Assembly: GCA_030533415.1 (NCBI GenBank)
Contig: JAUNJE010000012.1
Span: 1-59,531 of the forward strand
Origin: Eubacteriales bacterium
Lineage (GTDB): Bacteria > Bacillota > Clostridia > Oscillospirales > Oscillospiraceae
DNA length: 59,531 nt
Direction of reading: 5' to 3'
Shown here: positions 1-59,531 of the stretch, piece after piece
How the letters are laid out: the number at the start of each line of letters is the position of its first letter
Numbering within the stretch: the stretch's first letter is position 1
Translations under genes and position numbers: made by a program
The notes under the pieces: model-generated
Databases searched by the model: none
Told to the model about the DNA's origin: nothing
The model's input: only the letters and a program-made list of their open reading frames with translations

Positions 1-122
1 AGCTGTCCGCTCCCAGCGTTGCGGTTTGCCCCAAGTGCGGTGAGCCCGTAATGCCTCACAGAGCTTGTAAGGCTTGCGGTACCTACAACGGCCGCCAGGT
101 TCTGGCTGTTGAGGCGGAGTAA
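1..122 (+). CDS. rpmF: 50S ribosomal protein L32, C-terminal part (5' end outside window)
   Basis: The reading frame beginning at base 3 encodes the last 39 residues of L32, ending at TAA 120-122. It shows the CPKCGEP and CKACG pairs of cysteines, which form the zinc knuckle of the zinc-containing form of L32, a structural protein of the large ribosomal subunit. The start lies upstream of the window. A strong hairpin terminator follows directly, so this is the end of a transcription unit and der is transcribed separately. Confidence 0.93.
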
Positions 123-140
123 GGCAAAAGCGGAAATGCA

Positions 141-170
141 GAGGAAAGCTGTTAGCTTTCCTCTTTTTCC
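141..170 (+). terminator. Rho-independent terminator of rpmF
   Basis: A perfect 10-bp stem (GAGGAAAGCT paired with AGCTTTCCTC) with a GTT loop is followed by TTTTT, 18 nt after the rpmF stop codon. Confidence 0.9.
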
Positions 171-270
171 ATGCCACGGGAAACATTGGAAGGACGCGGG
201 GACATAAAGCAAACGCTTCCTTCTGTCCTTCCGGCTCCTGTAAAATTTATATGAAGCATGACTTTTCCCA

Positions 271-299
271 TTGCTTTTACGGCTGAAATATGCCATAAT
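271..299 (+). promoter_or_regulatory. Probable promoter of der-plsY-gpsA
   Basis: TTGCTT (271-276), a 17-bp spacer and CATAAT (294-299) lie 40 bp upstream of the der start. The long leader upstream also has an 8-bp inverted repeat (188-195 with 225-232) of unknown role. Confidence 0.5.
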
Positions 300-338
300 A
301 AGAAAAATCTACCTTTATGCGTGAAAGGAAGTGTACTC

Positions 339-1673
339 ATGGCGAAACCCCTGGTTGCCATCGTTGGACGGCCGAACGTGGGTAAATCCATGTTGTTCAA
401 TAAACTCACCGGGCGCCGCACCTCCATTGTGGAGGACACCCCCGGCGTCACCCGTGACCGGATCTACGGGGACTGCGAATGGTGCGGCAGGACCTTCTCC
501 CTGGTGGATACCGGCGGTATCGAGCCGGGCACCGACAGCGATATGCTGAAATTCATGCGCCGCCAGGCGGAGATCGGCATCGAACTGGCAGACGCCATCA
601 TCATGGTGGCGGATGTCCGCAGCGGCGTCACCGCCGCCGACGGGGACGTGGCCACCATGCTGCGCAGGTCCGGCAAGCCCGTCGCCCTGGCGGTCAACAA
701 ATGCGATTCCACCGGGCTTGTCAATCCGGACGTGTTCGAATTTTACTCCCTGGGCATCGGCGACCTGTTTGAGACCTCCGCCGTCCACGGCCACGGCACT
801 GGAGACCTGCTGGACTGGGTGCTGGAGAATATCCCGGAGGATACCGAAGCCGAAGAAGAAAGCGGCATCATCAACGTTGCCATCGTCGGCAAGCCCAATG
901 TGGGCAAATCCAGCCTTCTGAACCGTATCCTTGGCGAGGAGCGGGTCATCGTCTCCGATGTGGCCGGCACCACCCGGGACGCCATCGACTCTTACTTCGA
1001 AAACGAGACCGGAAAGTACTGCTTCATCGACACCGCCGGTATGCGCCGCAAAAGCAAGGTGGACGACACCATTGAAAAATATTCCAACATGCGCTCCATC
1101 AGTGCCATTGACCGGGCGGATGTATGCCTGATCCTCATTGATGCCAACGACGGCGTCACCGAGCAGGATACCAAAATCGCGGGGCTTGTCCACGAAGCCG
1201 GAAAAGCCGCCATTATCGTGGTCAACAAGTGGGACGCCGTGGAAAACAAGGAAACCAACACCATGCGGGATATGGAAGCCCAGGTCCGCAACGGCTTGAG
1301 CTACATGCTGTACGCCCCCGTGCTGTTCCTGTCCGCGCTGACGGGCCAGCGGGTAGACAAGCTCTATCAGGTGATCCAGGAGGTCTACGCCCAGAACACC
1401 AGCCGGGTCACCACCGGCGCGCTGAACAGCGTCCTGGCCGACGCCACTGCCCGGGTCCAGCCTCCGACGGACAAGGGACGCCGCCTGAAGATCTACTATA
1501 TGACCCAGGCCGGTACCAAGCCGCCCCATTTTGTCATCTTCTGCAACGACGCCAGACTGTTCCACTTCTCCTACCAGCGGTATCTGGAAAACCAGATCCG
1601 GGAGGTTTTCGGCCTGCAGGGCACGCCCATCCGCATCACCATCCGGCAGAAGGGCGATAAGGAGGACAATTGA
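339..1673 (+). CDS. der: GTPase Der (EngA), ribosome assembly factor
   Basis: Essential double GTPase needed for maturation of the 50S subunit. The 444-residue product has two complete G domains: a first P-loop GRPNVGKS at about residues 10-17 with DTPGVTRD and NKCD, and a second P-loop GKPNVGKS at about 184-191 with DTAGMRRK and NKWD. A KH-like C-terminal domain ends in a basic tail. The ATG at 339 is chosen because GAAAGGA at 323-329 is correctly spaced; the frame is open 27 codons further upstream but with no ribosome binding site. The gene is first in a tight operon, its TGA overlapping the ATG of plsY. Confidence 0.97.
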   Translation: MAKPLVAIVGRPNVGKSMLFNKLTGRRTSIVEDTPGVTRDRIYGDCEWCGRTFSLVDTGGIEPGTDSDMLKFMRRQAEIGIELADAIIMVADVRSGVTAADGDVATMLRRSGKPVALAVNKCDSTGLVNPDVFEFYSLGIGDLFETSAVHGHGTGDLLDWVLENIPEDTEAEEESGIINVAIVGKPNVGKSSLLNRILGEERVIVSDVAGTTRDAIDSYFENETGKYCFIDTAGMRRKSKVDDTIEKYSNMRSISAIDRADVCLILIDANDGVTEQDTKIAGLVHEAGKAAIIVVNKWDAVENKETNTMRDMEAQVRNGLSYMLYAPVLFLSALTGQRVDKLYQVIQEVYAQNTSRVTTGALNSVLADATARVQPPTDKGRRLKIYYMTQAGTKPPHFVIFCNDARLFHFSYQRYLENQIREVFGLQGTPIRITIRQKGDKEDN

Positions 1674-2296
1674 TGCTATACCGTATTCTTATCACCGCCC
1701 TGGTATGCTATTTTCTGGGCAATCACAACGGCGCCATCTGTGTCTCGGCCATGCTCCACGATGATGTGCGGACCCATGGCAGCGGAAACGCCGGATTGAC
1801 CAATTTCATCCGCAATTACGGCGCGGGACGTTCCCTGATGGTCATCGCCATTGATGTGGGCAAGGCGGTTCTTGCCTGCCTGGTGGCAGGACTGGTATTC
1901 GAGCCTTACGGCTGGGGACTGGAGGGCAAGGTGCTTGGCGGCGTCTGCGTCATGCTGGGCCATGACTTCCCTGCCCTGCAGGGCTTTAAGGGCGGCAAGG
2001 GCATCTTAAGCGGCTGGTTTATCGCCTGGATGGTCAACTGGCGCATCGGCGCACTGATCGGCGTGGTCTTTGCCGCAGGGTACTTTCTGACCCAATATGT
2101 TTCCCTCGGCTCCGTGCTGGCCGCCATTGCCTTCGGCATCGGCTTTGTGGTCTTTCATTATGACAATTACCCCGTAATGCTCGGCGGCCTGTTCATGAGC
2201 CTGCTGACGCTTTTCATGCACCGGGGCAACATCGGCCGGCTTATCAAGGGTGAAGAACGAAAAACCAATCTCTTTGGGAAAGGAAAAAAGCAATGA
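1673..2296 (+). CDS. plsY: Glycerol-3-phosphate acyltransferase PlsY
   Basis: Integral membrane enzyme that transfers the acyl group of acyl-phosphate to glycerol-3-phosphate, the first step of phosphatidic acid synthesis. The 207-residue protein shows the family motifs GSGNAGLTNFIRNYG near residue 37, GHDFPALQGFKGGKG near 100 and several hydrophobic segments. The ATG at 1673 overlaps the der TGA, with GGAGG at 1661-1665; the TTG one codon earlier is less likely. It overlaps gpsA by 4 bp, so substrate supply (gpsA) and use (plsY) are translationally coupled. A second, divergent PlsY lies at 29809-30423. Confidence 0.95.
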   Translation: MLYRILITALVCYFLGNHNGAICVSAMLHDDVRTHGSGNAGLTNFIRNYGAGRSLMVIAIDVGKAVLACLVAGLVFEPYGWGLEGKVLGGVCVMLGHDFPALQGFKGGKGILSGWFIAWMVNWRIGALIGVVFAAGYFLTQYVSLGSVLAAIAFGIGFVVFHYDNYPVMLGGLFMSLLTLFMHRGNIGRLIKGEERKTNLFGKGKKQ

Positions 2297-3291
2297 AAGC
2301 AGCAGTTGTAGGCAGCGGCGCATGGGGCACGGCCCTGGCCATCCGCCTTTGTAAAAACGGTCACGACGTGACCATGTGGACCTATGAAAAGGAATTGATC
2401 CCCGAAATGGAGGCCACCCGCCGCAATCCCCGGCTCCCCGGCGCGGTCCTGCCGGAGGAATTGAAGATCAGCGGCGATTATGCCTGTGTGGAGGGCTGTA
2501 AGCTGGTGGTCATGGCAAGCCCATCCTTCCCCCTGCGCAGCGTCTGCCGGGGCGCGGCGCCCCATATCGATGCCGGCGCCGTGGTGGTCTCCGTTACCAA
2601 GGGCCTGGAAGCGGGCACCCATCTGCGCATGAGCCAGGTGGTGGCCCAGGAGACCGGAAAAGATGTGGTGGTTCTCACCGGCCCCAGCCACGCCGAGGAG
2701 GTGGCCGTCAACGTCCCCACGGGACTGCTGGCCGCCAGCGAAAACCAGGCTCTGGCCGAGTTTGTTCAGGACGCCTTCATGGCGGAAAACCTGAGGATTT
2801 ACACCAGCCCCGATCCCGCGGGCGCGGAGCTGGGCGCCGCCTTGAAGAATGTCATCGCCCTGTGCGCTGGCATCACCGACGGCCTGGGCTTTGGCGACAA
2901 CACCAAGGCCATGCTGATGACCCGGGGCCTGACGGAAACCGCCCGTCTCGGGGTCGCTCTGGGCGCGAAGAAGGAGACCTTCACAGGTCTTGCAGGCGTG
3001 GGAGATCTGATCGTCACCTGCACCTCCATGCACTCCCGGAACCGCCGGGCAGGCATCCTCATCGGCCAGGGGAAGGATCCCCAAACGGCCATGAAGGAAG
3101 TCGGCGCCGTTGTGGAGGGCTACTACGCGGCCAAGTCCGCTTACGAGCTGGGCAAGGCCCAGGGCATCGACATGCCCATCACCGAGGCCGCTTACAAGGT
3201 GCTCTATGAAGGCGCAGATGTGAAAGAAGCCGTCCAAAGCCTGCTGAACCGGCAGCGCAAAGCCGAACACGAGGACGCGGGCTGGCTGTAA
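2293..3291 (+). CDS. gpsA: NAD(P)+-dependent glycerol-3-phosphate dehydrogenase
   Basis: Cytosolic enzyme reducing dihydroxyacetone phosphate to sn-glycerol-3-phosphate for phospholipid synthesis. The 332-residue length is normal. The N-terminal Rossmann motif GSGAWGTAL is at residues 7-15. TGPSHAEEVA and ALKNVIALCAGI, which carries the catalytic lysine, are the expected family blocks, and GLAGVGDLIVTC is typical of the C-terminal helical domain. The ATG overlaps the plsY TGA (ATGA), and the pair forms the end of the der operon, closed by the hairpin at 3345-3380. Confidence 0.97.
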   Translation: MKAAVVGSGAWGTALAIRLCKNGHDVTMWTYEKELIPEMEATRRNPRLPGAVLPEELKISGDYACVEGCKLVVMASPSFPLRSVCRGAAPHIDAGAVVVSVTKGLEAGTHLRMSQVVAQETGKDVVVLTGPSHAEEVAVNVPTGLLAASENQALAEFVQDAFMAENLRIYTSPDPAGAELGAALKNVIALCAGITDGLGFGDNTKAMLMTRGLTETARLGVALGAKKETFTGLAGVGDLIVTCTSMHSRNRRAGILIGQGKDPQTAMKEVGAVVEGYYAAKSAYELGKAQGIDMPITEAAYKVLYEGADVKEAVQSLLNRQRKAEHEDAGWL

Positions 3292-3344
3292 TCCCATTTT
3301 CTGATGAAATGCTTTCATCAAAAAGCCGCCATATAAATACGGCA

Positions 3345-3380
3345 AAAAAGCGGAATGCACGCAGCTGCATTCCGCTTTTT
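3345..3380. terminator. Bidirectional terminator between gpsA and the convergent membrane protein gene
   Basis: A 15-bp perfect stem (AAAAAGCGGAATGCA with TGCATTCCGCTTTTT) has a 6-nt loop. A and T tracts on both sides make it work for gpsA on the plus strand and for the 3407-3811 gene on the minus strand. Confidence 0.88.
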
Positions 3381-3406
3381 GCTTATCTTTGCAAACTTCG
3401 TATCTG

Positions 3407-3811
3407 CTACAGTCCCGCTTCCTCCGAGGAAACCCGATGCAGGGTCACCGCCATATGCAGCAAAAGGAGAATTGCTCCCGCCACCAGAAACCCGGCCGGA
3501 TTTACGGCGGCCCGCATCGAATCCCCCAGGGGAATTCGCGGAAAAATGACTCCCGCAGCGCACAGTCCCAAGGCCCTCCAGCCCATATTTTCAAGCTGAA
3601 TGATTCCGCCGCCAAAATAATGGCACCACAAAACCGCGCCGCACAAAAGAAAAACAGCGGCAACCACCGCCCAAACCGGAACCAGAACATCCTCCGGCAG
3701 GGGCATCCAAAGCAGGGCGGCCAGTATCAAGCCCTGAAAAAAGCCAAGCCATCTTTTGCCTTTGGGAAATGCTTTTTTCAATCCGTTCTTTATCCAAGTA
3801 TTGTTTTTCAT
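3407..3811 (-). CDS. Small integral membrane protein, unknown function
   Basis: A 134-residue protein with a basic N-terminus (about residues 1-20, lysine rich) and four hydrophobic segments at about 22-37, 44-64, 75-92 and 105-122, so probably four membrane spans. I do not recognise a family. The start is supported by AAAGGTGG just upstream. It lies 80 bp downstream of the MFS gene on the same strand and may be cotranscribed with it; the convergent hairpin at 3345-3380 closes the unit. Confidence 0.6.
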   Translation of the reverse strand: MKNNTWIKNGLKKAFPKGKRWLGFFQGLILAALLWMPLPEDVLVPVWAVVAAVFLLCGAVLWCHYFGGGIIQLENMGWRALGLCAAGVIFPRIPLGDSMRAAVNPAGFLVAGAILLLLHMAVTLHRVSSEEAGL

Positions 3812-3891
3812 CGTGCACCACCTTTCGTGTAAATCCAGACCATATTTTCAAGCCCCGGAATGCCCGGCGCAAGATCACGCAGCAAAGGTTT

Positions 3892-5040
3892 TTATGGTTC
3901 GGCAAAGCATCGGCTTTCCCGGTAGCACAGCAGGCTCACAAGGCACATTCCCCCGCCAAGCAGCATCGCCCAGGAAACGTCGCAATCCGCGGCATATCCA
4001 AAAAGCAGATTCAAAAATATCCCGATTCCGTCTTCCGCTGCCGCGTTCATGCTCAATGCGGTGGCCCTGTCCCTGGTGGTGACCAGCCGGTTTTCCAAAT
4101 TCATGTACAGCGGCTGTAAAAGGCTGTAGCAGCCCCGCAGGCCCACCACCGCCAGCACGGAAACCAGGGGATAACGTGACAATGCCAGCAGCAGGCAGCA
4201 GCCAAGGCTCAGCAGAAGCAGCCGCTTTCCCATTGTCCCGGCCCCTGCCCTTGCGCACAGCCGCGCGGAGAAGCCGCCCACAAGGCCCGTAATGCTCACC
4301 GCAATGTATGCCGCCGAAATCATCTGCCCGGACATCCCGGCCCTGGTATATTGCAGCTGGTTGAGAAACACCGTAACCGCCTGATGGGTCTGCCCCACCA
4401 GGGCTGCGGAGATCACCAGCAGCAATATTTTCCGGTTGCCCAGCTGGCCTTTGAGAATGGAAACGGCCTCACGAAGGCCGGATCCTTCCTTTCGCTCCGG
4501 TTTCTTTACTTCCTTCAGCCCCAACGCCAGCAGCGCCGCCGCGCCATAGGAAAACACCGTCAGCAGCCCCGCCAGCCGGTAGTCCTCCCCGATCCACAGG
4601 GCGTAGGCTCCCGCCGCCAGGATCAGTCCCGCCTCGGACACATTCTGGTAAATGCTGAACACCCGGTGGGAATCCTCTTCCCCGCAGGAAAGGTACAGGA
4701 TACTGCTGTCCACACCGGAAAGTCCGGCACAGACCACACTCAGCAAAATCCGCTCCAGCAGGAAGCCGCCAAAGCTCCGGGCCTTCCAAAATACCAGTTT
4801 GGATACAAAATAAAGCCCACAGCAGATGAGCATTGTTTTGCGGTAGCCGATCCGGTCTGCCATCCAGCCCCAGGGAATCTCCAAGCCGATCATCAGCGCC
4901 AGGGAAATGCTTTCGATCAGGGTGATCTGAAAGATACCGATCCCCGCCGCCTGCCGGTAAAGGGTGGCAACCGGCGCATAGAACACCATGCCCTGTAAAA
5001 AGCCGATGGCATACAGGACATATATATTTCGTTTTATCAT
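3892..5040 (-). CDS. Major facilitator superfamily transporter
   Basis: A 382-residue polytopic protein with about twelve hydrophobic segments. The loop between spans 2 and 3 reads GWMADRIGYRKT, the MFS signature (G-x3-D-R-x-G-x-R-[KR]). The substrate cannot be told from sequence. It is a single gene or a pair with the small membrane protein downstream. The upstream 220 bp contain the terminator of rpmB, which is read in the same direction, so this gene has its own transcription. Confidence 0.85.
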   Translation of the reverse strand: MIKRNIYVLYAIGFLQGMVFYAPVATLYRQAAGIGIFQITLIESISLALMIGLEIPWGWMADRIGYRKTMLICCGLYFVSKLVFWKARSFGGFLLERILLSVVCAGLSGVDSSILYLSCGEEDSHRVFSIYQNVSEAGLILAAGAYALWIGEDYRLAGLLTVFSYGAAALLALGLKEVKKPERKEGSGLREAVSILKGQLGNRKILLLVISAALVGQTHQAVTVFLNQLQYTRAGMSGQMISAAYIAVSITGLVGGFSARLCARAGAGTMGKRLLLLSLGCCLLLALSRYPLVSVLAVVGLRGCYSLLQPLYMNLENRLVTTRDRATALSMNAAAEDGIGIFLNLLFGYAADCDVSWAMLLGGGMCLVSLLCYRESRCFAEP

Positions 5041-5210
5041 GTTTTTCCGTCCTTTTCATAATATAAGCGCAACAAATCACCAACGCAGGAATGTACGCTC
5101 CCCGTTGGCAACACCGGCATATATCATTAAATCGGACGGTACCGCATGTGAAACACTCCTCAATAAGATATTTTTATCATAGCACAGGAGGTTCCACCCC
5201 GTCAAGCGGG

Positions 5211-5246
5211 CAAAATAAAAACGCTGCTGAAAGCTACAGCAGCGTG
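5211..5246 (-). terminator. Terminator of rpmB
   Basis: Read on the minus strand, a 9-bp stem (ACGCTGCTG with CAGCAGCGT) is followed by TTTTTATTTT, 18 nt after the rpmB stop. Confidence 0.88.
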
Positions 5247-5263
5247 TTTATCAGCCAGGGAAA

Positions 5264-5452
5264 TCAGATAGCGCGCTCGACCTTATTGGAGCGGAGGCAT
5301 CTGGTACAAGCGTACACATGGCAGGGAGTTCCATTCACGACAGCCTTAACGCGCTTGACGTTGGGCTTCCATGCACGATTGGAACGTCTGTGGGAGTGGG
5401 AGACCTTGATACCGAAGGTTACGCCCTTGCCACAAAAATCACACTTAGCCAT
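5264..5452 (-). CDS. rpmB: 50S ribosomal protein L28
   Basis: A 62-residue structural protein of the large subunit. It begins MAKCDFCGKG and carries a second cysteine pair in CTRCLRS near residue 50, so it is the zinc-binding form. The central SHSHRRSNRAWKPN stretch is diagnostic of L28. GGGAGGT lies upstream of the ATG. It is monocistronic, with its own promoter at 5514-5542 and terminator at 5211-5246. Confidence 0.97.
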   Translation of the reverse strand: MAKCDFCGKGVTFGIKVSHSHRRSNRAWKPNVKRVKAVVNGTPCHVYACTRCLRSNKVERAI

Positions 5453-5513
5453 TTATTGCACCTCCCATCCGGATGATTTCTCAACAAACTACGCCTATCA
5501 CAGGCGCTTAGAT

Positions 5514-5542
5514 ATGATACCAAACTTTCCGGGAAAATGCAA
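5514..5542 (-). promoter_or_regulatory. Promoter of rpmB
   Basis: On the minus strand TTGCAT (5537-5542), a 17-bp spacer and TATCAT (5514-5519) lie about 60 bp upstream of the rpmB start. Confidence 0.75.
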
Positions 5543-5580
5543 GCATTTTTTTCAAAATTTTTTGATTTTTTGAAAATGTA

Positions 5581-5609
5581 TTGATATTCTTTCCCACTCT
5601 GGATATAAT
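5581..5609 (+). promoter_or_regulatory. Promoter of hprK
   Basis: TTGATA (5581-5586), a 17-bp spacer and a perfect TATAAT (5604-5609) lie 35 bp upstream of the hprK start, divergent from the rpmB promoter. Confidence 0.82.
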
Positions 5610-5644
5610 AACAGGAAACTACTAGGCTTTTTGAGGTGGGAACC

Positions 5645-6589
5645 ATGATCGATACATACAGCGTACCCCTGACGACCCTGGTGAAGGAATTTCACTTGGA
5701 GGTTGCCTACGCCGCAACGGACTTTGCTTCCATCCGCATCACCGTGGAGGACGTGGCCCGGCCGGGGCTGCAGCTGGCAGGCTATTTTGACCACTATGAG
5801 CCGATGCGTCTGCAGGTCATGGGAAATGTGGAAATGAGCTATGTGTCAAAGTTGGCGCCTGCGGACCGCTCGGCCATTTTTGACCGGCTGTTTGCCTATA
5901 AGTTCCCTGCCCTGCTGATTGCCCGGGATATCCCGCCCCATAAAGAAATGCTGGAAATGGCGAAAAAGCACAACATCACCATTCTGCGCACCAAGGAGGC
6001 CACCAGCGCCATCGTCTCCACCATCATTACGTACCTAAAAGACGCCCTGGCTCCGAGAATCACCCGCCACGGCGTTCTGGTGGAGGTCTACGGAGAAGGC
6101 ATTCTGCTGGTGGGCGACAGCGGCATCGGCAAAAGTGAGTCCGCCGTGGAGCTGCTGAAACGTGGCCACCGTCTGATCGCCGATGACGCCGTGGAGATCC
6201 GGCGGGTTTCCACCAGTTCTCTGGTTGGCACCGCTCCCGAACTGATCCGCAATTACATTGAGCTTCGGGGCATCGGCATCATCAATGTGGCGAAGCTTTA
6301 CGGCATGGGCGCCGTTAAGCTGGAAAACGAGATCAACCTGGTGGTGAATATCGTCCCCTGGAACACCCAGGAGGCCTATGACCGCTTAGGGCTGGAGGAC
6401 CAGTGCACCGAGATTCTGGGGGTCAAGGTACCCATGTACACCATCCCCATCACCCCCGGCCGGAATCTGGCCGTGATTTTGGAGGTTGCCGCCATGAACA
6501 ACCGCCAGAAAAAGATGGGCTACAACGCCGCCATGGAGTTTACCGAGCAGATCAACCGCCACTTCGACGAAAACCTGGGGAAAATCTGA
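5645..6589 (+). CDS. hprK: HPr kinase/phosphorylase
   Basis: Bifunctional sensor enzyme that phosphorylates and dephosphorylates Ser46 of HPr, the master switch of carbon catabolite control in low-GC Gram-positives. The product has an N-terminal domain to about residue 130, catalytic RHG (His142), the P-loop GDSGIGKS at about 157-164 and the C-terminal signature around NRQKKMGYNAA. The ATG at 5645 is preferred over the GTG three codons upstream, because that GTG is part of the ribosome binding site GAGGTGGG (5633-5640). Its TGA overlaps the ATG of the next gene. HprK implies a PTS or at least an HPr-Ser-P/CcpA circuit in this organism. Confidence 0.95.
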   Translation: MIDTYSVPLTTLVKEFHLEVAYAATDFASIRITVEDVARPGLQLAGYFDHYEPMRLQVMGNVEMSYVSKLAPADRSAIFDRLFAYKFPALLIARDIPPHKEMLEMAKKHNITILRTKEATSAIVSTIITYLKDALAPRITRHGVLVEVYGEGILLVGDSGIGKSESAVELLKRGHRLIADDAVEIRRVSTSSLVGTAPELIRNYIELRGIGIINVAKLYGMGAVKLENEINLVVNIVPWNTQEAYDRLGLEDQCTEILGVKVPMYTIPITPGRNLAVILEVAAMNNRQKKMGYNAAMEFTEQINRHFDENLGKI

Positions 6590-7554
6590 TGAAAGAATTT
6601 ATCATTGGTCCGAATGACGCGGGGCAGCGTCTGGACCGCTTTCTTGCCAAAGCGGTTCCCCTGCTGCCCGCCTCCCTGGCTCAAAAATATATCCGCATTA
6701 AGCGCATCAAATTGAACGGAAAACGCTCAGAGCGGGACACCCGCCTGAATGCGGGGGACGTTTTGCAGCTGTACATCAACGATGAATTTTTTGACAAGCC
6801 CCGGGAGGACAATGCCTACCTGACGGTGGCCGTTCCAAAGCTGAACATTGTTTACGAGGACGCCCACATCCTGCTGGTGGACAAGCGCCCCGGCCTGGCT
6901 GTCCACCCCCATGACGGTGCCGAGTACGGCCGCACCCTGATTGACCACATTCAATCCTACCTGTATCAGAAAAAAGAGTGGCGCCCCCGGGAGGAAAATG
7001 CCTTTACCCCCGCCCTGTGCAACCGCATCGACCGGAACACCGGCGGCATTGTCATCGCCGCCAAAACCGCCGAGGCTCTGCGGGTCATGAACCAAAAAAT
7101 CAAGGACCGGGAACTGGATAAGCGGTATCTGGCCATCGTGGAAGGAACGCCAAAGCCCCGGGAGGGCAGCTTAAAGGGCTATCTTTTCAAGGACGCCAAG
7201 AAAAACCGGGTCTTTGTCACCGATACCCCCCAGCCCGGCGCCAAAACCTGCCAGACGAATTACCGGACCATCGCTTCCGCCAAGGGCCTGAGCCTTGTAG
7301 AATGCGAACTGATCACGGGGCGGACACATCAGATTCGCGCCCAGTTTGCCCATGCGGGACATCCCCTGCTGGGCGACGGCAAGTATGGAAAGCTGGACAA
7401 ACGCTTTGACCGGAATTATCAGGCCCTGTACTCCTACAAGCTGACCTTCGCCTTCACCACCGGCGCCGGGGCGCTGGAATACCTGAACGGAAAATCCTTC
7501 CAGGTGGACAAGGTGGACTTTGTGGAGGAATACTTTCCAGGAACAAAAATTTGA
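6589..7554 (+). CDS. RluA-family 23S rRNA pseudouridine synthase
   Basis: Enzyme that isomerises uridines of 23S rRNA to pseudouridine. The 321-residue product has an N-terminal S4 RNA-binding domain (about residues 14-70, containing YIRIKRIKLNGKR) and a catalytic domain with NRIDRNTGG at about residue 146, where the aspartate is the nucleophile, plus the GRTHQIRAQFAHAGHPLLGD block. The motif begins with Asn instead of the usual His, a variation seen in the RluC/RluD group. The true start is the ATG overlapping the hprK stop; the frame is open far upstream but that part shadows hprK. RluC or RluD specificity cannot be assigned. Confidence 0.9.
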   Translation: MKEFIIGPNDAGQRLDRFLAKAVPLLPASLAQKYIRIKRIKLNGKRSERDTRLNAGDVLQLYINDEFFDKPREDNAYLTVAVPKLNIVYEDAHILLVDKRPGLAVHPHDGAEYGRTLIDHIQSYLYQKKEWRPREENAFTPALCNRIDRNTGGIVIAAKTAEALRVMNQKIKDRELDKRYLAIVEGTPKPREGSLKGYLFKDAKKNRVFVTDTPQPGAKTCQTNYRTIASAKGLSLVECELITGRTHQIRAQFAHAGHPLLGDGKYGKLDKRFDRNYQALYSYKLTFAFTTGAGALEYLNGKSFQVDKVDFVEEYFPGTKI

Positions 7555-7584
7555 CAATTCTTATACAAAAGGAGAAATCAACTT

Positions 7585-8316
7585 ATGACTGTTTTTATCA
7601 CCAGCAGTCCCTTCGTGGAGGGGGCTGACCGTGCGGTCCTGAGCAATGCCAACGGCTTTGTGGACCGGCTCCGGGAGGCGCTGCCCCCCTTCTGCCGCTT
7701 TCTGTTCGTCTGCTCCAGCCCTGACCGCCGGGACTTAAACTGCCAGTTCGGCGCGGACGTTTTCAGTGCCTGTGCCGACGCGGGGATCTATTTCAGCAGC
7801 TTCGCCGTATTGGACGCCCTCAGTGCCGAAAACGCGGAGGAACTGGTCGCAAACAGCGACTTTATCGTATTGGCCGGCGGCCATGTGCCCACCCAAAACG
7901 CTTTCTTCCAGGAAATCGGCCTGCGGGAATTGCTGGAGGGCTACCCCGGCACCGTCATGGGCATCAGCGCCGGCTCCATGAACAGCGCCGATGTGGTCTA
8001 TGTCCAGCCTGAGGAAGAAGGAGAATCCGATCCCGATTTCCCCCGTTTCGCTCCCGGCCTGGGACTTACCGGCGTGAATGTCCTGCCCCACTACCAGAAG
8101 GTCAAGGACAACATTCTGGACGGTCAACGGCTTTTCGAGGACATTACTTACGCCGACAGCTTTGGACATACCTTTTTTGCCATTCCCGATGGCAGCTACT
8201 TCTATCAGGACGACGGGCAGCTATTGCTGTTTGGGGAGTGCTACTGCATTCATGACGGTATTCTGGAGCCGCTGACGGAGGACGGGGAAATTCTCGATAT
8301 GGCGGAGCTGGATTGA
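7585..8316 (+). CDS. S51-like peptidase / class I glutamine amidotransferase-like protein
   Basis: A 243-residue cytosolic protein with the nucleophile elbow GISAGSMNSAD near residue 131, as in peptidase family S51 (dipeptidase E, cyanophycinase-like), whose serine nucleophile sits in GxSAG. The preceding IVLAGGHVPTQNAF segment is also typical of these enzymes. E. coli PepE cleaves Asp-X dipeptides; the substrate here is not determined. AAAGGAG is 10 nt upstream of the ATG. It lies 30 bp after the pseudouridine synthase and ends the hprK unit at the strong terminator 8361-8409. Confidence 0.8.
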   Translation: MTVFITSSPFVEGADRAVLSNANGFVDRLREALPPFCRFLFVCSSPDRRDLNCQFGADVFSACADAGIYFSSFAVLDALSAENAEELVANSDFIVLAGGHVPTQNAFFQEIGLRELLEGYPGTVMGISAGSMNSADVVYVQPEEEGESDPDFPRFAPGLGLTGVNVLPHYQKVKDNILDGQRLFEDITYADSFGHTFFAIPDGSYFYQDDGQLLLFGECYCIHDGILEPLTEDGEILDMAELD

Positions 8317-8360
8317 CGCAACACGGGCCGCAAAGCCCATTTTCTCCCGCCTTAACCGCA

Positions 8361-8409
8361 AAAATATGCCGGGAAACAGGTTACTTTTAGCTGTTTCCCG
8401 GCATATTTT
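8361..8409 (+). terminator. Terminator of the hprK unit
   Basis: A 19-bp perfect stem (8361-8379 with 8391-8409, AAAATATGCC... and ...GGCATATTTT) has an 11-nt loop and ends in a T-rich tail. The next 190 bp, to the opposing terminator at 8596, contain no gene I can support. Confidence 0.88.
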
Positions 8410-8595
8410 ATTCTTTCCGTCAGTCTTTTGCACAGGGCTTTGCAAGAGGATGGATAATCCTGAACACTCTGGAGTAACCTTCCCATTCCGGCATGGCGCT
8501 GCTGTAAAGCTGCTTACCGACTGCTGCCCCGCGAAACGAAAGAAAAATCCCTCTCTGGTGCGGAATGAACGGCCCCAATAAAAACAGGCAATAGC

Positions 8596-8641
8596 AAAAT
8601 CACCCCTGATGCAGGATAATACCTGCATCAGGGGTGATTTT
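8596..8641 (-). terminator. Terminator of the duplicated lipoprotein gene
   Basis: A 20-bp perfect stem (8596-8615 with 8622-8641) and a 6-nt loop lie 9 bp beyond the stop codon of the minus-strand gene, with its T-run inside the stem foot. Confidence 0.9.
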
Positions 8642-8649
8642 CTCGCGTA

Positions 8650-10470
8650 TTACTTTTGAAGGTCAAAATAGAAACGTTTTAGGTAGTCACTTTCAAAGTA
8701 GAAATTTCCCTGCCGCCATGCAGAGGAATCTTCCTTTTGGGTGGTAGCGGTTGTTTCTTTGCTGCTGTACAGTTTGCGGATGGCATCATCCGTCCGGTTC
8801 TCCTTGTAAATTTCCAGTGCGAAGGTCAGGCCATCGTAGTCCTCCGGGACCAAAACAAATATGCTATAGCCTTTTATAAGATCCCTATATTCATTTCCCA
8901 CGGAGGTATATACCCATTCACTGTAAACTTGCCTGTATAGCGCGGAGAAGGTCCCGGTTCCATTTCCCAGGTCAAAGGTTTCGACCACATCCCCGATGCT
9001 CGTTTGCGGACAATACATTTTGCCTGTGTACGAATCGACTATGAGGGGCCATTGCCAATAAGCCGTATACCAATGTTCTCCTCCATGGTTCGCGAAAAAT
9101 TCCGCATTTGCCTGTGAGACCAAAAACGTCATATCCGCACCGCAACACAAAAGCCTGTCATTTTTGTGGGCTTCTTCCCATGCTTCCCTTGTCAGGCTGG
9201 GATCTTTGGAGCGGGCCGCCTGGTAAAAGGAATCATCTATTGTTTCCTCCCGCACAATATCACAAACATACACATCCATATCAACGCCCGCTATGGCTTT
9301 GCCCACATAGCTGTCCGCAGACATGTTTTCTGAATTAAAGTAAAGGACCTCCGCGCCCTCCTTTGCGCTATGTATTTCTCCATGAAAGTAAAATGGGTCC
9401 AAATCCTGTATTACAAAAGACTCCCAGAGTTTCTGGTCCAGCATATCCAGAAAGGTGTATTCCGCCGGGCGTCTGGTATCCTGCTGGGCGGCCTCCACGG
9501 TTTCCATGTTAAGGTCCAGGAAGTATGGCTTTATATAACTGTCCTTGTAGTATTCTTCATAGGTGGTTCGTTCCCATGCGGCATCTTCCGTTTTGTCTTT
9601 CTCTTCTCCACTTATAAATTCATTAAGCGTTTTTTCCAATTTTTCCTCTGAATAATGATCTTCTCTCGCATTGAATACTACCGTCAACCCATCATAGTCC
9701 TTCGGAACAAGCAGGTACATTTCATTCAGTGTAAAAAAATTCTGGTGTTCACTATTCTTTGCGTTCATTCCATTTCCGGTATAGTTACACATTGTGGAAA
9801 ATGTGACTTCCCTGCTCCCGTTATCAATCACAAAACGGCCAACTTCCCCCAACCGCCGATTCTGAGGACTAAAAATTTCCCCAGAATATTGGTCTATAAC
9901 AGTTAGCACATTGGATAGTACACCCCAGCCATAATCTTCCTCCGAAAAATCCTCATAGAACACATCCTGTGCCTCTGCGGTGGGGATTTTGCACAGAGCC
10001 CAGCAGGAGACCAGCACATCATTCGCGTGTTCCGTCAGCCATTCCTCTTTCGTCAGGCCCTCCCGTTCCGCCAGTTCCGCGTAATAGAACTGGTCCGCCA
10101 CATGGGAAATGCCTTTGGTCTCAAATTCCTCTGGGTAATACTTGCAGACATGGACTTCCGTTGACGCTCCCAGAATCTCCCTCTTGGGAACTTGCTCCAT
10201 TGTGACCGCGTCAACGTTTTTTTCATAGAATACCAGCTCATAGGCTTTCGGCAGCTGCTGGGTTCCCCGGAGTTCCCGAACCTCCGGGTCCTGCTCCATT
10301 TCAAAGCCCTCCCACATGGTAAGCCCCTGCTCTTCGAAGAAGGTCGGGGTTTCCGTCGCCGCGACGGTCTCGGGGGGTGCCGTCGTCTCCGGGGCGGTGG
10401 TCCCGCAGCCCGCCAGCATGGCTGTCAGGCATACCGCCGCGCAAAGAAATGCCGTGATTTTGATTTTCAT
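8650..10470 (-). CDS. Secreted lipoprotein with an internal duplication, unknown function
   Basis: A 606-residue protein with a type II signal peptide: basic start, hydrophobic core and lipobox LAGC with Cys22. A Thr/Glu-rich linker follows. Two copies of one module come next, at about residues 100-290 and 390-580. Each copy contains a helical piece with a Thr-Lys/Arg-Glu-x-Trp core (LTKEEWLTEH in copy 1, LTREAWEEAH in copy 2), a VxDxYxGxxxxPQ strand and a VPxDYDGLT strand. I do not recognise the family. It is transcribed alone, divergently from an XRE regulator, and its promoter overlaps one of two tandem palindromes, so it is probably repressed or activated by that regulator. Confidence 0.75.
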   Translation of the reverse strand: MKIKITAFLCAAVCLTAMLAGCGTTAPETTAPPETVAATETPTFFEEQGLTMWEGFEMEQDPEVRELRGTQQLPKAYELVFYEKNVDAVTMEQVPKREILGASTEVHVCKYYPEEFETKGISHVADQFYYAELAEREGLTKEEWLTEHANDVLVSCWALCKIPTAEAQDVFYEDFSEEDYGWGVLSNVLTVIDQYSGEIFSPQNRRLGEVGRFVIDNGSREVTFSTMCNYTGNGMNAKNSEHQNFFTLNEMYLLVPKDYDGLTVVFNAREDHYSEEKLEKTLNEFISGEEKDKTEDAAWERTTYEEYYKDSYIKPYFLDLNMETVEAAQQDTRRPAEYTFLDMLDQKLWESFVIQDLDPFYFHGEIHSAKEGAEVLYFNSENMSADSYVGKAIAGVDMDVYVCDIVREETIDDSFYQAARSKDPSLTREAWEEAHKNDRLLCCGADMTFLVSQANAEFFANHGGEHWYTAYWQWPLIVDSYTGKMYCPQTSIGDVVETFDLGNGTGTFSALYRQVYSEWVYTSVGNEYRDLIKGYSIFVLVPEDYDGLTFALEIYKENRTDDAIRKLYSSKETTATTQKEDSSAWRQGNFYFESDYLKRFYFDLQK

Positions 10471-10517
10471 ATCGATCCTCCGTTTCTGTATTTTGTAGAG
10501 AATATTTCTCTATACAC

Positions 10518-10546
10518 AGCATAACATATTTCCGTAAATTACGCAA
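10518..10546 (-). promoter_or_regulatory. Promoter of the duplicated lipoprotein gene
   Basis: On the minus strand TTGCGT (10541-10546), a 17-bp spacer and TATGCT (10518-10523). The -35 box lies inside operator palindrome 1, so binding there would block RNA polymerase. Confidence 0.7.
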
Positions 10547-10566
10547 GTGCGTAAACGCATCTGCGT
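10541..10566. promoter_or_regulatory. Tandem operator palindromes, likely for the XRE regulator
   Basis: ACGCA-AG-TGCGT (10541-10552) and ACGCA-TC-TGCGT (10555-10566) have identical half-sites and are spaced 14 bp centre to centre. They lie between the divergent lipoprotein and XRE genes and overlap the lipoprotein -35 box. Assignment to the adjacent regulator is inference. Confidence 0.72.
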
Positions 10567-10597
10567 ATTTTTTCTAAAATGTCTTTGAGGTGATGAT

Positions 10598-10840
10598 ATG
10601 TCTGTCAAAGACGCAGTAGCTTTGCGGTTTCAAAATCTTTTGAAAGAACGAAATATGAATCTGAATGCTCTGGCATATTCCGCCGGCGTTACTTCCTCCA
10701 CGGCATACAGCATGATGGACCCCCGGCGGCGGGATGTCTCTATTGTTACCATTAAAAAATTCTGCGATGGATTGGATATCTCTCTTGGGGAGTTCTTCTC
10801 CTCCCCGGAGTTTGATAAACTGGAACAGGAAATCAAATGA
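10598..10840 (+). CDS. XRE-family helix-turn-helix regulator
   Basis: An 80-residue DNA-binding protein made of a single Cro/C1-type HTH domain covering almost its whole length. The recognition region is LAYSAGVTSSTAYSMM at about residues 25-40, followed by the conserved TIKKFCDGLDISLGEFF. There is no sensor domain, so it probably acts as a dimer at palindromes such as those at 10541-10566. GAGGTGAT precedes the ATG. It is divergent from the duplicated lipoprotein gene and followed by a hairpin at 10851-10880. Confidence 0.88.
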   Translation: MSVKDAVALRFQNLLKERNMNLNALAYSAGVTSSTAYSMMDPRRRDVSIVTIKKFCDGLDISLGEFFSSPEFDKLEQEIK

Positions 10841-10850
10841 ATGTATGAAA

Positions 10851-10880
10851 AGGGCTGTCCCATCGAACCGGGACAGCCCT
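10851..10880. terminator. Hairpin terminator after the XRE gene
   Basis: An 11-bp perfect stem (AGGGCTGTCCC with GGGACAGCCCT) and an 8-nt loop, 11 bp after the XRE stop and 35 bp before the end of the convergent peptidase gene. The T tract is weak on the plus side. Confidence 0.65.
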
Positions 10881-10915
10881 GAATATATTTTGAACTATGG
10901 TTTGCGTATTACGTA

Positions 10916-12988
10916 TTACAATTGAAGCCACCGGGCAACGGCGGGCAGAACGCCGCAGTTCCGCGCGAACACGCTGTACAGCTCCCGCGCTGTCAACGGG
11001 GCATCCTGACAGCCAATTTCAATGGTCAGGGAGGGGATTTCCAGCGCATCCATGGCCCAGTCCTTATAGCCAGCGCCGTCCACACCGCTGCTGCCCTCCA
11101 GGCCGTAGCCTGTCACGTCTTTGACCGCCAGAGCCAGGCCCCTGGAGGCTTCCTTTACAGGCTGCTTTGTGCCGTATTCATAATAGATCACACTGCCGGT
11201 CGCGTGATAGCTGATCGTGGCAGAGAAGGCGTATTGCAGCGTATAATCCCGCAAGGCCCGGGCCTCCGCTGCGGAAAAAGGCGCCTCCCCCCGGTAGCGC
11301 TGGGCGGATGGTCCCTCCGGGCCGCTCACCTGCTCCCATCCCGAAGGGAAATTCCGGTTCAGATCGGTGCCCAGGCCGTTGGCCTTCCACCGCTGCGCGT
11401 ACCGTGGCTCTTCCAGTGTGGTATACCCCAGTTCCCGGTCACTGCGGTAAATGGGAATCTGGTCATCTTCCAGCATTCCGTTTTGGGAGACCGCCACACC
11501 GTCCGGGTTGCTCATGGGGATGATATGGCAGCACACGCCTTCCAAATCCTCCCCACCGGAATTCAGCCAGTCCTCTGCCATGGCCATAAGCAGCCACGCC
11601 GTCATGTGCTCCCGGCCATGAATGGCTCCCTGCAAAAGGATATGATGCCCGGCATCCGGGTCCCCCACCCGCAGAACGGGGATATTCCTTCCCTGCTCAC
11701 TGACACCGATGCTTCCCAGGGAAACAATATCGGCATGGGCTGCTTTCAGCGTCTCCATATCCACAGCCATCTGCTCATAGGAATATACCGCGGTGGGAAC
11801 CACGGTGGTCAATCTCCGGGAAAAATAGTCCCTGTCCTGCGGCATCATATAGCTGGACAGGACATAGCCGGGCTGTCCTTCATAAGAAACTTTGGCATAA
11901 AGCCCATCCCACTGCAGCAGCCGGAAGGTTCCGCCGGCGGGGATCCTGGCGAGAACCTCTTTGCTGCCGGGAGCCTTCCGCAGGCTGATGTACGCCTCAC
12001 AATTTGCGGCCCAAAGGGTTTCGGTGCTTTCCTCCACAGGCTGAATATAGCTTCTGAGCACATAGCCCTGCTTCCCCTGATAGCTGATCAGGGCAAAATC
12101 CCCATCCGTTGCCAGCATCCAAAATTCCTCCTTCGCGGGAATTCGGGTGATCACCTCCGCGGCGGTGTCCGGTTCGGTGCGCAGGCTGATGAATTCCTGG
12201 CAATCGGCATACCACCGGGACATGCTCTTCGGCTCGAAGGATTCCTCCACCGGATAGGATTGGGTATCGGCATAGTGCCACCACTCCGCAAAATATCCGG
12301 AAAAACCATACTTTTCCATCAGGTCCTGGAGCATCCGCGCATTGGCGGCAGCGGTTTCGGTACAGTCGGAATAGTCCCGGTCGGCAAGGCCCGAAAAATC
12401 GTCAAAGCCTGTGGGCATTTCCAGTTCCTTTCCGTTTTCATCCACCAGCGTCACATCCACCGTATTGCCCCGGCTGTGGGAGCTGAAATGGGTATTGGGG
12501 TTGGCCACATAGTCGGGATCGGGACAAACCTCCCACAGCCGGAACTGGGCCGCCACCGGGCGGAAACCGTCCCAGATTTTCAGCCCCAGGCCCTGCTGCG
12601 CCAATTCTTCGCAAACCTTTGCCAGTTTCTTCACGGTGCCGTAGCGCAGGTACGCGTCCGTAAAGTCATAGATCCGCTGTCCCGTAAAGTTGTTCTCCGT
12701 GGCATAGGGCAGCTCCTGGCGGATTCCCGGGATATAGTCCACCACCCGGACCAGCGTATCCTCCGGCGGCTCCCGGCCGGTTTCCACCTGCTGTGTCTCA
12801 CCCCCGGCGGGGAGGGTTTCTTCATCTATCATGATTGTCGGCTCCTCTGCTTGCATTTCGGTTTGATTTGTAGAAGCTTCTTGCGCATCTGTTTCCCCGC
12901 CTGAGTGGCTGCAGCCTGTCAGCATTATTAGGCAGACCGCCGCCAGAAATCCGGAAACCAGGCGCTTCCGGAAAGAAATCCGCTGCAT
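10916..12988 (-). CDS. Lipoprotein fusing a VanX/DdpX-type dipeptidase, two SH3 domains and an M14 peptidase
   Basis: A 690-residue, membrane-anchored cell-wall peptidase. The signal peptide ends in LTGC (Cys26). Residues about 75-245 form a VanX/DdpX-type D-Ala-D-Ala dipeptidase domain (M15): the substrate-site FRP at 142-144 and zinc and catalytic residues His171 and Asp178 in SSHSRGNTVD plus Glu235 and His238 in EWWH. Two bacterial SH3 repeats follow at about 260-317 and 327-383, each ending in QGYVLRSY or PGYVLSSY. The C-terminus is an M14 carboxypeptidase-like domain: HGRE (His457, Glu460), DLNRNFP (542-548), SYHATG (His595) and the catalytic Glu657 in TIEIG. The start at 12988 is chosen because GGAGG is 8 nt upstream; earlier ATGs are too close. 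It lies 17 bp after the LysR gene. Both active sites look intact. Confidence 0.88.
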   Translation of the reverse strand: MQRISFRKRLVSGFLAAVCLIMLTGCSHSGGETDAQEASTNQTEMQAEEPTIMIDEETLPAGGETQQVETGREPPEDTLVRVVDYIPGIRQELPYATENNFTGQRIYDFTDAYLRYGTVKKLAKVCEELAQQGLGLKIWDGFRPVAAQFRLWEVCPDPDYVANPNTHFSSHSRGNTVDVTLVDENGKELEMPTGFDDFSGLADRDYSDCTETAAANARMLQDLMEKYGFSGYFAEWWHYADTQSYPVEESFEPKSMSRWYADCQEFISLRTEPDTAAEVITRIPAKEEFWMLATDGDFALISYQGKQGYVLRSYIQPVEESTETLWAANCEAYISLRKAPGSKEVLARIPAGGTFRLLQWDGLYAKVSYEGQPGYVLSSYMMPQDRDYFSRRLTTVVPTAVYSYEQMAVDMETLKAAHADIVSLGSIGVSEQGRNIPVLRVGDPDAGHHILLQGAIHGREHMTAWLLMAMAEDWLNSGGEDLEGVCCHIIPMSNPDGVAVSQNGMLEDDQIPIYRSDRELGYTTLEEPRYAQRWKANGLGTDLNRNFPSGWEQVSGPEGPSAQRYRGEAPFSAAEARALRDYTLQYAFSATISYHATGSVIYYEYGTKQPVKEASRGLALAVKDVTGYGLEGSSGVDGAGYKDWAMDALEIPSLTIEIGCQDAPLTARELYSVFARNCGVLPAVARWLQL

Positions 12989-13005
12989 AAGCATTTCCTC
13001 CACCT

Positions 13006-13908
13006 TTAGCCGCATCCGTTTCCCTTGAGCTTGATCCCCGACAGATGGTCAATCATAGCCCGCATGGGCAGGGATACCCACTTGTCCCGGCGGTATAGAA
13101 TCTGCTTCCAGACCGACATCTGAAAATCCTTGACATGCAGCCGCACCAGACGCCCGGCTTTGACCCCTTCCTCCGTCACATAGTCCGGCAGGAAGGTAAG
13201 CCCCATATTTTGCTGCACCAGCAGGCAGATCAGGTCGGCACGGCCGGTTTCCAGCACGGGTCGAATCTCCAGAGAATCCCGGGCCAGCTTTCCATCCAGC
13301 ATACGGCGGTAGCTCATGCCCTTTTCCGTCAGCAGGAAGGGCTGGGTCAAAAGCTCTTCCAGGCTCACCGTCTCCCGGCCCGCTAAGGTGTTGGCCGCAG
13401 ATGCCACAAAGTGGACGCCGATCTCCTCTTCATTGGCAATCACATAGCCCGTATCAAAAATGTGGTCGTCCATGCTGCAAACCATATCCACCTCATTGTG
13501 GTCCAGAAGCTGCAGCTGCTCTCCGGTGTCGCCGGTGGAAATGTGCAGGGATACCTTGGGATAGGCGCTGCGGAACTGTTCAAAATGCCCGGCGATCAGC
13601 GGCTCACACAGAGAATCCGCCATTGCCAGCCGCAGGACACCGTTCGGCTCCCGGCGCTCCGCGCTGCCCAGGACCATTTCCCGGGACATACGGCAGATGT
13701 CATGGGCATAAGTCAGGGCATCCCGCCCCTCGTCGGTCAGGGTAACAGTATGGCCGATGCGGTCGAACAGCTGCACCCCCAGCTCTTTTTCCAATTGCTT
13801 GATTTGGAAGGACACCGTGGGCTGGGAATAGCCCAGCTTCTCCCCTGCCCGGGTAAAGCTCCCCAGCTCCGCCACTTCGATAAAAATATTCAGGTTTCGC
13901 AGGTCCAT
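13006..13908 (-). CDS. LysR-family transcriptional regulator
   Basis: A 300-residue regulator. The N-terminal winged HTH (residues about 1-60) contains FIEVAELGSFTRAGEKLGYS and PTVSFQIKQLEKELG, the classic LysR signature. The periplasmic-binding-like effector domain follows at about 90-290. The ATG at 13908 is preferred, with AGAGGG upstream; the frame extends 16 codons further without support. It is cotranscribed with the downstream cell-wall peptidase (17-bp gap), an unusual arrangement for LysR regulators, which are usually divergent from their target. Ligand unknown. Confidence 0.93.
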   Translation of the reverse strand: MDLRNLNIFIEVAELGSFTRAGEKLGYSQPTVSFQIKQLEKELGVQLFDRIGHTVTLTDEGRDALTYAHDICRMSREMVLGSAERREPNGVLRLAMADSLCEPLIAGHFEQFRSAYPKVSLHISTGDTGEQLQLLDHNEVDMVCSMDDHIFDTGYVIANEEEIGVHFVASAANTLAGRETVSLEELLTQPFLLTEKGMSYRRMLDGKLARDSLEIRPVLETGRADLICLLVQQNMGLTFLPDYVTEEGVKAGRLVRLHVKDFQMSVWKQILYRRDKWVSLPMRAMIDHLSGIKLKGNGCG

Positions 13909-14036
13909 AGGCACCCTCTTTTCATTTATTTTCTCGATTCTTCGGGCAGGCCCCATTGGTCAAACTGATGTATGCTCCTATTATATCCCTTCTTCCCAGG
14001 AAATCAAGAGGAAAGGCCCCATCTTGCTCCGCTACA

Positions 14037-14080
14037 TAAAAAGAAGCCCTACGCAAACACGGCGGTTTCCGTAAGGCTTC
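14037..14080 (-). terminator. Terminator of the PPPTG surface protein gene
   Basis: On the minus strand GAAGCC-TTACG pairs with CGTA-GGGCTTC around a GC-rich loop, followed by TTTTTAT. Confidence 0.65.
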
Positions 14081-14089
14081 CCTTTATGG

Positions 14090-14665
14090 TTATTTTCTGC
14101 GCCTTCCGTCGGCGCACAGGACCAGTCCCACTCCGGCGACAACCATGCCCATGGCTCCCAGGATCGGCGCCGGATGCTGTCCCGTTGGAGGCGGCTCCGT
14201 AACGACCTTCTGAGTCTTGGGATAGGCCTGGATGTTCCACTGGCCCTCATAGGGCAGTGTTACCAGGAATGGATGGATCGTCAGAAATTCTTCATCCGTT
14301 TCCGTCTGCACCAGAAGGTACAGCCCCTCCTCCAGCCGGGAAAATTCCACGCTGCCATCAGCATCCAGGCTCCCGGGGATCCCTGCGTCCCCCTCCAGTT
14401 CCATCAGCCATTGGGCCAGGTATGGGGACATGGCATCCTCCTCCCGCACGATTCCCCCGCCGAAGGCCTCCACCATCCGGTATCCCTCGGAAAACCGCTG
14501 GCCGACCCGGTGGAGCGTCACCGTGCCGCCGGCCGCCGCTTCTCCTCCGCTCTGCAGCGTGACCCGGATCGAGCCTGTCTCCTCCGCCGCCGCTGCCTGC
14601 ATTCCCAGGTACGGCAGCAGCATCGCCGCAAAAAGCAACATCCACATTCGTCTGAGCATCCGCAA
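14090..14665 (-). CDS. Putative sortase-anchored surface protein (pilin-like fold)
   Basis: A 191-residue secreted protein: an N-terminal signal peptide (about residues 1-27), a beta-rich domain beginning GSIRVTLQSGG and containing LEEGLYLLVQTE, then a C-terminal wall-anchor layout of PPPTGQ at about 156-161, a hydrophobic stretch and the basic tail RRRK. This matches the order of sortase signals, although the motif is PPPTG and not the canonical LPXTG. The domain resembles Cna-B/SpaA-type pilin modules (inference). No sortase gene is in the window. A TATACT box lies just upstream of the gene. It is a single gene between the aminotransferase and LysR units. Confidence 0.6.
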   Translation of the reverse strand: MRMLRRMWMLLFAAMLLPYLGMQAAAAEETGSIRVTLQSGGEAAAGGTVTLHRVGQRFSEGYRMVEAFGGGIVREEDAMSPYLAQWLMELEGDAGIPGSLDADGSVEFSRLEEGLYLLVQTETDEEFLTIHPFLVTLPYEGQWNIQAYPKTQKVVTEPPPTGQHPAPILGAMGMVVAGVGLVLCADGRRRK

Positions 14666-14756
14666 CTCCCCCTTCGTAATACTGCCTTATCAGTATACAC
14701 AGCCCGGGGAAAGGAAGGTGTCGAAGGGGGCTTGCGGCAAAAAAATCCCTGCATGC

Positions 14757-14787
14757 AAAAACCGGGACGCAGCTCCGCGTCCCGGTT
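14757..14787 (-). terminator. Terminator of the aminotransferase gene
   Basis: On the minus strand an 11-bp perfect stem (AACCGGGACGC with GCGTCCCGGTT) and a 6-nt loop are followed by TTTGC, immediately after the stop codon. Confidence 0.85.
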
Positions 14788-14791
14788 TCCT

Positions 14792-16015
14792 TTATTTTTC
14801 CGCAGGGGGCGTAATTTTCATGACCGTGCGCTGATAATGGGCAATGCCCTTTGCCAGCACGTCCATGGCCCGCTCCAGGTCCTGCTGCTTTAGAACATAG
14901 GCAATACGAACCTCGTTGATCCCCTTGCCGGGCGTCTCGTAGAAGGGCGCGCCGGGGGCAAACATAACGGTGTCCCCACGGTCGGAAAACTTTTCCAGCA
15001 GCCAGAGCTGGAACTTGTCGGCATCGTCCACGGGAAGGCTCGCCATGACATAGAAGGCGCCCATCGGCTCCTCCACCACGACCCCGGGGATTTGCCGCAG
15101 CTTTCGGATCACCGTGTCCCGGCGGAGCTGGTATTCCGCCTTGCTCCGGCGGAAGAAATCGTGGTCCACGGTGTACAGCGCCGCCGCCCCCACCTGGTCG
15201 ATGGTTGCCACCGCCAGACGGGACTGGCAGAACTTCAGCAGGGCCTGCTGCAGCTCTTTGTTCCGGGTGACCACACAGCCCACACGGGCGCCGCAGGCGG
15301 AAAACCGCTTGGACACGGAATCAATGATAACCAGGTTCTCGTCAATGTCCCGGAACCGGGCCATGGTGGGTACCCCGAATTTTTCGTCGTAGCAGAACTC
15401 CCGGTACACCTCATCGCAAATCAGAAACAGGTTGTGCTCCTTGGCGATGTCGGCGATCATCCGCATCTCCTCCTGATCCAGCACCACGCCGGTGGGGTTG
15501 CCGGGATTGGTGATCATGATTGCCCGGGTATTCTTGGTGATCAGGCTCTCGATCCGCTCCCGCTTGGCATAGCGGTAGCCCTCCCAGGGATTGGTGGGCA
15601 AGGCCCGGATGACGCCGCCGGCAGCGTGGACGAAGGTGGTGTAGTTGGGATAGTAAGGCTCGGGAATGATGACCTCGGTATAGGGATCCAGAATGCTCAG
15701 GAAGGTCAGAAGCAACGCTTCACTGCCGCCGGTGGTGATGAGCACATCGTTTTCCTCCAGGTCCACCCCCAGCTCCCGGTAGTAATTCCGAACGGCGTCG
15801 ATCAGAATGGGCTTGCCGGGGGATTCGGCATACTCCAGCGTCCGCTCGTCAAAGGCGCGGATGGCCTGATAGTATGCCTCCGGCGTGGGCAGATCGGGCT
15901 GGCCGATATTCAGATGGTAAATTTTCTTCCCCTCTTTTTTGGCTTTTACCGCAAAGGGATGGAATTTTCGCATGGGCGAGGGTTCGCACCGGTTCGCATT
16001 GATGGAAATCTGCAT
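14792..16015 (-). CDS. PLP-dependent class I aminotransferase
   Basis: A 407-residue cytosolic fold-type I aminotransferase of the aspartate/aromatic subgroup. It shows NIGQPDLPTPEAYY near the N-terminus, the substrate-binding NPGNPTG near residue 167 and the PLP-lysine motif DSVSKRFSACGARVG near 235. The exact amino donor cannot be fixed. The start at 16015 is preferred because GTGGAGG lies 5 nt upstream; the 15 extra upstream codons in frame overlap the symporter gene. It is transcribed after the symporter, whose 3' end runs 167 bp into this gene, so uptake and transamination of an amino acid may be linked. Confidence 0.92.
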   Translation of the reverse strand: MQISINANRCEPSPMRKFHPFAVKAKKEGKKIYHLNIGQPDLPTPEAYYQAIRAFDERTLEYAESPGKPILIDAVRNYYRELGVDLEENDVLITTGGSEALLLTFLSILDPYTEVIIPEPYYPNYTTFVHAAGGVIRALPTNPWEGYRYAKRERIESLITKNTRAIMITNPGNPTGVVLDQEEMRMIADIAKEHNLFLICDEVYREFCYDEKFGVPTMARFRDIDENLVIIDSVSKRFSACGARVGCVVTRNKELQQALLKFCQSRLAVATIDQVGAAALYTVDHDFFRRSKAEYQLRRDTVIRKLRQIPGVVVEEPMGAFYVMASLPVDDADKFQLWLLEKFSDRGDTVMFAPGAPFYETPGKGINEVRIAYVLKQQDLERAMDVLAKGIAHYQRTVMKITPPAEK

Positions 16016-17396
16016 AATTACCTCCACTGGCGGCCCGGCCGCCAGATTTTCGATATTCATTCGTAAGGCGGACGACCTCCGGGGTCAGAGCCGCCAGGGC
16101 AATCAAATTGGGGATGACCATAAGGCCGTTGACGGCCTCGGAAAGCTGCCACACCGTCCCCGTATCCAGTACGGAGCCAAGGATAACGGTGGCAGTCTGG
16201 GCCAGCGCAAAGCGGCTCCACGCCTTTTCTCCAAAGAGGAATTCCGCGCACCGGGCGCCATACAGCCCCCAGCCCAACACGGTGGCAATGGCGAAGCAGA
16301 CCAGCGCCAGGGCAATCATAAGGGCGGCCGTTTCGCCGTAAATGGCGGTAAACGCCTGGGTCGTCAGCTCCGCCCCCGCGTCCACGCCGTAGGGGATGGG
16401 GATGCCGCTGACCAGAATCACCAGCGCCGTCAGGGTGCAGATCAGGATGGTATCCAGGAAAACCTCCATAATCCCCATCAGTCCCTGCTCCGCCGGGTGG
16501 GAAACCTCCGCAGACGCATGGGCAATAGACGCGGTGCCCATCCCCGCCTCATTGGTAAACACGCCCCGGCTGCAGCCCACCCGCAGCGCCTGAAAGGCGG
16601 AGCCAAGCATCCCTCCGGTGACGGCCCTGGGAGAAAATGCGCCCTGTATAATGGCAGAAAAGGCCCCGGGAATCTCCCGAAACCGCAGTACCAAAACGCC
16701 GGCGCACATCAGAATATACGCTGCGGACACAAAGGGCACCAGCCGCTCCGCCGCGGCGCCGATGCGCTTCGCGCCGCCCAGGAGCATCGCCCCCACAAGC
16801 ACCGCCAGGATGATGCCGATGGCAAAATTTCCCCTCCAGCTTTCCTCCCTGCCAAAGCGGGTCAAAACGCCGTTGATTCCCGTCACCACCGCGTTGATCT
16901 GCGTGGCGTTCCCCACGCCGAAGGCGGCAACAACGCCGAACAGGCAGTAGGCCGTGGCCAGCCAGGAATAGCGTTTTCCCAACCCTTGGGTGATCACATA
17001 CATCGGCCCGCCGGTGTAGCCGTCTGCGGATTTGACCCGGTAGCGCACTGCCAGGGTCGCCTCGGCAAACTTCGTGACCATGCCGAGCACGCCGCAGATC
17101 CACATCCAAAAAATGGATCCGGGACCGCCCAAACAGATGGCTCCCGCCACACCCACAAGATTGCCGGTGCCGACGGTGGCCGCCAGGGCGGTACACAGGG
17201 CCTGGAAAGGCGTCACGCCGCCATTCGTGCTTTTCCCGGAGCGGAGCTTGTCAAGAAACGTTCCCACCGCCCTGGGCAGCCATGTCAGCTGCACGAAGCC
17301 CAGGCGCAGGCTCAAATACAGCCCAACACCCAAAATCATCACCAGCGCCGGCGCACCCCAGACGATGGCATTGAAGCCCGAAAGGAATTTCGTCAT
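15849..17396 (-). CDS. AGCS-family alanine/glycine:cation symporter
   Basis: Sodium- or proton-coupled amino-acid importer of the AGCS family (AlsT/DagA type). The 515-residue product has about 11 membrane spans and the family blocks ALAATVGTGNLVGVAGAICLG near residue 72 and GVFTNEAGMGTASIAHA near 280. The conserved part ends near residue 460 at EVVRLTNEYR. The last 50 or so residues are hydrophilic and are read from another frame of the downstream aminotransferase gene, so the normal stop seems to have been lost by a small indel or substitution. AGGAGGG lies 5 nt before the ATG. Confidence 0.9.
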   Translation of the reverse strand: MTKFLSGFNAIVWGAPALVMILGVGLYLSLRLGFVQLTWLPRAVGTFLDKLRSGKSTNGGVTPFQALCTALAATVGTGNLVGVAGAICLGGPGSIFWMWICGVLGMVTKFAEATLAVRYRVKSADGYTGGPMYVITQGLGKRYSWLATAYCLFGVVAAFGVGNATQINAVVTGINGVLTRFGREESWRGNFAIGIILAVLVGAMLLGGAKRIGAAAERLVPFVSAAYILMCAGVLVLRFREIPGAFSAIIQGAFSPRAVTGGMLGSAFQALRVGCSRGVFTNEAGMGTASIAHASAEVSHPAEQGLMGIMEVFLDTILICTLTALVILVSGIPIPYGVDAGAELTTQAFTAIYGETAALMIALALVCFAIATVLGWGLYGARCAEFLFGEKAWSRFALAQTATVILGSVLDTGTVWQLSEAVNGLMVIPNLIALAALTPEVVRLTNEYRKSGGRAASGGNYADFHQCEPVRTLAHAKIPSLCGKSQKRGEENLPSEYRPARSAHAGGILSGHPRL

Positions 17397-17472
17397 AAAG
17401 CCCTCCTACTATACCATTTTTTTGCGAAAACCGCAAGAGATAACTTACACAGATTTCAAGAAAATGACAGAA

Positions 17473-17506
17473 AAAGCAGCTCCTGCTTTTCAGGAACTGC
17501 TTTTGT
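17473..17506 (-). terminator. Terminator of the truA-ArsC-like unit
   Basis: On the minus strand AGCAG-TTCCTG pairs with CAGGAG-CTGCT, followed by TTTTTCTGTC, just after the stop at 17516. Confidence 0.75.
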
Positions 17507-17515
17507 AGAAATCGG

Positions 17516-17857
17516 TTATTCCCAGGCCGCCCAAATGTCGGGGCAGTAGCCCACCGTCGCCTGCTTTCCGTTGCGCACCACGGGCGTCTTCATGAGGGTG
17601 GGGTCGTCAAAGACCTTGTCCTCCTTGGCGCGTTTATCCTCCATGTACTTCATCAAGGTGACATCCGGCGCCTTACTGTCCCAGTCGATGAGATAGTCGA
17701 TGCCTCCCACCGCCCGGAGAACGCTGTCAAACTCCTTTGGAGACATGCCGTATTTTTTCAGGTCAATGGACTGGAATTTGATCCGGCGCTCTTTGAAATA
17801 GCGCTCGGCCTTCTTTGTGTCAAAGCACTTTGCCTTGCCGAAAATCTGAATGTTCAA
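17516..17857 (-). CDS. ArsC/Spx-family thioredoxin-fold protein
   Basis: A 113-residue glutaredoxin-like protein of the ArsC/Spx family. The N-terminal KAKCFDTKKAERYF holds the single conserved cysteine (Cys11), and MKTPVVRNGKQATVGY is the conserved cis-proline segment. It lacks the CxxC pair of Spx, so it is closer to the YffB/arsenate-reductase-like members, whose substrate is uncertain. The start codon is TTG at 17855-17857, with GGAGG 7 nt upstream, overlapping the truA TGA by 4 bp and thus translationally coupled to it. Confidence 0.85.
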   Translation of the reverse strand: MNIQIFGKAKCFDTKKAERYFKERRIKFQSIDLKKYGMSPKEFDSVLRAVGGIDYLIDWDSKAPDVTLMKYMEDKRAKEDKVFDDPTLMKTPVVRNGKQATVGYCPDIWAAWE

Positions 17858-18588
17858 TACACTACCTCCTCAAGGCACAGCCCCTGGGCCGATGCCAGAA
17901 ACCCAGCCTCCGCCCGTTTCCCTCCGAAAAGGGCCGGGATGCCGCTTACGCTGCGCTGCCCCCTGCCCACCTCCACCAGAGTGCCAACCAAAATGCGCAC
18001 CATGCTGTGCAGGAAGCCGTTGCCGGTGACACGGATGTGGATTTCCCGGCCCTGCCGCTTGATCTCGATGGCCCGGAGAAACCGGACTGTGGATTTTTTC
18101 ATTTTGGCATTGCCGCAGAAGGCGGAAAAATCATGCTGTCCCAGCAGCTGCTGCGCCGCTTTCTCCATGGCGTCCAGGTTCAGCGCCTCCGGCATCACCG
18201 CCACATAGCGGCGGTCAAAGACGCAGGGCGCGTCGCTGTTCCAAATGCGGTAGAGATAGGTTTTCTCTTTGGCATTCAGCCGGGCGTGGAACCGGGGGGA
18301 CACGTCCCTGCAGGAGTATATGCCGATGTCCTCCGGCAGATACCTGCGCAAAGCCGCCAGAATCTCTTCGCAGGGCATGGCGCTTTCACAATGGAAGCTG
18401 GCCACCTGCCCCCTGGCATGGACCCCTGCGTCCGTCCGGCCGCTGCCGCTGATCTCCACCGGCTCTCCCAGAATCCGGGACAGGGTGGTTTCCAGCTTGC
18501 CCTGGATGGTATCGTCCCTGCCGGGCAGGCGCTGCCAGCCCCGGTAGCGGGTGCCGTCATAGCAAATATCAAGCCGCAGATTCCGCAT
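17854..18588 (-). CDS. truA: tRNA pseudouridine(38-40) synthase
   Basis: Modifies uridines 38-40 in the anticodon arm of tRNAs. The 244-residue product has YDGTRYRGWQRLPG near residue 10, the catalytic aspartate in SGSGRTDAGVHARGQVASF near 53, and NGFLHSMVRILVGTLVEVGRG near 205. GGAGG of its ribosome binding site lies inside the 3' end of the small upstream gene, which it overlaps by 20 bp; the downstream ArsC-like gene overlaps by 4 bp. The three form one unit. Confidence 0.96.
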   Translation of the reverse strand: MRNLRLDICYDGTRYRGWQRLPGRDDTIQGKLETTLSRILGEPVEISGSGRTDAGVHARGQVASFHCESAMPCEEILAALRRYLPEDIGIYSCRDVSPRFHARLNAKEKTYLYRIWNSDAPCVFDRRYVAVMPEALNLDAMEKAAQQLLGQHDFSAFCGNAKMKKSTVRFLRAIEIKRQGREIHIRVTGNGFLHSMVRILVGTLVEVGRGQRSVSGIPALFGGKRAEAGFLASAQGLCLEEVVY

Positions 18589-18697
18589 ACTCCTCCAATT
18601 CCTCTCTGGCCTCCCGTTCGGTGTCCGCCGAGAACAGGAATTTGCCGCTCAAATCATACACCTGAACATGTCCGCCAACATAACGCATCTGATACAT
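18569..18697 (-). CDS. Small conserved-looking protein (42 aa) upstream of truA
   Basis: A 42-codon gene starting at the ATG at 18697 (AAAGG 9 nt upstream) and ending in TGA at 18569. The product starts MYQMRYVGGHVQVYD, continues LSGKFLFSADTE and ends in a Glu/Ala-rich helix. The pattern of short beta strands followed by a charged helix looks like a real folded micro-protein and not a shadow. It overlaps truA by 20 bp and supplies the truA ribosome binding site, so it may set truA translation. Function unknown. An ATG two codons upstream is also possible. Confidence 0.7.
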   Translation of the reverse strand: MYQMRYVGGHVQVYDLSGKFLFSADTEREAREELEEYAESAA

Positions 18698-18783
18698 AGT
18701 CATCAACCTTTCTTCTTGGTTTGTGACTACAGTATAGCAGTGCATCAGTCCAATAAAACGGACTTTCTTAGAAAATCCGCAAA

Positions 18784-19704
18784 TTATTTCAATACTTTTT
18801 CAATCCACTGCACCACATCCTCATAGATCTCCTCCCGGTTGATCTCATTGAGGATTTCATGCCGGCCCAGAGGATAGATCCGCACGGATACATCCGTCAT
18901 GCCGGCCTTGCGGAAAGCATCGGCAGACTGGCGGACACCCTTGCCGTAATTGCCCACGGGATCGTCGCCGCCGGCGATGAAAAAGACGGGCAGGTCCTTC
19001 CGCATGGCCGCCAGATTCACAGGCTGCTCGATGAACAAAATGCCCTTCATCAGCTCCCGCAGCAGTCCGGCGCTGACCGTAAAGCCGCACATGGGGTCGG
19101 CGATATAGGCATCCACGGTCTTCGCGTCCCGGGTCAGCCAGTCATAGGGTGTCCGGGGATGCTCGACCTTGCTGTTGTAGCTGCCGAAAACCAGATTCTG
19201 AAGCTTTTCATTGGGCTTTGTCTCCCCATTGCGCTTGCATACGGCTTCCACGACCTTGATGATGGCGGGCAGCGCAAAGGCAGGCTGCCAGCCGGTGCCG
19301 CAGATGACCACCCCGGAAATGCCGCTGTCAGGATACCTGCAAAGAAGGGTCCTCGTCATAAAGGAACCCATGGAGTGGCCGAACAGGATATAGGGCAAAT
19401 TGGGATACGTCTTCCGGGTATCGGCAAGCAGCTGGTAGGTGTCGTCCACCGCGGTAAACCAGCCGCCATGGAAATAGCCCTGGATTCCCTCACCGTTGAT
19501 GGACTGGCCATGGCCCATATGATCCTCCGCCACCACCATAAAGCCCCGTTCCGTCAGGTAACTTGCAAACTGGTCATAGCGCTCCACATATTCTCCGATC
19601 CCGTGGACGATCTGCAAAACCGCCTTTGGCTCTCCTTCCGGCATCCAGCGGCAGCCGTGGATCCTGCCCGCGCCATGGGAATCAAACCAGAAATCACTGC
19701 GCAT
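18784..19704 (-). CDS. Alpha/beta hydrolase, serine aminopeptidase S33 / monoglyceride-lipase type
   Basis: A cytosolic alpha/beta hydrolase of 306 residues. It contains the oxyanion strand VHGIGEYVERYDQFA, DHMGHGQS, and the nucleophile elbow LFGHSMGSF near residue 115 (Ser in GHSMG). The acid Asp in GGDDPVGNYG and the His in LGRHEILNE complete the triad. This is the monoacylglycerol lipase/lysophospholipase-like group; the substrate is unknown. The ATG at 19704 has GGGGTG upstream; a GTG three codons earlier (19713) overlaps the copZ-like stop and is an alternative start. It is cotranscribed with the upstream metallochaperone gene. Confidence 0.88.
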   Translation of the reverse strand: MRSDFWFDSHGAGRIHGCRWMPEGEPKAVLQIVHGIGEYVERYDQFASYLTERGFMVVAEDHMGHGQSINGEGIQGYFHGGWFTAVDDTYQLLADTRKTYPNLPYILFGHSMGSFMTRTLLCRYPDSGISGVVICGTGWQPAFALPAIIKVVEAVCKRNGETKPNEKLQNLVFGSYNSKVEHPRTPYDWLTRDAKTVDAYIADPMCGFTVSAGLLRELMKGILFIEQPVNLAAMRKDLPVFFIAGGDDPVGNYGKGVRQSADAFRKAGMTDVSVRIYPLGRHEILNEINREEIYEDVVQWIEKVLK

Positions 19705-19709
19705 AGATT

Positions 19710-19907
19710 TCACCCCACGACCTTGTAGTCCGCGTCGGTAATGGCCTTTTTCAGTGCCTCCACATCGGCGGTTCCGGTGACGGTCACGGTCTTGGCCGCC
19801 AGATCAACCACAGCGTCCACCGTGCCGGGAACGGCCTTGCAGACCTTCTCCACCCGGGCCTTGCAGTGGGTACACATCATGCCCTCCACTTTGATTACAG
19901 TTTCCAT
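19710..19907 (-). CDS. Heavy-metal-associated (CopZ-like) metallochaperone
   Basis: A 65-residue single HMA domain with a beta-alpha-beta-beta-alpha-beta pattern and the metal site GMMCTHC (Cys12 and Cys15). CopZ-like proteins bind Cu(I) and deliver it to copper ATPases or regulators, but no copper ATPase is in the window, so copper specificity is inferred from family. The start at 19907 is chosen because AGGAGG lies 9 nt upstream. It has its own promoter at 19997-20025 and overlaps or abuts the hydrolase gene. Confidence 0.9.
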   Translation of the reverse strand: METVIKVEGMMCTHCKARVEKVCKAVPGTVDAVVDLAAKTVTVTGTADVEALKKAITDADYKVVG

Positions 19908-19996
19908 TGTTTGTCCTCCTGATTGTTTCATTTCCGTCAGGCACAGGCATTTTCGTCCGGTGTCCTGCCGGGCAGCATTTTGTGCTTTCTGATTTT

Positions 19997-20025
19997 ATTA
20001 TCGCCTAAAACCGGAATAAAATCAA
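19997..20025 (-). promoter_or_regulatory. Promoter of the CopZ-like/hydrolase pair
   Basis: On the minus strand TTGATT (20020-20025), a 17-bp spacer and GATAAT (19997-20002), with a leader of about 85 nt. Confidence 0.65.
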
Positions 20026-20098
20026 TAGGCAACCGCTAAAAACATTTCCTGCGGCGCCGCTAACCTTTTTACCCGGTATCCCGGCGGGCATATTTGTC

Positions 20099-20126
20099 TT
20101 GTTTTTTTCTTCCAATGTGGTATACT
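20099..20126 (+). promoter_or_regulatory. Promoter of the ThrE-type exporter gene
   Basis: TTGTTT (20099-20104), a 16-bp spacer and TATACT (20121-20126), 30 bp before the chosen start codon. Confidence 0.65.
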
Positions 20127-20155
20127 GTTCTCAGTTTCTTTTACGGGGGATTCCC

Positions 20156-21391
20156 ATGGATTACAATACTTTACTCGACCTTGCCACCGACTTGGGCTAC
20201 GAGCTTGCCATGAGCGGTGCGGAAACCTTCCGGGTGGAAGAGAGCATCAGCCGGGTTCTGGCTGCCTATGGCGTGGAAGCGGAGGTGTTTGCCATTCCCA
20301 ACTGCCTGACCGTCAGCATCATCACCGAGGAGGGCCATCCCATCACCCGGATGCGCCGCATTGGCCACCACGGCAACGATCTGGACGCGGTAGAGCAGTT
20401 CAGCGGCCTGAGCCGTGCCCTTTGCCGGCGAAAGCCCGGCCCCGGAGAAGGGCTGCAATGGCTCGATACGGTGCGCTCCCAACGGAAAACCTATTCCAGA
20501 GCCGCCCTGTATCTGGGCGATTTCCTGGGCGCGGCGGGCTTTGGGATGCTCTTTGGCGGCAGCCTGATGGACGGACTGTGCGCCGGTATCTGCGGTATGC
20601 TGGTGGGTATGGTCAACAAACTGCTGGACGACCGGAAGGCCAACCAGTTCTTCCGGACCATCGCCTCCTCCTTTCTGATGGCCCTGCTGGCCTATGCCAT
20701 GGGCGCGGCCGGTATTGCGCAAAACCCGGACACCGTTTCCATCGGCGCATTGATGATTCTGGTTCCCGGGCTGCTGTTCACCAACGCCATGCGGGATATC
20801 ATCTATGGGGACACCAATTCCGGCGTCAACCGGATCGTCCAGGTCTTTCTGGTGGCTGCGGCCATTGCCCTGGGCACCGCCACCGCCTGGAGCCTTTCCG
20901 CCAGGCTTTGGGGCATCCCCACCAGCAATGGCGTCATCGGTTATTCCCTTTTCTTCCAGTGTCTGTTTGCCCTGGCCGGCTGCGCGGGCTTCGCCATTCT
21001 GTTCAACATCCACGGCCCTGGCGGCATTCTCTGCGCCCTGGGCGGCGTTTTGTCCTGGATTGTCTATTACATTGCTCTAAAATTTGGAAACAGCGATATT
21101 CCGGCCTATTTCTGGTCCGCGCTGTTCTCCTCCGTTTACTCTGAAATTATGGCCCGCATCCGCAAATACCCTGCCATTTCCTATCTGGTTGTCTCTATCT
21201 TCCCTCTGATCCCCGGTGCAGGCGTATATTACACCATGAACTACGCCGTCAAAGGGGAAATGGAACTGTTCGCAAGCACCGGCATGCACACCGCCGCTAT
21301 CGCCGGAATTATGGCGGTGGGCATTCTGCTTGGCTCTACCGTATTCCGGATGCATTCGGATTGGAAAAAACATAAATCCTTATCGACTTAG
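20156..21391 (+). CDS. ThrE-type threonine/serine exporter family protein
   Basis: A 411-residue protein combining the two parts of the ThrE family: an N-terminal DUF1212-like region (MDYNTLLDLATDLGYELAMSG, then RVEESISRVLAAYG and the FAIPNCLTVSI strand) with five or so spans, and a C-terminal DUF3815-like region from about residue 270 with five more spans (YSLFFQCLFALAGCAGF, IFPLIPGAGVYYTMNY). In many Firmicutes these are two proteins; here they are fused. Family members export threonine and serine, and the substrate here is inferred. The start at 20156 has GGGGGA 7 nt upstream; the 19 codons before it overlap the promoter. Confidence 0.9.
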   Translation: MDYNTLLDLATDLGYELAMSGAETFRVEESISRVLAAYGVEAEVFAIPNCLTVSIITEEGHPITRMRRIGHHGNDLDAVEQFSGLSRALCRRKPGPGEGLQWLDTVRSQRKTYSRAALYLGDFLGAAGFGMLFGGSLMDGLCAGICGMLVGMVNKLLDDRKANQFFRTIASSFLMALLAYAMGAAGIAQNPDTVSIGALMILVPGLLFTNAMRDIIYGDTNSGVNRIVQVFLVAAAIALGTATAWSLSARLWGIPTSNGVIGYSLFFQCLFALAGCAGFAILFNIHGPGGILCALGGVLSWIVYYIALKFGNSDIPAYFWSALFSSVYSEIMARIRKYPAISYLVVSIFPLIPGAGVYYTMNYAVKGEMELFASTGMHTAAIAGIMAVGILLGSTVFRMHSDWKKHKSLST

Positions 21392-21472
21392 TTCAACAAG
21401 ACCGGTAAGCACAAAACATAAAATGTAATAATGTGAATCAATAGTTGAAACAGTGAAAGCATTCTAAACGGC

Positions 21473-21592
21473 TGTCATCCTGAGGGTCGCCGCCAAAGGC
21501 GGCGGAGTCGAAGGATCTTCGCATTTGCTTTTTCTTGGTACGTAACTTAAGTGCCAAGATCCTTCGACTCGCTCCGCTCGCTCAGGATGACA
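21473..21592. repeat. 120-bp imperfect palindromic repeat element
   Basis: Outer arms TGTCATCCTGAG (21473-21484) and CTCAGGATGACA (21581-21592) and inner arms GAGTCGAAGGATCTT (21505-21519) and AAGATCCTTCGACTC (21557-21571) are perfect inverted repeats. Between outer and inner arms are two more GC-rich hairpins. There is no coding capacity. It resembles the dispersed palindromic repeats seen between genes in gut Clostridia; only one copy is present in this window. Confidence 0.7.
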
Positions 21593-21633
21593 ACTGGTGC
21601 GTTTTCCCGTTTTTTCCAAACAATTCAACTAAC

Positions 21634-21669
21634 GCAAAAGCGGCTCTCCATCAGGAGAACCGCTTTTGC
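21634..21669 (-). terminator. Terminator of the feo operon
   Basis: A 16-bp stem with one G-U or mismatch position (GCAAAAGCGG-TCTCC type) and a 4-nt loop, 43 bp beyond the last feo-operon stop codon. Confidence 0.72.
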
Positions 21670-21711
21670 CATACTAAAAGAAAATATAGAGAGAAATAAT
21701 TGTTTCCGGAA

Positions 21712-21894
21712 TCAGCATTCCTTTGTTTTGGCATCGCTGCAGCTACCGCAGCCTTTGCCGCTGTTTTTGTAAGGACAGGAGCAGCCATCGGGACAGCCGA
21801 TGCACTTGCCGCCAGTCTTTTTGGACCTATGTACATACCGGGCAGCGAAGCCAACGATCACAATCAAAATCACAAGAACAATGATATTTTCCAT
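21712..21894 (-). CDS. FeoB-associated Cys-rich membrane protein
   Basis: A 60-residue protein with one N-terminal transmembrane helix (about residues 3-20), a basic turn RSKK and a cysteine-rich tail (CIGCPDGCSCPY and CGSCSD), eight cysteines in all. This is the layout of the small proteins found next to FeoB in Firmicutes, thought to help iron handling. The start at 21894 is 20 bp after the feoB stop, with GGGGAG upstream. It is the last gene of the feo operon. Confidence 0.88.
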   Translation of the reverse strand: MENIIVLVILIVIVGFAARYVHRSKKTGGKCIGCPDGCSCPYKNSGKGCGSCSDAKTKEC

Positions 21895-21914
21895 GGAACT
21901 GCTCCCCAAGAATC

Positions 21915-23906
21915 TTATTTCGCGCTGAGTGCGTACTCAGCAGCCAGATTCTTGTTGGTCTTCTTAATGAGATACACCACGATGGCAGCGAAGCATGCGA
22001 CCGCAATCAGGCCGGGCAGGAAGCCGGAGCCAAGGGTGCCCTCTGTAACCAGGGTACCGATCTGATAGACGAAGTAAGCAACGGTGTAGCCGGTAGCCAG
22101 CTGCAGGCAGATGCCGCCCCACAGCCACTTTCTGTCTTTCATTTCGGAGTTCATAGCGCCCAGAGCCGCGAAGCAGGGAGGCGTATACAGGTTGAACATC
22201 AGGCAGGCCAGAGCGGCGGCCTTGGTCAGGGCGAAGATACCAGCAACCTGATCACCGCCGGCAACCAGTTCCAGTTCCTCGGTGTCAATGAAGTTGGTAA
22301 CACCGTAGCAGACGGCCAGAGTACCGACCACATTCTCCTTGGCGATAAAGCCAGTGATGGAGGCAGCAGCCATCTGCCATACGCCGAAGCCAAGAGGGAT
22401 CAGCAGAACCGCGAAGGGAGACGCGATGGACGCCAGGATGGAGGTGTTTTCCATGCCCTCCTCCACGACCTGGAAGCTCCAAGTGAAGGACTGCATGATC
22501 TGCACAACGGTGTTGCACAGCAGGATGATGGTACCGGCCTTGACGATGTAGGCCCAGCCGCGGGCACACATGGAAATAGCCGCACGCTTCAGGGAAGGAA
22601 CCTTATACTCAGGCAGCTCCATGATGAAGAAGGACTTTCTGCTCTTATAGCCGGCAATCTTATTGACCAGCAGGGCGCCCAGAATGATCAGCAGGATGCC
22701 CACAAAGTACATCAGCGTGCCAACCCAGGAAGCATCACCGAAGAAGACACCGGCGAACAGGGCGATAACGGGCAGCTTTGCGCCGCAGGGCATGAAGGGC
22801 GTCAACATGGCGGTAGCGCGGCGCTCACGCTCATTGCGGATGGTACGGCACGCCATGATGCCGGGGATGGCGCAGCCGGTGCCGATGACGAAGGGGATGA
22901 CGGATTTACCGGACAGGCCAACCTTCTTGAAGATGGGGTCCAGAACCACGGAGACACGTGCCATATAGCCGCAGTCCTCCAGCAGGGCGATCAGGAAGTA
23001 CATGACCATGACCAGGGGCAGGAAGCCAACGACAGCGCCGACGCCGCCGATAATGCCGTCAACCAGCAAAGCAGACAGCAAAGGGTTGGCATCTTCCAGC
23101 ATTTCGCCGGCCCATTCCTGGAAGCCTTCGATCCAGCCAACCAGCGTGTCCGCCAGCCAGGGACCGACCCAGGCCTGGGAAATCTGGAACACCAGGAACA
23201 TAACAACGACAAAGATCAGAATACCGGCCACAGGATTGGTCATGACAGCGTCGATCTTATCCTGGGAGTTCTTATCCTTGGTCAGGATCTTACGGGTTTC
23301 TACGGAGGTCACGACCTTGTTGACAAAATCAAAGCGCTTGCGGTCAGCCTCTTCAACGGCTGTCTTGTCGGTCAGGTCGACGTTGCCCTGCACATAGGGA
23401 GCCTTCTGGCCCTTGCCCTTCAGGGAAGCGGCAGCCTTAACGACCTCGGCAAGGCCGGTGGCGTTGGTGGAAACCGTTTCCACAACGGGGCAGCCCAGCT
23501 TGTCGGACAGGGCCTTCACATTGATTTTCGTTTCCTTCTTCTGGTTGATGTCGGCCTTGTTCAAAGCAACGACTACAGGGATCCCCAACTCCAGCAGCTG
23601 GGTCGTAAAGAACAGGCTGCGGCTCAGGTTGGTGGCGTCCACAATGTTGATGATGGCATCGGGATGCTCGTTCTTGACATAGGAGCTGGTGATGCTCTCT
23701 TCGGAAGTGAAGGGAGACATGGAGTAGGCGCCGGGCAGGTCAACCGCAATCAGCTCTGCGTCACCGGCATAGGCCTTCTTAATCAGAGCCTCTTTCTTGT
23801 CCACGGTAACACCGGCCCAGTTGCCAACGCGCTCATTTCGACCGGTCAAGGCGTTGTACATGGTGGTCTTACCACTGTTAGGATTGCCCGCAAAAGCAAT
23901 TCTCAT
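21915..23906 (-). CDS. feoB: Ferrous iron transport protein B
   Basis: The Fe(II) permease of the inner membrane, 663 residues. The N-terminal cytosolic G domain has the P-loop GNPNSGKTT at about residues 7-15, DLPGAYS (G3) near 54, and NKAD (G4) near 114. The C-terminal membrane part holds two Gate motifs including VIGTGCAIPGIMACR near 345 and PCGAKLPV. It is slightly shorter than E. coli FeoB, as is usual for Clostridia. It lies 127 bp after feoA, and that gap contains a GTTATC-N4-GCTAAC palindrome. Confidence 0.96.
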   Translation of the reverse strand: MRIAFAGNPNSGKTTMYNALTGRNERVGNWAGVTVDKKEALIKKAYAGDAELIAVDLPGAYSMSPFTSEESITSSYVKNEHPDAIINIVDATNLSRSLFFTTQLLELGIPVVVALNKADINQKKETKINVKALSDKLGCPVVETVSTNATGLAEVVKAAASLKGKGQKAPYVQGNVDLTDKTAVEEADRKRFDFVNKVVTSVETRKILTKDKNSQDKIDAVMTNPVAGILIFVVVMFLVFQISQAWVGPWLADTLVGWIEGFQEWAGEMLEDANPLLSALLVDGIIGGVGAVVGFLPLVMVMYFLIALLEDCGYMARVSVVLDPIFKKVGLSGKSVIPFVIGTGCAIPGIMACRTIRNERERRATAMLTPFMPCGAKLPVIALFAGVFFGDASWVGTLMYFVGILLIILGALLVNKIAGYKSRKSFFIMELPEYKVPSLKRAAISMCARGWAYIVKAGTIILLCNTVVQIMQSFTWSFQVVEEGMENTSILASIASPFAVLLIPLGFGVWQMAAASITGFIAKENVVGTLAVCYGVTNFIDTEELELVAGGDQVAGIFALTKAAALACLMFNLYTPPCFAALGAMNSEMKDRKWLWGGICLQLATGYTVAYFVYQIGTLVTEGTLGSGFLPGLIAVACFAAIVVYLIKKTNKNLAAEYALSAK

Positions 23907-23969
23907 TTTTGATTTCCTCCTCTTTCATTCGATATCCTTGCAGGTTGTCATATTTCTTGCGAACAAACG

Positions 23970-23985
23970 GTTATCTTTCGCTAAC
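23970..23985. promoter_or_regulatory. Candidate iron-operator palindrome between feoA and feoB
   Basis: GTTATC-TTTC-GCTAAC differs by one base from the perfect GTTAGC-N4-GCTAAC found upstream of the flavodoxin operon. It could give feoB separate control or be a weaker accessory site. Confidence 0.55.
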
Positions 23986-24033
23986 CGGCCAGTAAAAGAC
24001 AATCGGCGGATTGTCTTTGGCTCTGCCATTCTT

Positions 24034-24246
24034 TCAGATCAGAATGGACGCCGCCAGCTGATTGTCGATGTTGTACCTTCCGTCCTTAATGGAGACTACA
24101 CAGCTGTTTTTCAGGTGGGAAACCACCGTGATGGGTTCGCCGCTGTAGCAGCCCAGAGAGAACAGGAACGCGTCAACCTCTTCGTCATCTGTTTCGATCC
24201 GCCGAATGATGTATTCCTTGCCTTCCTGTGCGTTCGTCAAATTCAT
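24034..24246 (-). CDS. feoA: Ferrous iron transport protein A
   Basis: A 70-residue small SH3-like cytosolic partner of FeoB. It has the FeoA pattern: an N-terminal EGKEYIIRRIE strand, the SLGCYSGEPITVVSH core and a terminal VVSIKDGRYNIDNQLAASI. The start at 24246 is chosen for AGGTGA 8 nt upstream; the 14 upstream codons begin with TTG and include the second operator palindrome. First gene of feoA-feoB-Cys-rich protein, driven from 24337-24365. Confidence 0.9.
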   Translation of the reverse strand: MNLTNAQEGKEYIIRRIETDDEEVDAFLFSLGCYSGEPITVVSHLKNSCVVSIKDGRYNIDNQLAASILI

Positions 24247-24277
24247 ATGCTTCACCTGTTTCAGATTTTCTCTATCG

Positions 24278-24327
24278 ATTAGGGCCAACTAACCGACGGT
24301 CTGGAAATTTGATTAGCTCTTGCTAAC
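24278..24327. promoter_or_regulatory. Pair of operator palindromes downstream of the feoA promoter
   Basis: ATTAGC-TCTT-GCTAAC (24312-24327) lies just downstream of the -10 box, and the weaker ATTAGG-GCCA-ACTAAC (24278-24293) lies 34 bp further. The two centres are exactly as far apart as the pair at 27236-27285. The half-site TTAGC/GCTAA recalls DtxR/IdeR-type operators; the regulator is not in the window. Confidence 0.7.
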
Positions 24328-24336
24328 CACTTCCAT

Positions 24337-24365
24337 ATCATATCCTTATCTCTTCCATTTGTCAA
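24337..24365 (-). promoter_or_regulatory. Promoter of the feo operon
   Basis: On the minus strand a perfect TTGACA (24360-24365), a 17-bp spacer and TATGAT (24337-24342). The -35 box and the start of the spacer (TTGACAAATGGAA) are identical to the flavodoxin-operon promoter at 27200-27228. Confidence 0.85.
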
Positions 24366-24526
24366 GTCCTTTTCCAACTTTTTTCTGAAAATCCGGCAAT
24401 CAGGGCCTTCCGTTTCCCCCGCCCGAGGGCCTGCGGCGCCACCGTTTCAAATTCCCTGGCAACCGTTCCGCAAGGATAAGCCGGATTTTTTCAGGCGCAA
24501 GACAGTATATTCGCCCCCTTCGGTCC

Positions 24527-25165
24527 CTATGTATCCCACCGGGAGCCTTTTTTGCAGATGTAAAAATCACAGTACTCCCCTCCCGCAGCCAGGGTCATTG
24601 TCCGGCGGAGCACGCCTCCCATCCATTCTACCGACAGGATATCCAGGACGCACATATACGGAACCAGCCGGGACAGCCCCTCCCGCCGGCCCAGGGCGCA
24701 TAGGCCGCATTGGTGGTAGTTAATCGTGTATTCCTCCGGATCCCGGCCGAAAATGACCTCCGCATTCCACTGATAGGGGTTGTCCGCGGCCAGCGGATTG
24801 GTCCTTGCCGCCACGTCCGCCCGTTTCTGCTGGCTTTCCCGCGTAAACGCCCTTTTGGCTTTTCCTTTGTACGCCGCCACCACCAGGGGAGACTCCATAC
24901 TTTCCTTTACCATTTCCCCGAAGCAGGCGTCCTCCACCGTCCCCTCCGCCGCCTTATAGACGGAAAGCCAGACCATGCCGGCGGCCAGGCACATCCGCAG
25001 GGGATTTTCCCTCAGGCTACCGATCTCCGGCGTTTCGGCGACCATTTGGCGGAATATCCCCTTTGCCTTTTTCGGATCCACAGGCGTTCCCTGCTGCCTG
25101 AGGTAGGCAAGGCTGGGCGTCCCCAGCACAAGCCACATAAGCTTTTCACACGCAGAATTTTTCAT
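24527..25165 (-). CDS. L-2-amino-thiazoline-4-carboxylate hydrolase-like protein (ATC hydrolase family)
   Basis: A 212-residue protein matching the ATC-hydrolase-like family: the C-terminal core HQCGLCALGRREGLSRLVPYMC near residue 155 and RRTMTLAAGGEYCDFYI at the end, with conserved cysteines. The founding member converts a thiazoline to N-carbamoyl-cysteine in bacterial cysteine production; most relatives are untested, so the activity is uncertain. The start at 25165 has AGGAGG 8 nt upstream. It is the last gene of a three-gene unit with a PanE-like reductase and an alpha/beta hydrolase. Confidence 0.75.
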   Translation of the reverse strand: MKNSACEKLMWLVLGTPSLAYLRQQGTPVDPKKAKGIFRQMVAETPEIGSLRENPLRMCLAAGMVWLSVYKAAEGTVEDACFGEMVKESMESPLVVAAYKGKAKRAFTRESQQKRADVAARTNPLAADNPYQWNAEVIFGRDPEEYTINYHQCGLCALGRREGLSRLVPYMCVLDILSVEWMGGVLRRTMTLAAGGEYCDFYICKKGSRWDT

Positions 25166-25177
25166 GGACACATCCTC

Positions 25178-26182
25178 CTAACCGGGCCGCTTTTCCGCCC
25201 TGGGGACCGTTTTTTCATACATTTCATGGAGTCTGTTCCAGGGCGGCATCTCGGAGCGCAGGGCCTCCCAGGCGGGCATCGGAAGGTCCGGCCTGTTCCG
25301 GCGCATGGCCCGCCACAGTTCGTCCAGGCCTTCCATCTCCGTAACCGCATGGCGGCAATGGTCCGAGGCGGCCAAGTCGCCGATAACGGTCTTTGCCATG
25401 ACAAACACCATTGCCGCCATCAGCATCCGCTTTGGCCCAGGCTGATAATATTCGTCTTCTCCCGGCGGATACACGGAATAGCCCAGCGCTTTGAGCAGTC
25501 CGAAGGCCTCATTCGCCGCATCCATCAGCAGCCTGCGCTGCCTGGAGGTGGCTTTTCGCAGATTGCAGCCGGTGGTATAGCACAGGTAGGCCGCGGGAAG
25601 CACCAGAGTCAAATGGCAGCGGTACCAGGCGTCCATATCCGGCACCCAGGTCAGCCGGTAATCCGTTCCCGCAAAAAGGGCCTGCAGCTTTGCCCTGCTC
25701 TCTTCCGGCACCTGTGCGTGCAGTCCGCCCAGGCTCATGGAGCCGTCTCTAAACCGCACACAGTCCACCCGGCCGTTTTCCCTGCGGCCGCCGGTGCCCT
25801 GGAAACCGAACAGAACCGTTTTCGGCCCCTTCGTGTTCTCAAGCAGATACTTCTCCATGTCGGGAGCGGACAAATTGTTTCCCACCAGGATCACAAAGGG
25901 GGTATCGATCCGGGCCAGGTCCGGCAGAATTCCGCACATTTGCTGATGCTGCATCACGGCAAACACGGCGTCAAAGGATTCCCCTTCTTTTACACTGTCT
26001 GTGACCGCCGGATGATCCACGGTGGTTTTCTTTTGCAGCCGGTGGCGAATCACCAGCCCATTTTGTTCCAGCGTTTTCTTCCATTCTCCTCTGGCGAGCA
26101 GGGTTACGTCCTGCCCCGCGTCCATAAGCGCATGGGCCAGAAAGCAGCCAATCACGCCTGCGCCATATACCAATACCTTCAT
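25178..26182 (-). CDS. Ketopantoate reductase-like (PanE/ApbA family) NAD(P)H oxidoreductase
   Basis: A 334-residue protein with the N-terminal Rossmann motif GAGVIGCFLAHAL (residues 7-19) and LLARGEWKKTLEQNG, which fit PanE/ApbA. The central LVGNNLSAPDMEKYL differs from the QNG block of true ketopantoate reductases, and no other pantothenate gene is nearby. A ketoacid reductase with another substrate is more likely (inference). It lies 12 bp upstream of the ATC-hydrolase-like gene and 13 bp downstream of the alpha/beta hydrolase. Confidence 0.8.
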   Translation of the reverse strand: MKVLVYGAGVIGCFLAHALMDAGQDVTLLARGEWKKTLEQNGLVIRHRLQKKTTVDHPAVTDSVKEGESFDAVFAVMQHQQMCGILPDLARIDTPFVILVGNNLSAPDMEKYLLENTKGPKTVLFGFQGTGGRRENGRVDCVRFRDGSMSLGGLHAQVPEESRAKLQALFAGTDYRLTWVPDMDAWYRCHLTLVLPAAYLCYTTGCNLRKATSRQRRLLMDAANEAFGLLKALGYSVYPPGEDEYYQPGPKRMLMAAMVFVMAKTVIGDLAASDHCRHAVTEMEGLDELWRAMRRNRPDLPMPAWEALRSEMPPWNRLHEMYEKTVPRAEKRPG

Positions 26183-26195
26183 CGTTTTCTTCCTC

Positions 26196-26981
26196 CTATT
26201 CCGCCTGCAGTCCGCAGCACCGGCAGACCTCCCTGGCCCAGGCCTCCGGATGGCAGATCAGCAGCTCTTCATGGTTCATGGGATGGCGGTGGATCACCGG
26301 GTCTTTGAAATGTTTACAGTACCGCTGCAAATACTGCTCCCCCATTTTCTCGGCATAGAAGCAATGCACCACCGTACCGGGGACGGATATGCCGTCCTCC
26401 AGCGCAGTCACCAGGTCGGAATAAAACTGGTTGCGGATGCTCTTCTTCGACACAAAGGACATCCGTGTATTCCCCATGCCGAACATGGTGAGCATTTTCT
26501 CATAGTAGCCGCGCTCCTCCGCCGGCTTCTTTTCCAGACGTTTTTCCATAAATCCCGGCAGCTTCCCCTTTTGGAACATGCCGTAGAGGACCTGGGACAC
26601 CAGCCAGGCCTGGAGCCACGCGGCCGCGCCGCTGCTCTGGTCCAGATCGGAACTTCCCAAGATCCCGTGGCTGATATGGACCCGTTTCCGCTGTACCAGC
26701 AGCCCCACAAAGGAGCCGCCCAAGGAGCAGCCGTAGGCGGCGCAAATCCGGCCCTGGAACCGGGCCTGAATGTAGTCCTCGATTTTTTCCGTCTGCGCCA
26801 GCATGTCCGGGAAGATGGTCTGTTCTCCCTCGTCAAAGCCGTCATAGGAGACGCAGACTACATGAAATGTCCGCTCCAGAAGCGGAATCACACCGCCGAA
26901 ATTGGCCTGCCAATGGCAGCAGGTACCCGGCAGCAGAAAAATTACCGGCGCAGTCTCCTGCCCGAACGAATAGAATTTCAT
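26196..26981 (-). CDS. Alpha/beta hydrolase, unknown substrate
   Basis: A 261-residue protein with the alpha/beta hydrolase pattern: the oxyanion strand FLLPGTCCHWQANFGG, then VCVSYDGFDEGE, and the nucleophile elbow AAYGCSLGGSF near residue 86 with Ser in GCSLGG. A late His (PMNHEELL) can complete the triad. The start at 26981 has AAGGGGG 7 nt upstream; the frame is open 34 codons earlier but that part contains the promoter leader and a candidate operator. First gene of the three-gene unit ending at 24527. Confidence 0.8.
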   Translation of the reverse strand: MKFYSFGQETAPVIFLLPGTCCHWQANFGGVIPLLERTFHVVCVSYDGFDEGEQTIFPDMLAQTEKIEDYIQARFQGRICAAYGCSLGGSFVGLLVQRKRVHISHGILGSSDLDQSSGAAAWLQAWLVSQVLYGMFQKGKLPGFMEKRLEKKPAEERGYYEKMLTMFGMGNTRMSFVSKKSIRNQFYSDLVTALEDGISVPGTVVHCFYAEKMGEQYLQRYCKHFKDPVIHRHPMNHEELLICHPEAWAREVCRCCGLQAE

Positions 26982-26999
26982 CGTATCCCCCTTTTCAAA

Positions 27000-27015
27000 G
27001 TAAGCATTGGCTAAC
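27000..27015. promoter_or_regulatory. Candidate iron-operator palindrome upstream of the hydrolase operon
   Basis: GTAAGC-ATTG-GCTAAC has one mismatch in one half-site. Its centre is about 41 bp downstream of the predicted transcription start, close to where the second site sits in the flavodoxin operon. A matching first site is absent. Confidence 0.42.
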
Positions 27016-27054
27016 TCCCGCCTAAAAAAATTGCACATCTTTGTATTTATCAAA

Positions 27055-27083
27055 ATTATAGCACCGGCATATGGGAAAGTCAA
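27055..27083 (-). promoter_or_regulatory. Promoter of the hydrolase/PanE-like/ATC-hydrolase-like operon
   Basis: On the minus strand TTGACT (27078-27083), a 17-bp spacer and a perfect TATAAT (27055-27060). Confidence 0.82.
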
Positions 27084-27199
27084 TTCCCGCGGTCAAAAAG
27101 CCTGCCCTCCCGTTCACCGGTGCAGCGGCATTCAAGGTCCCTATCCGGCCGTGCCGGACGAAGGCCGATAAACATTTTCCAAAATCTGAAAAAAAGTAC

Positions 27200-27228
27200 T
27201 TGACAAATGGAACGGAAGCGCATATTAT
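27200..27228 (+). promoter_or_regulatory. Promoter of the small membrane protein-DUF3793-flavodoxin operon
   Basis: A perfect TTGACA (27200-27205), a 17-bp spacer and TATTAT (27223-27228), directly followed by two perfect operator palindromes. Confidence 0.88.
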
Positions 27229-27235
27229 ATTTATG

Positions 27236-27285
27236 GTTAGCGCACGCTAACTAGCTTTTCACCTCTATAGTTAGCGTGCGCTAAC
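27236..27285. promoter_or_regulatory. Pair of perfect operator palindromes (GTTAGC-N4-GCTAAC)
   Basis: GTTAGC-GCAC-GCTAAC (27236-27251), 8 bp after the -10 box and so over the transcription start, and GTTAGC-GTGC-GCTAAC (27270-27285). They are 34 bp apart, the same spacing as at feoA. The arrangement suggests metal-dependent repression, with the regulator unidentified. Confidence 0.82.
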
Positions 27286-27312
27286 TATCCAACATCAAAG
27301 GAGATGAGCAGA

Positions 27313-27429
27313 TTGACGTTTACAGAAATCCTTCAAATGGCAGGCGTCATGGTAATCCTGCTCCTTTTCCTTGCCGGGCTTTCTCTGCTGAAAAAACATC
27401 TCCGCAAAATCATCCGCTCAAGGAGGTAA
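27313..27429 (+). CDS. Small single-span membrane protein (38 aa) in the flavodoxin operon
   Basis: A 38-codon gene from TTG at 27313 (AAAGGAG 9 nt upstream) to TAA at 27427. An ATG three codons earlier abuts the Shine-Dalgarno and is less likely. The product has one hydrophobic helix (VMVILLLFLAGLSLL) and a strongly basic tail (KKHLRKIIRSRR). Its last codons form the AAGGAGG ribosome binding site of the DUF3793 gene, so the two are coupled. Unknown function; it may be a small iron-stress membrane peptide (inference). Confidence 0.62.
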   Translation: MTFTEILQMAGVMVILLLFLAGLSLLKKHLRKIIRSRR

Positions 27430-27433
27430 CCCC

Positions 27434-27985
27434 ATGTCCGACGATTTTCTTGTCCGCAACTGCGCCCCCACCTTGGCCGGCCTCAAAACCGCCAGCATGT
27501 TCAGCTGCCCCTTCGAATCCAGAGAGGAATTGCTGAATTCCGTCCGTCAAATGAACAAGCGGCTGGTTCCGAAGGGCCTCCGGGTACTTCTGCTCCGGTT
27601 TTCGGAGAAAACGGCGCTGATTTACATATACCGTCCCAAAAAGCTGCGCAGGGACCTGTCCCACGCCGCCGCTGCGGCGCTATTGCAGCAGCATGGTTAT
27701 AATACGTCCAGCTGTGAAAAATGTGTCGTCCATCTGGTAAGAAAACTGCGCCGGCAGGAGGACTTCCCCCACGAGATCGGCCTGTTTCTGGGCTACCCGC
27801 CGGAGGATGTCTGCGGCTTCATCGAAAACAAGGCCTGTAACTGCAAATGCAGCGGCTGCTGGAAGGTTTACGGCGACGAGGCCGCCGCCCGGAAGAAATT
27901 CGCCCAGTACAAAAAATGCACCAGGGTCTACTGTGACCAGTGGGCAAAAGGAAAAGATATTGAACGGCTCACCGTAGCCGGTTGA
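27434..27985 (+). CDS. DUF3793 family protein
   Basis: A 183-residue protein with the DUF3793 signature HEIGLFLGYPPEDVCGFI at residues 113-130 and a cysteine cluster NCKCSGCWKVYG at about 136-147. It is probably cytosolic. The biochemical role is unknown, but in Clostridia the family is often found beside flavodoxin and iron genes, and here it sits between a 38-aa membrane protein and flavodoxin behind a doubly operated promoter. AAGGAGG precedes the ATG. Confidence 0.88.
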   Translation: MSDDFLVRNCAPTLAGLKTASMFSCPFESREELLNSVRQMNKRLVPKGLRVLLLRFSEKTALIYIYRPKKLRRDLSHAAAAALLQQHGYNTSSCEKCVVHLVRKLRRQEDFPHEIGLFLGYPPEDVCGFIENKACNCKCSGCWKVYGDEAAARKKFAQYKKCTRVYCDQWAKGKDIERLTVAG

Positions 27986-28020
27986 TATATGATTTTTATT
28001 TTGAAAGGTAGGAAAACTAC

Positions 28021-28443
28021 ATGAGCAAAATCGCAGTTGTTTATTGGAGCGGCACCGGCAACACCGAGGCCATGGCCAACGCCGTAGCAGAGGGCGCAAA
28101 AGGCGCCGGCGCCACCGTTTCCCTGTACACCGCCCCGGAATTCACCGCCTCCATGGTGGATGATTTTGACGCCATCGCCTTCGGCTGTCCCGCCATGGGC
28201 TCGGAGGTTTTGGAGGAAAGTGAATTTGAGCCGATGTTCACCGATTGCGAAAGCAAGCTGTCCGGCAAGAAGATCGCCCTGTTCGGCTCCTATGGCTGGG
28301 GTGACGGCGAATGGATGCGCACCTGGGAGGACACCTGCCGCAATGACGGTGCCAATCTGGTTGCCGAGAGCGTAATCTGCATGGAAGCCCCCGACGATGA
28401 GGCGGAGGCCGGCTGCCGTTCCCTGGGTGCCGCTTTGGCCTGA
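28021..28443 (+). CDS. Flavodoxin
   Basis: A 140-residue FMN electron carrier. The FMN phosphate loop SGTGNT is at residues 10-15. The 50s and 90s loop regions read GCPAMGSEVLEESEF and GSYGWGDGEWMR, with the aromatic residues that stack on the isoalloxazine ring. Flavodoxin replaces ferredoxin when iron is scarce, which fits its operon promoter carrying palindromes shared with feoA. It is the last gene of the operon. Confidence 0.95.
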   Translation: MSKIAVVYWSGTGNTEAMANAVAEGAKGAGATVSLYTAPEFTASMVDDFDAIAFGCPAMGSEVLEESEFEPMFTDCESKLSGKKIALFGSYGWGDGEWMRTWEDTCRNDGANLVAESVICMEAPDDEAEAGCRSLGAALA

Positions 28444-28493
28444 TTCAAATTCCCTGACAGCGCATCTTTCTTTCACCGGATTTTCAGGAAAGA

Positions 28494-28519
28494 CCCCAAG
28501 CCTTTCAGGCGGGTTTTTC
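28494..28519 (+). terminator. Terminator after flavodoxin
   Basis: A bulged stem CCC-AA-GCCT with AGGC-GGG around TTC, followed by TTTTTC, 50 bp after the flavodoxin stop. Confidence 0.6.
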
Positions 28520-28652
28520 AGGAAATATCATAAATACCTCCTAATCATAACATATCCCCCTCAACCCCTGTGAAATGGTACCGCAGAGGTTGGCAGCCGC
28601 CGACACAGTAAGCCGTGCCGGCGGCTGTTTCCTGTTTCGGGGCGGAATTTGA

Positions 28653-28688
28653 AATACAGGCAGACTTCCCGGGAAGTCTGCCTGTATT
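28653..28688. terminator. Bidirectional terminator between flavodoxin and glycosyltransferase units
   Basis: An 18-bp perfect inverted repeat with no spacer (28653-28670 with 28671-28688), ending 5 bp from the glycosyltransferase stop. Another 9-bp GC-rich inverted repeat (CAGCCGCCG and CGGCGGCTG) lies at 28594-28627. Confidence 0.82.
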
Positions 28689-28693
28689 CTTTG

Positions 28694-29821
28694 TTATGGT
28701 TTTTCCCTCCGCGCGGCCATCTGCTGCGCAAGCGCGCATATATCGGCTGCGGCGTGGGGGCTGCAATATTTTCTCTGGCTTGCCACCATTTCCGCCCTGA
28801 TCCGGTCATTGTCCAGCACCTCATCCACGGCGGCGAGGATTTCCTCGTCCACTTCCCCGGAAATGCTCATGCCGCGCTGGCTGAAATACCGGGCGTTATG
28901 GCTTTCACAGCCGGGAATCGGCGACGTATGAAATACGGGGACACCGCACACCGCCGCCTCCGTGGAGGAAAGCCCCCCGGGCTTGGTGATAAACAAATCG
29001 CTGGCCTTGATATAGGATGCCATGTCCCTGGTATAACCGATAACGACGGTCCGGTCATCCGCCTGGGGACTTAGCTTGTCAAACAGCACCTTGTTACTGC
29101 CGCAGACGATAATCAGCACCGTCTCCTCCCGGCTTGCGAAATGGGCGCGAAGCTTTGCAATGGCCTTCTCTATTTTTCCGCCTCCCATGCTGCCGCCGGT
29201 GATCAGGATGTATTTTTTCTCCGCATCCAGACCCAGCCGCCGCCTGACTGCGTCCCGGTCCTCCTGGCCGGCAAAGGCGCTGGCTGTGGGAATCCCAAAG
29301 GGGTACAGCTTCTCTGCGGGAATCCCCCTGCTCACGAAATCCCCGGCCAAATCCTCCGCCGGGATCACATAGGCGTCGCATTCCGTCTCTTCCGTAAAGG
29401 GAATACACACATAGTCGGTGGCGACAAAAACCGTCCCGGGAATCTCCATGCCCTGCCGCTTCATATTGGTCAGAATCTCCGCGGCGAACAGATGCGTCAT
29501 AATCACGACGTCAAAATGGTTTTCCGCAAGATATCCCTGCAAAATCCCGCTCATGCCATGATTCGCGAAATAGACCGGCGAGCGGAATGGCAGCTGGCGG
29601 TACAGGTCTCCCAGCTTGTACACCGCCCCAAAGGCCTTCGGCGCGTCCCGGGCGGCCGTTATGTAGGTATTGTTGATACTGTCCGCCAGCCGCCTGCTTT
29701 TCAGCATGTAGGGATTCAGCATCACCGCGTGATGTCCCTGCTTTTCCATTTCTTCCAGAACCGCCCTGGCCGCGGAATCATGTCCCCCGCCGGTGCCGCA
29801 GGATAAAATCAATGCATCCAA
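28694..29821 (-). CDS. MGDG-synthase/UgtP-type glycosyltransferase
   Basis: Probable glycolipid synthase adding a sugar to diacylglycerol. The 375-residue product starts MDALILSCGTGGGHDSAAR, the N-terminal block of the MGDG-synthase domain, and its C-terminal half has the GT28 features ILITGGSMGGGKI and DLFITKPGGLSSTEAA. The start is a TTG at 29819-29821 with GGAGG 10 nt upstream (29832-29836). The frame is open much further upstream, but that part shadows the PlsY-like gene, which it overlaps by 13 bp. Last gene of the two-component operon. Confidence 0.85.
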   Translation of the reverse strand: MDALILSCGTGGGHDSAARAVLEEMEKQGHHAVMLNPYMLKSRRLADSINNTYITAARDAPKAFGAVYKLGDLYRQLPFRSPVYFANHGMSGILQGYLAENHFDVVIMTHLFAAEILTNMKRQGMEIPGTVFVATDYVCIPFTEETECDAYVIPAEDLAGDFVSRGIPAEKLYPFGIPTASAFAGQEDRDAVRRRLGLDAEKKYILITGGSMGGGKIEKAIAKLRAHFASREETVLIIVCGSNKVLFDKLSPQADDRTVVIGYTRDMASYIKASDLFITKPGGLSSTEAAVCGVPVFHTSPIPGCESHNARYFSQRGMSISGEVDEEILAAVDEVLDNDRIRAEMVASQRKYCSPHAAADICALAQQMAARREKP

Positions 29822-30423
29822 AAAAGCTTTACCTCCATTTTTTCCTTTTCCTCCTGGCTGGTGAACATGCGGATGCAGACCGCCGCCGTAATGATCACAA
29901 AGCCCAGCCGGATTGCGGAGCTGTCGATCAGACACGCCATACACAGCACCGAGCTGAAGTAAGCCACCAGGGTCCTGTGAAAGTGGGGGGAAATCCGCAG
30001 AATCACCGAGAAGAAAATAAAGAACATGGCCAAAACCGCCACCGGCTGCCAGATTGGCAGAAGGCCCAGCAGACAGCCGAAGGTCGTCGCAATGCCCTTT
30101 CCTCCCCTGCCCTCATAAAACAGGGGGAAAATGTGCCCAATGACCGGCGCCGCAATGACAAAGGCCAGCCCGGACGCCGGTTCATTTTGGTATCTGCAGC
30201 AGGCCAGATACAGAAAAACCGGCAAAAATCCCTTCAAAACATCAAAAATCAGTGTCAGCAGGCCGCACCAGAAGCCGCCGAACACGAACGCATTGGATGC
30301 GCCGGGATTGTGGTCCTTGCTCAACGCAAACATTTCTTCTTTTCCAAAAAGTTTCGCGAATACTTTTGCATACAAAACGCTTCCGGACAGGTATCCAAGC
30401 ACGACAAATACCATCATGGTCAT
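29809..30423 (-). CDS. Second PlsY-like glycerol-3-phosphate acyltransferase
   Basis: A 204-residue membrane protein with PlsY motifs: the first loop SKDHNPGASNAFVFGG near residue 38 and GHIFPLFYEGRGGKGIATTFG near 95, plus about five spans. It is clearly divergent from the housekeeping PlsY at 1673-2296 and may act on other acyl-phosphates or in glycolipid synthesis. The start at 30423 has GGAAGGAG upstream. It is coupled to the glycosyltransferase gene and lies 69 bp behind the histidine kinase. Confidence 0.85.
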   Translation of the reverse strand: MTMMVFVVLGYLSGSVLYAKVFAKLFGKEEMFALSKDHNPGASNAFVFGGFWCGLLTLIFDVLKGFLPVFLYLACCRYQNEPASGLAFVIAAPVIGHIFPLFYEGRGGKGIATTFGCLLGLLPIWQPVAVLAMFFIFFSVILRISPHFHRTLVAYFSSVLCMACLIDSSAIRLGFVIITAAVCIRMFTSQEEKEKMEVKLFWMH

Positions 30424-30491
30424 AGGCTTCTTCTCCTTCCAAAACAATTCATGATCTGATCCTCTTTGTGAATTCTATTTCCGGCCGGCCC

Positions 30492-31544
30492 TTATCCACG
30501 CAGTTTTACGGTGAACCGGCAGCCGCCGCCGTTTAAGTTCTCCGCGCTGATCTCTCCGCCGACCAGCACCAAAATCCGCTTTACCAGGGCCAGCCCCAGA
30601 CCGTTGCCCTCTTCCTTGTGGGAGCTGTCGGCCTGATAAAATTTATCAAAAATATGCTTCCTGGCTTCCTCCGAAATGCCGGGGCCGCTGTCCTCCACGG
30701 TGAACAGGATTTCCGTGCCGTCGCGCCGCAGGCGGATGCGCACAAGGCCGCACTGGGAGTTGAATTTGATGGCATTGCCGATCAGATTGTCCCATACATG
30801 ATGCAAAAGCGCTTCATTCCCCAGATATTCCACCCGGTCCAGATCCACATCCAACTCGATGTTTTTTTCCTCCCAGGCGGATTCCAGCGCCACAATGGAC
30901 TGGCGGATCTGCTCGTCTAAGCAGAACTTCGTCTGGTTCGTCTGTATGGACTGGTTTTCAATCTTGGACAGCAGCAGAATATTTCCCACCAGGGAAGAAA
31001 GCCTTCTGGTATTGAACAGAATCTTTTCCACATACCGCTTCTGATCCCCGTCCAGGCTTTCACAGCCCTGCAGCAAGGTGGCATAGCCCTCAATGGCATT
31101 GATGGGGGTTTTGATTTCATGGGACACATTGGAAACAAAATCCGTTTGCAGAATCTCCGTAGCCGCAAGCTCATGGGCCATCAGGTTGAAGCCGGAGTGG
31201 ATTTCCCGAATCTCCTTGGAACTGGACTTTCCCTCCAGCCGCACGGAAAAATCCCCGTCGGCAACGGCCTCCATGGCGGTGATCAGCTCCTTGATCGGAT
31301 CAAAAAACAGCTTGGACAGCAGGCTCGTCACCACGACACCCACCAGCAGGCTGATAACCAGAAGCTCGATCAGCAGCAAAATGGTCGAATCAAAATGGAC
31401 AAGCTCTTCCAGCAGCGTCGTCAGCCCAAGGGCGATCAATACGCAGAACACCAGTTCCGCCGTCACCACCAGGGTCAGCCGCACCCTGAGGCTCACATTT
31501 ATCTTCTGGTTTCGAATCAGGTCAAACGATTCCCGGGTTTTCAT
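30492..31544 (-). CDS. Membrane sensor histidine kinase
   Basis: A 350-residue kinase with two spans at about residues 24-46 and 55-78, so only a very short external loop (about 8 residues), then a HAMP-like linker, the HisKA box FVSNVSHEIKTPI (His142 is the phosphoacceptor), the N box DNLIGNAIKF, and G boxes DSGPGIS and GNGLGLALVKR. Such short-loop kinases usually sense signals within the membrane or through a partner. It overlaps the response regulator gene by 4 bp. Its partner may be the CmpB-like membrane protein that starts the operon. Confidence 0.93.
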   Translation of the reverse strand: MKTRESFDLIRNQKINVSLRVRLTLVVTAELVFCVLIALGLTTLLEELVHFDSTILLLIELLVISLLVGVVVTSLLSKLFFDPIKELITAMEAVADGDFSVRLEGKSSSKEIREIHSGFNLMAHELAATEILQTDFVSNVSHEIKTPINAIEGYATLLQGCESLDGDQKRYVEKILFNTRRLSSLVGNILLLSKIENQSIQTNQTKFCLDEQIRQSIVALESAWEEKNIELDVDLDRVEYLGNEALLHHVWDNLIGNAIKFNSQCGLVRIRLRRDGTEILFTVEDSGPGISEEARKHIFDKFYQADSSHKEEGNGLGLALVKRILVLVGGEISAENLNGGGCRFTVKLRG

Positions 31545-32212
31545 GTCTTAACCACCTTATAACCGATTCCACGGATCGTGACGATTTTGAAGTCCGGATT
31601 GTCCCGAAACCGGTCCCGGAGCCTGCCGATGTGCACATCCACCGTATGGGTCTCGCTGCTGGAATCATAGCCCCAGATTTCATCCATCAGCTGCTGCCGC
31701 GTAAAAATTTTTCCGGGATAGGATGCCATTTTATAGAGCAGCATAAATTCCTTCTGGGGAAGTACAAAAGAATCCTCGGCCGTGGTGACCGTCAGGGAAT
31801 CACATTCCAGCGTGGTGTTTCCGATCACCTGCCTGCGGTCGTTGATCATCTGTGCCCGGCGCAGAAGGGCGCCTACCCGAAGCACCATCTCATTGACATT
31901 CACAGGCTTTACCATATAATCGTCGGTACCGGAAAGGAAGCCTGTCCGCATATCGTCGAAGGCGTCCTTCGCCGTGATCATCAGCACCGGCGTGTTGTTT
32001 CCCGCCTCTCTCAGAAGCCGCACAAAGGCATAGCCATCCATCACCGGCATCATGATATCGGAAATAATCAGGTCAAAATAGTCGCTGTCCATGGCATCCA
32101 GCGCTTCCTGGCCGTTGGAAACGCCTTTTACCGTGTATCCGTTTTTGATCAGCACATGGGAGAAAAGCTGGCGCAGCTCGCGGTCATCCTCCGCGATCAA
32201 AATTTTGAGCAT
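31541..32212 (-). CDS. OmpR-family response regulator
   Basis: A 223-residue regulator with a receiver domain (acidic pair at residues 9-10, phosphoacceptor Asp52 in DLIISDIMMP, Lys in DYMVKPVN) and a C-terminal winged helix ending HTVDVHIGRLRDRF and IRGIGYKV. The start at 32212 has GGAGG 8 nt upstream and lies inside the 3' end of the CmpB-like gene (29-bp overlap). Three direct repeats with an 11-bp period in front of the operon promoter are probable binding sites (autoregulation). Confidence 0.94.
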   Translation of the reverse strand: MLKILIAEDDRELRQLFSHVLIKNGYTVKGVSNGQEALDAMDSDYFDLIISDIMMPVMDGYAFVRLLREAGNNTPVLMITAKDAFDDMRTGFLSGTDDYMVKPVNVNEMVLRVGALLRRAQMINDRRQVIGNTTLECDSLTVTTAEDSFVLPQKEFMLLYKMASYPGKIFTRQQLMDEIWGYDSSSETHTVDVHIGRLRDRFRDNPDFKIVTIRGIGYKVVKT

Positions 32213-33224
32213 ATGCAAAACCTCCGGATTCGTGATTTTCCTCCATAAATTTCATATTGGCAAATACCCTTTCCATGCGCTCATCGGGAAACCGTTCGTC
32301 AAGAAATTCCGCGAAAGCGCCGGATGGCTCCACGCCGTCCATCCTCTGGGTCCATCGGGCAACGGATGCCACCGTCATAAAGGAATTGAACACAAAAAAC
32401 GCCACCAACACCCAGGTCGCGATTTTTCCCACACGGTTTGGCAGCTTCAGAATCCACTCCGACATGATTGGGTAAATGGCTTTGATCCAAAAGATACCCA
32501 GGAATCCCCAGAAAATCGAATACAGCAGGCATATCCGCCCGTTGAGATTGAAGGGCATGTGGCTGTAATCCCAGGACCGGGAGCCGAATACCAGTTCCTG
32601 TCCCCAGGAACACAGATATTCTATCACACTTCCCACGATCATGCCACCGGCAAAAGAGAGCCAGGCGCCCCGGTTGCGGTACTGGTACAGGCACAGCGTC
32701 AGGGCAACGGCACCGGCGCCGTACAGCAGGTTAAACGGACCGTACACAAGCCCGGAGCGGCTCTCAAAATAACCGTTTCTGAGAAGGCACCATATCAGCT
32801 CCACGACCACGCCGGCAAAGCTGCCCACGAAGCAGATCAGCAGAATCTTATAGAGGTTCAGCCCCTTCGCGAAATGGTCGCCCTTGCTTTCGCTCAGGTC
32901 AACGGCCGTGTTGGCCGGGGCCGGAATCCGCAGCTTTTCGCTCTTCTTCTGATACTGAATATCCTTCCAGCGCGCGCTGAATTCGTCGCTGACCTCATAA
33001 ACCTGCGCAAAGGCTTTGGCGATGTTGCCGGAGGCCCGCTTCAAAGAGTCCGCCTTGCCCTGAACCTCCTCCGGGCAGGTCTCCTCCAGCATCTTTGGGT
33101 AATAGTCCGCCATCTCCGCCTGTGTGGCCTGCGCCTGCTCCAGCAGCTGCAAACTGGCCTTTTCAATCTCCAGCACACATGGGAGAACCTTCGCCTCATT
33201 TTTTTCTGACGGCTTTCCTTTCAT
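32184..33224 (-). CDS. CmpB-like membrane protein (putative ABC-transporter type IV family, PF06541)
   Basis: A 346-residue protein. Residues 1 to about 130 are a charged, helical, coiled-coil-prone cytosolic region (EIEKASLQLLEQAQATQAEMADYY). Then come about six membrane spans containing LVYGPFNLLYGAGAVAL and WDYSHMPFNLNGRICLLYS, which are the marks of PF06541. The biochemical role of this family is unknown. The N-terminal extension is unusual and could contact the histidine kinase (inference). The start at 33224 is preferred because the upstream frame contains the promoter. First gene of a five-gene operon. Confidence 0.78.
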   Translation of the reverse strand: MKGKPSEKNEAKVLPCVLEIEKASLQLLEQAQATQAEMADYYPKMLEETCPEEVQGKADSLKRASGNIAKAFAQVYEVSDEFSARWKDIQYQKKSEKLRIPAPANTAVDLSESKGDHFAKGLNLYKILLICFVGSFAGVVVELIWCLLRNGYFESRSGLVYGPFNLLYGAGAVALTLCLYQYRNRGAWLSFAGGMIVGSVIEYLCSWGQELVFGSRSWDYSHMPFNLNGRICLLYSIFWGFLGIFWIKAIYPIMSEWILKLPNRVGKIATWVLVAFFVFNSFMTVASVARWTQRMDGVEPSGAFAEFLDERFPDERMERVFANMKFMEENHESGGFAYAQNFDRGG

Positions 33225-33305
33225 ACCATCCGGCTCCTCTGTCTGTAATCCTGTTTCTTTATAAAATTGAATATCCGTATAAGATAACCCATAATTTATA
33301 AGCAA

Positions 33306-33349
33306 ATTATACCGGAGGAATTTCAATCCATTTTCAACTGAAGTTCAAC
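33306..33349 (-). promoter_or_regulatory. Promoter with three 11-bp-spaced direct repeats (OmpR-type site)
   Basis: On the minus strand GTTGAA (33344-33349), GTTGAA (33333-33338) and ATTGAA (33322-33327) are spaced exactly 11 bp, followed after 10 bp by a perfect TATAAT (33306-33311). There is no good -35 box. This layout matches activator sites of PhoB/OmpR-type regulators, here probably the operon's own response regulator. Confidence 0.75.
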
Positions 33350-33373
33350 AATTGTTGATTTTTCTTTTCAAAA

Positions 33374-33403
33374 CAAAACGGCCTGCCAAGACAGACCGTT
33401 TTT
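33374..33403 (-). terminator. Terminator of the ZIP transporter gene
   Basis: On the minus strand AAAACGG-T-CTG pairs with CAG-G-CCGTTTT, followed by GTTTTG, 9 bp beyond the stop. Confidence 0.8.
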
Positions 33404-33411
33404 CCGTGGGT

Positions 33412-34215
33412 TCACCCCAGCATCACATCCAGCAGCATCATAAGCGCGAATCCGACCACAATTCCCATGGTCGCGGAATAGGGCTGTGCCTTCTGATTTC
33501 TCTGGCATTCCGGAATCAGCTCATGGACCGCCACCAGGATCATGGCCCCGGCGGCAAAAGAAAGGGCATAGGGCAGAACCGCTTCCACGTAGACCACCAG
33601 CAAGGCTCCCGTCACCCCCGCCAGCGGCTCCACCAAACCGGAGGCCTGGCCCAGCAGGAAGCTTCTTTTTCTGGAATAGCCCTCCCTTCTCAGGGGAACG
33701 GAAACCGCCGCGCCCTCCGGAAAATTTTGCAGTCCGATCCCCACCGCAATGGAAATGGCTCCCATCAGCCCCTCTGCGGTGTAGCTGCCGTTCTGCAGCG
33801 CTCCAAAGGCGACGCCCACCGCCAGCCCTTCCGGTATGTTGTGCAGGGTAATGGAAAGCACCAGCATGATGATGCGGTTCAGCCGCTCATTTGGCCCTCC
33901 CTGGGTATTGTTGGCCCTTCCGGTGGCAAAGGAGACCACTTTGTCCGATCCCCACATGAACAGCGCGCCGAACAGGAATCCCACCGTGGCCACGAAATAG
34001 GCTGGCAGGTTCGAGGATACCTCCGCGCGCTCGATCGCCGGCTGCAGCAAAGACCAGAAGCTGGCCGCGATCATCACCCCTGACGCAAAGCCCAGCATAA
34101 GGTTCATCGCCTTGGGGCTTGGGGACTTAAAGAAAACCACGGTGGCCGCCCCCAGCGCCGTGAGAAACCAGGTTCCCAGCGTTGCAAGCAACGCCATTAT
34201 GACAAGATTATCCAT
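33412..34215 (-). CDS. ZIP-family metal transporter
   Basis: A 267-residue divalent metal (Zn, Fe, Mn) importer of the GufA/ZupT type with eight predicted spans. The metal-binding motifs are in spans 4 and 5: SITLHNIPEGLAVG and GIGLQNFPEGAAVS. The start at 34215 has GGAGG 7 nt upstream; the 53 codons before it are unsupported. A TATAAT at about 34237 could be its -10 box. It is a single gene, not adjacent to the iron block, and its operator region lacks the GTTAGC palindrome. Confidence 0.92.
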   Translation of the reverse strand: MDNLVIMALLATLGTWFLTALGAATVVFFKSPSPKAMNLMLGFASGVMIAASFWSLLQPAIERAEVSSNLPAYFVATVGFLFGALFMWGSDKVVSFATGRANNTQGGPNERLNRIIMLVLSITLHNIPEGLAVGVAFGALQNGSYTAEGLMGAISIAVGIGLQNFPEGAAVSVPLRREGYSRKRSFLLGQASGLVEPLAGVTGALLVVYVEAVLPYALSFAAGAMILVAVHELIPECQRNQKAQPYSATMGIVVGFALMMLLDVMLG

Positions 34216-34321
34216 GTTGCACCTCCTATATCCATTATATTTTAGGGGGATATATGGGTGCATGATTTTTCTGCGGGGTTTGGGCGCGTCTCCCTTTTGC
34301 CGGACCGGGGAAGAAATGGTA

Positions 34322-35131
34322 CTACAATTCCTCCCGGAACGGCTCCTGAATGAGGAACCCTTTTCCATCGGCAAAGGTGCCGCCGCTGAGAAGGTAGGCT
34401 TTCAAACTGCGCTGGAGGGACGTATCCTCCGGTAACGCTTCCAGCGGCAAATTGGGGTTTTTATACACCCACTGCAGATATCCTCCACCGCTTTCCACAG
34501 GCGTAACGGCGAAGGACCGCTGAAACTTCAAAATATTGGACTCCGGCGGCAGCAGCGTTTTCAGCGTGGGAGAAAGCAGCCAGGAGCAGCAGAAAACAGG
34601 AGCATCCCGGTATGTGGGAAACACGGTCCCCAGCAGCGCCCGGGCCTGACCGTAGGATTCCCGCAGCAGCTTCGAAACCAGCCGCACATCCGTAGGAATA
34701 TGCAGGCTGATAACGGGAGCACCGTCCAAATGCGTCAGCTCATATTCCAGCTGCCCAATCCGCAGCAGTTTGCAGGAAATCTGGCGGACCGTCCAAAAGC
34801 CGCGGTCGAAGCCGTAATGGCCATAGCTTTCCCGGTGTTCTTTGACAAAACGGGAAAAGCAGGCCATGGTATCCACATATAGGTTTCTTGACAGCCCCAG
34901 TCTTTCATATTCCGCCCAGGCCTCCCTTGCCCGCAGAAGCATGTAGCAGAGCATCCGATAGCCCCGGGGATCCTCCCCCAGCATAGCCAACAGCTCCTGA
35001 TAGCCCTCCTCCCAGGCCGCTTCCTCCAGGAGCTTGGGCAGCCGGGGCAGGGCTTCCACGGATTCCAGCAGGTGAAGCACTTTCCCTGTAACCTCCTCCG
35101 GCATTCCGATTTCCCGGCAAAACCGCTGCAT
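34322..35131 (-). CDS. Acyltransferase-domain protein (NAT_N/GNAT_C type, DUF5596-like)
   Basis: A 269-residue protein resembling the two-part N-acyltransferase-like family: an N-terminal helical part and a C-terminal GNAT-like part. Conserved pieces are YVDTMACFSRF, GFDRGFWTVRQ, IGQLEYELTH, ISLHIPTDVRL and FCCSWLLSPTL followed by SNILKFQ. The natural substrate of these proteins is not known to me. The start at 35131 has AAAGGA 10 nt upstream. It lies divergently upstream of murQ, so a role in cell-wall or sugar metabolism is possible but unproven. Confidence 0.68.
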   Translation of the reverse strand: MQRFCREIGMPEEVTGKVLHLLESVEALPRLPKLLEEAAWEEGYQELLAMLGEDPRGYRMLCYMLLRAREAWAEYERLGLSRNLYVDTMACFSRFVKEHRESYGHYGFDRGFWTVRQISCKLLRIGQLEYELTHLDGAPVISLHIPTDVRLVSKLLRESYGQARALLGTVFPTYRDAPVFCCSWLLSPTLKTLLPPESNILKFQRSFAVTPVESGGGYLQWVYKNPNLPLEALPEDTSLQRSLKAYLLSGGTFADGKGFLIQEPFREEL

Positions 35132-35301
35132 AGCAATCAAATCCTTTCTAATCTTTATTCCTCCCCAAAGCCATTCGCTATTTGGAATTAGCCAAAATGC
35201 ACATTCCGTATCTTTACTTCCCGGAAAGTTTTGTCGAATCAAACAAAGGTTTCAAAATGCGTTCAGCCGATGAACCTCTATTTCTTCAAATTTGATTCTT
35301 C

Positions 35302-35330
35302 TTGACACAAAATTTCTGCAGTAGTATTAT
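35302..35330 (+). promoter_or_regulatory. Promoter of murQ
   Basis: A perfect TTGACA (35302-35307), a 17-bp spacer and TATTAT (35325-35330). About 100 bp of leader separate it from the murQ start. Confidence 0.82.
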
Positions 35331-35435
35331 ATGCTTAAATTGTGGAGAAGAAGCGTCCCGGATGGCGCCGCAAGGGCCAACGTGAATGTTTTCCCGGACA
35401 GTACAAACTCGTGCAAACGATGGAGGAGATTGGAT

Positions 35436-36362
35436 ATGGTTGAATTGGGTTCCATCGCGACAGAACAGCGCAATCCCAATACGATGAATATTGACACCCT
35501 GTCCACCCTGGAGATGGTGAAGCTCATCAACCGGGAGGACCACTGTGTGGCAGAGGCGGTAAGCAAGGTTACCGGGCCCATCGCCGCCGCCATTGACGTG
35601 ATCGCTGACCGGCTCTCCAAAGGCGGACGTCTGATCTACTGCGGCGCCGGGACCTCCGGCCGCCTGGGCATTCTGGATGCCGTGGAATGTCCCCCCACCT
35701 ATTCCACCGACGCGGAAATGGTACAGGCCCTGATGGCCGGAGGCTATCCCGCCGTGTTTCAGGCTGTGGAGGGCGCGGAGGACAGCAAGGCGCTGGGGGT
35801 TACCGATATGGAGAGGATCCATTTCTCCCGCAGTGACGTCCTGGTGGGCATTGCCGCCAGCGGCCGCACCCCTTATGTGCTTGGCTGCATGGAATACGCG
35901 AAAGCCCTGGACGCCGCCACCATTGCCGTCACCTGCTGTCCCGGCTCCGTGCTGGATACCTTCGCGGACATCGGCATCGCCCCGGCGCCGGGGCCGGAGG
36001 TGGTCACCGGCTCTACCCGGATGAAAAGCGGCACCGCCCAGAAAATGGTGCTGAATATGCTCTCCACCGGCACCATGATCAAGCTGGGAAAGGTTTACGG
36101 CAACCTGATGGTGGACGTCAAGCCTTCCAACGAAAAACTGATCCGCCGCTGCGTCACCATTGTCTGCACCGCCACCCAATGCACCGGGGATACGGCCACC
36201 GCCGCGCTGGAACGCTGCGGCTACCGCCCCAAAACCGCCATTGTGATGATCCTCTGCGGCGTGGATGCGGAAACAGCCAAGGCCATGCTCGACAGGGCCG
36301 ATGGCAGGATTGCCCGGGTTCTAGCCCCACCGCCAGCCGGGATGGCTGGGGAATCTCTGTAA
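35436..36362 (+). CDS. murQ: N-acetylmuramic acid 6-phosphate etherase
   Basis: Cytosolic enzyme that removes lactate from MurNAc-6-phosphate to give GlcNAc-6-phosphate, for peptidoglycan recycling. The 308-residue SIS-domain protein has GGRLIYCGAGTSGRLGILDA near residue 63, IAASGRTPYVLG near 140, and the C-terminal GNLMVDVKPSNEKLIRR block. The start at 36436 minus 1000, that is 35436, has GGAGGAG 7 nt upstream; the frame is open 35 codons earlier through the leader. It works with NamZ and the sugar kinase downstream, although a GNAT gene on the other strand interrupts the set. Confidence 0.95.
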   Translation: MVELGSIATEQRNPNTMNIDTLSTLEMVKLINREDHCVAEAVSKVTGPIAAAIDVIADRLSKGGRLIYCGAGTSGRLGILDAVECPPTYSTDAEMVQALMAGGYPAVFQAVEGAEDSKALGVTDMERIHFSRSDVLVGIAASGRTPYVLGCMEYAKALDAATIAVTCCPGSVLDTFADIGIAPAPGPEVVTGSTRMKSGTAQKMVLNMLSTGTMIKLGKVYGNLMVDVKPSNEKLIRRCVTIVCTATQCTGDTATAALERCGYRPKTAIVMILCGVDAETAKAMLDRADGRIARVLAPPPAGMAGESL

Positions 36363-36384
36363 AAAGATACTCCATGGCAAAGCC

Positions 36385-36888
36385 TCATTTCAAATCCAAA
36401 TCGTAAAGAAAGGAATTTTCCGTTTCCCCCACACGGCGGAAGCCCAGCTTTTCGTGCATTTTCTGGGAAGGGACGTTCCACTTAAAAACGGCGGAGCCTT
36501 TTATTTCTGAAAATCCCAATTCCTTCAGCCGCGTGATCACGGCCTGCATCACCATTGTTCCAATTCCGGCGCCCCGGTATTTCTGCGTCCATATCGCAAT
36601 CGGCGGATTTTCCGCTTTTATGGTAACGTCACCTACGCTGAGGAAGCAGTCCCCTTCCCTCACCTCGATAAAGTAAAGCTCTCCGGCACTGTCCAGATAT
36701 TCGCACATTCCTTTTACATAATTTAAGTCCGGCTTTTTCGTCTCGTCGAATATCCCCTCTGAATTTTGATACACATAGGGGTCCTGATATCCGGTCAGGA
36801 ATTTTTCATAATGACCATCGTATTTTCTCAGCCTTACGGAATCACTGACCACAATCGCATCCGGCTGGTGTATATTTTTGAGGGGCAT
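36385..36888 (-). CDS. GNAT-family N-acetyltransferase
   Basis: A 167-residue acetyltransferase. The acetyl-CoA binding motif A reads QKYRGAGIGTMVMQ (R/QxxGxG/A type) near residue 105, followed by AVITRLKELGFSEI and the C-terminal MHEKLGFRRVGE. Its substrate is unknown. It lies on the minus strand between murQ and the NamZ gene and so breaks an otherwise co-oriented cell-wall salvage set. Confidence 0.88.
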   Translation of the reverse strand: MPLKNIHQPDAIVVSDSVRLRKYDGHYEKFLTGYQDPYVYQNSEGIFDETKKPDLNYVKGMCEYLDSAGELYFIEVREGDCFLSVGDVTIKAENPPIAIWTQKYRGAGIGTMVMQAVITRLKELGFSEIKGSAVFKWNVPSQKMHEKLGFRRVGETENSFLYDLDLK

Positions 36889-36977
36889 TGTCCGTTCCTC
36901 CGGTTTCTTTCAAACTTGATTTTCTGTCCTAAATTAGTGTACCCGGGCATTCGCCCATTGTCAAGGAGGGAATTGTC

Positions 36978-38126
36978 ATGATTTTCTTTGGTGTTGACCG
37001 CATATCGGAATACCGCGGCATTTTGACCGGGCGGGTGGCGCTGCTTACGGCCCCTTCCGGCCGCACATCCGGTAACCGCTCCACCATCGCGGTTTTGCAG
37101 GAATGCTGCGATTTGGTGCTTCTGCTGGCCCCGGAGCACGGCGTCCGGGGGGACAAGGCCGCCGGCGCTTTGTTTGCCGACGAAACCGACGAGGACAGCG
37201 GCCTGCCCGTGCGCAGCCTGTACACGAAGGAATCCAAACGGCTGTCCGCCGAAACCCTGGAAAAATTCGACACCCTGGTCTATGACATTGCCGACGTGGG
37301 CTGCCGGTATTACACCTTCATTTCCACCTTAAAGTTCTGCATCGCCGACTGCGCCCGGGCGGGAAAGCGGCTGGTGGTTCTGGACCGGCCCAATCCCCTA
37401 GGGGACCGGGTGGAGGGCGGCGTGCTGCAGGACGCGGTTTCCAGCTTCGTAGGCTGTCACAGCCTTCCCGTCTGCTATGGCCTGACCTGTGGGGAATTGG
37501 CGCTTATGCTGAACCAGGAGCTGCATGCCGGCTGTGACCTCCATGTCGTCCCCTGCGCGGGACTGGCCCGGCACATGACCTTCCGGGACTGGGGGCTGCC
37601 CTGGGTGATGCCCAGCATGGGAATTCCCCGCTATGAAACGGCGCTGCTGTATCCCGGCACCTGCCTGATCGAGGGCACCAACTGCTCCGAGGGCCGGGGC
37701 ACCGCCGATCCCTTTGCCATCATCGGCGCGCCGTTTATCAAAGCGGAGGCCTTCTGCACCGCCTTCAACGCCCTCCACTGCCCCGGCGTTGTGGCAACAC
37801 CCGTGTACTTTACCCCCACCGCCTCCAAGCACCAGGGTATCCTCTGCGGCGGTATCCACCTGCACATTCTGGATGAGGCGCTTGTGAAGCCCGTGGAGCT
37901 GGGGGTAACGCTATTGGATCTTCTGCGGACTCTGTATCCGGCGGATTTCCGGCTGCTTCCTCCCCATCAGGCAGGCGGCAGGCCCTTCCTTTCCCTTCTC
38001 GCCGGGCACCGCGATTTTGAAAATCCCGGCTGGAGGCCGGAGGAGATCCTCCGCCGCTACGAAGAAGAAAGCAGCAATTTCCGCCGGCGCAAGGCCCCCT
38101 TTGAAATCTACCCTACGGAGTGTTGA
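36978..38126 (+). CDS. Exo-beta-N-acetylmuramidase NamZ-like protein (DUF1343)
   Basis: A 382-residue DUF1343 protein. NamZ of Bacillus subtilis removes terminal MurNAc residues from peptidoglycan fragments. Family blocks seen are LLAPEHGVRGDKAAG near residue 50, PVRSLY, VYDIADVGCRYYTFISTL near 103, VVLDRPNPLGDRVEG and EGTNCSEGRGT near 235. No signal peptide is present, so it acts in the cytosol or on imported sugars here. It pairs with murQ (upstream) and the kinase (downstream) in MurNAc salvage. Confidence 0.9.
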   Translation: MIFFGVDRISEYRGILTGRVALLTAPSGRTSGNRSTIAVLQECCDLVLLLAPEHGVRGDKAAGALFADETDEDSGLPVRSLYTKESKRLSAETLEKFDTLVYDIADVGCRYYTFISTLKFCIADCARAGKRLVVLDRPNPLGDRVEGGVLQDAVSSFVGCHSLPVCYGLTCGELALMLNQELHAGCDLHVVPCAGLARHMTFRDWGLPWVMPSMGIPRYETALLYPGTCLIEGTNCSEGRGTADPFAIIGAPFIKAEAFCTAFNALHCPGVVATPVYFTPTASKHQGILCGGIHLHILDEALVKPVELGVTLLDLLRTLYPADFRLLPPHQAGGRPFLSLLAGHRDFENPGWRPEEILRRYEEESSNFRRRKAPFEIYPTEC

Positions 38127-38131
38127 ATATC

Positions 38132-38203
38132 ATGCTCTTTTGCGGAACAGCTGAGAAAGCTGCCCGGGCGGCGGAGCAGGGGGAATGGGACCTGGCTCTG
38201 TAA
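38132..38203 (+). CDS. Possible 23-aa leader peptide or gene remnant
   Basis: ATG at 38132, 5 bp after the NamZ stop, opens a 23-codon frame (MLFCGTAEKAARAAEQG, ending WDLAL) closed by TAA. GGAG is 11 nt upstream. The product is a single amphipathic helix by eye. It could be a translated leader before the kinase gene, the start of a decayed gene, or chance. Confidence 0.3.
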   Translation: MLFCGTAEKAARAAEQGEWDLAL

Positions 38204-38219
38204 AAAACTGGAATATAAG

Positions 38220-38308
38220 AAACGGCTCTGCTCCGAAGCCGGCGCGGCCCCAGGCAACCGGGCGGAGCCATGACGGGCACCCTGCCCGTGAAACTGTGAG
38301 GGAATGCT
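38220..38308 (+). other. Structured leader upstream of the MurNAc/GlcNAc kinase gene
   Basis: GGCTCTGCTC (38224-38233) can pair with GGGCGGAGCC (38260-38269) over 10 bp including two G-U pairs, enclosing a GC-rich loop that could fold again. A perfect 6-bp hairpin ACGGGC-ACCCT-GCCCGT (38273-38289) follows, then GAGGGA and the start codon. There is no terminator tail, so if regulatory it would act on translation. I match it to no known riboswitch. Confidence 0.35.
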
Positions 38309-39193
38309 ATGTTTCTTTTGGGAATTGACGGCGGCGGCACCCATACCCGGCTGGAACTGCGGGATGCCGAAAACCGCTTCCTGCGCCGGGCGGAATTCGG
38401 CCCCTTTAATCTCAACAGCATTGGGGAACCAGCCTTTCGTGCTCTGCTGGCGCAGATTTTTGCCGAATGCGGAGGTATGACCGACTGCGGGGCGCTGTGT
38501 GCTGGTGGGGCCGGCGTTTCCAACCTCAGGACGGAACAGATCCTGGCGGAGGAATTGCGCAGGGCGGGCTTCCGGGGAAGATGGAAGCTCTGCGGCGATC
38601 AGGAAATCGCCCTGCGGGGCGCCATGGACGCCCCCGGCGCCGTGGTAATCGCGGGAACCGGCTCCATCTGCTTCGGCAAAAACGAAGCCGGAGAAAGCGC
38701 CCGGAGCGGCGGTTTCGGGCATCTGATCGACGATGGCGGCAGCGGTTACGCCCTGGGCAGGGACGTGCTGTCGGAGGCCGTAAAAATTCTGGACGGCCGC
38801 CGCAAGGGCAGTATGCTGGAAGCGGTTTTCCGGGAACTGAAAATCCATACCCCCCAAGAACTGGTGTCCTTCGTCTATGACGAAAAAACCGGAAAGGCGG
38901 GCATCGCCCGGCTGTCAAGTGTCGCGCTTCATCAGGCGGAGGCGGGGGACCCGGCCGCCCTGGAGATTCTGGAAAACGGGGCAGAGCAGCTGTGTGCCCT
39001 GGTCTTGGCGGTACAGCGCAGGCTATGCCTGGAGGGCTGCCCTATCGGACTGCTGGGTGGGCTTCTGGAAAATGACAACCCTTACCGCAAGATCGTGGTT
39101 CAAAAGCTGTCCCGGCTTGGCCGGCCAATCTCCCCTGCCCACGACGCACTTTGGGGCGCGGCACAAATGGCCTGGGAGCTGGCGGAGACCTGA
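38309..39193 (+). CDS. BadF/BcrA-family sugar kinase (N-acetylmuramate/N-acetylglucosamine kinase type)
   Basis: A 294-residue ASKHA-fold kinase. The phosphate-1 motif GIDGGGTHTRLEL is at residues 5-17, the phosphate-2 region reads VVIAGTGSICFG near 112, and the adenosine motif is LLGGLLENDNPY near 248. In Clostridia, MurK of this family phosphorylates MurNAc and GlcNAc at O6. With NamZ releasing MurNAc and murQ cleaving MurNAc-6-phosphate, this kinase would supply the link; the specificity is inferred from context. GAGGGA precedes the ATG. Confidence 0.88.
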   Translation: MFLLGIDGGGTHTRLELRDAENRFLRRAEFGPFNLNSIGEPAFRALLAQIFAECGGMTDCGALCAGGAGVSNLRTEQILAEELRRAGFRGRWKLCGDQEIALRGAMDAPGAVVIAGTGSICFGKNEAGESARSGGFGHLIDDGGSGYALGRDVLSEAVKILDGRRKGSMLEAVFRELKIHTPQELVSFVYDEKTGKAGIARLSSVALHQAEAGDPAALEILENGAEQLCALVLAVQRRLCLEGCPIGLLGGLLENDNPYRKIVVQKLSRLGRPISPAHDALWGAAQMAWELAET

Positions 39194-39202
39194 TTCAGGG
39201 CC

Positions 39203-39249
39203 ATAGTAGCCCTTCACACCGGGCACGGTATGTTTTTGGGACTCCGTCA
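39203..39249 (-). pseudogene. Fragment of an mtnA-like isomerase gene
   Basis: 47 bp align with the 3' part of the mtnA-like gene (52341-52393): 43 of 47 bases are identical, with one 6-bp in-frame gap. On the minus strand the fragment reads LTES-QKHTVPGVKGYYG against VTESMGQKHTLPGVKGYY. Similarity stops abruptly on both sides. Most differences are silent, so this looks like what is left of a second, once functional copy. Confidence 0.7.
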
Positions 39250-39297
39250 GCGTTTTTTCAATGCTTTTCTGGATTTAACCTTTGATTCACATTTTTC

Positions 39298-39347
39298 ATG
39301 TCTGCCGAATAAGCCGCATAAGCAGCTTATTCGGCAGACATAAAAAT
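39298..39347 (+). terminator. Terminator of the MurNAc salvage genes
   Basis: A 17-bp perfect stem (39298-39314 with 39325-39341) with a 10-nt loop, followed by a weak A/T tail. Confidence 0.7.
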
Positions 39348-39423
39348 AGAGAAAATTTTTCCCAAATTCGTGCAACCAATTTGGCGATTTATCCGTATTG
39401 ATAAGTGATACTGATATTCCATT

Positions 39424-39498
39424 AAAAAGTTTCATTCGTCAGAATGGAACTTTTTAAGCGGTGCCTTCTTTATAAAAAGGATACATTTTTATAAAGAA
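39424..39498. repeat. Two consecutive AT-rich inverted repeats upstream of the sigma factor gene
   Basis: AAAAAGTTTCATTC (39424-39437) pairs with GAATGGAACTTTTT (39442-39455) with one G-U pair. TTCTTTATAAAAA (39466-39478) pairs perfectly with TTTTTATAAAGAA (39486-39498). The second ends 40 bp before the sigma factor start codon and may be an operator or part of the promoter. The rest of 39194-39539 holds the gene fragment and the terminator. Confidence 0.55.
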
Positions 39499-39539
39499 AC
39501 AGTATGAAACACCCCCAAGAGAAAGAAGGAGGTTCCTTT

Positions 39540-40097
39540 ATGGAGGACAGCCAGATCATTGACCTGTATTTTGCCCGCTCCGAGCAGGCGATTCAGGAGA
39601 CGGACACCAAATACGGCGGCTACTGCTACAGCATCGCCTACAACATTCTGACCAATCAGGAGGACTCGGAGGAAGCGGTAAGCGATACCTACTTTTCGGC
39701 CTGGAAGGCCATGCCGCCCCGGCGTCCCCCGGCCCTGGCGGCGTTCCTGGGCAAGATCACCCGGAACATTTCCATCGACCGCTGGAGAAAGGCCCGGGCC
39801 TTCAAGCGGGGCGAGGGGCAGATCGAGATTGCCCTGGAAGAGCTGGCGGAATGCGTCAGCGGAGCGGAAAGCGCCGAAGACACGGTCATTCGAAAAGAGG
39901 TGCTGGCAAGCCTGAACCGTTTTCTTGCCACCTTGACCAGCACGGAGCGCAGCGTATTTCTCTGCCGCTACTGGTATCTGGATTCCACGAAAGAGATCGC
40001 GGAACAGTCCGGGTTCTCTGAAAGCAAGGTCAAATCCATGCTCTTCAGGCTTCGCAAACGCCTGAACGGCCACCTGGAAAAGGAGGGCTTGCGATGA
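39540..40097 (+). CDS. ECF-type RNA polymerase sigma factor
   Basis: A 185-residue sigma-70 family protein. Region 2 covers about residues 10-80 (GGYCYSIAYNILTNQEDSEEAVSDTYFSAWK, then FLGKITRNISIDRWRK), and region 4 covers about 125-180 (LTSTERSVFLCRYWY, IAEQSGFSESKVKSMLFRLRKRL). It would direct polymerase to promoters for an extracytoplasmic response. The start at 39540 has GGAGG 7 nt upstream. It overlaps the next gene by 4 bp, the usual coupling of sigma and anti-sigma genes. Confidence 0.93.
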   Translation: MEDSQIIDLYFARSEQAIQETDTKYGGYCYSIAYNILTNQEDSEEAVSDTYFSAWKAMPPRRPPALAAFLGKITRNISIDRWRKARAFKRGEGQIEIALEELAECVSGAESAEDTVIRKEVLASLNRFLATLTSTERSVFLCRYWYLDSTKEIAEQSGFSESKVKSMLFRLRKRLNGHLEKEGLR

Positions 40098-42496
40098 CCA
40101 ATCAGGAATTGCTGACCATCCTGGGAAATGTCCGGGGCGAATACATACTGGAGGCACAGAAATTGCGCACCGGGGAAGCAAAAACGTCCATCCGCAAACT
40201 GTCCCGGAAGCGGATTATTTTGATCGCTGCCGTGATTTCCCTGCTGTTGCTGCTGGTGGGCTGCGGAGCCGTGCTGATCGGCTTGCAGAAAATCGATATG
40301 GGGAAGGTTACGTTTCCCCAATACCGTCATGAGGGGTGGACCCTTGACCTGGTATCCATAAACGGATACTTGGACTCCCCAAATTATCAGGCGACCCGGG
40401 AGTGGATCGACTTCCAGACGGTTTACGACCCGGACAGAAGCCTGCAATATAACCGGGACAGCATTGGGTACGAGCCTCCGGAGGACTACCGGATCTACGG
40501 CTGTTATACATCCGAAATGGAAGAAAAAGTGGATGAGATCTGTGAAAAATACGGTCTCGCCCTTGCCGGACGTCCGCATTCTTACACAGATCCGGAAACA
40601 TTATATTCCGCCGTTGGGATATCGTCCATGGTCCATCCCGCTTCCGAGTCCATGTTCTCCTTTTCCGGCGGGTCTTACTTCCGCAGCGGCTCGTTTAACA
40701 CGGTCGGGATGGTCTCCCACCGCTTTGAAGGGCGCGATACGCCGGACAGCCTGCTGTTTAGCTACTACTGTGACCGAAAAACCGTCTTCTTCCCGGACTA
40801 CGAAATTTTTGACGATATAGACTCCGTGGATTCCTGGGAATACACCGCGTGGGACGGCACGGAGCTGGTCTTGGCGCAGAGCTACAGCAAGGGTATCATC
40901 ACGGCGGATGTGGGGGACTTCTTTGTTTCCGTGTCGCTGGATTTCTGCTATGCCGCCGGCGGAATGGAAGTGGATCCCCACAATCCCTGCTCCCGGACGG
41001 AGTTTGAGCGGATCGCCGATAAATTTGCTTATCAGATTGCTCCCAGGGAGCCGGATATTCCCAAAGGGGAAAGCGAATCGGAATGGAACTACAACGATTA
41101 CATGGCCAATTGGATGCCCGGCTCTCTCGGCTCGGATGCATATAGCCCGGATTATCAAAAGAAGCTTCTGGATCTGGACGGCGATGGCATCCAGGAAATG
41201 CTCATCTGGAACGCCCGAACCGGCGTTATCTATGAGGTGGTGACCATGGTCAATGGCGTCCCGCAGAGCCTTTACAGCAGCAGCATATATGACGCGGTAA
41301 GGATGTACCTCTGCGAGGGCAATATCCTGGAACGGGAATGCCCGGATGGTTCCGTGCAGGGCAAGCAGCTAAATGAATATTACCGGGTTCAGGATCAGCA
41401 GCTGGTCATGGTGGAATGCGTCGTTTGGGGAGAAGACGGCAAATGGTATTGGAGCGAGTCTGGCGGCGCCTCCAGCGTGATGTGGACGCAGATCACACAG
41501 GAGGAGTACAATGCGGTTTTGGTAAAATACACCCGCCAGGAAGACGGCCTGATACAAGACGAGCCTATACCGGAGGACAGAAAGGCCGTGCTGAAAGGCG
41601 CGGCGGAAAGCAAGCTCCTGCGGGTGCTGATGGAACAGGATACCTTTTACAGACATGACGACGGTATGTACCGCTATCTGAAAGAATACTGCCAGAGCGA
41701 GAGCGGCCGGATGAACTGCCCGGTCAGCATCACCCGGTATGCCTTTGTGGACTTGGATGAGGATGGCATTCAGGAAGCCATCGCCGATTTCCGCTTTGCC
41801 GGGAATGAGCAGGTCATGTGTATGGTGCTTCGGTATGAAGGCGGAACCGTATTCGGCCAGGAATTTTCTTACCGCCAGATGTCCAATATCAAGCAGGACG
41901 GCACCTTCGCCTTTTCCGGCAGCGGGGACAATGACGGCTGGGCAAAGCTGCGCTGGGACAGCTCCACAAACAGCTGGACGCAGGAGACCGTCAGCACCTC
42001 CTTCCATGACGCAGATGCCAAAAAGGATGTTGCCTGGTACCCCTATCCAATCGTTGCCGATGTGAGCAAGGAGGACAGCTTTGCCTTATTCCAAACGGTA
42101 TTCCTGCCCATAGCCTATGGCGATCAGAGTGCAACGATGGACGCGCTTTATAATCTGGCGGAAACAAACGGATTCTATGTGTATGTGCCCTATGAGAATG
42201 ATTTTATCATCGTCATGCCAGGAAGTAAGATCTACGGTTCCTTCCAAAACGGACAGATTTGTGATTTGGGCTACACCCTCTATCTGGCACCGTTGGAGGA
42301 AAACGCTGATGTATATGCGTTCTCCGTGGGTGTGGAACAGCTCAATACGGCTTCGGCGCAGTTTTGCATTTACCGTCACAACATGGATCCGATGAATGTC
42401 AACTCCGCGTCTGACCTGGCCGCGTATATCGACTGGAACCGGGCCCATCCGGGAGATTTCTACACAAGTTGGGATCCCAATAAGGTCGCCCATTAG
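40094..42496 (+). CDS. Large membrane-anchored partner of the sigma factor (putative anti-sigma/sensor)
   Basis: An 800-residue single-pass protein: a short cytosolic N-terminus (about residues 1-39), one transmembrane helix at about 40-63, then a 735-residue outside part. The N-terminal part can be the sigma-binding region, but no zinc-finger HxxxCxxC motif is present. The outside part contains two calcium-loop-like DxDxDG segments: LDLDGDGIQEML near residue 358 and VDLDEDGIQEAI near 552, each starting an integrin- or VCBS-like strand repeat. ATGA overlap with the sigma gene. Anti-sigma function is inference from gene order. Confidence 0.72.
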   Translation: MTNQELLTILGNVRGEYILEAQKLRTGEAKTSIRKLSRKRIILIAAVISLLLLLVGCGAVLIGLQKIDMGKVTFPQYRHEGWTLDLVSINGYLDSPNYQATREWIDFQTVYDPDRSLQYNRDSIGYEPPEDYRIYGCYTSEMEEKVDEICEKYGLALAGRPHSYTDPETLYSAVGISSMVHPASESMFSFSGGSYFRSGSFNTVGMVSHRFEGRDTPDSLLFSYYCDRKTVFFPDYEIFDDIDSVDSWEYTAWDGTELVLAQSYSKGIITADVGDFFVSVSLDFCYAAGGMEVDPHNPCSRTEFERIADKFAYQIAPREPDIPKGESESEWNYNDYMANWMPGSLGSDAYSPDYQKKLLDLDGDGIQEMLIWNARTGVIYEVVTMVNGVPQSLYSSSIYDAVRMYLCEGNILERECPDGSVQGKQLNEYYRVQDQQLVMVECVVWGEDGKWYWSESGGASSVMWTQITQEEYNAVLVKYTRQEDGLIQDEPIPEDRKAVLKGAAESKLLRVLMEQDTFYRHDDGMYRYLKEYCQSESGRMNCPVSITRYAFVDLDEDGIQEAIADFRFAGNEQVMCMVLRYEGGTVFGQEFSYRQMSNIKQDGTFAFSGSGDNDGWAKLRWDSSTNSWTQETVSTSFHDADAKKDVAWYPYPIVADVSKEDSFALFQTVFLPIAYGDQSATMDALYNLAETNGFYVYVPYENDFIIVMPGSKIYGSFQNGQICDLGYTLYLAPLEENADVYAFSVGVEQLNTASAQFCIYRHNMDPMNVNSASDLAAYIDWNRAHPGDFYTSWDPNKVAH

Positions 42497-42540
42497 GGCC
42501 CCAACTTTTCACGATTGTATAAAGAAAGTGTGATAAGAAT

Positions 42541-43743
42541 ATGAAAAAAATTGGTTTTTGGGTTGTTATTGTCTTGGCGCTGACGCTCAGTGCCTGCGGG
42601 AAACAGGATGCACAGCTGCCGGAGACTACGGAAAATATTACGCTTGGTACCGTTTACACGGAAGCCACCGAGCCGCCGGCGGAGCAGACGGTTTCCGTGA
42701 CGGAAGCAGCAACGGAACCGACGGAGCCTGCCGCTGTCAGCGAAACCACTGCCCCGCCGAAGAAAACTGTGGAGGACGTGAAGCCGTCCATATCCATCAC
42801 CAAAAGCCCCACGGACGAAACCGTGGACGAGGGAGGAAGCGCGTTTTTCACCGCCAAGGCGGAGAATGCGGAAAAGACCGTATGGATCGCCGTAAGCCCG
42901 GATACCAAAACCGTCTATGAACTGGATAACCCCCCTGCCGACTTTCCGGGGCTTACCATTGAGGGGCAGGGCACCGAAACGCTGAAATTGAGCAATATTC
43001 CCTACGCCATGAACGGCTGGCGGATCCAGTGCTATTTTACCGGGAATGGCGGCCCGGCTTACACCAAGGGCGCGTACATCACCGTCAGGCAGAAATCCGA
43101 AAAAAGCGATTCCGCCCCGGAGGCCTTCCAGAAGGCGCTGCGCCAGATTCATGATGAGCTGTGCTGGCCGGCGCTTCCGAATGGGGACAAAATCGACCTG
43201 TGGGAACCCGGCACCATTGAGGACGAGACGTTTGCTGTTTACGATGTGGACGGAGATGGGGAGGATGAACTGCTGGTTTCCGTATTCAACACCTATGTGG
43301 CAGGAATGTGCGAGATCATTTACGGCTATGACGCCAAAGCCGGCGGAGTCCGGGTGGAAGCCTGGAACTATGTGGGGGTCACCCACTATCCCGGTATGCT
43401 GAAGGTGGACGCTGCCCATAACCACGGATACGCTGGAGAAGTGATGTGGCCCTATGATGTGCTGCGCTACGATCCGGCGACGGATACATATCAGGAGCTC
43501 TGCAGTGTGGACGCCTGGGATAAATCCATCTCGGACTATGATTCCTACCGAAACATGTCTTTCCCGGATGATATCGACACGGAGCATGAGGGTGTGGTAT
43601 ACCGGATCCAGGAAAACGGACAGGACCGCTTTCTCAGCCGCAAGGATTTTGAAGCCTGGGAAGCAGAGCTGTTCGCCCAGAAAGAGCCATTGAACATTCC
43701 CTGGCAGAACATAACGGCCCAAAACATCGGGGCAGTCCGTTGA
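42541..43743 (+). CDS. Lipoprotein with Ig-like and DxDxDG repeat regions, unknown function
   Basis: A 400-residue exported lipoprotein: lipobox LSAC with Cys19, a Thr/Glu/Pro-rich linker (about residues 25-75), an Ig-like segment from about 80 (PSISITKSPTDETVDEGG to AYITVRQK near 185), and a C-terminal domain with YDVDGDGEDELLVSVF near 233, which matches the DxDxDG loop style of the upstream 800-residue protein. It lies 44 bp after that gene, so all three may form a surface-sensing unit. The ribosome binding site is weak. Confidence 0.72.
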   Translation: MKKIGFWVVIVLALTLSACGKQDAQLPETTENITLGTVYTEATEPPAEQTVSVTEAATEPTEPAAVSETTAPPKKTVEDVKPSISITKSPTDETVDEGGSAFFTAKAENAEKTVWIAVSPDTKTVYELDNPPADFPGLTIEGQGTETLKLSNIPYAMNGWRIQCYFTGNGGPAYTKGAYITVRQKSEKSDSAPEAFQKALRQIHDELCWPALPNGDKIDLWEPGTIEDETFAVYDVDGDGEDELLVSVFNTYVAGMCEIIYGYDAKAGGVRVEAWNYVGVTHYPGMLKVDAAHNHGYAGEVMWPYDVLRYDPATDTYQELCSVDAWDKSISDYDSYRNMSFPDDIDTEHEGVVYRIQENGQDRFLSRKDFEAWEAELFAQKEPLNIPWQNITAQNIGAVR

Positions 43744-43764
43744 CCGGGAGCCGCCGGTATTACA

Positions 43765-43800
43765 AACCCGCCCATTTCCGCAAAAGAAAATGGGCGGGTT
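43765..43800. terminator. Bidirectional terminator between the lipoprotein and aldolase genes
   Basis: A 13-bp perfect stem (AACCCGCCCATTT with AAATGGGCGGGTT) with a 10-nt loop between the convergent lipoprotein and aldolase genes. Confidence 0.85.
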
Positions 43801-43807
43801 CGTATCG

Positions 43808-44488
43808 TTAATAGCCGTTTAGGGAGCCATCCTTGGCAGCGGTCTGGCCGTAGGTCTGGTAACGGACAAGCACCTGGTCAATCTGCTCCTTTGTCAGCAC
43901 GTTCATCCGGCCTGTGCACAGGCACTGCCATTGAATCTGTGCCAGATTTTCCAGATTGGAAGCAAGATTAAAGGCTTTTTCCAGATTGGGACCAAAGGCC
44001 ACCAGTCCATGGTTTGCCAGCAGCACGGCCCGGCCTCCGTTGCAGGCGGCAACCGCCTTTTTTGCCAGCTCCGGTGTGCCGAAGGTCGCGTATTCGCACA
44101 GGGGAATCTCATGGGTCCCCGCTCCGGCAATGGCATAATGCACCGCGCGGATCGGCTCTCCCATGCAGGCCAGCGTGGTTGCGTAGGTGGAATGGGTATG
44201 TACCACGGCGCCGCAGCCCTTGTCTTCGTTTGCCCGGTAGAAGCCCGCATGCAGGCCATACTCGCTGGAGGGCTTCCGGCTGCCCTCCACCACGTTGCCC
44301 TCCATGTCCATGATCACGATGTCCTCAGGGCGGATATCAAAATATTGCACACCGGAGGGTGTAATGGCAATCAGTCCGGTTTCTCCGTCACGGATGCTCA
44401 GGTTTCCCGCCGTTCCGTGGCTCAGGCCCGCACTGCTCATTTTTCTGCCATACTCGGCAAGCAGCGCTCTTTCTCTTTCCATTCGCAT
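43808..44488 (-). CDS. Class II aldolase (fuculose-1-phosphate aldolase type)
   Basis: Zinc-dependent aldolase of 226 residues that cleaves a ketose-1-phosphate to dihydroxyacetone phosphate and an aldehyde. Catalytic Glu76 is in PSSEYGLH and the zinc ligands are His97 and His99 (VVHTHS) and His160 (LANHGLV), all present. The start at 44488 has AAAGGTGG upstream. It is the last gene of a seven-gene operon. With the MtnK and MtnA-like enzymes nearby, its likely substrate is 5-deoxy- or 5-methylthio-ribulose-1-phosphate, as for Ald2/DrdA, rather than fuculose-1-phosphate (inference). Confidence 0.92.
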   Translation of the reverse strand: MRMERERALLAEYGRKMSSAGLSHGTAGNLSIRDGETGLIAITPSGVQYFDIRPEDIVIMDMEGNVVEGSRKPSSEYGLHAGFYRANEDKGCGAVVHTHSTYATTLACMGEPIRAVHYAIAGAGTHEIPLCEYATFGTPELAKKAVAACNGGRAVLLANHGLVAFGPNLEKAFNLASNLENLAQIQWQCLCTGRMNVLTKEQIDQVLVRYQTYGQTAAKDGSLNGY

Positions 44489-44535
44489 AAAAAGTACCAC
44501 CTTTATCTCTTAATTTTACTTCATTTATGCTTCGT

Positions 44536-45861
44536 TTATTTCGAGGCGTTTGCCGCCACGGCAACGGCGTCCCATACGGATGCAAAGGGCGGTGCATAGC
44601 CGAGGTCCAGGAAGCCCAGCTCCTCCACCGTCATTTCCTGGTCGATGGCACAGGCAAATACATCGATCCGCCATGCCGCCTCCCGGGCTCCCATAATCTG
44701 CGCTCCCAGCAGCACATGGTCCTCCGGCCGGTAGCATAGCTTGACCGTTAAGTCTTTGGGGTCTGGATAATACCGGGCATGGGAGCGGGTCTGCACCGTG
44801 GTGGTTTTGCAGGGAATGCCGTTGGCCGCACATTCCTCCTGTCCCAGGCCGGTTTTTGCGAATTCCATGCCCATGCAGCGCAGCATGGAGGTTCCCAGCG
44901 CCCGCTGGAACGCCACGCGCTTTCCAAGAACACTGTCGCCGGCCAGCCGCCCCTGCTTGTTGGCATTGGTGCCCAGGGCGATCATCATAGGCCGGTCCAG
45001 CAGCTTATGCCAGACGGTGGCACAGTCGCCGGCGGCATACACATCCGGCACCGATGTCTCCATGGCGGGATTCGTAACCACCGCGCCATTGTTCAGCTTC
45101 TCAACGGCACCGCCCAGGAAGCGGGTATTGGGGCTGATGCCGATAGACAAAATCACCAGATCCGCGTCATAGCTCCCCCGGTCGGTGACAATCCGGCTGA
45201 CCGCCGCGCCGCCTTCAAAGGCCATCACCCGTTCCCCGGTGTGAACGGACACGCCATGGCTTTCCAGTTCGACTCTTGCCGCCGCGCCAAATTCCGGATC
45301 GAAGCCATTCAAGACCCGGTCCATGGCCTCAATAACCCGGATGCGGGGCACACCCTGCAGGATGCAGGCCTCTGCCAGCTCCATACCGATATAGCCTCCG
45401 CCCACAATGACGGCATTTTGGGGCTTCTCCATAAGGGCTTGCTTCAGCTGCTGGGCATCCTCCAGGGTTTTTAAGGGGTAAATCCCTTTCTTCGCAATGC
45501 CGGGGATCGGCGGAATCTTGGGGGAGGAGCCTGTGGCAACCAGCAGCTTGTCATAAGGCTCCGTGCAAACCGTCCCCTGGGGGTCCCGGTACAGAACCTG
45601 CTTCTTTTCGTAATCCACCGACTGGACCTCACAGCGTAAGCGCACCCGGATGCCGCTTTTTTCAAAGGTTTCCACACTGCGAATGCGGATCAAATCGATG
45701 TCATCGTTCAGTCCCGCCACATAGTAGGGCAGGCCGCAGGCTCCGTAGGAAACCTCCCGGGTTTTCTCCAGCACCACGACTTCCCACTCCGGTGCCCGGC
45801 GCTTGACCCGGGACGCCGCGCTCATACCGGCGGCATTGCCGCCAATGACTACAAATTTCAC
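44536..45861 (-). CDS. FAD-dependent pyridine nucleotide-disulfide oxidoreductase (CoA-disulfide reductase / NADH oxidase type)
   Basis: A 441-residue flavoprotein with the FAD motif VIGGNAAGMSAA at residues 5-16, the single redox-active cysteine Cys42 in YGACGLPYYVAG, the NAD motif VIVGGGYIGMELAE near 150 and the C-terminal FAD motif VYAAGDCATV near 265. This one-cysteine pattern is that of CoA-disulfide reductases and NADH oxidases. The start is a GTG at 45859-45861 overlapping the DUF35 stop by 4 bp, with AAGGAG upstream. In a locus making acyl-CoA, a CoA-disulfide reductase or CoA-linked role is plausible. Confidence 0.88.
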   Translation of the reverse strand: MKFVVIGGNAAGMSAASRVKRRAPEWEVVVLEKTREVSYGACGLPYYVAGLNDDIDLIRIRSVETFEKSGIRVRLRCEVQSVDYEKKQVLYRDPQGTVCTEPYDKLLVATGSSPKIPPIPGIAKKGIYPLKTLEDAQQLKQALMEKPQNAVIVGGGYIGMELAEACILQGVPRIRVIEAMDRVLNGFDPEFGAAARVELESHGVSVHTGERVMAFEGGAAVSRIVTDRGSYDADLVILSIGISPNTRFLGGAVEKLNNGAVVTNPAMETSVPDVYAAGDCATVWHKLLDRPMMIALGTNANKQGRLAGDSVLGKRVAFQRALGTSMLRCMGMEFAKTGLGQEECAANGIPCKTTTVQTRSHARYYPDPKDLTVKLCYRPEDHVLLGAQIMGAREAAWRIDVFACAIDQEMTVEELGFLDLGYAPPFASVWDAVAVAANASK

Positions 45862-46265
45862 TTGGATTCTCCTTTCAGCCTGACAACAGGCCGCGAATAG
45901 GTGCCGCTGTCCGCAAACCCGATGGTGACCGGGGCGCCGCAGTGCAGACCGTCCATGTCCCCATCCGCCAGATTGGCCAGGATTCGAACGCCCTCCTCCA
46001 AATCCACCGCAGCAACCACATAGGGGACTTTTTCCGCTACACTGGGATGAAAGGGCTTGTGCATCACAACGTAGGAATAGAGCTTTCCCTCCGGCGGCAG
46101 CACGGCAATTTCGGTATCCCCGCTCAGGCAGTCCGGGCACAGATAGGCCCCGGGCCAGCGGACCTTGCCGCAGGCCCTGCAGCGCTGAAAACGCAGCTCA
46201 TGGTTTCGGCAGCCCTCCCAAAAGTCCGCGGTATCCATGTTGACACGCGGTTCAAAAAAATCCAT
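45858..46265 (-). CDS. DUF35 / ChsH2-type Zn-ribbon OB-fold protein
   Basis: A 135-residue protein with an N-terminal zinc ribbon (Cys29, Cys32, Cys43, Cys46 in CRACGKVRWPGAYLCPDC) and an OB-fold (SYVVMHKPFHP, YVVAAVDLEEG). DUF35 proteins are obligate partners of thiolase-like enzymes, for example ChsH2 with Ltp2 in steroid side-chain cleavage, and acetyl-CoA/HMG-CoA synthase complexes in archaea. It is three bases downstream of the thiolase-like gene and overlaps the flavoprotein gene, as expected for a stoichiometric complex. Confidence 0.9.
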   Translation of the reverse strand: MDFFEPRVNMDTADFWEGCRNHELRFQRCRACGKVRWPGAYLCPDCLSGDTEIAVLPPEGKLYSYVVMHKPFHPSVAEKVPYVVAAVDLEEGVRILANLADGDMDGLHCGAPVTIGFADSGTYSRPVVRLKGESK

Positions 46266-46268
46266 GGT

Positions 46269-47453
46269 TCACGCCCCCCTTTCCAACACCAAGGTAATAT
46301 GGCTTTGAAACACCGCGCCGTTATCGCTGCAAACAATCACGGACGGCGCCTTTGTTCCGGGTACCCTGCCCAGCTGGCGCTGGCCGCAGCGGCCGGTCAG
46401 CTGCATCACCGCCTCCGCCACCGGCGTCAGGCCCATAAAATAGCCCTCGGACAGCATACCGCCGGAGGTATTCACGGGCAGTTCTCCCCCCGGCCCCAGC
46501 CGCTGCCGGGTCAGAAACTCCCGGACATCCTCTCTGCGGAAGAAACCGTAGTCCCGCAGGGTCGCTTCTACCGTGTAGGTAAAGCAGTCGTAAAGCTCAC
46601 AGGCATCCACGTCCCGGCATGTGATTCCCGCCATTTCGAAGGCCTGCCGGCTGGCAAGTGCCGCTGCGCTCTCCGGGTCCTCCACACTTAAGCGGAAAGG
46701 AGATACCGGCTGGTTGGCACTGCCAAAGCCCCGCAGCAGCGCGTAAGGGTGTCCCAGCCCTTTGGCCCGCTCCACCGTGGTTAATACGATGGCACGGCCG
46801 CCGTCACTGCTGGGCGTCGCGTCCAGCAGCCGCAGAGGGGCGGCCACCATGGACGAGGCATAATAGGCATCGTCGTCCAGAGGTTTTCCGTACATAGCCG
46901 CCTGGGGATTCAGGCAGGCCCATTGCCGCTGGGCAATGGAAATTTCCTTCCACACCTCCGGGCCGGTGCCGTAGGTTTCCATGGCCCGGCGGGCCTGCAT
47001 GGCGTATTTGGACATGGTGCTCAAATCACCAAAGGCCGCCAAATCGTCGGTGGCCTTGCCGCCGGACAATTCCTTCACAAAGCTGCGCCGGCCGCTGCGG
47101 GCATTGTCGCCGTAGGAAATTACCACATACCGGCACAGGCCGGACGCCAGCAGGCCGATACTATGATACAGCCATCCCCGGGTACAATATGCCTCCTGCC
47201 CAATGACACTGGGGCGGAAGCCCATCTGCTCTGCCACGGTAAAGGCCGTCACATCGTAATCCCCTGCCAGGGGTGCGAAGTGGCGGTACAAAAGCATGGC
47301 ATCCACTTCCCCCTTTTCAATGCCGGCATCCGCCAGGGCATTGCGGATGGCCTCAACGTGAAAGCTCACCGCCGTACGGCCGGGAATCTTCCCCTGGGGG
47401 GTGTAGCCCACCCCCACAATGGCAATTTTATTTTTCAGATGCTCTAAGTTCAT
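46269..47453 (-). CDS. Thiolase-family protein of the SCP2/Ltp2 type
   Basis: A 394-residue thiolase fold. The nucleophile is Cys90 in GQEAYCTRGWLYHSI. Late blocks CELYDCFTYTVEA near 285 and NTSGGMLSEGYFMGLTPVAEA near 335 hold the further active-site residues (histidine positions of classical thiolases differ). This is the group that includes Ltp2-like retro-aldolases and SCP2 thiolases acting with DUF35 partners. The acyl substrate is unknown. It lies 14 bp after the aldehyde dehydrogenase gene, whose acyl-CoA product may be its substrate. Confidence 0.87.
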   Translation of the reverse strand: MNLEHLKNKIAIVGVGYTPQGKIPGRTAVSFHVEAIRNALADAGIEKGEVDAMLLYRHFAPLAGDYDVTAFTVAEQMGFRPSVIGQEAYCTRGWLYHSIGLLASGLCRYVVISYGDNARSGRRSFVKELSGGKATDDLAAFGDLSTMSKYAMQARRAMETYGTGPEVWKEISIAQRQWACLNPQAAMYGKPLDDDAYYASSMVAAPLRLLDATPSSDGGRAIVLTTVERAKGLGHPYALLRGFGSANQPVSPFRLSVEDPESAAALASRQAFEMAGITCRDVDACELYDCFTYTVEATLRDYGFFRREDVREFLTRQRLGPGGELPVNTSGGMLSEGYFMGLTPVAEAVMQLTGRCGQRQLGRVPGTKAPSVIVCSDNGAVFQSHITLVLERGA

Positions 47454-47467
47454 AGGTACGCTCCAGC

Positions 47468-48835
47468 TTATTCTGCCCAGACTTCATCCGGATCCGGAAG
47501 GGTGGACGCATGGTAGTAGGCAACTTTGGTGGTATTCATCAGATGCCGGTAAGTCAGGTTGTCGCTGATGGAGTTATTGCCCCAGCTGCCACAGCCCAAG
47601 CTCATGGTTGGGTGCAGGCCGTTGATGAAATTGCCGCCGGACGCCGCACCGCCGGGCTGGCTGACCACCAGACGGGATACGGGCAGTTCCAGACCCGCCT
47701 GCTCGGCATAGGCTTCCTCATCGGTGTAAATCACGGAGCTGTGGCCCGCGCCCTCCCACAGCAGATTGGCTTTGGCATTGGCCAGGGCCTCCTTAAAGCC
47801 GGTATAGGGGAAAATCTGAACCACCGGGCACAGCTTCTCCCTGCGCAGAAGGTTCTGCCTGGTCATGCCCAGGCTCATAAACAGCAGCAGAGGCGTTTCC
47901 TCGGGAATCTCCAGGCCCAGCAGCGCCGCCAGCTTACAGGGCAGCATGCCTACATGGGCCGGATCGGTCATACCGTTTTCCTTAAACAGGATGCCGGCAA
48001 GGCCCGGCGCCTTGTCCGCAGGCAGAACATAGGCCCCCTTCTCCCGGAAGGCGTCCAGCAACTTTTCCACCTTGTCTGCAGGCACGTGGATGGCCTGCTC
48101 TCCGGTGCAGGGCATGCCGTTATCATAGGAGCGGCTGTTTGTAATCTGGGCAGCGATCTTGTCAAAGTCGGTATAGTCGGGGGCCACAATCACCTGCACA
48201 TTGCCGGGGCCGACGCCGAAGGACGGCCGTCCGCTGGAGTAGGCGGACTTGACCATGGCCGCACCGCCGGTGGCGACCACCACATCCACCTTTTGCATCA
48301 GCTCCTGGGTCAGGGCCATGGACGGCTCTTCCACGATCTGAATCAGGTTTTCCGGTGCGCCTAACTGTGCTAACGCTCCGTTGATCAAATCCACACCATG
48401 CTTCGTCACCTTCTTGGTTCTGGGATGGGGAGAGACGATCATGGCATTGCGGCACTTGATGATATTCATGCCGTTACTGACGGTGGTGGAAACCGGGTTG
48501 GTGGTAGGCACCAGTGCCGCCACAATGCCGAGGGGCTTTGCAAAGGTGGCCAGCTTCTCGGCCGGATCATACTCGATCATGCCGACGGACTTCTTGTCAT
48601 GCAGGAAATGCCAGGCTCCCAGGGTGCAGCGGTGCAGCTTGACGATTTTGCTGTCCACCCGGCCATAGCCGCTTTCCTCCACGGCCTCCTTTGCCAGAAT
48701 TTCCGCATTGTCATAAATCACCTTGCCCATGGCCTTTACCAGGGCATCGACCTGTTGCTGGGTATAGCCCTCCATCTTTTTCTGGGCCTCCCGGGCATTG
48801 GCAATCAGGCCATCGATATAGCTGATACCATCCAT
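47468..48835 (-). CDS. Acylating (CoA-dependent) aldehyde dehydrogenase
   Basis: A 455-residue enzyme of the acetaldehyde/sulfoacetaldehyde/AdhE-N type that oxidises an aldehyde with NAD and CoA to acyl-CoA. The catalytic thiol is Cys243 in SRSYDNGMPCTGEQAI. PTTNPVSTTVSN near residue 110 and GVGPGNVQVIV near 207 are family blocks. The MPCTGEQ variant of the usual xxCAxEQ block may reflect a different aldehyde. The start at 48835 has AAAGGAG upstream. It would use the aldehyde released by the aldolase of the same operon. Confidence 0.9.
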   Translation of the reverse strand: MDGISYIDGLIANAREAQKKMEGYTQQQVDALVKAMGKVIYDNAEILAKEAVEESGYGRVDSKIVKLHRCTLGAWHFLHDKKSVGMIEYDPAEKLATFAKPLGIVAALVPTTNPVSTTVSNGMNIIKCRNAMIVSPHPRTKKVTKHGVDLINGALAQLGAPENLIQIVEEPSMALTQELMQKVDVVVATGGAAMVKSAYSSGRPSFGVGPGNVQVIVAPDYTDFDKIAAQITNSRSYDNGMPCTGEQAIHVPADKVEKLLDAFREKGAYVLPADKAPGLAGILFKENGMTDPAHVGMLPCKLAALLGLEIPEETPLLLFMSLGMTRQNLLRREKLCPVVQIFPYTGFKEALANAKANLLWEGAGHSSVIYTDEEAYAEQAGLELPVSRLVVSQPGGAASGGNFINGLHPTMSLGCGSWGNNSISDNLTYRHLMNTTKVAYYHASTLPDPDEVWAE

Positions 48836-48879
48836 ATATAAATCTCCTTTCTGTATTATAAAATTTACCAATTCTGCTT

Positions 48880-50121
48880 TCAAGTCCTATTCTGCCTCAG
48901 CAGCCGCCGGTAGTACACCAGCATACCGCCGCACAGCAGTATGAACACGATACATAACATCAGGCACAGGAGCAAGGAAGGGCCGTAGCTTCCGCAGCGG
49001 TCATACATCCAGCCCAGGATCCCCGTGGAAAAGGAGGACGCAAAGGTCGACAGCATCATCACCAGGGAAAAGGCCTTGGGATATTCCCTGCCCCGAAAGA
49101 ATTTCTTTGTCAACAACGGCGGCATGATCACGGCCAGGGACATGGCCGCTCCATAGAGCAGGCATCCCGCCGTCATCATGGGGATCCGGTCGGAAAACAG
49201 CACCAGAAACGCCGGCACGCCAAAGGCAGCGCCCGTCACGCAGGCCAGCTTCAGCCCCCGGGCGTCATTGACCTGCCCCAAAAGCACCTTTCCCCCGGCG
49301 TTGGCGATCATGGAGCAGGACACCAGGAACGCCCCGGTTGCCATGGTTTTTCCCATCGCCGTGGCATAGGTCACAATCTGGGCGGAAAAGCCTACGCAGA
49401 ACTGCATGACCCCCGCCGCCAGAAACAGGGCGGTCAGAACGCCAAGTCTGCCCTTTCGGCTCATTTCCAGCATTTTCTCCTCCGGCTGGCCCGCCTCCCT
49501 GGGGACGCCGTAGGGACTGCACCCCACCATTCCAGGCTCCAACCGAATCACAAACAAAGTCATGGGCAGGATCATGAGCAGGCACAGTCCGCCGGTTACA
49601 TAATAGCCCGCACGCCAGCCCCACGCGAAAATCACCCGCTCAAAGGCCATATTGCAGACCATCCCCATGACGCCGGAAAAAGCCGCCGAAATGCCAATGG
49701 CCAATCCCAGCTTTTCGCAAAACCAGTTTGCCAGGATGATCGGCTCGGAGGTGGACAGCAGCATGGCCGACGCGATCCCCAGCAGGAACGCGGAAAGATA
49801 CCACTGCCAAAGGGCCTGGAAGGTTCCCATCAGCGCCGTACAAACCGCCATAACCAGGGCGCTGAGGGACAGGGTCACCCGGGTATCAAACCGGTACAGC
49901 ACCTTTCCGACAAAGGGCAGCAGAATACAGGACGACAGTCCGGCCACCGTCTTGTAAAAGGAAATTCCGCCGACGCTGAAGCCCAGATCCCGGCTGACCG
50001 CCGAAAAGAACAGTCCCATGGTGTTCATGACCACGCCCATGCTGCCGCCCTGCATCATACAGCATCCCAGCAGGACCAGCCAGGCACGGCCGGCACGGTT
50101 TTTACGAATAAGACTGCTCAA
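48880..50121 (-). CDS. Major facilitator superfamily transporter (OFA-like)
   Basis: A 413-residue protein with twelve predicted spans, two six-span halves separated by a charged loop near 200. The N-half YKTVAGLSSCILLPFVGKVL and GFSVGGISFYKT resemble the oxalate/formate-antiporter-like MFS group for carboxylates. It may export an acid end product or import a related compound (inference). It overlaps the alcohol dehydrogenase gene by 20 bp and precedes the aldehyde dehydrogenase gene by 44 bp. Confidence 0.85.
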   Translation of the reverse strand: MSSLIRKNRAGRAWLVLLGCCMMQGGSMGVVMNTMGLFFSAVSRDLGFSVGGISFYKTVAGLSSCILLPFVGKVLYRFDTRVTLSLSALVMAVCTALMGTFQALWQWYLSAFLLGIASAMLLSTSEPIILANWFCEKLGLAIGISAAFSGVMGMVCNMAFERVIFAWGWRAGYYVTGGLCLLMILPMTLFVIRLEPGMVGCSPYGVPREAGQPEEKMLEMSRKGRLGVLTALFLAAGVMQFCVGFSAQIVTYATAMGKTMATGAFLVSCSMIANAGGKVLLGQVNDARGLKLACVTGAAFGVPAFLVLFSDRIPMMTAGCLLYGAAMSLAVIMPPLLTKKFFRGREYPKAFSLVMMLSTFASSFSTGILGWMYDRCGSYGPSLLLCLMLCIVFILLCGGMLVYYRRLLRQNRT

Positions 50122-51262
50122 GGATTTCCAAGGCCTCCTCCTGACTTAAGGGTACGCGCTCATTGGTAAAGCGCCTGTCTATGGACATCCGGGCAATCCC
50201 GGGCAGGGCGTCCCTGGAAATACCGAATTGGGACATTTTCAGATTTGCCACACCGCATTCCTCCATCAGCCATTCCAGCCGTTCCAGCAGGGCCTCCGGC
50301 CCGGCGGCACTTTCCGCACCCATGGCCCGGCTCAGATCGAGCATCCGCTGGCGGTATTCCGGCTGCTTGGCACAGCGGGTCAGATAGGCCCGGCTGATCA
50401 GGATCAGGCCCGCACCGTGGGGCAGTTCCGGGTAGCAGCCGGACATGGCATGCTCCAAGGAATGCTGGGCCGTCAGTCCGCTTAGGGTCAGGCAGAAGCC
50501 CGCCTCGGTGCTGGCCCAGGCCATGTCCGTCCGGGCATCCATGTCGGCACCGTCCCGAACCGCTGCCGGCAGCGAGCGCATGACCCGCTTTATGGCATCC
50601 AGGCCGTAGAGGTCACTGGGCGGATTGGCCGCCTTGCTCAGATAGCACTCCACCGCATGGAACAGCACATCAAAGCCCTGGTAAGCGGTCAGCATTGGCG
50701 GCACACTTGTCATCAGTTCCGGGTCCACCACGCTTAGGGCCGGGAAACTCCAGGGAGTACCGAAGGAAACCTTTTCCTTGCGCTCCGGGTAGGAGATGAC
50801 GCAGCCCGCGTCGGCCTCGGAGCCGGTTCCGGCGGTGGTGGGAATGGCGACGATGGGCAGCGGCCTTGCCTGCAGGGGCAATCCCTTGCCGGAGCCGTCG
50901 CGGACATAGTCCCAGCAGTCGCCGTCATTGACCGCCATTACAGCCATGCCCTTGGCCGCGTCAATGGCACTGCCGCCGCCCAGCGCTACCAGGAAGTCAC
51001 AGCCGGCCTCCCGTGCCATGGCGGCTCCCTCCATCACGTTATCTCTGGTGGGGTTCGGACTGACTTTGTCATAAAGCGTGGCTTTTGCGCCTGCGGCGGC
51101 CAGCTGCTCCAGCAGGCGGTCCAGGTATCCCAGACGCCTGACTGACTTGCCGGAGGTTGTGACTACCAGGGCATGGGTACCGGGGAGCGTTTTTTCATGA
51201 AGCGTTGACAGCACTCCCGCTCCAAAGAGGATCTCGGTGGGCAAATAATATCGAAATTTCAT
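50102..51262 (-). CDS. Iron-containing alcohol dehydrogenase
   Basis: A 386-residue group III dehydrogenase. NAD binding: GGGSAIDAAKG at residues 95-105. Metal ligands: Asp198 and His202 in DVLFHAVE, His267 in QHSLEHAM and His282 in LPHGAGL. It reduces an aldehyde to an alcohol or the reverse, as FucO does for lactaldehyde. It is the first gene of the seven-gene operon (51262-43808), divergent from the DeoR regulator, with AGAGAGGG upstream of the ATG. With the acylating dehydrogenase it would balance redox by dismuting the aldehyde. Confidence 0.93.
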   Translation of the reverse strand: MKFRYYLPTEILFGAGVLSTLHEKTLPGTHALVVTTSGKSVRRLGYLDRLLEQLAAAGAKATLYDKVSPNPTRDNVMEGAAMAREAGCDFLVALGGGSAIDAAKGMAVMAVNDGDCWDYVRDGSGKGLPLQARPLPIVAIPTTAGTGSEADAGCVISYPERKEKVSFGTPWSFPALSVVDPELMTSVPPMLTAYQGFDVLFHAVECYLSKAANPPSDLYGLDAIKRVMRSLPAAVRDGADMDARTDMAWASTEAGFCLTLSGLTAQHSLEHAMSGCYPELPHGAGLILISRAYLTRCAKQPEYRQRMLDLSRAMGAESAAGPEALLERLEWLMEECGVANLKMSQFGISRDALPGIARMSIDRRFTNERVPLSQEEALEILEQSYS

Positions 51263-51365
51263 ATTGATCCCTCTCTTTTGGTTGGTATTTGATTGCGGAA
51301 TTTGAAAAATTTAGAGGAAATTGGCCGAATTTGCCAGTCTTCCACGAAAAACATGCAGAAAACAC

Positions 51366-51395
51366 TTTACGATTCCACAGGTTTTGTGGTATTAT
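51366..51395 (+). promoter_or_regulatory. Possible promoter of the DeoR-type gene
   Basis: TTTACG (51366-51371), an 18-bp spacer and TATTAT (51390-51395), 31 bp before the start codon. The rest of the 164-bp divergent region contains CTTTTGGTTGGTATTTG at 51275-51291, similar to a motif in the ABC operon promoter. Confidence 0.5.
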
Positions 51396-51426
51396 GTTAG
51401 TAATTCAAGAAGAGAGGATGAATCCA

Positions 51427-52194
51427 ATGCTTTCATTTCAGCGTCAAGAGGAGATACGGCACCTGCTCTTGCAGAAGAAAAGCGTCACAGTCGGCGAAAT
51501 CGCCAAGCGCTTTGGTGTCAGCGACGAGACCGTCCGCCGGGATCTGGCAGTGCTTTGCAGCGAGGGCTTTTGCACCAAGACCTACGGCGGCGCTTCCCTG
51601 GCAACAAGAAGCACGTCCATAACCACCTCCAACATCAAGAAAAACCTTTGCGTTGGCGAAAAGCAGCTGATTGCCAAAATCGCCGCCAGCCAGATCAAAC
51701 CCAACGACTGCATCTTTCTGGACCATTCCACCACGGTGGCCGAAATGTGCCAGGAGATCCAGGCCATGCATCTGACCGTCGTTACCAACTCCATGTGGGT
51801 GATCCGGGAGCTGGCCAATCAGAAGAACATCAACCTTGTGGTCACCGGGGGCAACGTCAGTGTGGACGACCAGGGAATGTTCGGCACGGAGACACTGAAC
51901 TTTCTGCGGGAGCATTACTTCGACAAGGTTTTCTTCTCCTGCAAGGGACTGAATCTGACGAAAGGCATTTTCGACGCGAATGCCCAGGTTTCCGCTTTCC
52001 GCCGCGCCCTGTGCGAGCAAAGTGACCAGTCCTATCTGCTGGCAGACCGGACCAAATTCGGCACCCCCGGCTTCGTCCATACCATGCCCTTCCAAAAGCT
52101 GGATTTTCTGATTACCGACCAGGCTCCCAATGACCATTGGACTAAAATGCTGGAAGAACACAATGTTTCCGTCATGTCCTCTCTTCCGGAATGA
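51427..52194 (+). CDS. DeoR-family transcriptional regulator
   Basis: A 255-residue regulator. The N-terminal HTH reads QRQEEIRHLLLQKKSVTVGEI and RFGVSDETVRRDLAVL, the DeoR signature, followed by KTYGGA. The C-terminal domain is the phosphosugar-isomerase-like sensor (VVTNSMWV, VVTGGNV, DKVFFSCKGL). Family ligands are phosphorylated sugar intermediates. The start at 51427 is preferred because the ATG at 51418 abuts the Shine-Dalgarno. It lies between two operons on the other strand and likely controls both through an intermediate such as the pentulose-1-phosphate. Confidence 0.93.
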   Translation: MLSFQRQEEIRHLLLQKKSVTVGEIAKRFGVSDETVRRDLAVLCSEGFCTKTYGGASLATRSTSITTSNIKKNLCVGEKQLIAKIAASQIKPNDCIFLDHSTTVAEMCQEIQAMHLTVVTNSMWVIRELANQKNINLVVTGGNVSVDDQGMFGTETLNFLREHYFDKVFFSCKGLNLTKGIFDANAQVSAFRRALCEQSDQSYLLADRTKFGTPGFVHTMPFQKLDFLITDQAPNDHWTKMLEEHNVSVMSSLPE

Positions 52195-52207
52195 GTTCTG
52201 CTTCCCA

Positions 52208-52246
52208 GCGGCGCCGCAAGCACATTGCGGTGCCGCGTTTGCTTTT
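52208..52246 (+). terminator. Terminator between the DeoR gene and mtnA-like gene
   Basis: An 11-bp stem including one G-U pair (GCGGC-G-CCGCA with TGCGG-T-GCCGC), followed by GTTTGCTTTT, in the 50 bp between convergent stops. Confidence 0.75.
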
Positions 52247-53285
52247 ATCCGAAGTAGGCTTTCAGGTTATAGGGTGAGAAAATCCCCTTGTCCGTCACAA
52301 TCCCATCCACCAGCTTCGGAGGTGTCACATCAAAGGCGGGATAATAGCCCTTTACGCCGGGCAGGGTATGTTTTTGTCCCATGGACTCCGTCACCAGATT
52401 CGGGTCCCGCAGTTCAATCTCCACAGAAGCCATATCCGGATGGGCGGCGTTGGGCGTGCCCGTGGCAAAATAAGGGATGCCCCAATACCTTGCCGCCAGA
52501 GCGATCTGGAAGGTTCCCACCTTGTTGACCACATGGCCGTCCATGGTGATGACGTCTGCGGCGGAAGTAAAGAGATCCACCTGCTTCATCTTCATGGTAT
52601 AGGCGGGCATGTTATCCGTGATGACGGTGGTATCAAAGCCCATGTCACAGGCAACGGACGCCGTAAGCCGCGCTCCCTGATAGTAAGGCCGGGTTTCGGG
52701 ACAGATCATCTTGACCGCGTTGCCCCGCCTGCGGCATTCCCGCAGCAGTGTGCCGATGATGGTCTCGGCAAAGCACTGGGTCATGACGGTGCCGCCGTCG
52801 GGAATCTGATCCGCCAGATGTACGGCGATCTTATCATAGCGGGTGTAGTTCTCATTGACCCGGGCAATGGCGTCGTCCCGGAGCCGTTCCGGTATTTCCG
52901 CCCGGCAGGTTCCCTTCTCCAATTCCTGTTCCAGGACCGACAAGGCCCGCTCCACCACCCGCTTCATCCGCTCCACAGTGGTGGGCCGGGCATGGGACAA
53001 GGTGTAGGCGGCTTTCTTCAGGAACGCCCTGTATTCCCCGTCGGGAAGCTCTCTGGCCTCATAGGCCGCCAGCGCCATCCCCATAGAGGCGGCGGTATAG
53101 GGGCCGCCGCTCTGGGTCACCATATCGAAAATCGCCTGGGCCACTTCCTCATGGCGGCGGCAGACTACGAACGCAACGCGAATGGGATAAATCCTGCGGT
53201 CCAGAATTTTTACCACCCCGTCTTCGTACCATGCGATATTTTCATACCGCAGAAGGAACGCCAAGCCTTCATCTGCTCGATACAT
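52245..53285 (-). CDS. MtnA-like methylthioribose-1-phosphate (or 5-deoxyribose-1-phosphate) isomerase
   Basis: A 346-residue protein of the eIF2B/MtnA family, which isomerises an aldose-1-phosphate to the ketose-1-phosphate. The catalytic cysteine is Cys171 in VMTQCFAE and the catalytic aspartate Asp244 in SAADVITMDGHVVNKVG, with PETRPYYQGARLTA near 196 and VITDNMPAYTM near 221. The family blocks are clear, but several positions differ from classical MtnA (TQCFAE against THCNAG), so the sugar may differ. GGAGG precedes the ATG. Last gene of the ABC importer-kinase operon. A 47-bp fragment of a second copy lies at 39203-39249. Confidence 0.87.
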   Translation of the reverse strand: MYRADEGLAFLLRYENIAWYEDGVVKILDRRIYPIRVAFVVCRRHEEVAQAIFDMVTQSGGPYTAASMGMALAAYEARELPDGEYRAFLKKAAYTLSHARPTTVERMKRVVERALSVLEQELEKGTCRAEIPERLRDDAIARVNENYTRYDKIAVHLADQIPDGGTVMTQCFAETIIGTLLRECRRRGNAVKMICPETRPYYQGARLTASVACDMGFDTTVITDNMPAYTMKMKQVDLFTSAADVITMDGHVVNKVGTFQIALAARYWGIPYFATGTPNAAHPDMASVEIELRDPNLVTESMGQKHTLPGVKGYYPAFDVTPPKLVDGIVTDKGIFSPYNLKAYFG

Positions 53286-53307
53286 ATTGTTACCTCCTGT
53301 TCTTCGG

Positions 53308-54534
53308 TCAATTGGTTTCCTTTACCGCGTCCTTCAGGGCCGCAATATAATCACTGCCCCGCTGGAAGCCGCTTTCACGGCCGAGGATGAATTTCTTCGC
53401 CGCCCGGATGCAGGCCCGCTCCATGGGGATCCGTGTTTCCGGCCGGGTTATGCTTTCCACATAGTTAAATTTGGCGCTGCCTACCACCCGGCGGATGATT
53501 TCCGTTCCCGCGTAGCCCGCGGTATCCCGGAGAATATCGCTGACATACCATCCGGCAAAGCGGGGGGTGGCAAACACCGGATCGGCACAATTTTCCCGGA
53601 TGATCCGCCCGGCCTCCTCCGCAAACAGGGCAAGGGTTTTGTCAATGGTTTGCGCCATCCATTCCTGGAAGACCTGCCGCTGCTGCCGGTCCGCCACAGT
53701 GAACTCCGCATGGGCCCAGGCAAAAACGAAATGGGCGATAATGTTGCCAACATCGTAGCCCGCCGGGCCGTAGAAGGCAAATTCGGGGTCAAGGACCTTG
53801 GTGGAGCCGGGTTTGACAAACACGGAGCCGCTGTGCAGGTCCCCGTGAATCAGGCACTGGGCCTTGGACTGGAAGCTGTTTTTCAGCCTGGCGATCTCCA
53901 GGTGGAGGGCCTCATCCCCATACAGGGTTTCCTGCACAAAGGCCTCGTTGCCCGGAAAGATGCGGTTTCGGCCCTGGGGATTTTTATACGGGTCCGTCAG
54001 CACCAGCCGCTCGGTGATCTCGCACATGGCCGGGTTGAGAAACTGCTTGGTATAGGCCTTTTTCACATCCGCGGGCAGGATCAGGTCGCTGGTACGGATC
54101 AATGTCTGGGCCATGAAGCCGGCCATATCCTCCGCCAAAGTGGGGAAGGTTTTGTGGGCAAGCAGGGCGTCCCGGAGATTCTCATGGTCGCCGATATCCT
54201 CCATAACGACACAGCACATCACCGGATCATACAGATAGATTTCCGGCACATGCTTTGGGGCCAAATGCCGTTCAATTTGAAGGATTTCCGCCTCGATCCG
54301 GTTCCGGTCCGTGCTGGTTTCCTTGCCGGAGGAACGGGAGGTGGTTTCCGCATGCTTGACAATGAGGGACTTGCCGCCATCCGCCGTGGCTACCCGAAAA
54401 ACATAGTTGATGTTTCCGTCTCCGATCTCCCGGCAGGTCAGCTTTTCACCGCCAAAAAATTGTGGCAGCTTCTCCCGGACGTAGGCGACGGTGTCCTGGG
54501 GCGTCATACTGAAATTGTGGTCATACTTGGACAT
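53308..54534 (-). CDS. mtnK: S-methyl-5-thioribose kinase
   Basis: A 408-residue kinase phosphorylating O1 of 5-methylthioribose. The choline-kinase-like fold shows the N-lobe EIGDGNINYVFRV near residue 36, MEDIGDHENLRDAL near 111, the catalytic loop IHGDLHSGSVFV (Asp232) and DPEFAFYGPAGYDVGN near 249. Overall match to MtnK is strong; related kinases also take 5-deoxyribose. It lies 22 bp upstream of the isomerase gene and 13 bp downstream of the permease gene, so imported free sugar is phosphorylated at once. Confidence 0.93.
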   Translation of the reverse strand: MSKYDHNFSMTPQDTVAYVREKLPQFFGGEKLTCREIGDGNINYVFRVATADGGKSLIVKHAETTSRSSGKETSTDRNRIEAEILQIERHLAPKHVPEIYLYDPVMCCVVMEDIGDHENLRDALLAHKTFPTLAEDMAGFMAQTLIRTSDLILPADVKKAYTKQFLNPAMCEITERLVLTDPYKNPQGRNRIFPGNEAFVQETLYGDEALHLEIARLKNSFQSKAQCLIHGDLHSGSVFVKPGSTKVLDPEFAFYGPAGYDVGNIIAHFVFAWAHAEFTVADRQQRQVFQEWMAQTIDKTLALFAEEAGRIIRENCADPVFATPRFAGWYVSDILRDTAGYAGTEIIRRVVGSAKFNYVESITRPETRIPMERACIRAAKKFILGRESGFQRGSDYIAALKDAVKETN

Positions 54535-54547
54535 TTGGCAGCACTCC

Positions 54548-55531
54548 TTATTGCTCTTCCTTGCTGGAAGCGTAAGCGGCGATCAGCGCCACGGCCAGCA
54601 CCGCGCCCTTGACCGCGTTGAGGGAATAGTAGGGCACGCCGATCATGATCAGGCCGTTATCCAAAATGCCCACCAAAGTCGCGCCGATAAGCGTACCAAT
54701 GGCATTGGGCTTTCCCTGCCCGGCCACCGACCGGCCAATAAAGACGGCGGACAGGGCATACATCTGGTAACCTTCCGCGCCCTGGATCTGGGCGGACTGG
54801 TTCCGGGAGCAGACCAGCACGCCGGTCAGCGCGATGAAGAAAGCAGCGATCATGCCGGCAAAGAAGCGGTATTTTTTCACAGGAATGCCGGACAGCTTGG
54901 CCGCAAGCTTATTGCCGCCTACGGCATAGATGTAACGGCCATACTTGGTATATTTCAGGAACACATGCACCACCAGCACGCAGACCAGCATGATGACAAT
55001 AATGGTGGGCGAGGAGCCGATAGTCTTCATGATATCGGGAATGGAGCCGACAGAGGGGGTACCGTCGGGACGGTACATGCCTGCGGAAATGGCGCCGCCA
55101 CCGGTATAGGTCAGGCCCACGCCCTGAAGCACAAACATCATGGCACAGGTCGCCAGCAGGTCGGGAATCTTACACCGGATGATCAGGAACATGGTGATGC
55201 ACTGCAGCAGCATGGTCAGCACAATGGTCAGCAGAGTGGCAGGCAGCAGGCCCATGCCATACCACAGCACAAAGCTCATGACGAAGTAACCGGAAACAGA
55301 CGCCAGAGCGCCGGCCGCCAGGTCAAAGCCGCCCACAGCCAATGTCACGGTAAGGGCCATGGCCAGCACCGTGTTGATGGAAATGGAGCGAAGGATCGTC
55401 TCAAAATTTCCAACGGTCAAAAAGCCGGGCTGGAGGATGGAAAACAGCACCACCGAAACCACAATGGCAATCACCGCTGCCCAATTCTGGACGAAGTTCA
55501 ATATACTATGAGGGGACAGTCTCTTTTTCAT
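54548..55531 (-). CDS. Ribose-type sugar ABC transporter permease
   Basis: A 327-residue RbsC-like permease with eight to ten spans. ALTVTLAVGGFDLAAGALASVSG near residue 58 and the AVGGNKLAAKLSGIPVKKYRF loop near 200, which contacts the ATPase, are family marks. SAVFIGRSVAGQGKPNAIGTLIGA is the C-terminal block. It forms the membrane channel with the ATPase directly upstream (adjacent stop and start). Specificity for a deoxy- or methylthio-pentose is inferred from the kinase. Confidence 0.93.
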   Translation of the reverse strand: MKKRLSPHSILNFVQNWAAVIAIVVSVVLFSILQPGFLTVGNFETILRSISINTVLAMALTVTLAVGGFDLAAGALASVSGYFVMSFVLWYGMGLLPATLLTIVLTMLLQCITMFLIIRCKIPDLLATCAMMFVLQGVGLTYTGGGAISAGMYRPDGTPSVGSIPDIMKTIGSSPTIIVIMLVCVLVVHVFLKYTKYGRYIYAVGGNKLAAKLSGIPVKKYRFFAGMIAAFFIALTGVLVCSRNQSAQIQGAEGYQMYALSAVFIGRSVAGQGKPNAIGTLIGATLVGILDNGLIMIGVPYYSLNAVKGAVLAVALIAAYASSKEEQ

Positions 55532-57043
55532 TTATTTTCCTCCCGTGGAATAGAACATAATTTCATCTTCTGTGGTGTCGGCCGTAACCAGCTCCGCAGT
55601 CACACGGCCATCGTACATGACATAGGTCCGGTCCGTGATCGCCAGGATCTCGGAGGTTTCACTGGTGACATACAGCACACATTTTCCCGCGCTGGCAATA
55701 TCCTGGATCAGCGTAAAAATGTCATGCTTCGCGCCAACATCAACGCCTTTGGTAGGCTCGTCAAAAATATAGACCTCACAGTCCGCCGCCAGCCACTTCC
55801 CGACTGCCACCTTCTGCTGGTTGCCGCCGGAAAGCAGCGCTACAAGCTGGGATGCCGAGGGGGTCTTGATGCCCAGGGAGCGGATATAATTCTGCGCATT
55901 GGCAAACTGCTTTTTTCTGCTGATCAAAATGCCGTTGCTGTACTTGGGAAGCGCCGCGGCGGCCAGGTTGAAGTACACAGGCTCGTCCACCAGGACGCCT
56001 TCCTTGCGGCGCTCCTCCGGAACCAGGCCCAGCTTGTATTTGACGGCATCCGTGGGGGAATGGATCTTCAGCTCCTTCCCCAGATGCAGAATCTGGCCGC
56101 TTTTCTTTGCCCGGGCGCCAAAGATGGTCTTGCACAGCTCACTTTTCCCGGCGCCTACCAGGCCGCTGACGCCGACGATCTCTCCCCTGCGGACATAGAT
56201 GCTGACATTTTTCAGCATGCCTTCCTCGTCACACAGGTTTTTTACCTCGAAAGCGGTATCCCCGATTTCATTCTGAACCTTTGGGAAATTTTCCTCAAAG
56301 GAACGGCCCAGCATCTGATCCACGATGGACTTGATGGTGGTCTCCTTCGTGATGGGATAATCCGCCACGATTTCCCCGTTGCGCATAACGGTAATGGTTT
56401 TGCAGATCTGCAGAACCTCCTGCAGGCGGTGGGAAATAAAAACCACCGCAATGTTTTCCGTTTCCGTCAGATGGTTCACCAGCTTGAACAGCTTTTCGGT
56501 TTCCGCCGTGCTCAGGGGCGCGGTTGGTTCATCCAAAATCAGGAAATTACAGGCCCCTTGCACCGCCCGGGCAATCAAGACCAACTGCTTTTGGGCCAGA
56601 GACAGTTCACTGACCATTTTGTTTACATTGATTTCAATGTGCAGGCGGTCCAGGGTCTGCTGGGCCTCTTGGCGGATGTGCTTCCAATTGACCGCCAGTT
56701 TCCGTTCCATACCGGTGATCAGTTCGTTCATCATAATGTTCTCAGCCACCGTCTGAGAGGGAAACAGCGCCATGTCCACCTCCTGGTAGACAATCTCAAT
56801 CCCCAGCTTTTTCGCAACACCGGGATTGCGCAGCTCAACAGTTTTCCCATCCAGGAGAACTTCACCGGTATAGCCGGGATTTGCGCCCGCCAGAACCTTC
56901 ATCAGGGTCGACTTTCCCGCGCCGTTGGCGCCGACGACCGCCCTGACATCTCCCGTTTCAATCGAGAAATTGACATCGGAAAGCGCTTTTACACCGGGAA
57001 ATTCTATGGATACATTCCGGGTTTCAATTTTGATTTTTTCCAT
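55532..57043 (-). CDS. Ribose-type sugar ABC transporter, double ATPase subunit
   Basis: A 503-residue RbsA-like protein with two ABC domains. The first has Walker A GANGAGKST near residue 38, signature LSLAQKQL near 146 and Walker B FLILDEPT near 168. The second has the degenerate Walker A GLVGAGKSE near 294, signature LLSGGNQQK near 405 and Walker B VYIFDEPTKGVD near 429. The pair energises import through the permease encoded just downstream. It is separated from the binding-protein gene by a terminator hairpin, which would keep its level below that of the binding protein. Confidence 0.95.
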   Translation of the reverse strand: MEKIKIETRNVSIEFPGVKALSDVNFSIETGDVRAVVGANGAGKSTLMKVLAGANPGYTGEVLLDGKTVELRNPGVAKKLGIEIVYQEVDMALFPSQTVAENIMMNELITGMERKLAVNWKHIRQEAQQTLDRLHIEINVNKMVSELSLAQKQLVLIARAVQGACNFLILDEPTAPLSTAETEKLFKLVNHLTETENIAVVFISHRLQEVLQICKTITVMRNGEIVADYPITKETTIKSIVDQMLGRSFEENFPKVQNEIGDTAFEVKNLCDEEGMLKNVSIYVRRGEIVGVSGLVGAGKSELCKTIFGARAKKSGQILHLGKELKIHSPTDAVKYKLGLVPEERRKEGVLVDEPVYFNLAAAALPKYSNGILISRKKQFANAQNYIRSLGIKTPSASQLVALLSGGNQQKVAVGKWLAADCEVYIFDEPTKGVDVGAKHDIFTLIQDIASAGKCVLYVTSETSEILAITDRTYVMYDGRVTAELVTADTTEDEIMFYSTGGK

Positions 57044-57073
57044 GGATTCCCTTCCTTTATAGAAATGCAGATA

Positions 57074-57106
57074 TAAAAAGGCTGGGGCTGCGGTATGCGC
57101 CCCAGC
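57074..57106 (-). terminator. Attenuating hairpin between the binding-protein and ATPase genes
   Basis: On the minus strand GCTGGGG pairs with CCCCAGC, followed by CTTTTTATA, inside the 78-bp gap. It would terminate part of the transcripts. Confidence 0.75.
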
Positions 57107-57121
57107 GCTTCTTTTCGGATT

Positions 57122-58252
57122 TTAACCGGCCAGGTAAGGCTTCATCCAGTCACTGATGTGGTCATCATTGACGCCGTAGCCTTCAATGATCCCGCCCAGA
57201 TTGGTGACATTGGAATCAGGAGTCAGCTGGTCATAAGTAACAATGGAGGGAGTCAGGTTGTATACGCTCTCCGTTTCTTCTCCCTTCAGCATCATGGCTA
57301 GGATGCGGACGCCCTGCTGGCCGATGGTGGTAAAGTCAACGGTTGCGCAGGCCTGCCATACTCCGGTACCATCCATCATGTAGTTGATATCCTGGTTGGA
57401 GATATCCACGGAAACCATGGGAATATCGGTACGGCCGGCCTCGCTCAGCGCCACATAAGCGCCCCGGCCATAGGCATCGTAGCAGCACCAGATGGCATCG
57501 ACAGAACCTTCGGGATACTTGGGCAGAGCGGCGGCCATAACGTCGGTCATGGAGGACTCACCGTTCTTAGGATCGGCGGGGGCCAGAACCTCCAGCGTCT
57601 CGATCACGCCCTTTTCCTCATACTCCAGGTAAGCTTCCTGACGGCGGTCAAAGGGAGAGATGCCGGGGCCGCGCCAAATTTTCAGGATCTTAACAGGCTC
57701 GCCTGCCTCAACCTTCTCAGGATACATATCCAGAACGTAATCCAGCAGCATGGCTGCCATACCCTGGTCATCCTGGAACATCTGCGTCACACCTTCTATT
57801 GTGACATTGGCGCCGGACGCGTCAACAAACTGGGTATCAAAGCAAACCACTTTGATATCTTTCTCGACCAGGCCGGTGACCAGGTCGTAGGAAGTTTCCT
57901 GATTGCCGTGGGAGAGGAACATGGCATCATACCCTTGGTTGGCGCAGGTGGAAACGGTGTCCTGGAAACGAACGTTGTCCGTATCGGTGAAATAGACATC
58001 ACAGGTAGCACCCAAGGCCTCAGCGGTTTCCTTCGCTGCTTTGGCAGCCAGCTGGAAAATGTCCGTGGAGACGACATTCAGGATGTACGCAATCCGCTTG
58101 CCTTGCAGGGGGAGTTCTTCCGTCTGAACGGGGACCTCGGAGTTGTCGGGCACATTGTTTGCGGGGGTGGTCTCAGCGGGTTTGGTTGCAGCGCAGGCAC
58201 ATAAGCTCAATACAAAAAGCGCAGCCAGCACCAGAGCAATCAGCTTCTTCAT
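57122..58252 (-). CDS. Sugar ABC transporter substrate-binding lipoprotein
   Basis: A 376-residue RbsB/periplasmic-binding-protein-like lipoprotein. The signal peptide ends with SLCAC, so the lipid cysteine is Cys18 or Cys20. The mature part starts with a Thr/Pro linker, then the type I fold GKRIAYILNVVSTDIFQLAA near residue 52, and ligand-pocket residues around DTQFVD and VSVDISNQD. It captures the sugar for the RbsA/RbsC-like pair encoded downstream. First gene of a five-gene operon with the promoter at 58307-58335. Confidence 0.92.
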   Translation of the reverse strand: MKKLIALVLAALFVLSLCACAATKPAETTPANNVPDNSEVPVQTEELPLQGKRIAYILNVVSTDIFQLAAKAAKETAEALGATCDVYFTDTDNVRFQDTVSTCANQGYDAMFLSHGNQETSYDLVTGLVEKDIKVVCFDTQFVDASGANVTIEGVTQMFQDDQGMAAMLLDYVLDMYPEKVEAGEPVKILKIWRGPGISPFDRRQEAYLEYEEKGVIETLEVLAPADPKNGESSMTDVMAAALPKYPEGSVDAIWCCYDAYGRGAYVALSEAGRTDIPMVSVDISNQDINYMMDGTGVWQACATVDFTTIGQQGVRILAMMLKGEETESVYNLTPSIVTYDQLTPDSNVTNLGGIIEGYGVNDDHISDWMKPYLAG

Positions 58253-58306
58253 GATTTTTCCTCCTATTTGATTTATTGTTCGAAAGCGCGTCCTTCCGAC
58301 AGGTTC

Positions 58307-58335
58307 AGTTTACTACTTTTGTTGTATTTTTGCAA
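58307..58335 (-). promoter_or_regulatory. Promoter of the sugar ABC-mtnK-mtnA-like operon
   Basis: On the minus strand TTGCAA (58330-58335), a 17-bp spacer and TAAACT (58307-58312). The spacer holds ATACAACAAAAG, and two more ACAACA copies lie upstream (58351-58370), a possible operator set. Confidence 0.7.
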
Positions 58336-58449
58336 GTATTTTTTGGGTTTCTGTTGTTTTTTGTTGTTTTGCTCAATTGTGCGGCCCGCAAGTTGTAACA
58401 TTCGCCGATAAATTCAGGGTATTTTTTTATAATAGGAATCGGCATTTCC

Positions 58450-58743
58450 TTAAATATCCACAATTTCCCACAAGATGTCTACATATACTTTATCTTCTCC
58501 ATTTTTCCGCAGCCCTTCCATCCTGACGCGGATATTCCAAAACAAATCCAGGAAAAACTCCTGCTTCTCCCGGAACCAAATGTGCTTGAGCTCCTGCCCG
58601 GCGTCGTCCACAGCCAAAACCTTACCACGGGTGCCAGGAGGCACTGGGTGGAGATCCTCCGGCATAGCGATAAGCTCCACCTCCGTTCCGGGGGGATACT
58701 GCTGATAGATGCGTTCCACCTGTGCGCGAGATAAATGAATCAT
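58450..58743 (-). CDS. DUF4314 domain protein
   Basis: A 97-residue protein whose first 55 residues match DUF4314: RAQVERIYQQYPPGTEVELIAM, then PVPPGTRGKVLAVDDAGQ, a small beta-barrel (SH3-like) module. The second half (REKQEFFLDLFWNIRVRMEG onward) is an extension that I do not recognise. DUF4314 genes are often in mobile elements of gut Firmicutes; here an IS66 remnant lies 360 bp away. Function unknown. Confidence 0.75.
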   Translation of the reverse strand: MIHLSRAQVERIYQQYPPGTEVELIAMPEDLHPVPPGTRGKVLAVDDAGQELKHIWFREKQEFFLDLFWNIRVRMEGLRKNGEDKVYVDILWEIVDI

Positions 58744-58836
58744 TTTCTTTTCTCCTTCCTGTTTTGCAATTTTTCCATTCTGGTTCTCATGCAGTCCCCG
58801 TTCTCACTCCAGCAGATAAAGTCTGAAAATAAAAAA

Positions 58837-58862
58837 TGCCAGTCCATATTTCAGAACTGGCA
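58837..58862 (-). terminator. Minus-strand terminator upstream of the DUF4314 gene
   Basis: TGCCAGT pairs with ACTGGCA around a 12-nt loop, followed on the minus strand by TTTTTTATTTT. No annotated gene ends here, so it would end a short upstream transcript or attenuate the DUF4314 gene. Confidence 0.7.
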
Positions 58863-58903
58863 GATAAAACTATACAACAGAGTCTGGTGCCCTTTTTGGC
58901 AAC

Positions 58904-58950
58904 AAAAAGGCCGGATACTTAAAGAGCATCATGCTCTCAAATACCCGGCC
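58904..58950 (-). terminator. Second minus-strand terminator, 47 bp upstream of the first
   Basis: A long, nearly perfect stem (GGCCGGATA... 58909-58929 with 58931-58950, core GAGCAT/ATGCTC) followed on the minus strand by TTTTTG. It has the same orientation as the terminator at 58837. An 11-bp inverted repeat (CCCTTTTT/AAAAAGGG) at about 58997-59033 lies upstream. The region 58951-59106 has no gene I can support. Confidence 0.7.
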
Positions 58951-59142
58951 CAAATAAAATTGATAAATTTTTGAAAACTCGCAAAAATTGTAGCACCCTT
59001 TTTCAAAAAAACGCAGAAATCAAAAAGGGCGCTGCCATTCTGGGAGAGAACCCTGTGTATCTACCGTGACCGTCCTCCTGGGGCTTCCCTACGCGAAAAA
59101 ATATCTGTAAGCGTCAAATAGTCCCGTACCATAGGTTAGGAA

Positions 59143-59175
59143 AACCGGTCACCAAAGTTAGCGTGGTGACCGGTT
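59143..59175. terminator. Perfect hairpin at the end of the transposase fragment
   Basis: A 12-bp perfect stem (AACCGGTCACCA with TGGTGACCGGTT) with a 9-nt loop, followed on the minus strand by TTCC. It lies just after the stop of the transposase fragment. Confidence 0.6.
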
Positions 59176-59177
59176 AT

Positions 59178-59440
59178 TTACACTGCGCTTGTACCCGAGG
59201 GTTCCAAGGCAGACATTCTTCTATTGCGGCTCGGAGATTTCTCCCGGATATCCTTCGGTATGCTTTTCAGCGTATCCGCAAACTTCCGGCGCATGTGCGC
59301 CCAGCATCCAACTACCGTGATTTCCGGCGGCAGCTTGCAATGATATCCGTCATAGCCATCCGTATGAAGAAGTCCCTGGAACCCATTCAGGAAATTACTG
59401 GCGCAGTCTCCGGCACGGCCCTTTTCATCTTACCATGGGG
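59178..59440 (-). pseudogene. IS66 transposase (TnpC) fragment
   Basis: On the minus strand the frame reads NFLNGFQGLLHTDGYDGYH, then ITVVGCWAHMRRKFADTLKS, which is the IS66 DDE-domain core with the aspartate of TDGY and the CWAHxRRKF block. About 25 bp separate it from the inverted repeat, so the N-terminal two thirds and the accessory IS66 genes are deleted. The C-terminus ends early at TAA 59178-59180 in an unrelated sequence, so the distal catalytic Glu is missing. Confidence 0.82.
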
Positions 59441-59531
59441 GACAAGGTACGGGTCTATTTGACGCTTACACATAATTCTAGGATTTAATGTTCTGGTAAG
59501 TTTAAGATGTAGCAGAGCCAAATATCTGCAT

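Follow-up and report, generated by a model that had tools for sequence, protein, structure and literature searches.

A candidate Cys/Sec thiolase-fold enzyme with a DUF35 partner at a DHAP-shunt-like locus of a clostridial bacterium

Described systems closest to the locus

The DHAP shunts of the MtnK-MtnA-Ald2 and DrdK-DrdI-DrdA types consist of a kinase, an isomerase and a class II aldolase (PMC6079011, PMC10986504, PMC12632272), and in E. coli the shunt is accompanied by a DeoR regulator and a transporter. The same components are found at the locus analysed here, which lies in a window of 59,531 nucleotides from an Eubacteriales bacterium (contig JAUNJE010000012.1). In contrast to these shunts, the locus has a fixed cassette, presumably for the aldehyde, of an acylating aldehyde dehydrogenase (ALDH), a thiolase-fold protein, a DUF35 protein and a flavoprotein resembling CoA-disulfide reductase (CoADR), and the motifs of its isomerase are divergent. 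The DHAP-methanethiol and DHAP-ethylene shunts of Rhodopseudomonas and Rhodospirillum have the conversion of methylthioribulose-1-phosphate to methylthioacetaldehyde and the salvage of sulfur in common with the pathway proposed below. However, they run via methylthioethanol, whereas an acyl-CoA route is proposed here, and their C-S cleaving enzymes are given as unknown in PMC5893883.

The steroid aldolases Ltp2-ChsH2(DUF35) and Sal-Shy(DUF35) (6ok1, 9myr) share the fold, the DUF35 partner and the catalytic Tyr/Cys positions with the thiolase-fold protein of the window. Unlike them, the window protein has a Cys, and its relatives a Cys or selenocysteine (Sec), at the nucleophile position, together with a disulfide-reductase-like partner, and no steroid context was seen at the locus. 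DUF35-type and SCP2-type thiolases (6esq, 7yvy, 6hsj) share the fold and the Cys at the nucleophile position, in 6esq also the DUF35 partner, but their HDCF/HDAF and GHP-type histidines are Tyr in the window protein. CoA-disulfide and CoA-persulfide reductases have the fold, redox Cys and Tyr motifs of the window flavoprotein, which, unlike them, is tied to a thiolase-fold enzyme and would act on a mixed disulfide. The omega-class glutathione transferase sets a precedent in which alpha-thio groups are removed by Cys catalysis. Glycine reductase selenoproteins (PMC13188914) remove alpha substituents reductively by means of Sec or Cys, as is proposed for the window, but they are unrelated proteins and their product is acetyl phosphate. 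The original prediction knew of no described pathway with this gene set, and no publication with it was found in the literature searched.

Gene inventory and the DHAP-shunt-like front end

All genes named by the original prediction are present between 43808 and 58252, based on ORFs and profiles:

57122..58252, minus strand: sugar-binding lipoprotein of a ribose-type ABC importer (Peripla_BP_4, 95 bits)
55532..57043, minus strand: ATPase of the sugar ABC importer, AraG/RbsA type (profile matches)
54548..55531, minus strand: permease of the sugar ABC importer, RbsC type (BPD_transp_2, 117 bits; PRK09512 best, below cut-off)
53308..54534, minus strand: MtnK, 5-methylthioribose/5-deoxyribose kinase (TIGR01767, 367 bits, cut-off 275)
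52245..53285, minus strand: MtnA-like sugar-1-phosphate isomerase with divergent motifs (PRK05720, 325 bits, cut-off 271; TIGR00512, 189 bits, cut-off 279)
51427..52194, plus strand: DeoR-family regulator between both operons (DeoRC, 163 bits; HTH_DeoR, 60 bits)
50102..51262, minus strand: iron alcohol dehydrogenase (Fe-ADH, 170 bits)
48880..50121, minus strand: MFS carrier (MFS_1, 91 bits)
47468..48883, minus strand: CoA-acylating ALDH, nearest solved structure of the SucD type (8cei, 4.9e-134)
46269..47453, minus strand: thiolase-fold protein with Cys90, Tyr288-Asp-Cys290-Phe and Tyr338 (profiles, alignments)
47184..47186, minus strand: codon of Cys90 in the thiolase-fold gene, the position of a TGA in 37 of 72 aligned relatives
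45858..46265, minus strand: DUF35 partner, zinc ribbon and OB (OB_ChsH2_C, 67 bits; zf-ChsH2, 40 bits; 6ok1_B, 1.9e-21)
44536..45861, minus strand: CoADR-like FAD protein (PRK09564, 463 bits, cut-off 458; redox Cys and CoADR Tyr motifs)
43808..44500, minus strand: class II aldolase, DrdA/FucA type (Aldolase_II, 189 bits; 6btd, 1.1e-55)

According to the ORF calls in the window, two operons lie in tandem on the minus strand, with deoR on the plus strand in between. The original prediction had both operons facing one DeoR gene; strictly they do not, since they share a strand and deoR is transcribed away from the Fe-ADH operon and towards mtnA. The locus is probably a two-operon sugar catabolic pathway of a gut bacterium under DeoR control. 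A/C-rich words common to the promoters were considered as a DeoR operator and dropped because the signal was too weak for use.

MtnK exceeds its equivalog cut-off (TIGR01767), and the MtnA-like protein stays below that of MtnA (TIGR00512), exceeding only the cut-off of the broader subfamily (PRK05720). A motif alignment places TQSGGPY and TQCFAET at the positions of RGAP and THCNAG, which are carried by the MtnA of five other loci (L102, L104, L105, L108, L109; RGAP is partly unaligned in some). Despite this change, the Cys, the Asp and the Asn-Lys are retained. The aldolase is equidistant from 6btd (1.1e-55), which is DrdA (PMC6079011), and pneumococcal FucA (4c24, 1.5e-55). Kinase, isomerase and class II aldolase lie in a single neighbourhood, as expected for a DHAP shunt. 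In its upstream half the locus looks like an ordinary DHAP shunt, and its novelty lies in the cassette. As DrdK accepts both methylthioribose and 5-deoxyribose (PMC6079011, Table 1), the sequence does not decide whether the sugar is one of these or another.

The cassette and its conservation

The best structure match of the ALDH is an acylating succinate-semialdehyde dehydrogenase (8cei), followed by AdhE (4.7e-83). The MFS carrier weakly resembles monocarboxylate and oxalate-formate carriers (matches below cut-off), and three relatives have a different carrier at the cassette. The flavoprotein gene starts with GTG and overlaps the DUF35 stop by four bases; its PRK09564 score was obtained by scanning without the first six residues. 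The protein has the active-site Cys and the Tyr motifs of CoADR, and this Cys is kept in nine of nine cassette loci. The flavoprotein, for which the original prediction named no role, is as constant as the other cassette genes.

The comparison set comprised 73 loci; 72 relatives of the thiolase-fold protein were aligned, and 70 rows were readable at the Tyr motifs. The DUF35 gene, which adjoins the thiolase-fold gene in the window, is present in 69 of the 73 loci. ALDH, thiolase-fold protein, DUF35 protein and flavoprotein occur together in nine of nine loci, namely the window and the eight of the 73 that are at least 74% identical, counting L020, where the contig end cuts the flavoprotein. 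The window's block is carried by L015 and L016 as far as the contig extends, while L020 and L022 carry the cassette with another class II aldolase. The neighbourhood is therefore not unique to this strain; uniqueness had been named in the original prediction as a finding that would speak against it. The identical gene order in other genomes indicates an arrangement beyond chance, and the predicted connection of a DHAP-shunt front end to an aldehyde-to-acyl-CoA branch with thiolase-fold and DUF35 proteins is supported, also in other strains.

Among the 65 distant loci, many of them on short contigs, the window ALDH had no match and the flavoprotein had none in 61 (E <= 1e-12); one of the four flavoprotein matches (L044) lies on the opposite strand and resembles another reductase. 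In a second lineage, the Syntrophomonadaceae, two of five loci (L025, L030) have a CoADR-type protein that also carries a rhodanese domain after the thiolase-fold/DUF35 pair, though not close to it in L025. Most neighbour genes in the loci of the relatives were named by eye. In the deltaproteobacterial neighbourhoods (clusters; nine loci inspected), no constant neighbour besides DUF35 was seen, and for this reason they were dropped as a guide to the substrate.

A plain 5-deoxyribose DHAP shunt would convert acetaldehyde to ethanol and acetyl-CoA, leaving the thiolase-fold, DUF35 and flavoprotein genes as passengers or as part of general acyl-CoA metabolism. Its front end would equal that of known shunts (PMC6079011, PMC10986504), and in two loci of the same family (L102, L104) the importer type and MtnK stand together with microcompartment genes, which would fit acetaldehyde. 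However, the four cassette genes are linked in all nine loci, and none of the eight other mtnK stretches examined in the family of the window has a thiolase-fold or DUF35 match. We regard this explanation as distinctly improbable.

MtnK is present in five of the nine cassette genomes, each time inside the cassette locus. In the four genomes without it, a related aldolase (54-72%) lies in a separate operon, termed type B, with an FGGY kinase or a PTS, a 2-hydroxyacid dehydrogenase, LarA and a UxaA-family pair. In three of these four, a DMSO-reductase-family molybdoenzyme adjoins the aldolase; this DmsA-like enzyme may serve another substrate. SuyAB was considered as a reading of the SAF/UxaA pair, for which the only matches were a sub-cut-off one to galactarate dehydratase and 6u7l. 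Through the type B operons, the same cassette seems to be supplied from other sugars.

Active site of the thiolase-fold protein and selenocysteine in relatives

The thiolase-fold protein had been predicted to be an SCP2/Ltp2-type thiolase that processes the acyl-CoA. The fold was confirmed, but the protein departs from canonical thiolases. In the alignment, Cys90 falls on the nucleophile Cys of 6esq and 7yvy, whereas Tyr288 and Tyr338 replace the catalytic His of the HDCF and GHP motifs. Tyr at both positions, as YDC[FY] and E[AGS]Y, is found in all 70 readable rows, and the reading of gene 46269-47453 as an ordinary thiolase was set aside on this ground.

In 37 of the 72 aligned relatives, an in-frame TGA stands at the codon of Cys90, and Cys homologues occur as well. 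In Sec-type relatives, a conserved SECIS-like hairpin lies immediately 3' of the TGA, and the silent-site identity of its stem codons is 1.00, 0.89, 1.00 and 1.00, compared to 0.49 (sd 0.17) elsewhere. A covariation check across the relatives found no compensatory changes, as the hairpin is too conserved; the single locus tried against Rfam (L059) gave no match. SelB was over cut-off in all 16 Sec-type genomes tested. TGA/Cys exchange, SECIS-like hairpin and Sec machinery, which mark bacterial selenoproteins, are findings on the relatives; the window protein itself has Cys. Since the key Cys is Sec in many relatives, sulfur-type redox chemistry is suggested instead of an ordinary thiolase reaction.

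A true thiolase that makes or cleaves a 3-oxoacyl-CoA (e.g. acetoacetyl-CoA from two acetyl-CoA), as originally predicted, would agree with the fold, with the Cys at the nucleophile position and with a Desulfurella relative near beta-oxidation-like genes (by eye). Moreover, Sec could replace the missing base in ordinary acyl transfer by its low pKa and thus dispense with the activating His. Against this stand the Tyr at both His positions in every readable row and a flavoprotein without a role, and we give this version very little probability.

In the 6ok1 alignment, Tyr288 and Tyr338 match both catalytic Tyr of Ltp2. The residues assigned catalytic roles in Ltp2 and Sal (PMC12329534) are present, i.e. 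the Tyr of YDxF/Y and the acid residue, Tyr in Ltp2 or Cys in Sal (6ok1, 9myr), as is the DUF35 partner. As a Sal/Ltp2-type CoA aldolase, the pair would join the acyl-CoA formed by the ALDH and the aldehyde (for instance acetyl-CoA and acetaldehyde to 3-hydroxybutyryl-CoA) or act in reverse. However, this reading offers no role for Cys/Sec90 or the disulfide-reductase-like partner. These aldolases have no nucleophile Cys; the alignments place Ala (Ltp2) and Ser (Sal) there, and PMC12329534 gives Gly. In addition, Ltp2 and Sal are tied in Z with the putative thiolase 4u4e (40.9) in the VIA-align list, with the acetoacetyl-CoA thiolase 6esq near (40.4). Overall, a CoA aldolase seems unlikely.

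Proposed chemistry and its implications

From the Cys/Sec exchange and the disulfide-reductase partner, we infer that an alpha-substituted acyl-CoA is cleaved by reductive thiolysis. The locus would serve a 5-substituted ribose, and the thiolase-fold/DUF35 enzyme and the flavoprotein would reductively remove the alpha substituent X, a reading that we put forward tentatively. What the sequences show is the genes with their conservation, the residues of the active site and the TGA/Cys exchange; the chemistry and X are proposed on top of this. The constancy of the four cassette genes, the Tyr in place of the thiolase His, the TGA at the Cys90 codon, the retained CoADR Cys, the CoADR-type proteins of the two Syntrophomonadaceae loci and the molybdoenzymes of the type B operons speak for the reading. 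The scarcity of flavoprotein matches and the lack of ALDH matches at the distant loci speak against it, as does the possible use of Sec in an ordinary acyl transfer. Judging from the enzyme families, the ABC importer would take up the sugar, MtnK would form the 1-phosphate, the MtnA-like enzyme the ketose-1-phosphate, and the DrdA-like aldolase would release DHAP and X-CH2-CHO. The acylating ALDH would convert this aldehyde to X-CH2-CO-SCoA and NADH, with the Fe-ADH as an overflow to the alcohol. The thiolase-fold/DUF35 enzyme would bind X-CH2-CO-SCoA in the manner of a thiolase, but the Cys90 thiolate (selenolate in relatives) would attack the substituent X, at the atom attached to the alpha carbon, and not a carbonyl carbon. 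The expelled acetyl-CoA enolate would be protonated by Tyr338 or Cys290, and Cys90 would be left as a mixed disulfide to be reduced by the flavoprotein and NADH.

In the simplest case (X = SCH3), methylthioacetyl-CoA would give acetyl-CoA and methanethiol, and the conversion of methylthioacetaldehyde and CoA to these products would be redox-neutral overall. The gain would be carbon, ATP and sulfur for re-use. Two MetY in the host genome exceed the cut-off and could in principle consume methanethiol, but MetY is widespread and passed its cut-off in 9 of 14 controls. SCH3 may be wrong for the four MtnK-less genomes because their aldolase pathway need not give a thioether aldehyde. The same reductive logic could also apply to a different 5-substituted ribose, with X not being SCH3. 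The acceptance of more than one sugar by DrdK, the deviation of the MtnA-like motifs from canonical MtnA and the type B operons point in this direction. On the other hand, MtnK is an equivalog-level match, and we know of no other 5-substituted ribose that is a common nutrient, which makes this variant rather improbable.

Beyond the single locus, the reductive cleavage reading can be extended to a thiolase-fold family of Sec/Cys 'heteroatom thiolases' with DUF35 and a disulfide reductase, cleaving the alpha-carbon-sulfur bond (or a similar one) of acyl-CoAs. Such a family, which we consider conceivable but doubtful, would complete the oxygen-independent conversion of methylthioribose to acetyl-CoA and methanethiol in gut Clostridia and would be an unlisted selenoprotein in sulfate reducers and syntrophs. 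If true, it would provide an enzyme class for the anaerobic C-S cleavage step left open by DHAP-shunt work (PMC5893883), and a possible source of gut methanethiol. It would also add a selenoprotein family with a fold that is absent from a list of 119 such families, in which no thiolase-fold protein of this kind was found. Even if the reaction differs, a thiolase-fold enzyme with Sec at its nucleophile site in relatives is a direct and testable surprise.

Locus organization and sugar-processing genes

The window corresponds to contig 4 in a draft genome of 2.72 Mb. ORFs and profile scans confirmed the presence of all genes named in the original prediction, which are arranged as follows:

58252 to 52245, minus strand, importer operon
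51427 to 52194, plus strand, deoR, between the importer and aldolase operons
51262 to 43808, minus strand, aldolase operon

The genes of the aldolase operon overlap or are closely spaced, and the GTG start of the flavoprotein gene overlaps the DUF35 stop codon.

In the profile search, MtnK scored above the TIGR01767 cut-off and the isomerase below that of TIGR00512. The RGAP and THCNAG motifs, present in the MtnA of five loci in other genomes (L102, L104, L105, L108, L109), are altered in this isomerase, despite which its Cys and Asp are retained; judged by its score and these motifs, it is a divergent MtnA relative. The divergent form is also found in L103, L106 and L107, loci with mtnK-mtnA pairs, an aldolase match in L103 only and no cassette within the stretch read. 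The aldolase retains the class II Glu and His motifs, and by E-value it is equally close to DrdA (6btd) and pneumococcal FucA (4c24). Such a kinase, isomerase and aldolase set yields DHAP and acetaldehyde or methylthioacetaldehyde, as described in PMC6079011 and PMC10986504. Since DrdK accepts both 5-deoxyribose and methylthioribose (PMC6079011), the two aldehydes are indistinguishable from sequence.

Two loci of the same family, L102 (G086) and L104 (G138), represent a DHAP shunt of microcompartment type, combining the window's importer type and MtnK with a canonical MtnA, a different class II aldolase and microcompartment genes. L102 encodes PduL (244 > 209 bits), a BMC-type aldehyde dehydrogenase (636 > 403 bits) and CcmL/EutN-like and RnfC-like proteins, both below the cut-off, and L104 encodes a EutM-like shell protein (130 against a cut-off of 133). 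For A. woodii, PMC7593272 describes the gene of a methylthioribose kinase next to a pdu cluster as unrelated.

Conservation of the cassette and type B operons

Genome contigs were scanned with an alignment of four thiolase-fold orthologues, giving 73 loci, eight of them at 74-92% identity. Neighbourhoods were called with a simple purpose-made gene caller, and genes were named by eye unless profiles are cited. The acylating aldehyde dehydrogenase, DUF35 and flavoprotein genes lie beside the thiolase-fold gene in the window and all eight closest loci (9/9). Among the remaining 65 loci, none had an aldehyde dehydrogenase match, and 61 had no match to the window flavoprotein. The entire block is repeated in L016 and L015, whose contig starts at the ATPase; L020 and L022 share the ATPase, permease, mtnK, mtnA, deoR and cassette but have a different class II aldolase. 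In L022 (Subdoligranulum MAG, 2095-5300), a class II aldolase is flanked by two MtnK copies. MtnK exceeded the cut-off in five of the nine cassette genomes, each time within the cassette locus, and was absent at E <= 0.001 from the other four (L017, L018, L019, L021).

Orthologues of the thiolase-fold gene are rare. Outside the window's genome, close ones (76-84%) were found in 3 of 300 family genomes, and two further genomes had matches of 29-32% only. None was found in five listed genomes of the same genus, and among 394 genomes drawn from the order only the window's genome gave a match at E <= 1e-100. We infer that the gene has been transferred between genera.

The four MtnK-less genomes each carry a class II aldolase (54-72% identity) in a "type B" operon, located on the contig of the cassette in two genomes (L017, L021) and on a separate one in the other two (L018, L019; stretches L010/L011/L101, L131, L132 and L021). 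All four operons share the aldolase, a 2-hydroxyacid dehydrogenase, LarA and a SAF/UxaA_C pair. Three contain an FGGY kinase and a DmsA-family molybdoenzyme with an N-terminal extension, two of these also an ABC importer, while the third contig begins inside the gene set; in L021, a PTS and a Zn-ADH take the place of kinase and molybdoenzyme. A carrier weakly resembling sodium symporters is located at the cassette in three genomes. The cassette is thus a general companion of class II aldolase pathways. Type B substrates need not be thioethers.

Selenocysteine codons at residue 90

Many thiolase-fold relatives seemed truncated near residue 90 due to an in-frame TGA at that codon. Among 72 aligned loci (tblastn frames), codon 90 is TGA in 37 and Cys in 35, a biased sample because one of two search patterns included the Cys; four of the Cys loci (L072, L075, L076, L077) aligned uncertainly. 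The window's own codon is Cys, and a 73rd locus, L074, lacks Cys at this position. The aligned stretches contain no further in-frame stop except in L085, which is apparently frameshifted. The TGA loci, with a thiolase-fold and DUF35 pair, fall within L043-L087, mainly Deltaproteobacteria.

In part of the rows, a GCACGC-loop-GCGTGC hairpin lies 3' of the TGA. Silent-site identity, counted over codons that match at their first two bases, was 1.00, 0.89, 1.00 and 1.00 at stem codons 6, 7, 10 and 11, 0.54 at loop codons 8 and 9, and on average 0.49 (sd 0.17) elsewhere; it was also raised at codons -1 and -4 (0.89 and 0.83). No compensatory change was found in the pairing, and in 17 of 35 distinct rows one of the pairs does not match. 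SelB exceeded the cut-off in all 16 Sec-type genomes tested (covering 16 of the 37 TGA loci), 7 of 14 Cys-type genomes and 2 of 14 controls.

A tree of 69 rows requires two changes between Sec and Cys, which would most simply be a single gain of Sec and, in L040, a reversion to Cys. All nine cassette rows group together (97/98), adjoining Syntrophomonadaceae, a join carrying the program's long-branch warning. No thiolase-fold member is listed in a 119-family selenoprotein table (PMC13188914), and a term search did not find the word "thiolase" in PMC12013277 and PMC9312934. No report of a thiolase-fold selenoprotein was found in the open-access literature searched, which does not prove its absence. 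NCBIfam gave two Sec-type proteins generic names only, below the cut-off.

Disulfide-reductase-like partners and a possible C-S cleavage

The cassette flavoprotein retains the CoADR Cys in 9/9 cases and the Tyr motifs in all eight readable ones, with RYFP for RYYP in L022. According to profiles, CoADR-type proteins carrying a rhodanese domain are encoded in two Syntrophomonadaceae loci, immediately after the thiolase-fold/DUF35 pair in L030 and about 2.6 kb after it, beyond CoA-transferase genes, in L025. Similar CoA-transferase genes were seen by eye in L027; L024 and L026 have neither within the stretch read. In L059 (Desulfatibacillum alkenivorans, 14082-16205), the Sec-type pair is followed about 2.5 kb downstream, beyond other genes, by a 575-aa CoADR-type gene (tblastn 31%) and a gene that by eye is DsrE-like.

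In the thiolase reaction, Cys attack on the atom attached to the acyl-CoA C-alpha expels the acetyl-CoA enolate. With sulfur at the alpha position, the same geometry would result in thiolytic C-S cleavage. Sec at the nucleophile residue, the loss of the acyl-transfer His, the placing of Tyr/Cys acids close to the enolate and a partner resembling NADH-dependent disulfide reductases all fit this reading, as do the CoADR-rhodanese proteins following the pair in L025 and L030 and the S-oxide-reductase-family enzyme adjoining the aldolase in three of four type B operons. In Syntrophomonadaceae, a CoA transferase would supply the acyl-CoA instead of the aldehyde dehydrogenase. For methylthioribose, the formation of acetyl-CoA and methanethiol would be net redox-neutral; the window's genome contains two MetY. 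It is tentatively proposed, at less than even confidence, that the thiolase-fold/DUF35 pair and its flavoprotein reductively cleave the C-S bond, so that methylthioribose would give acetyl-CoA and methanethiol.
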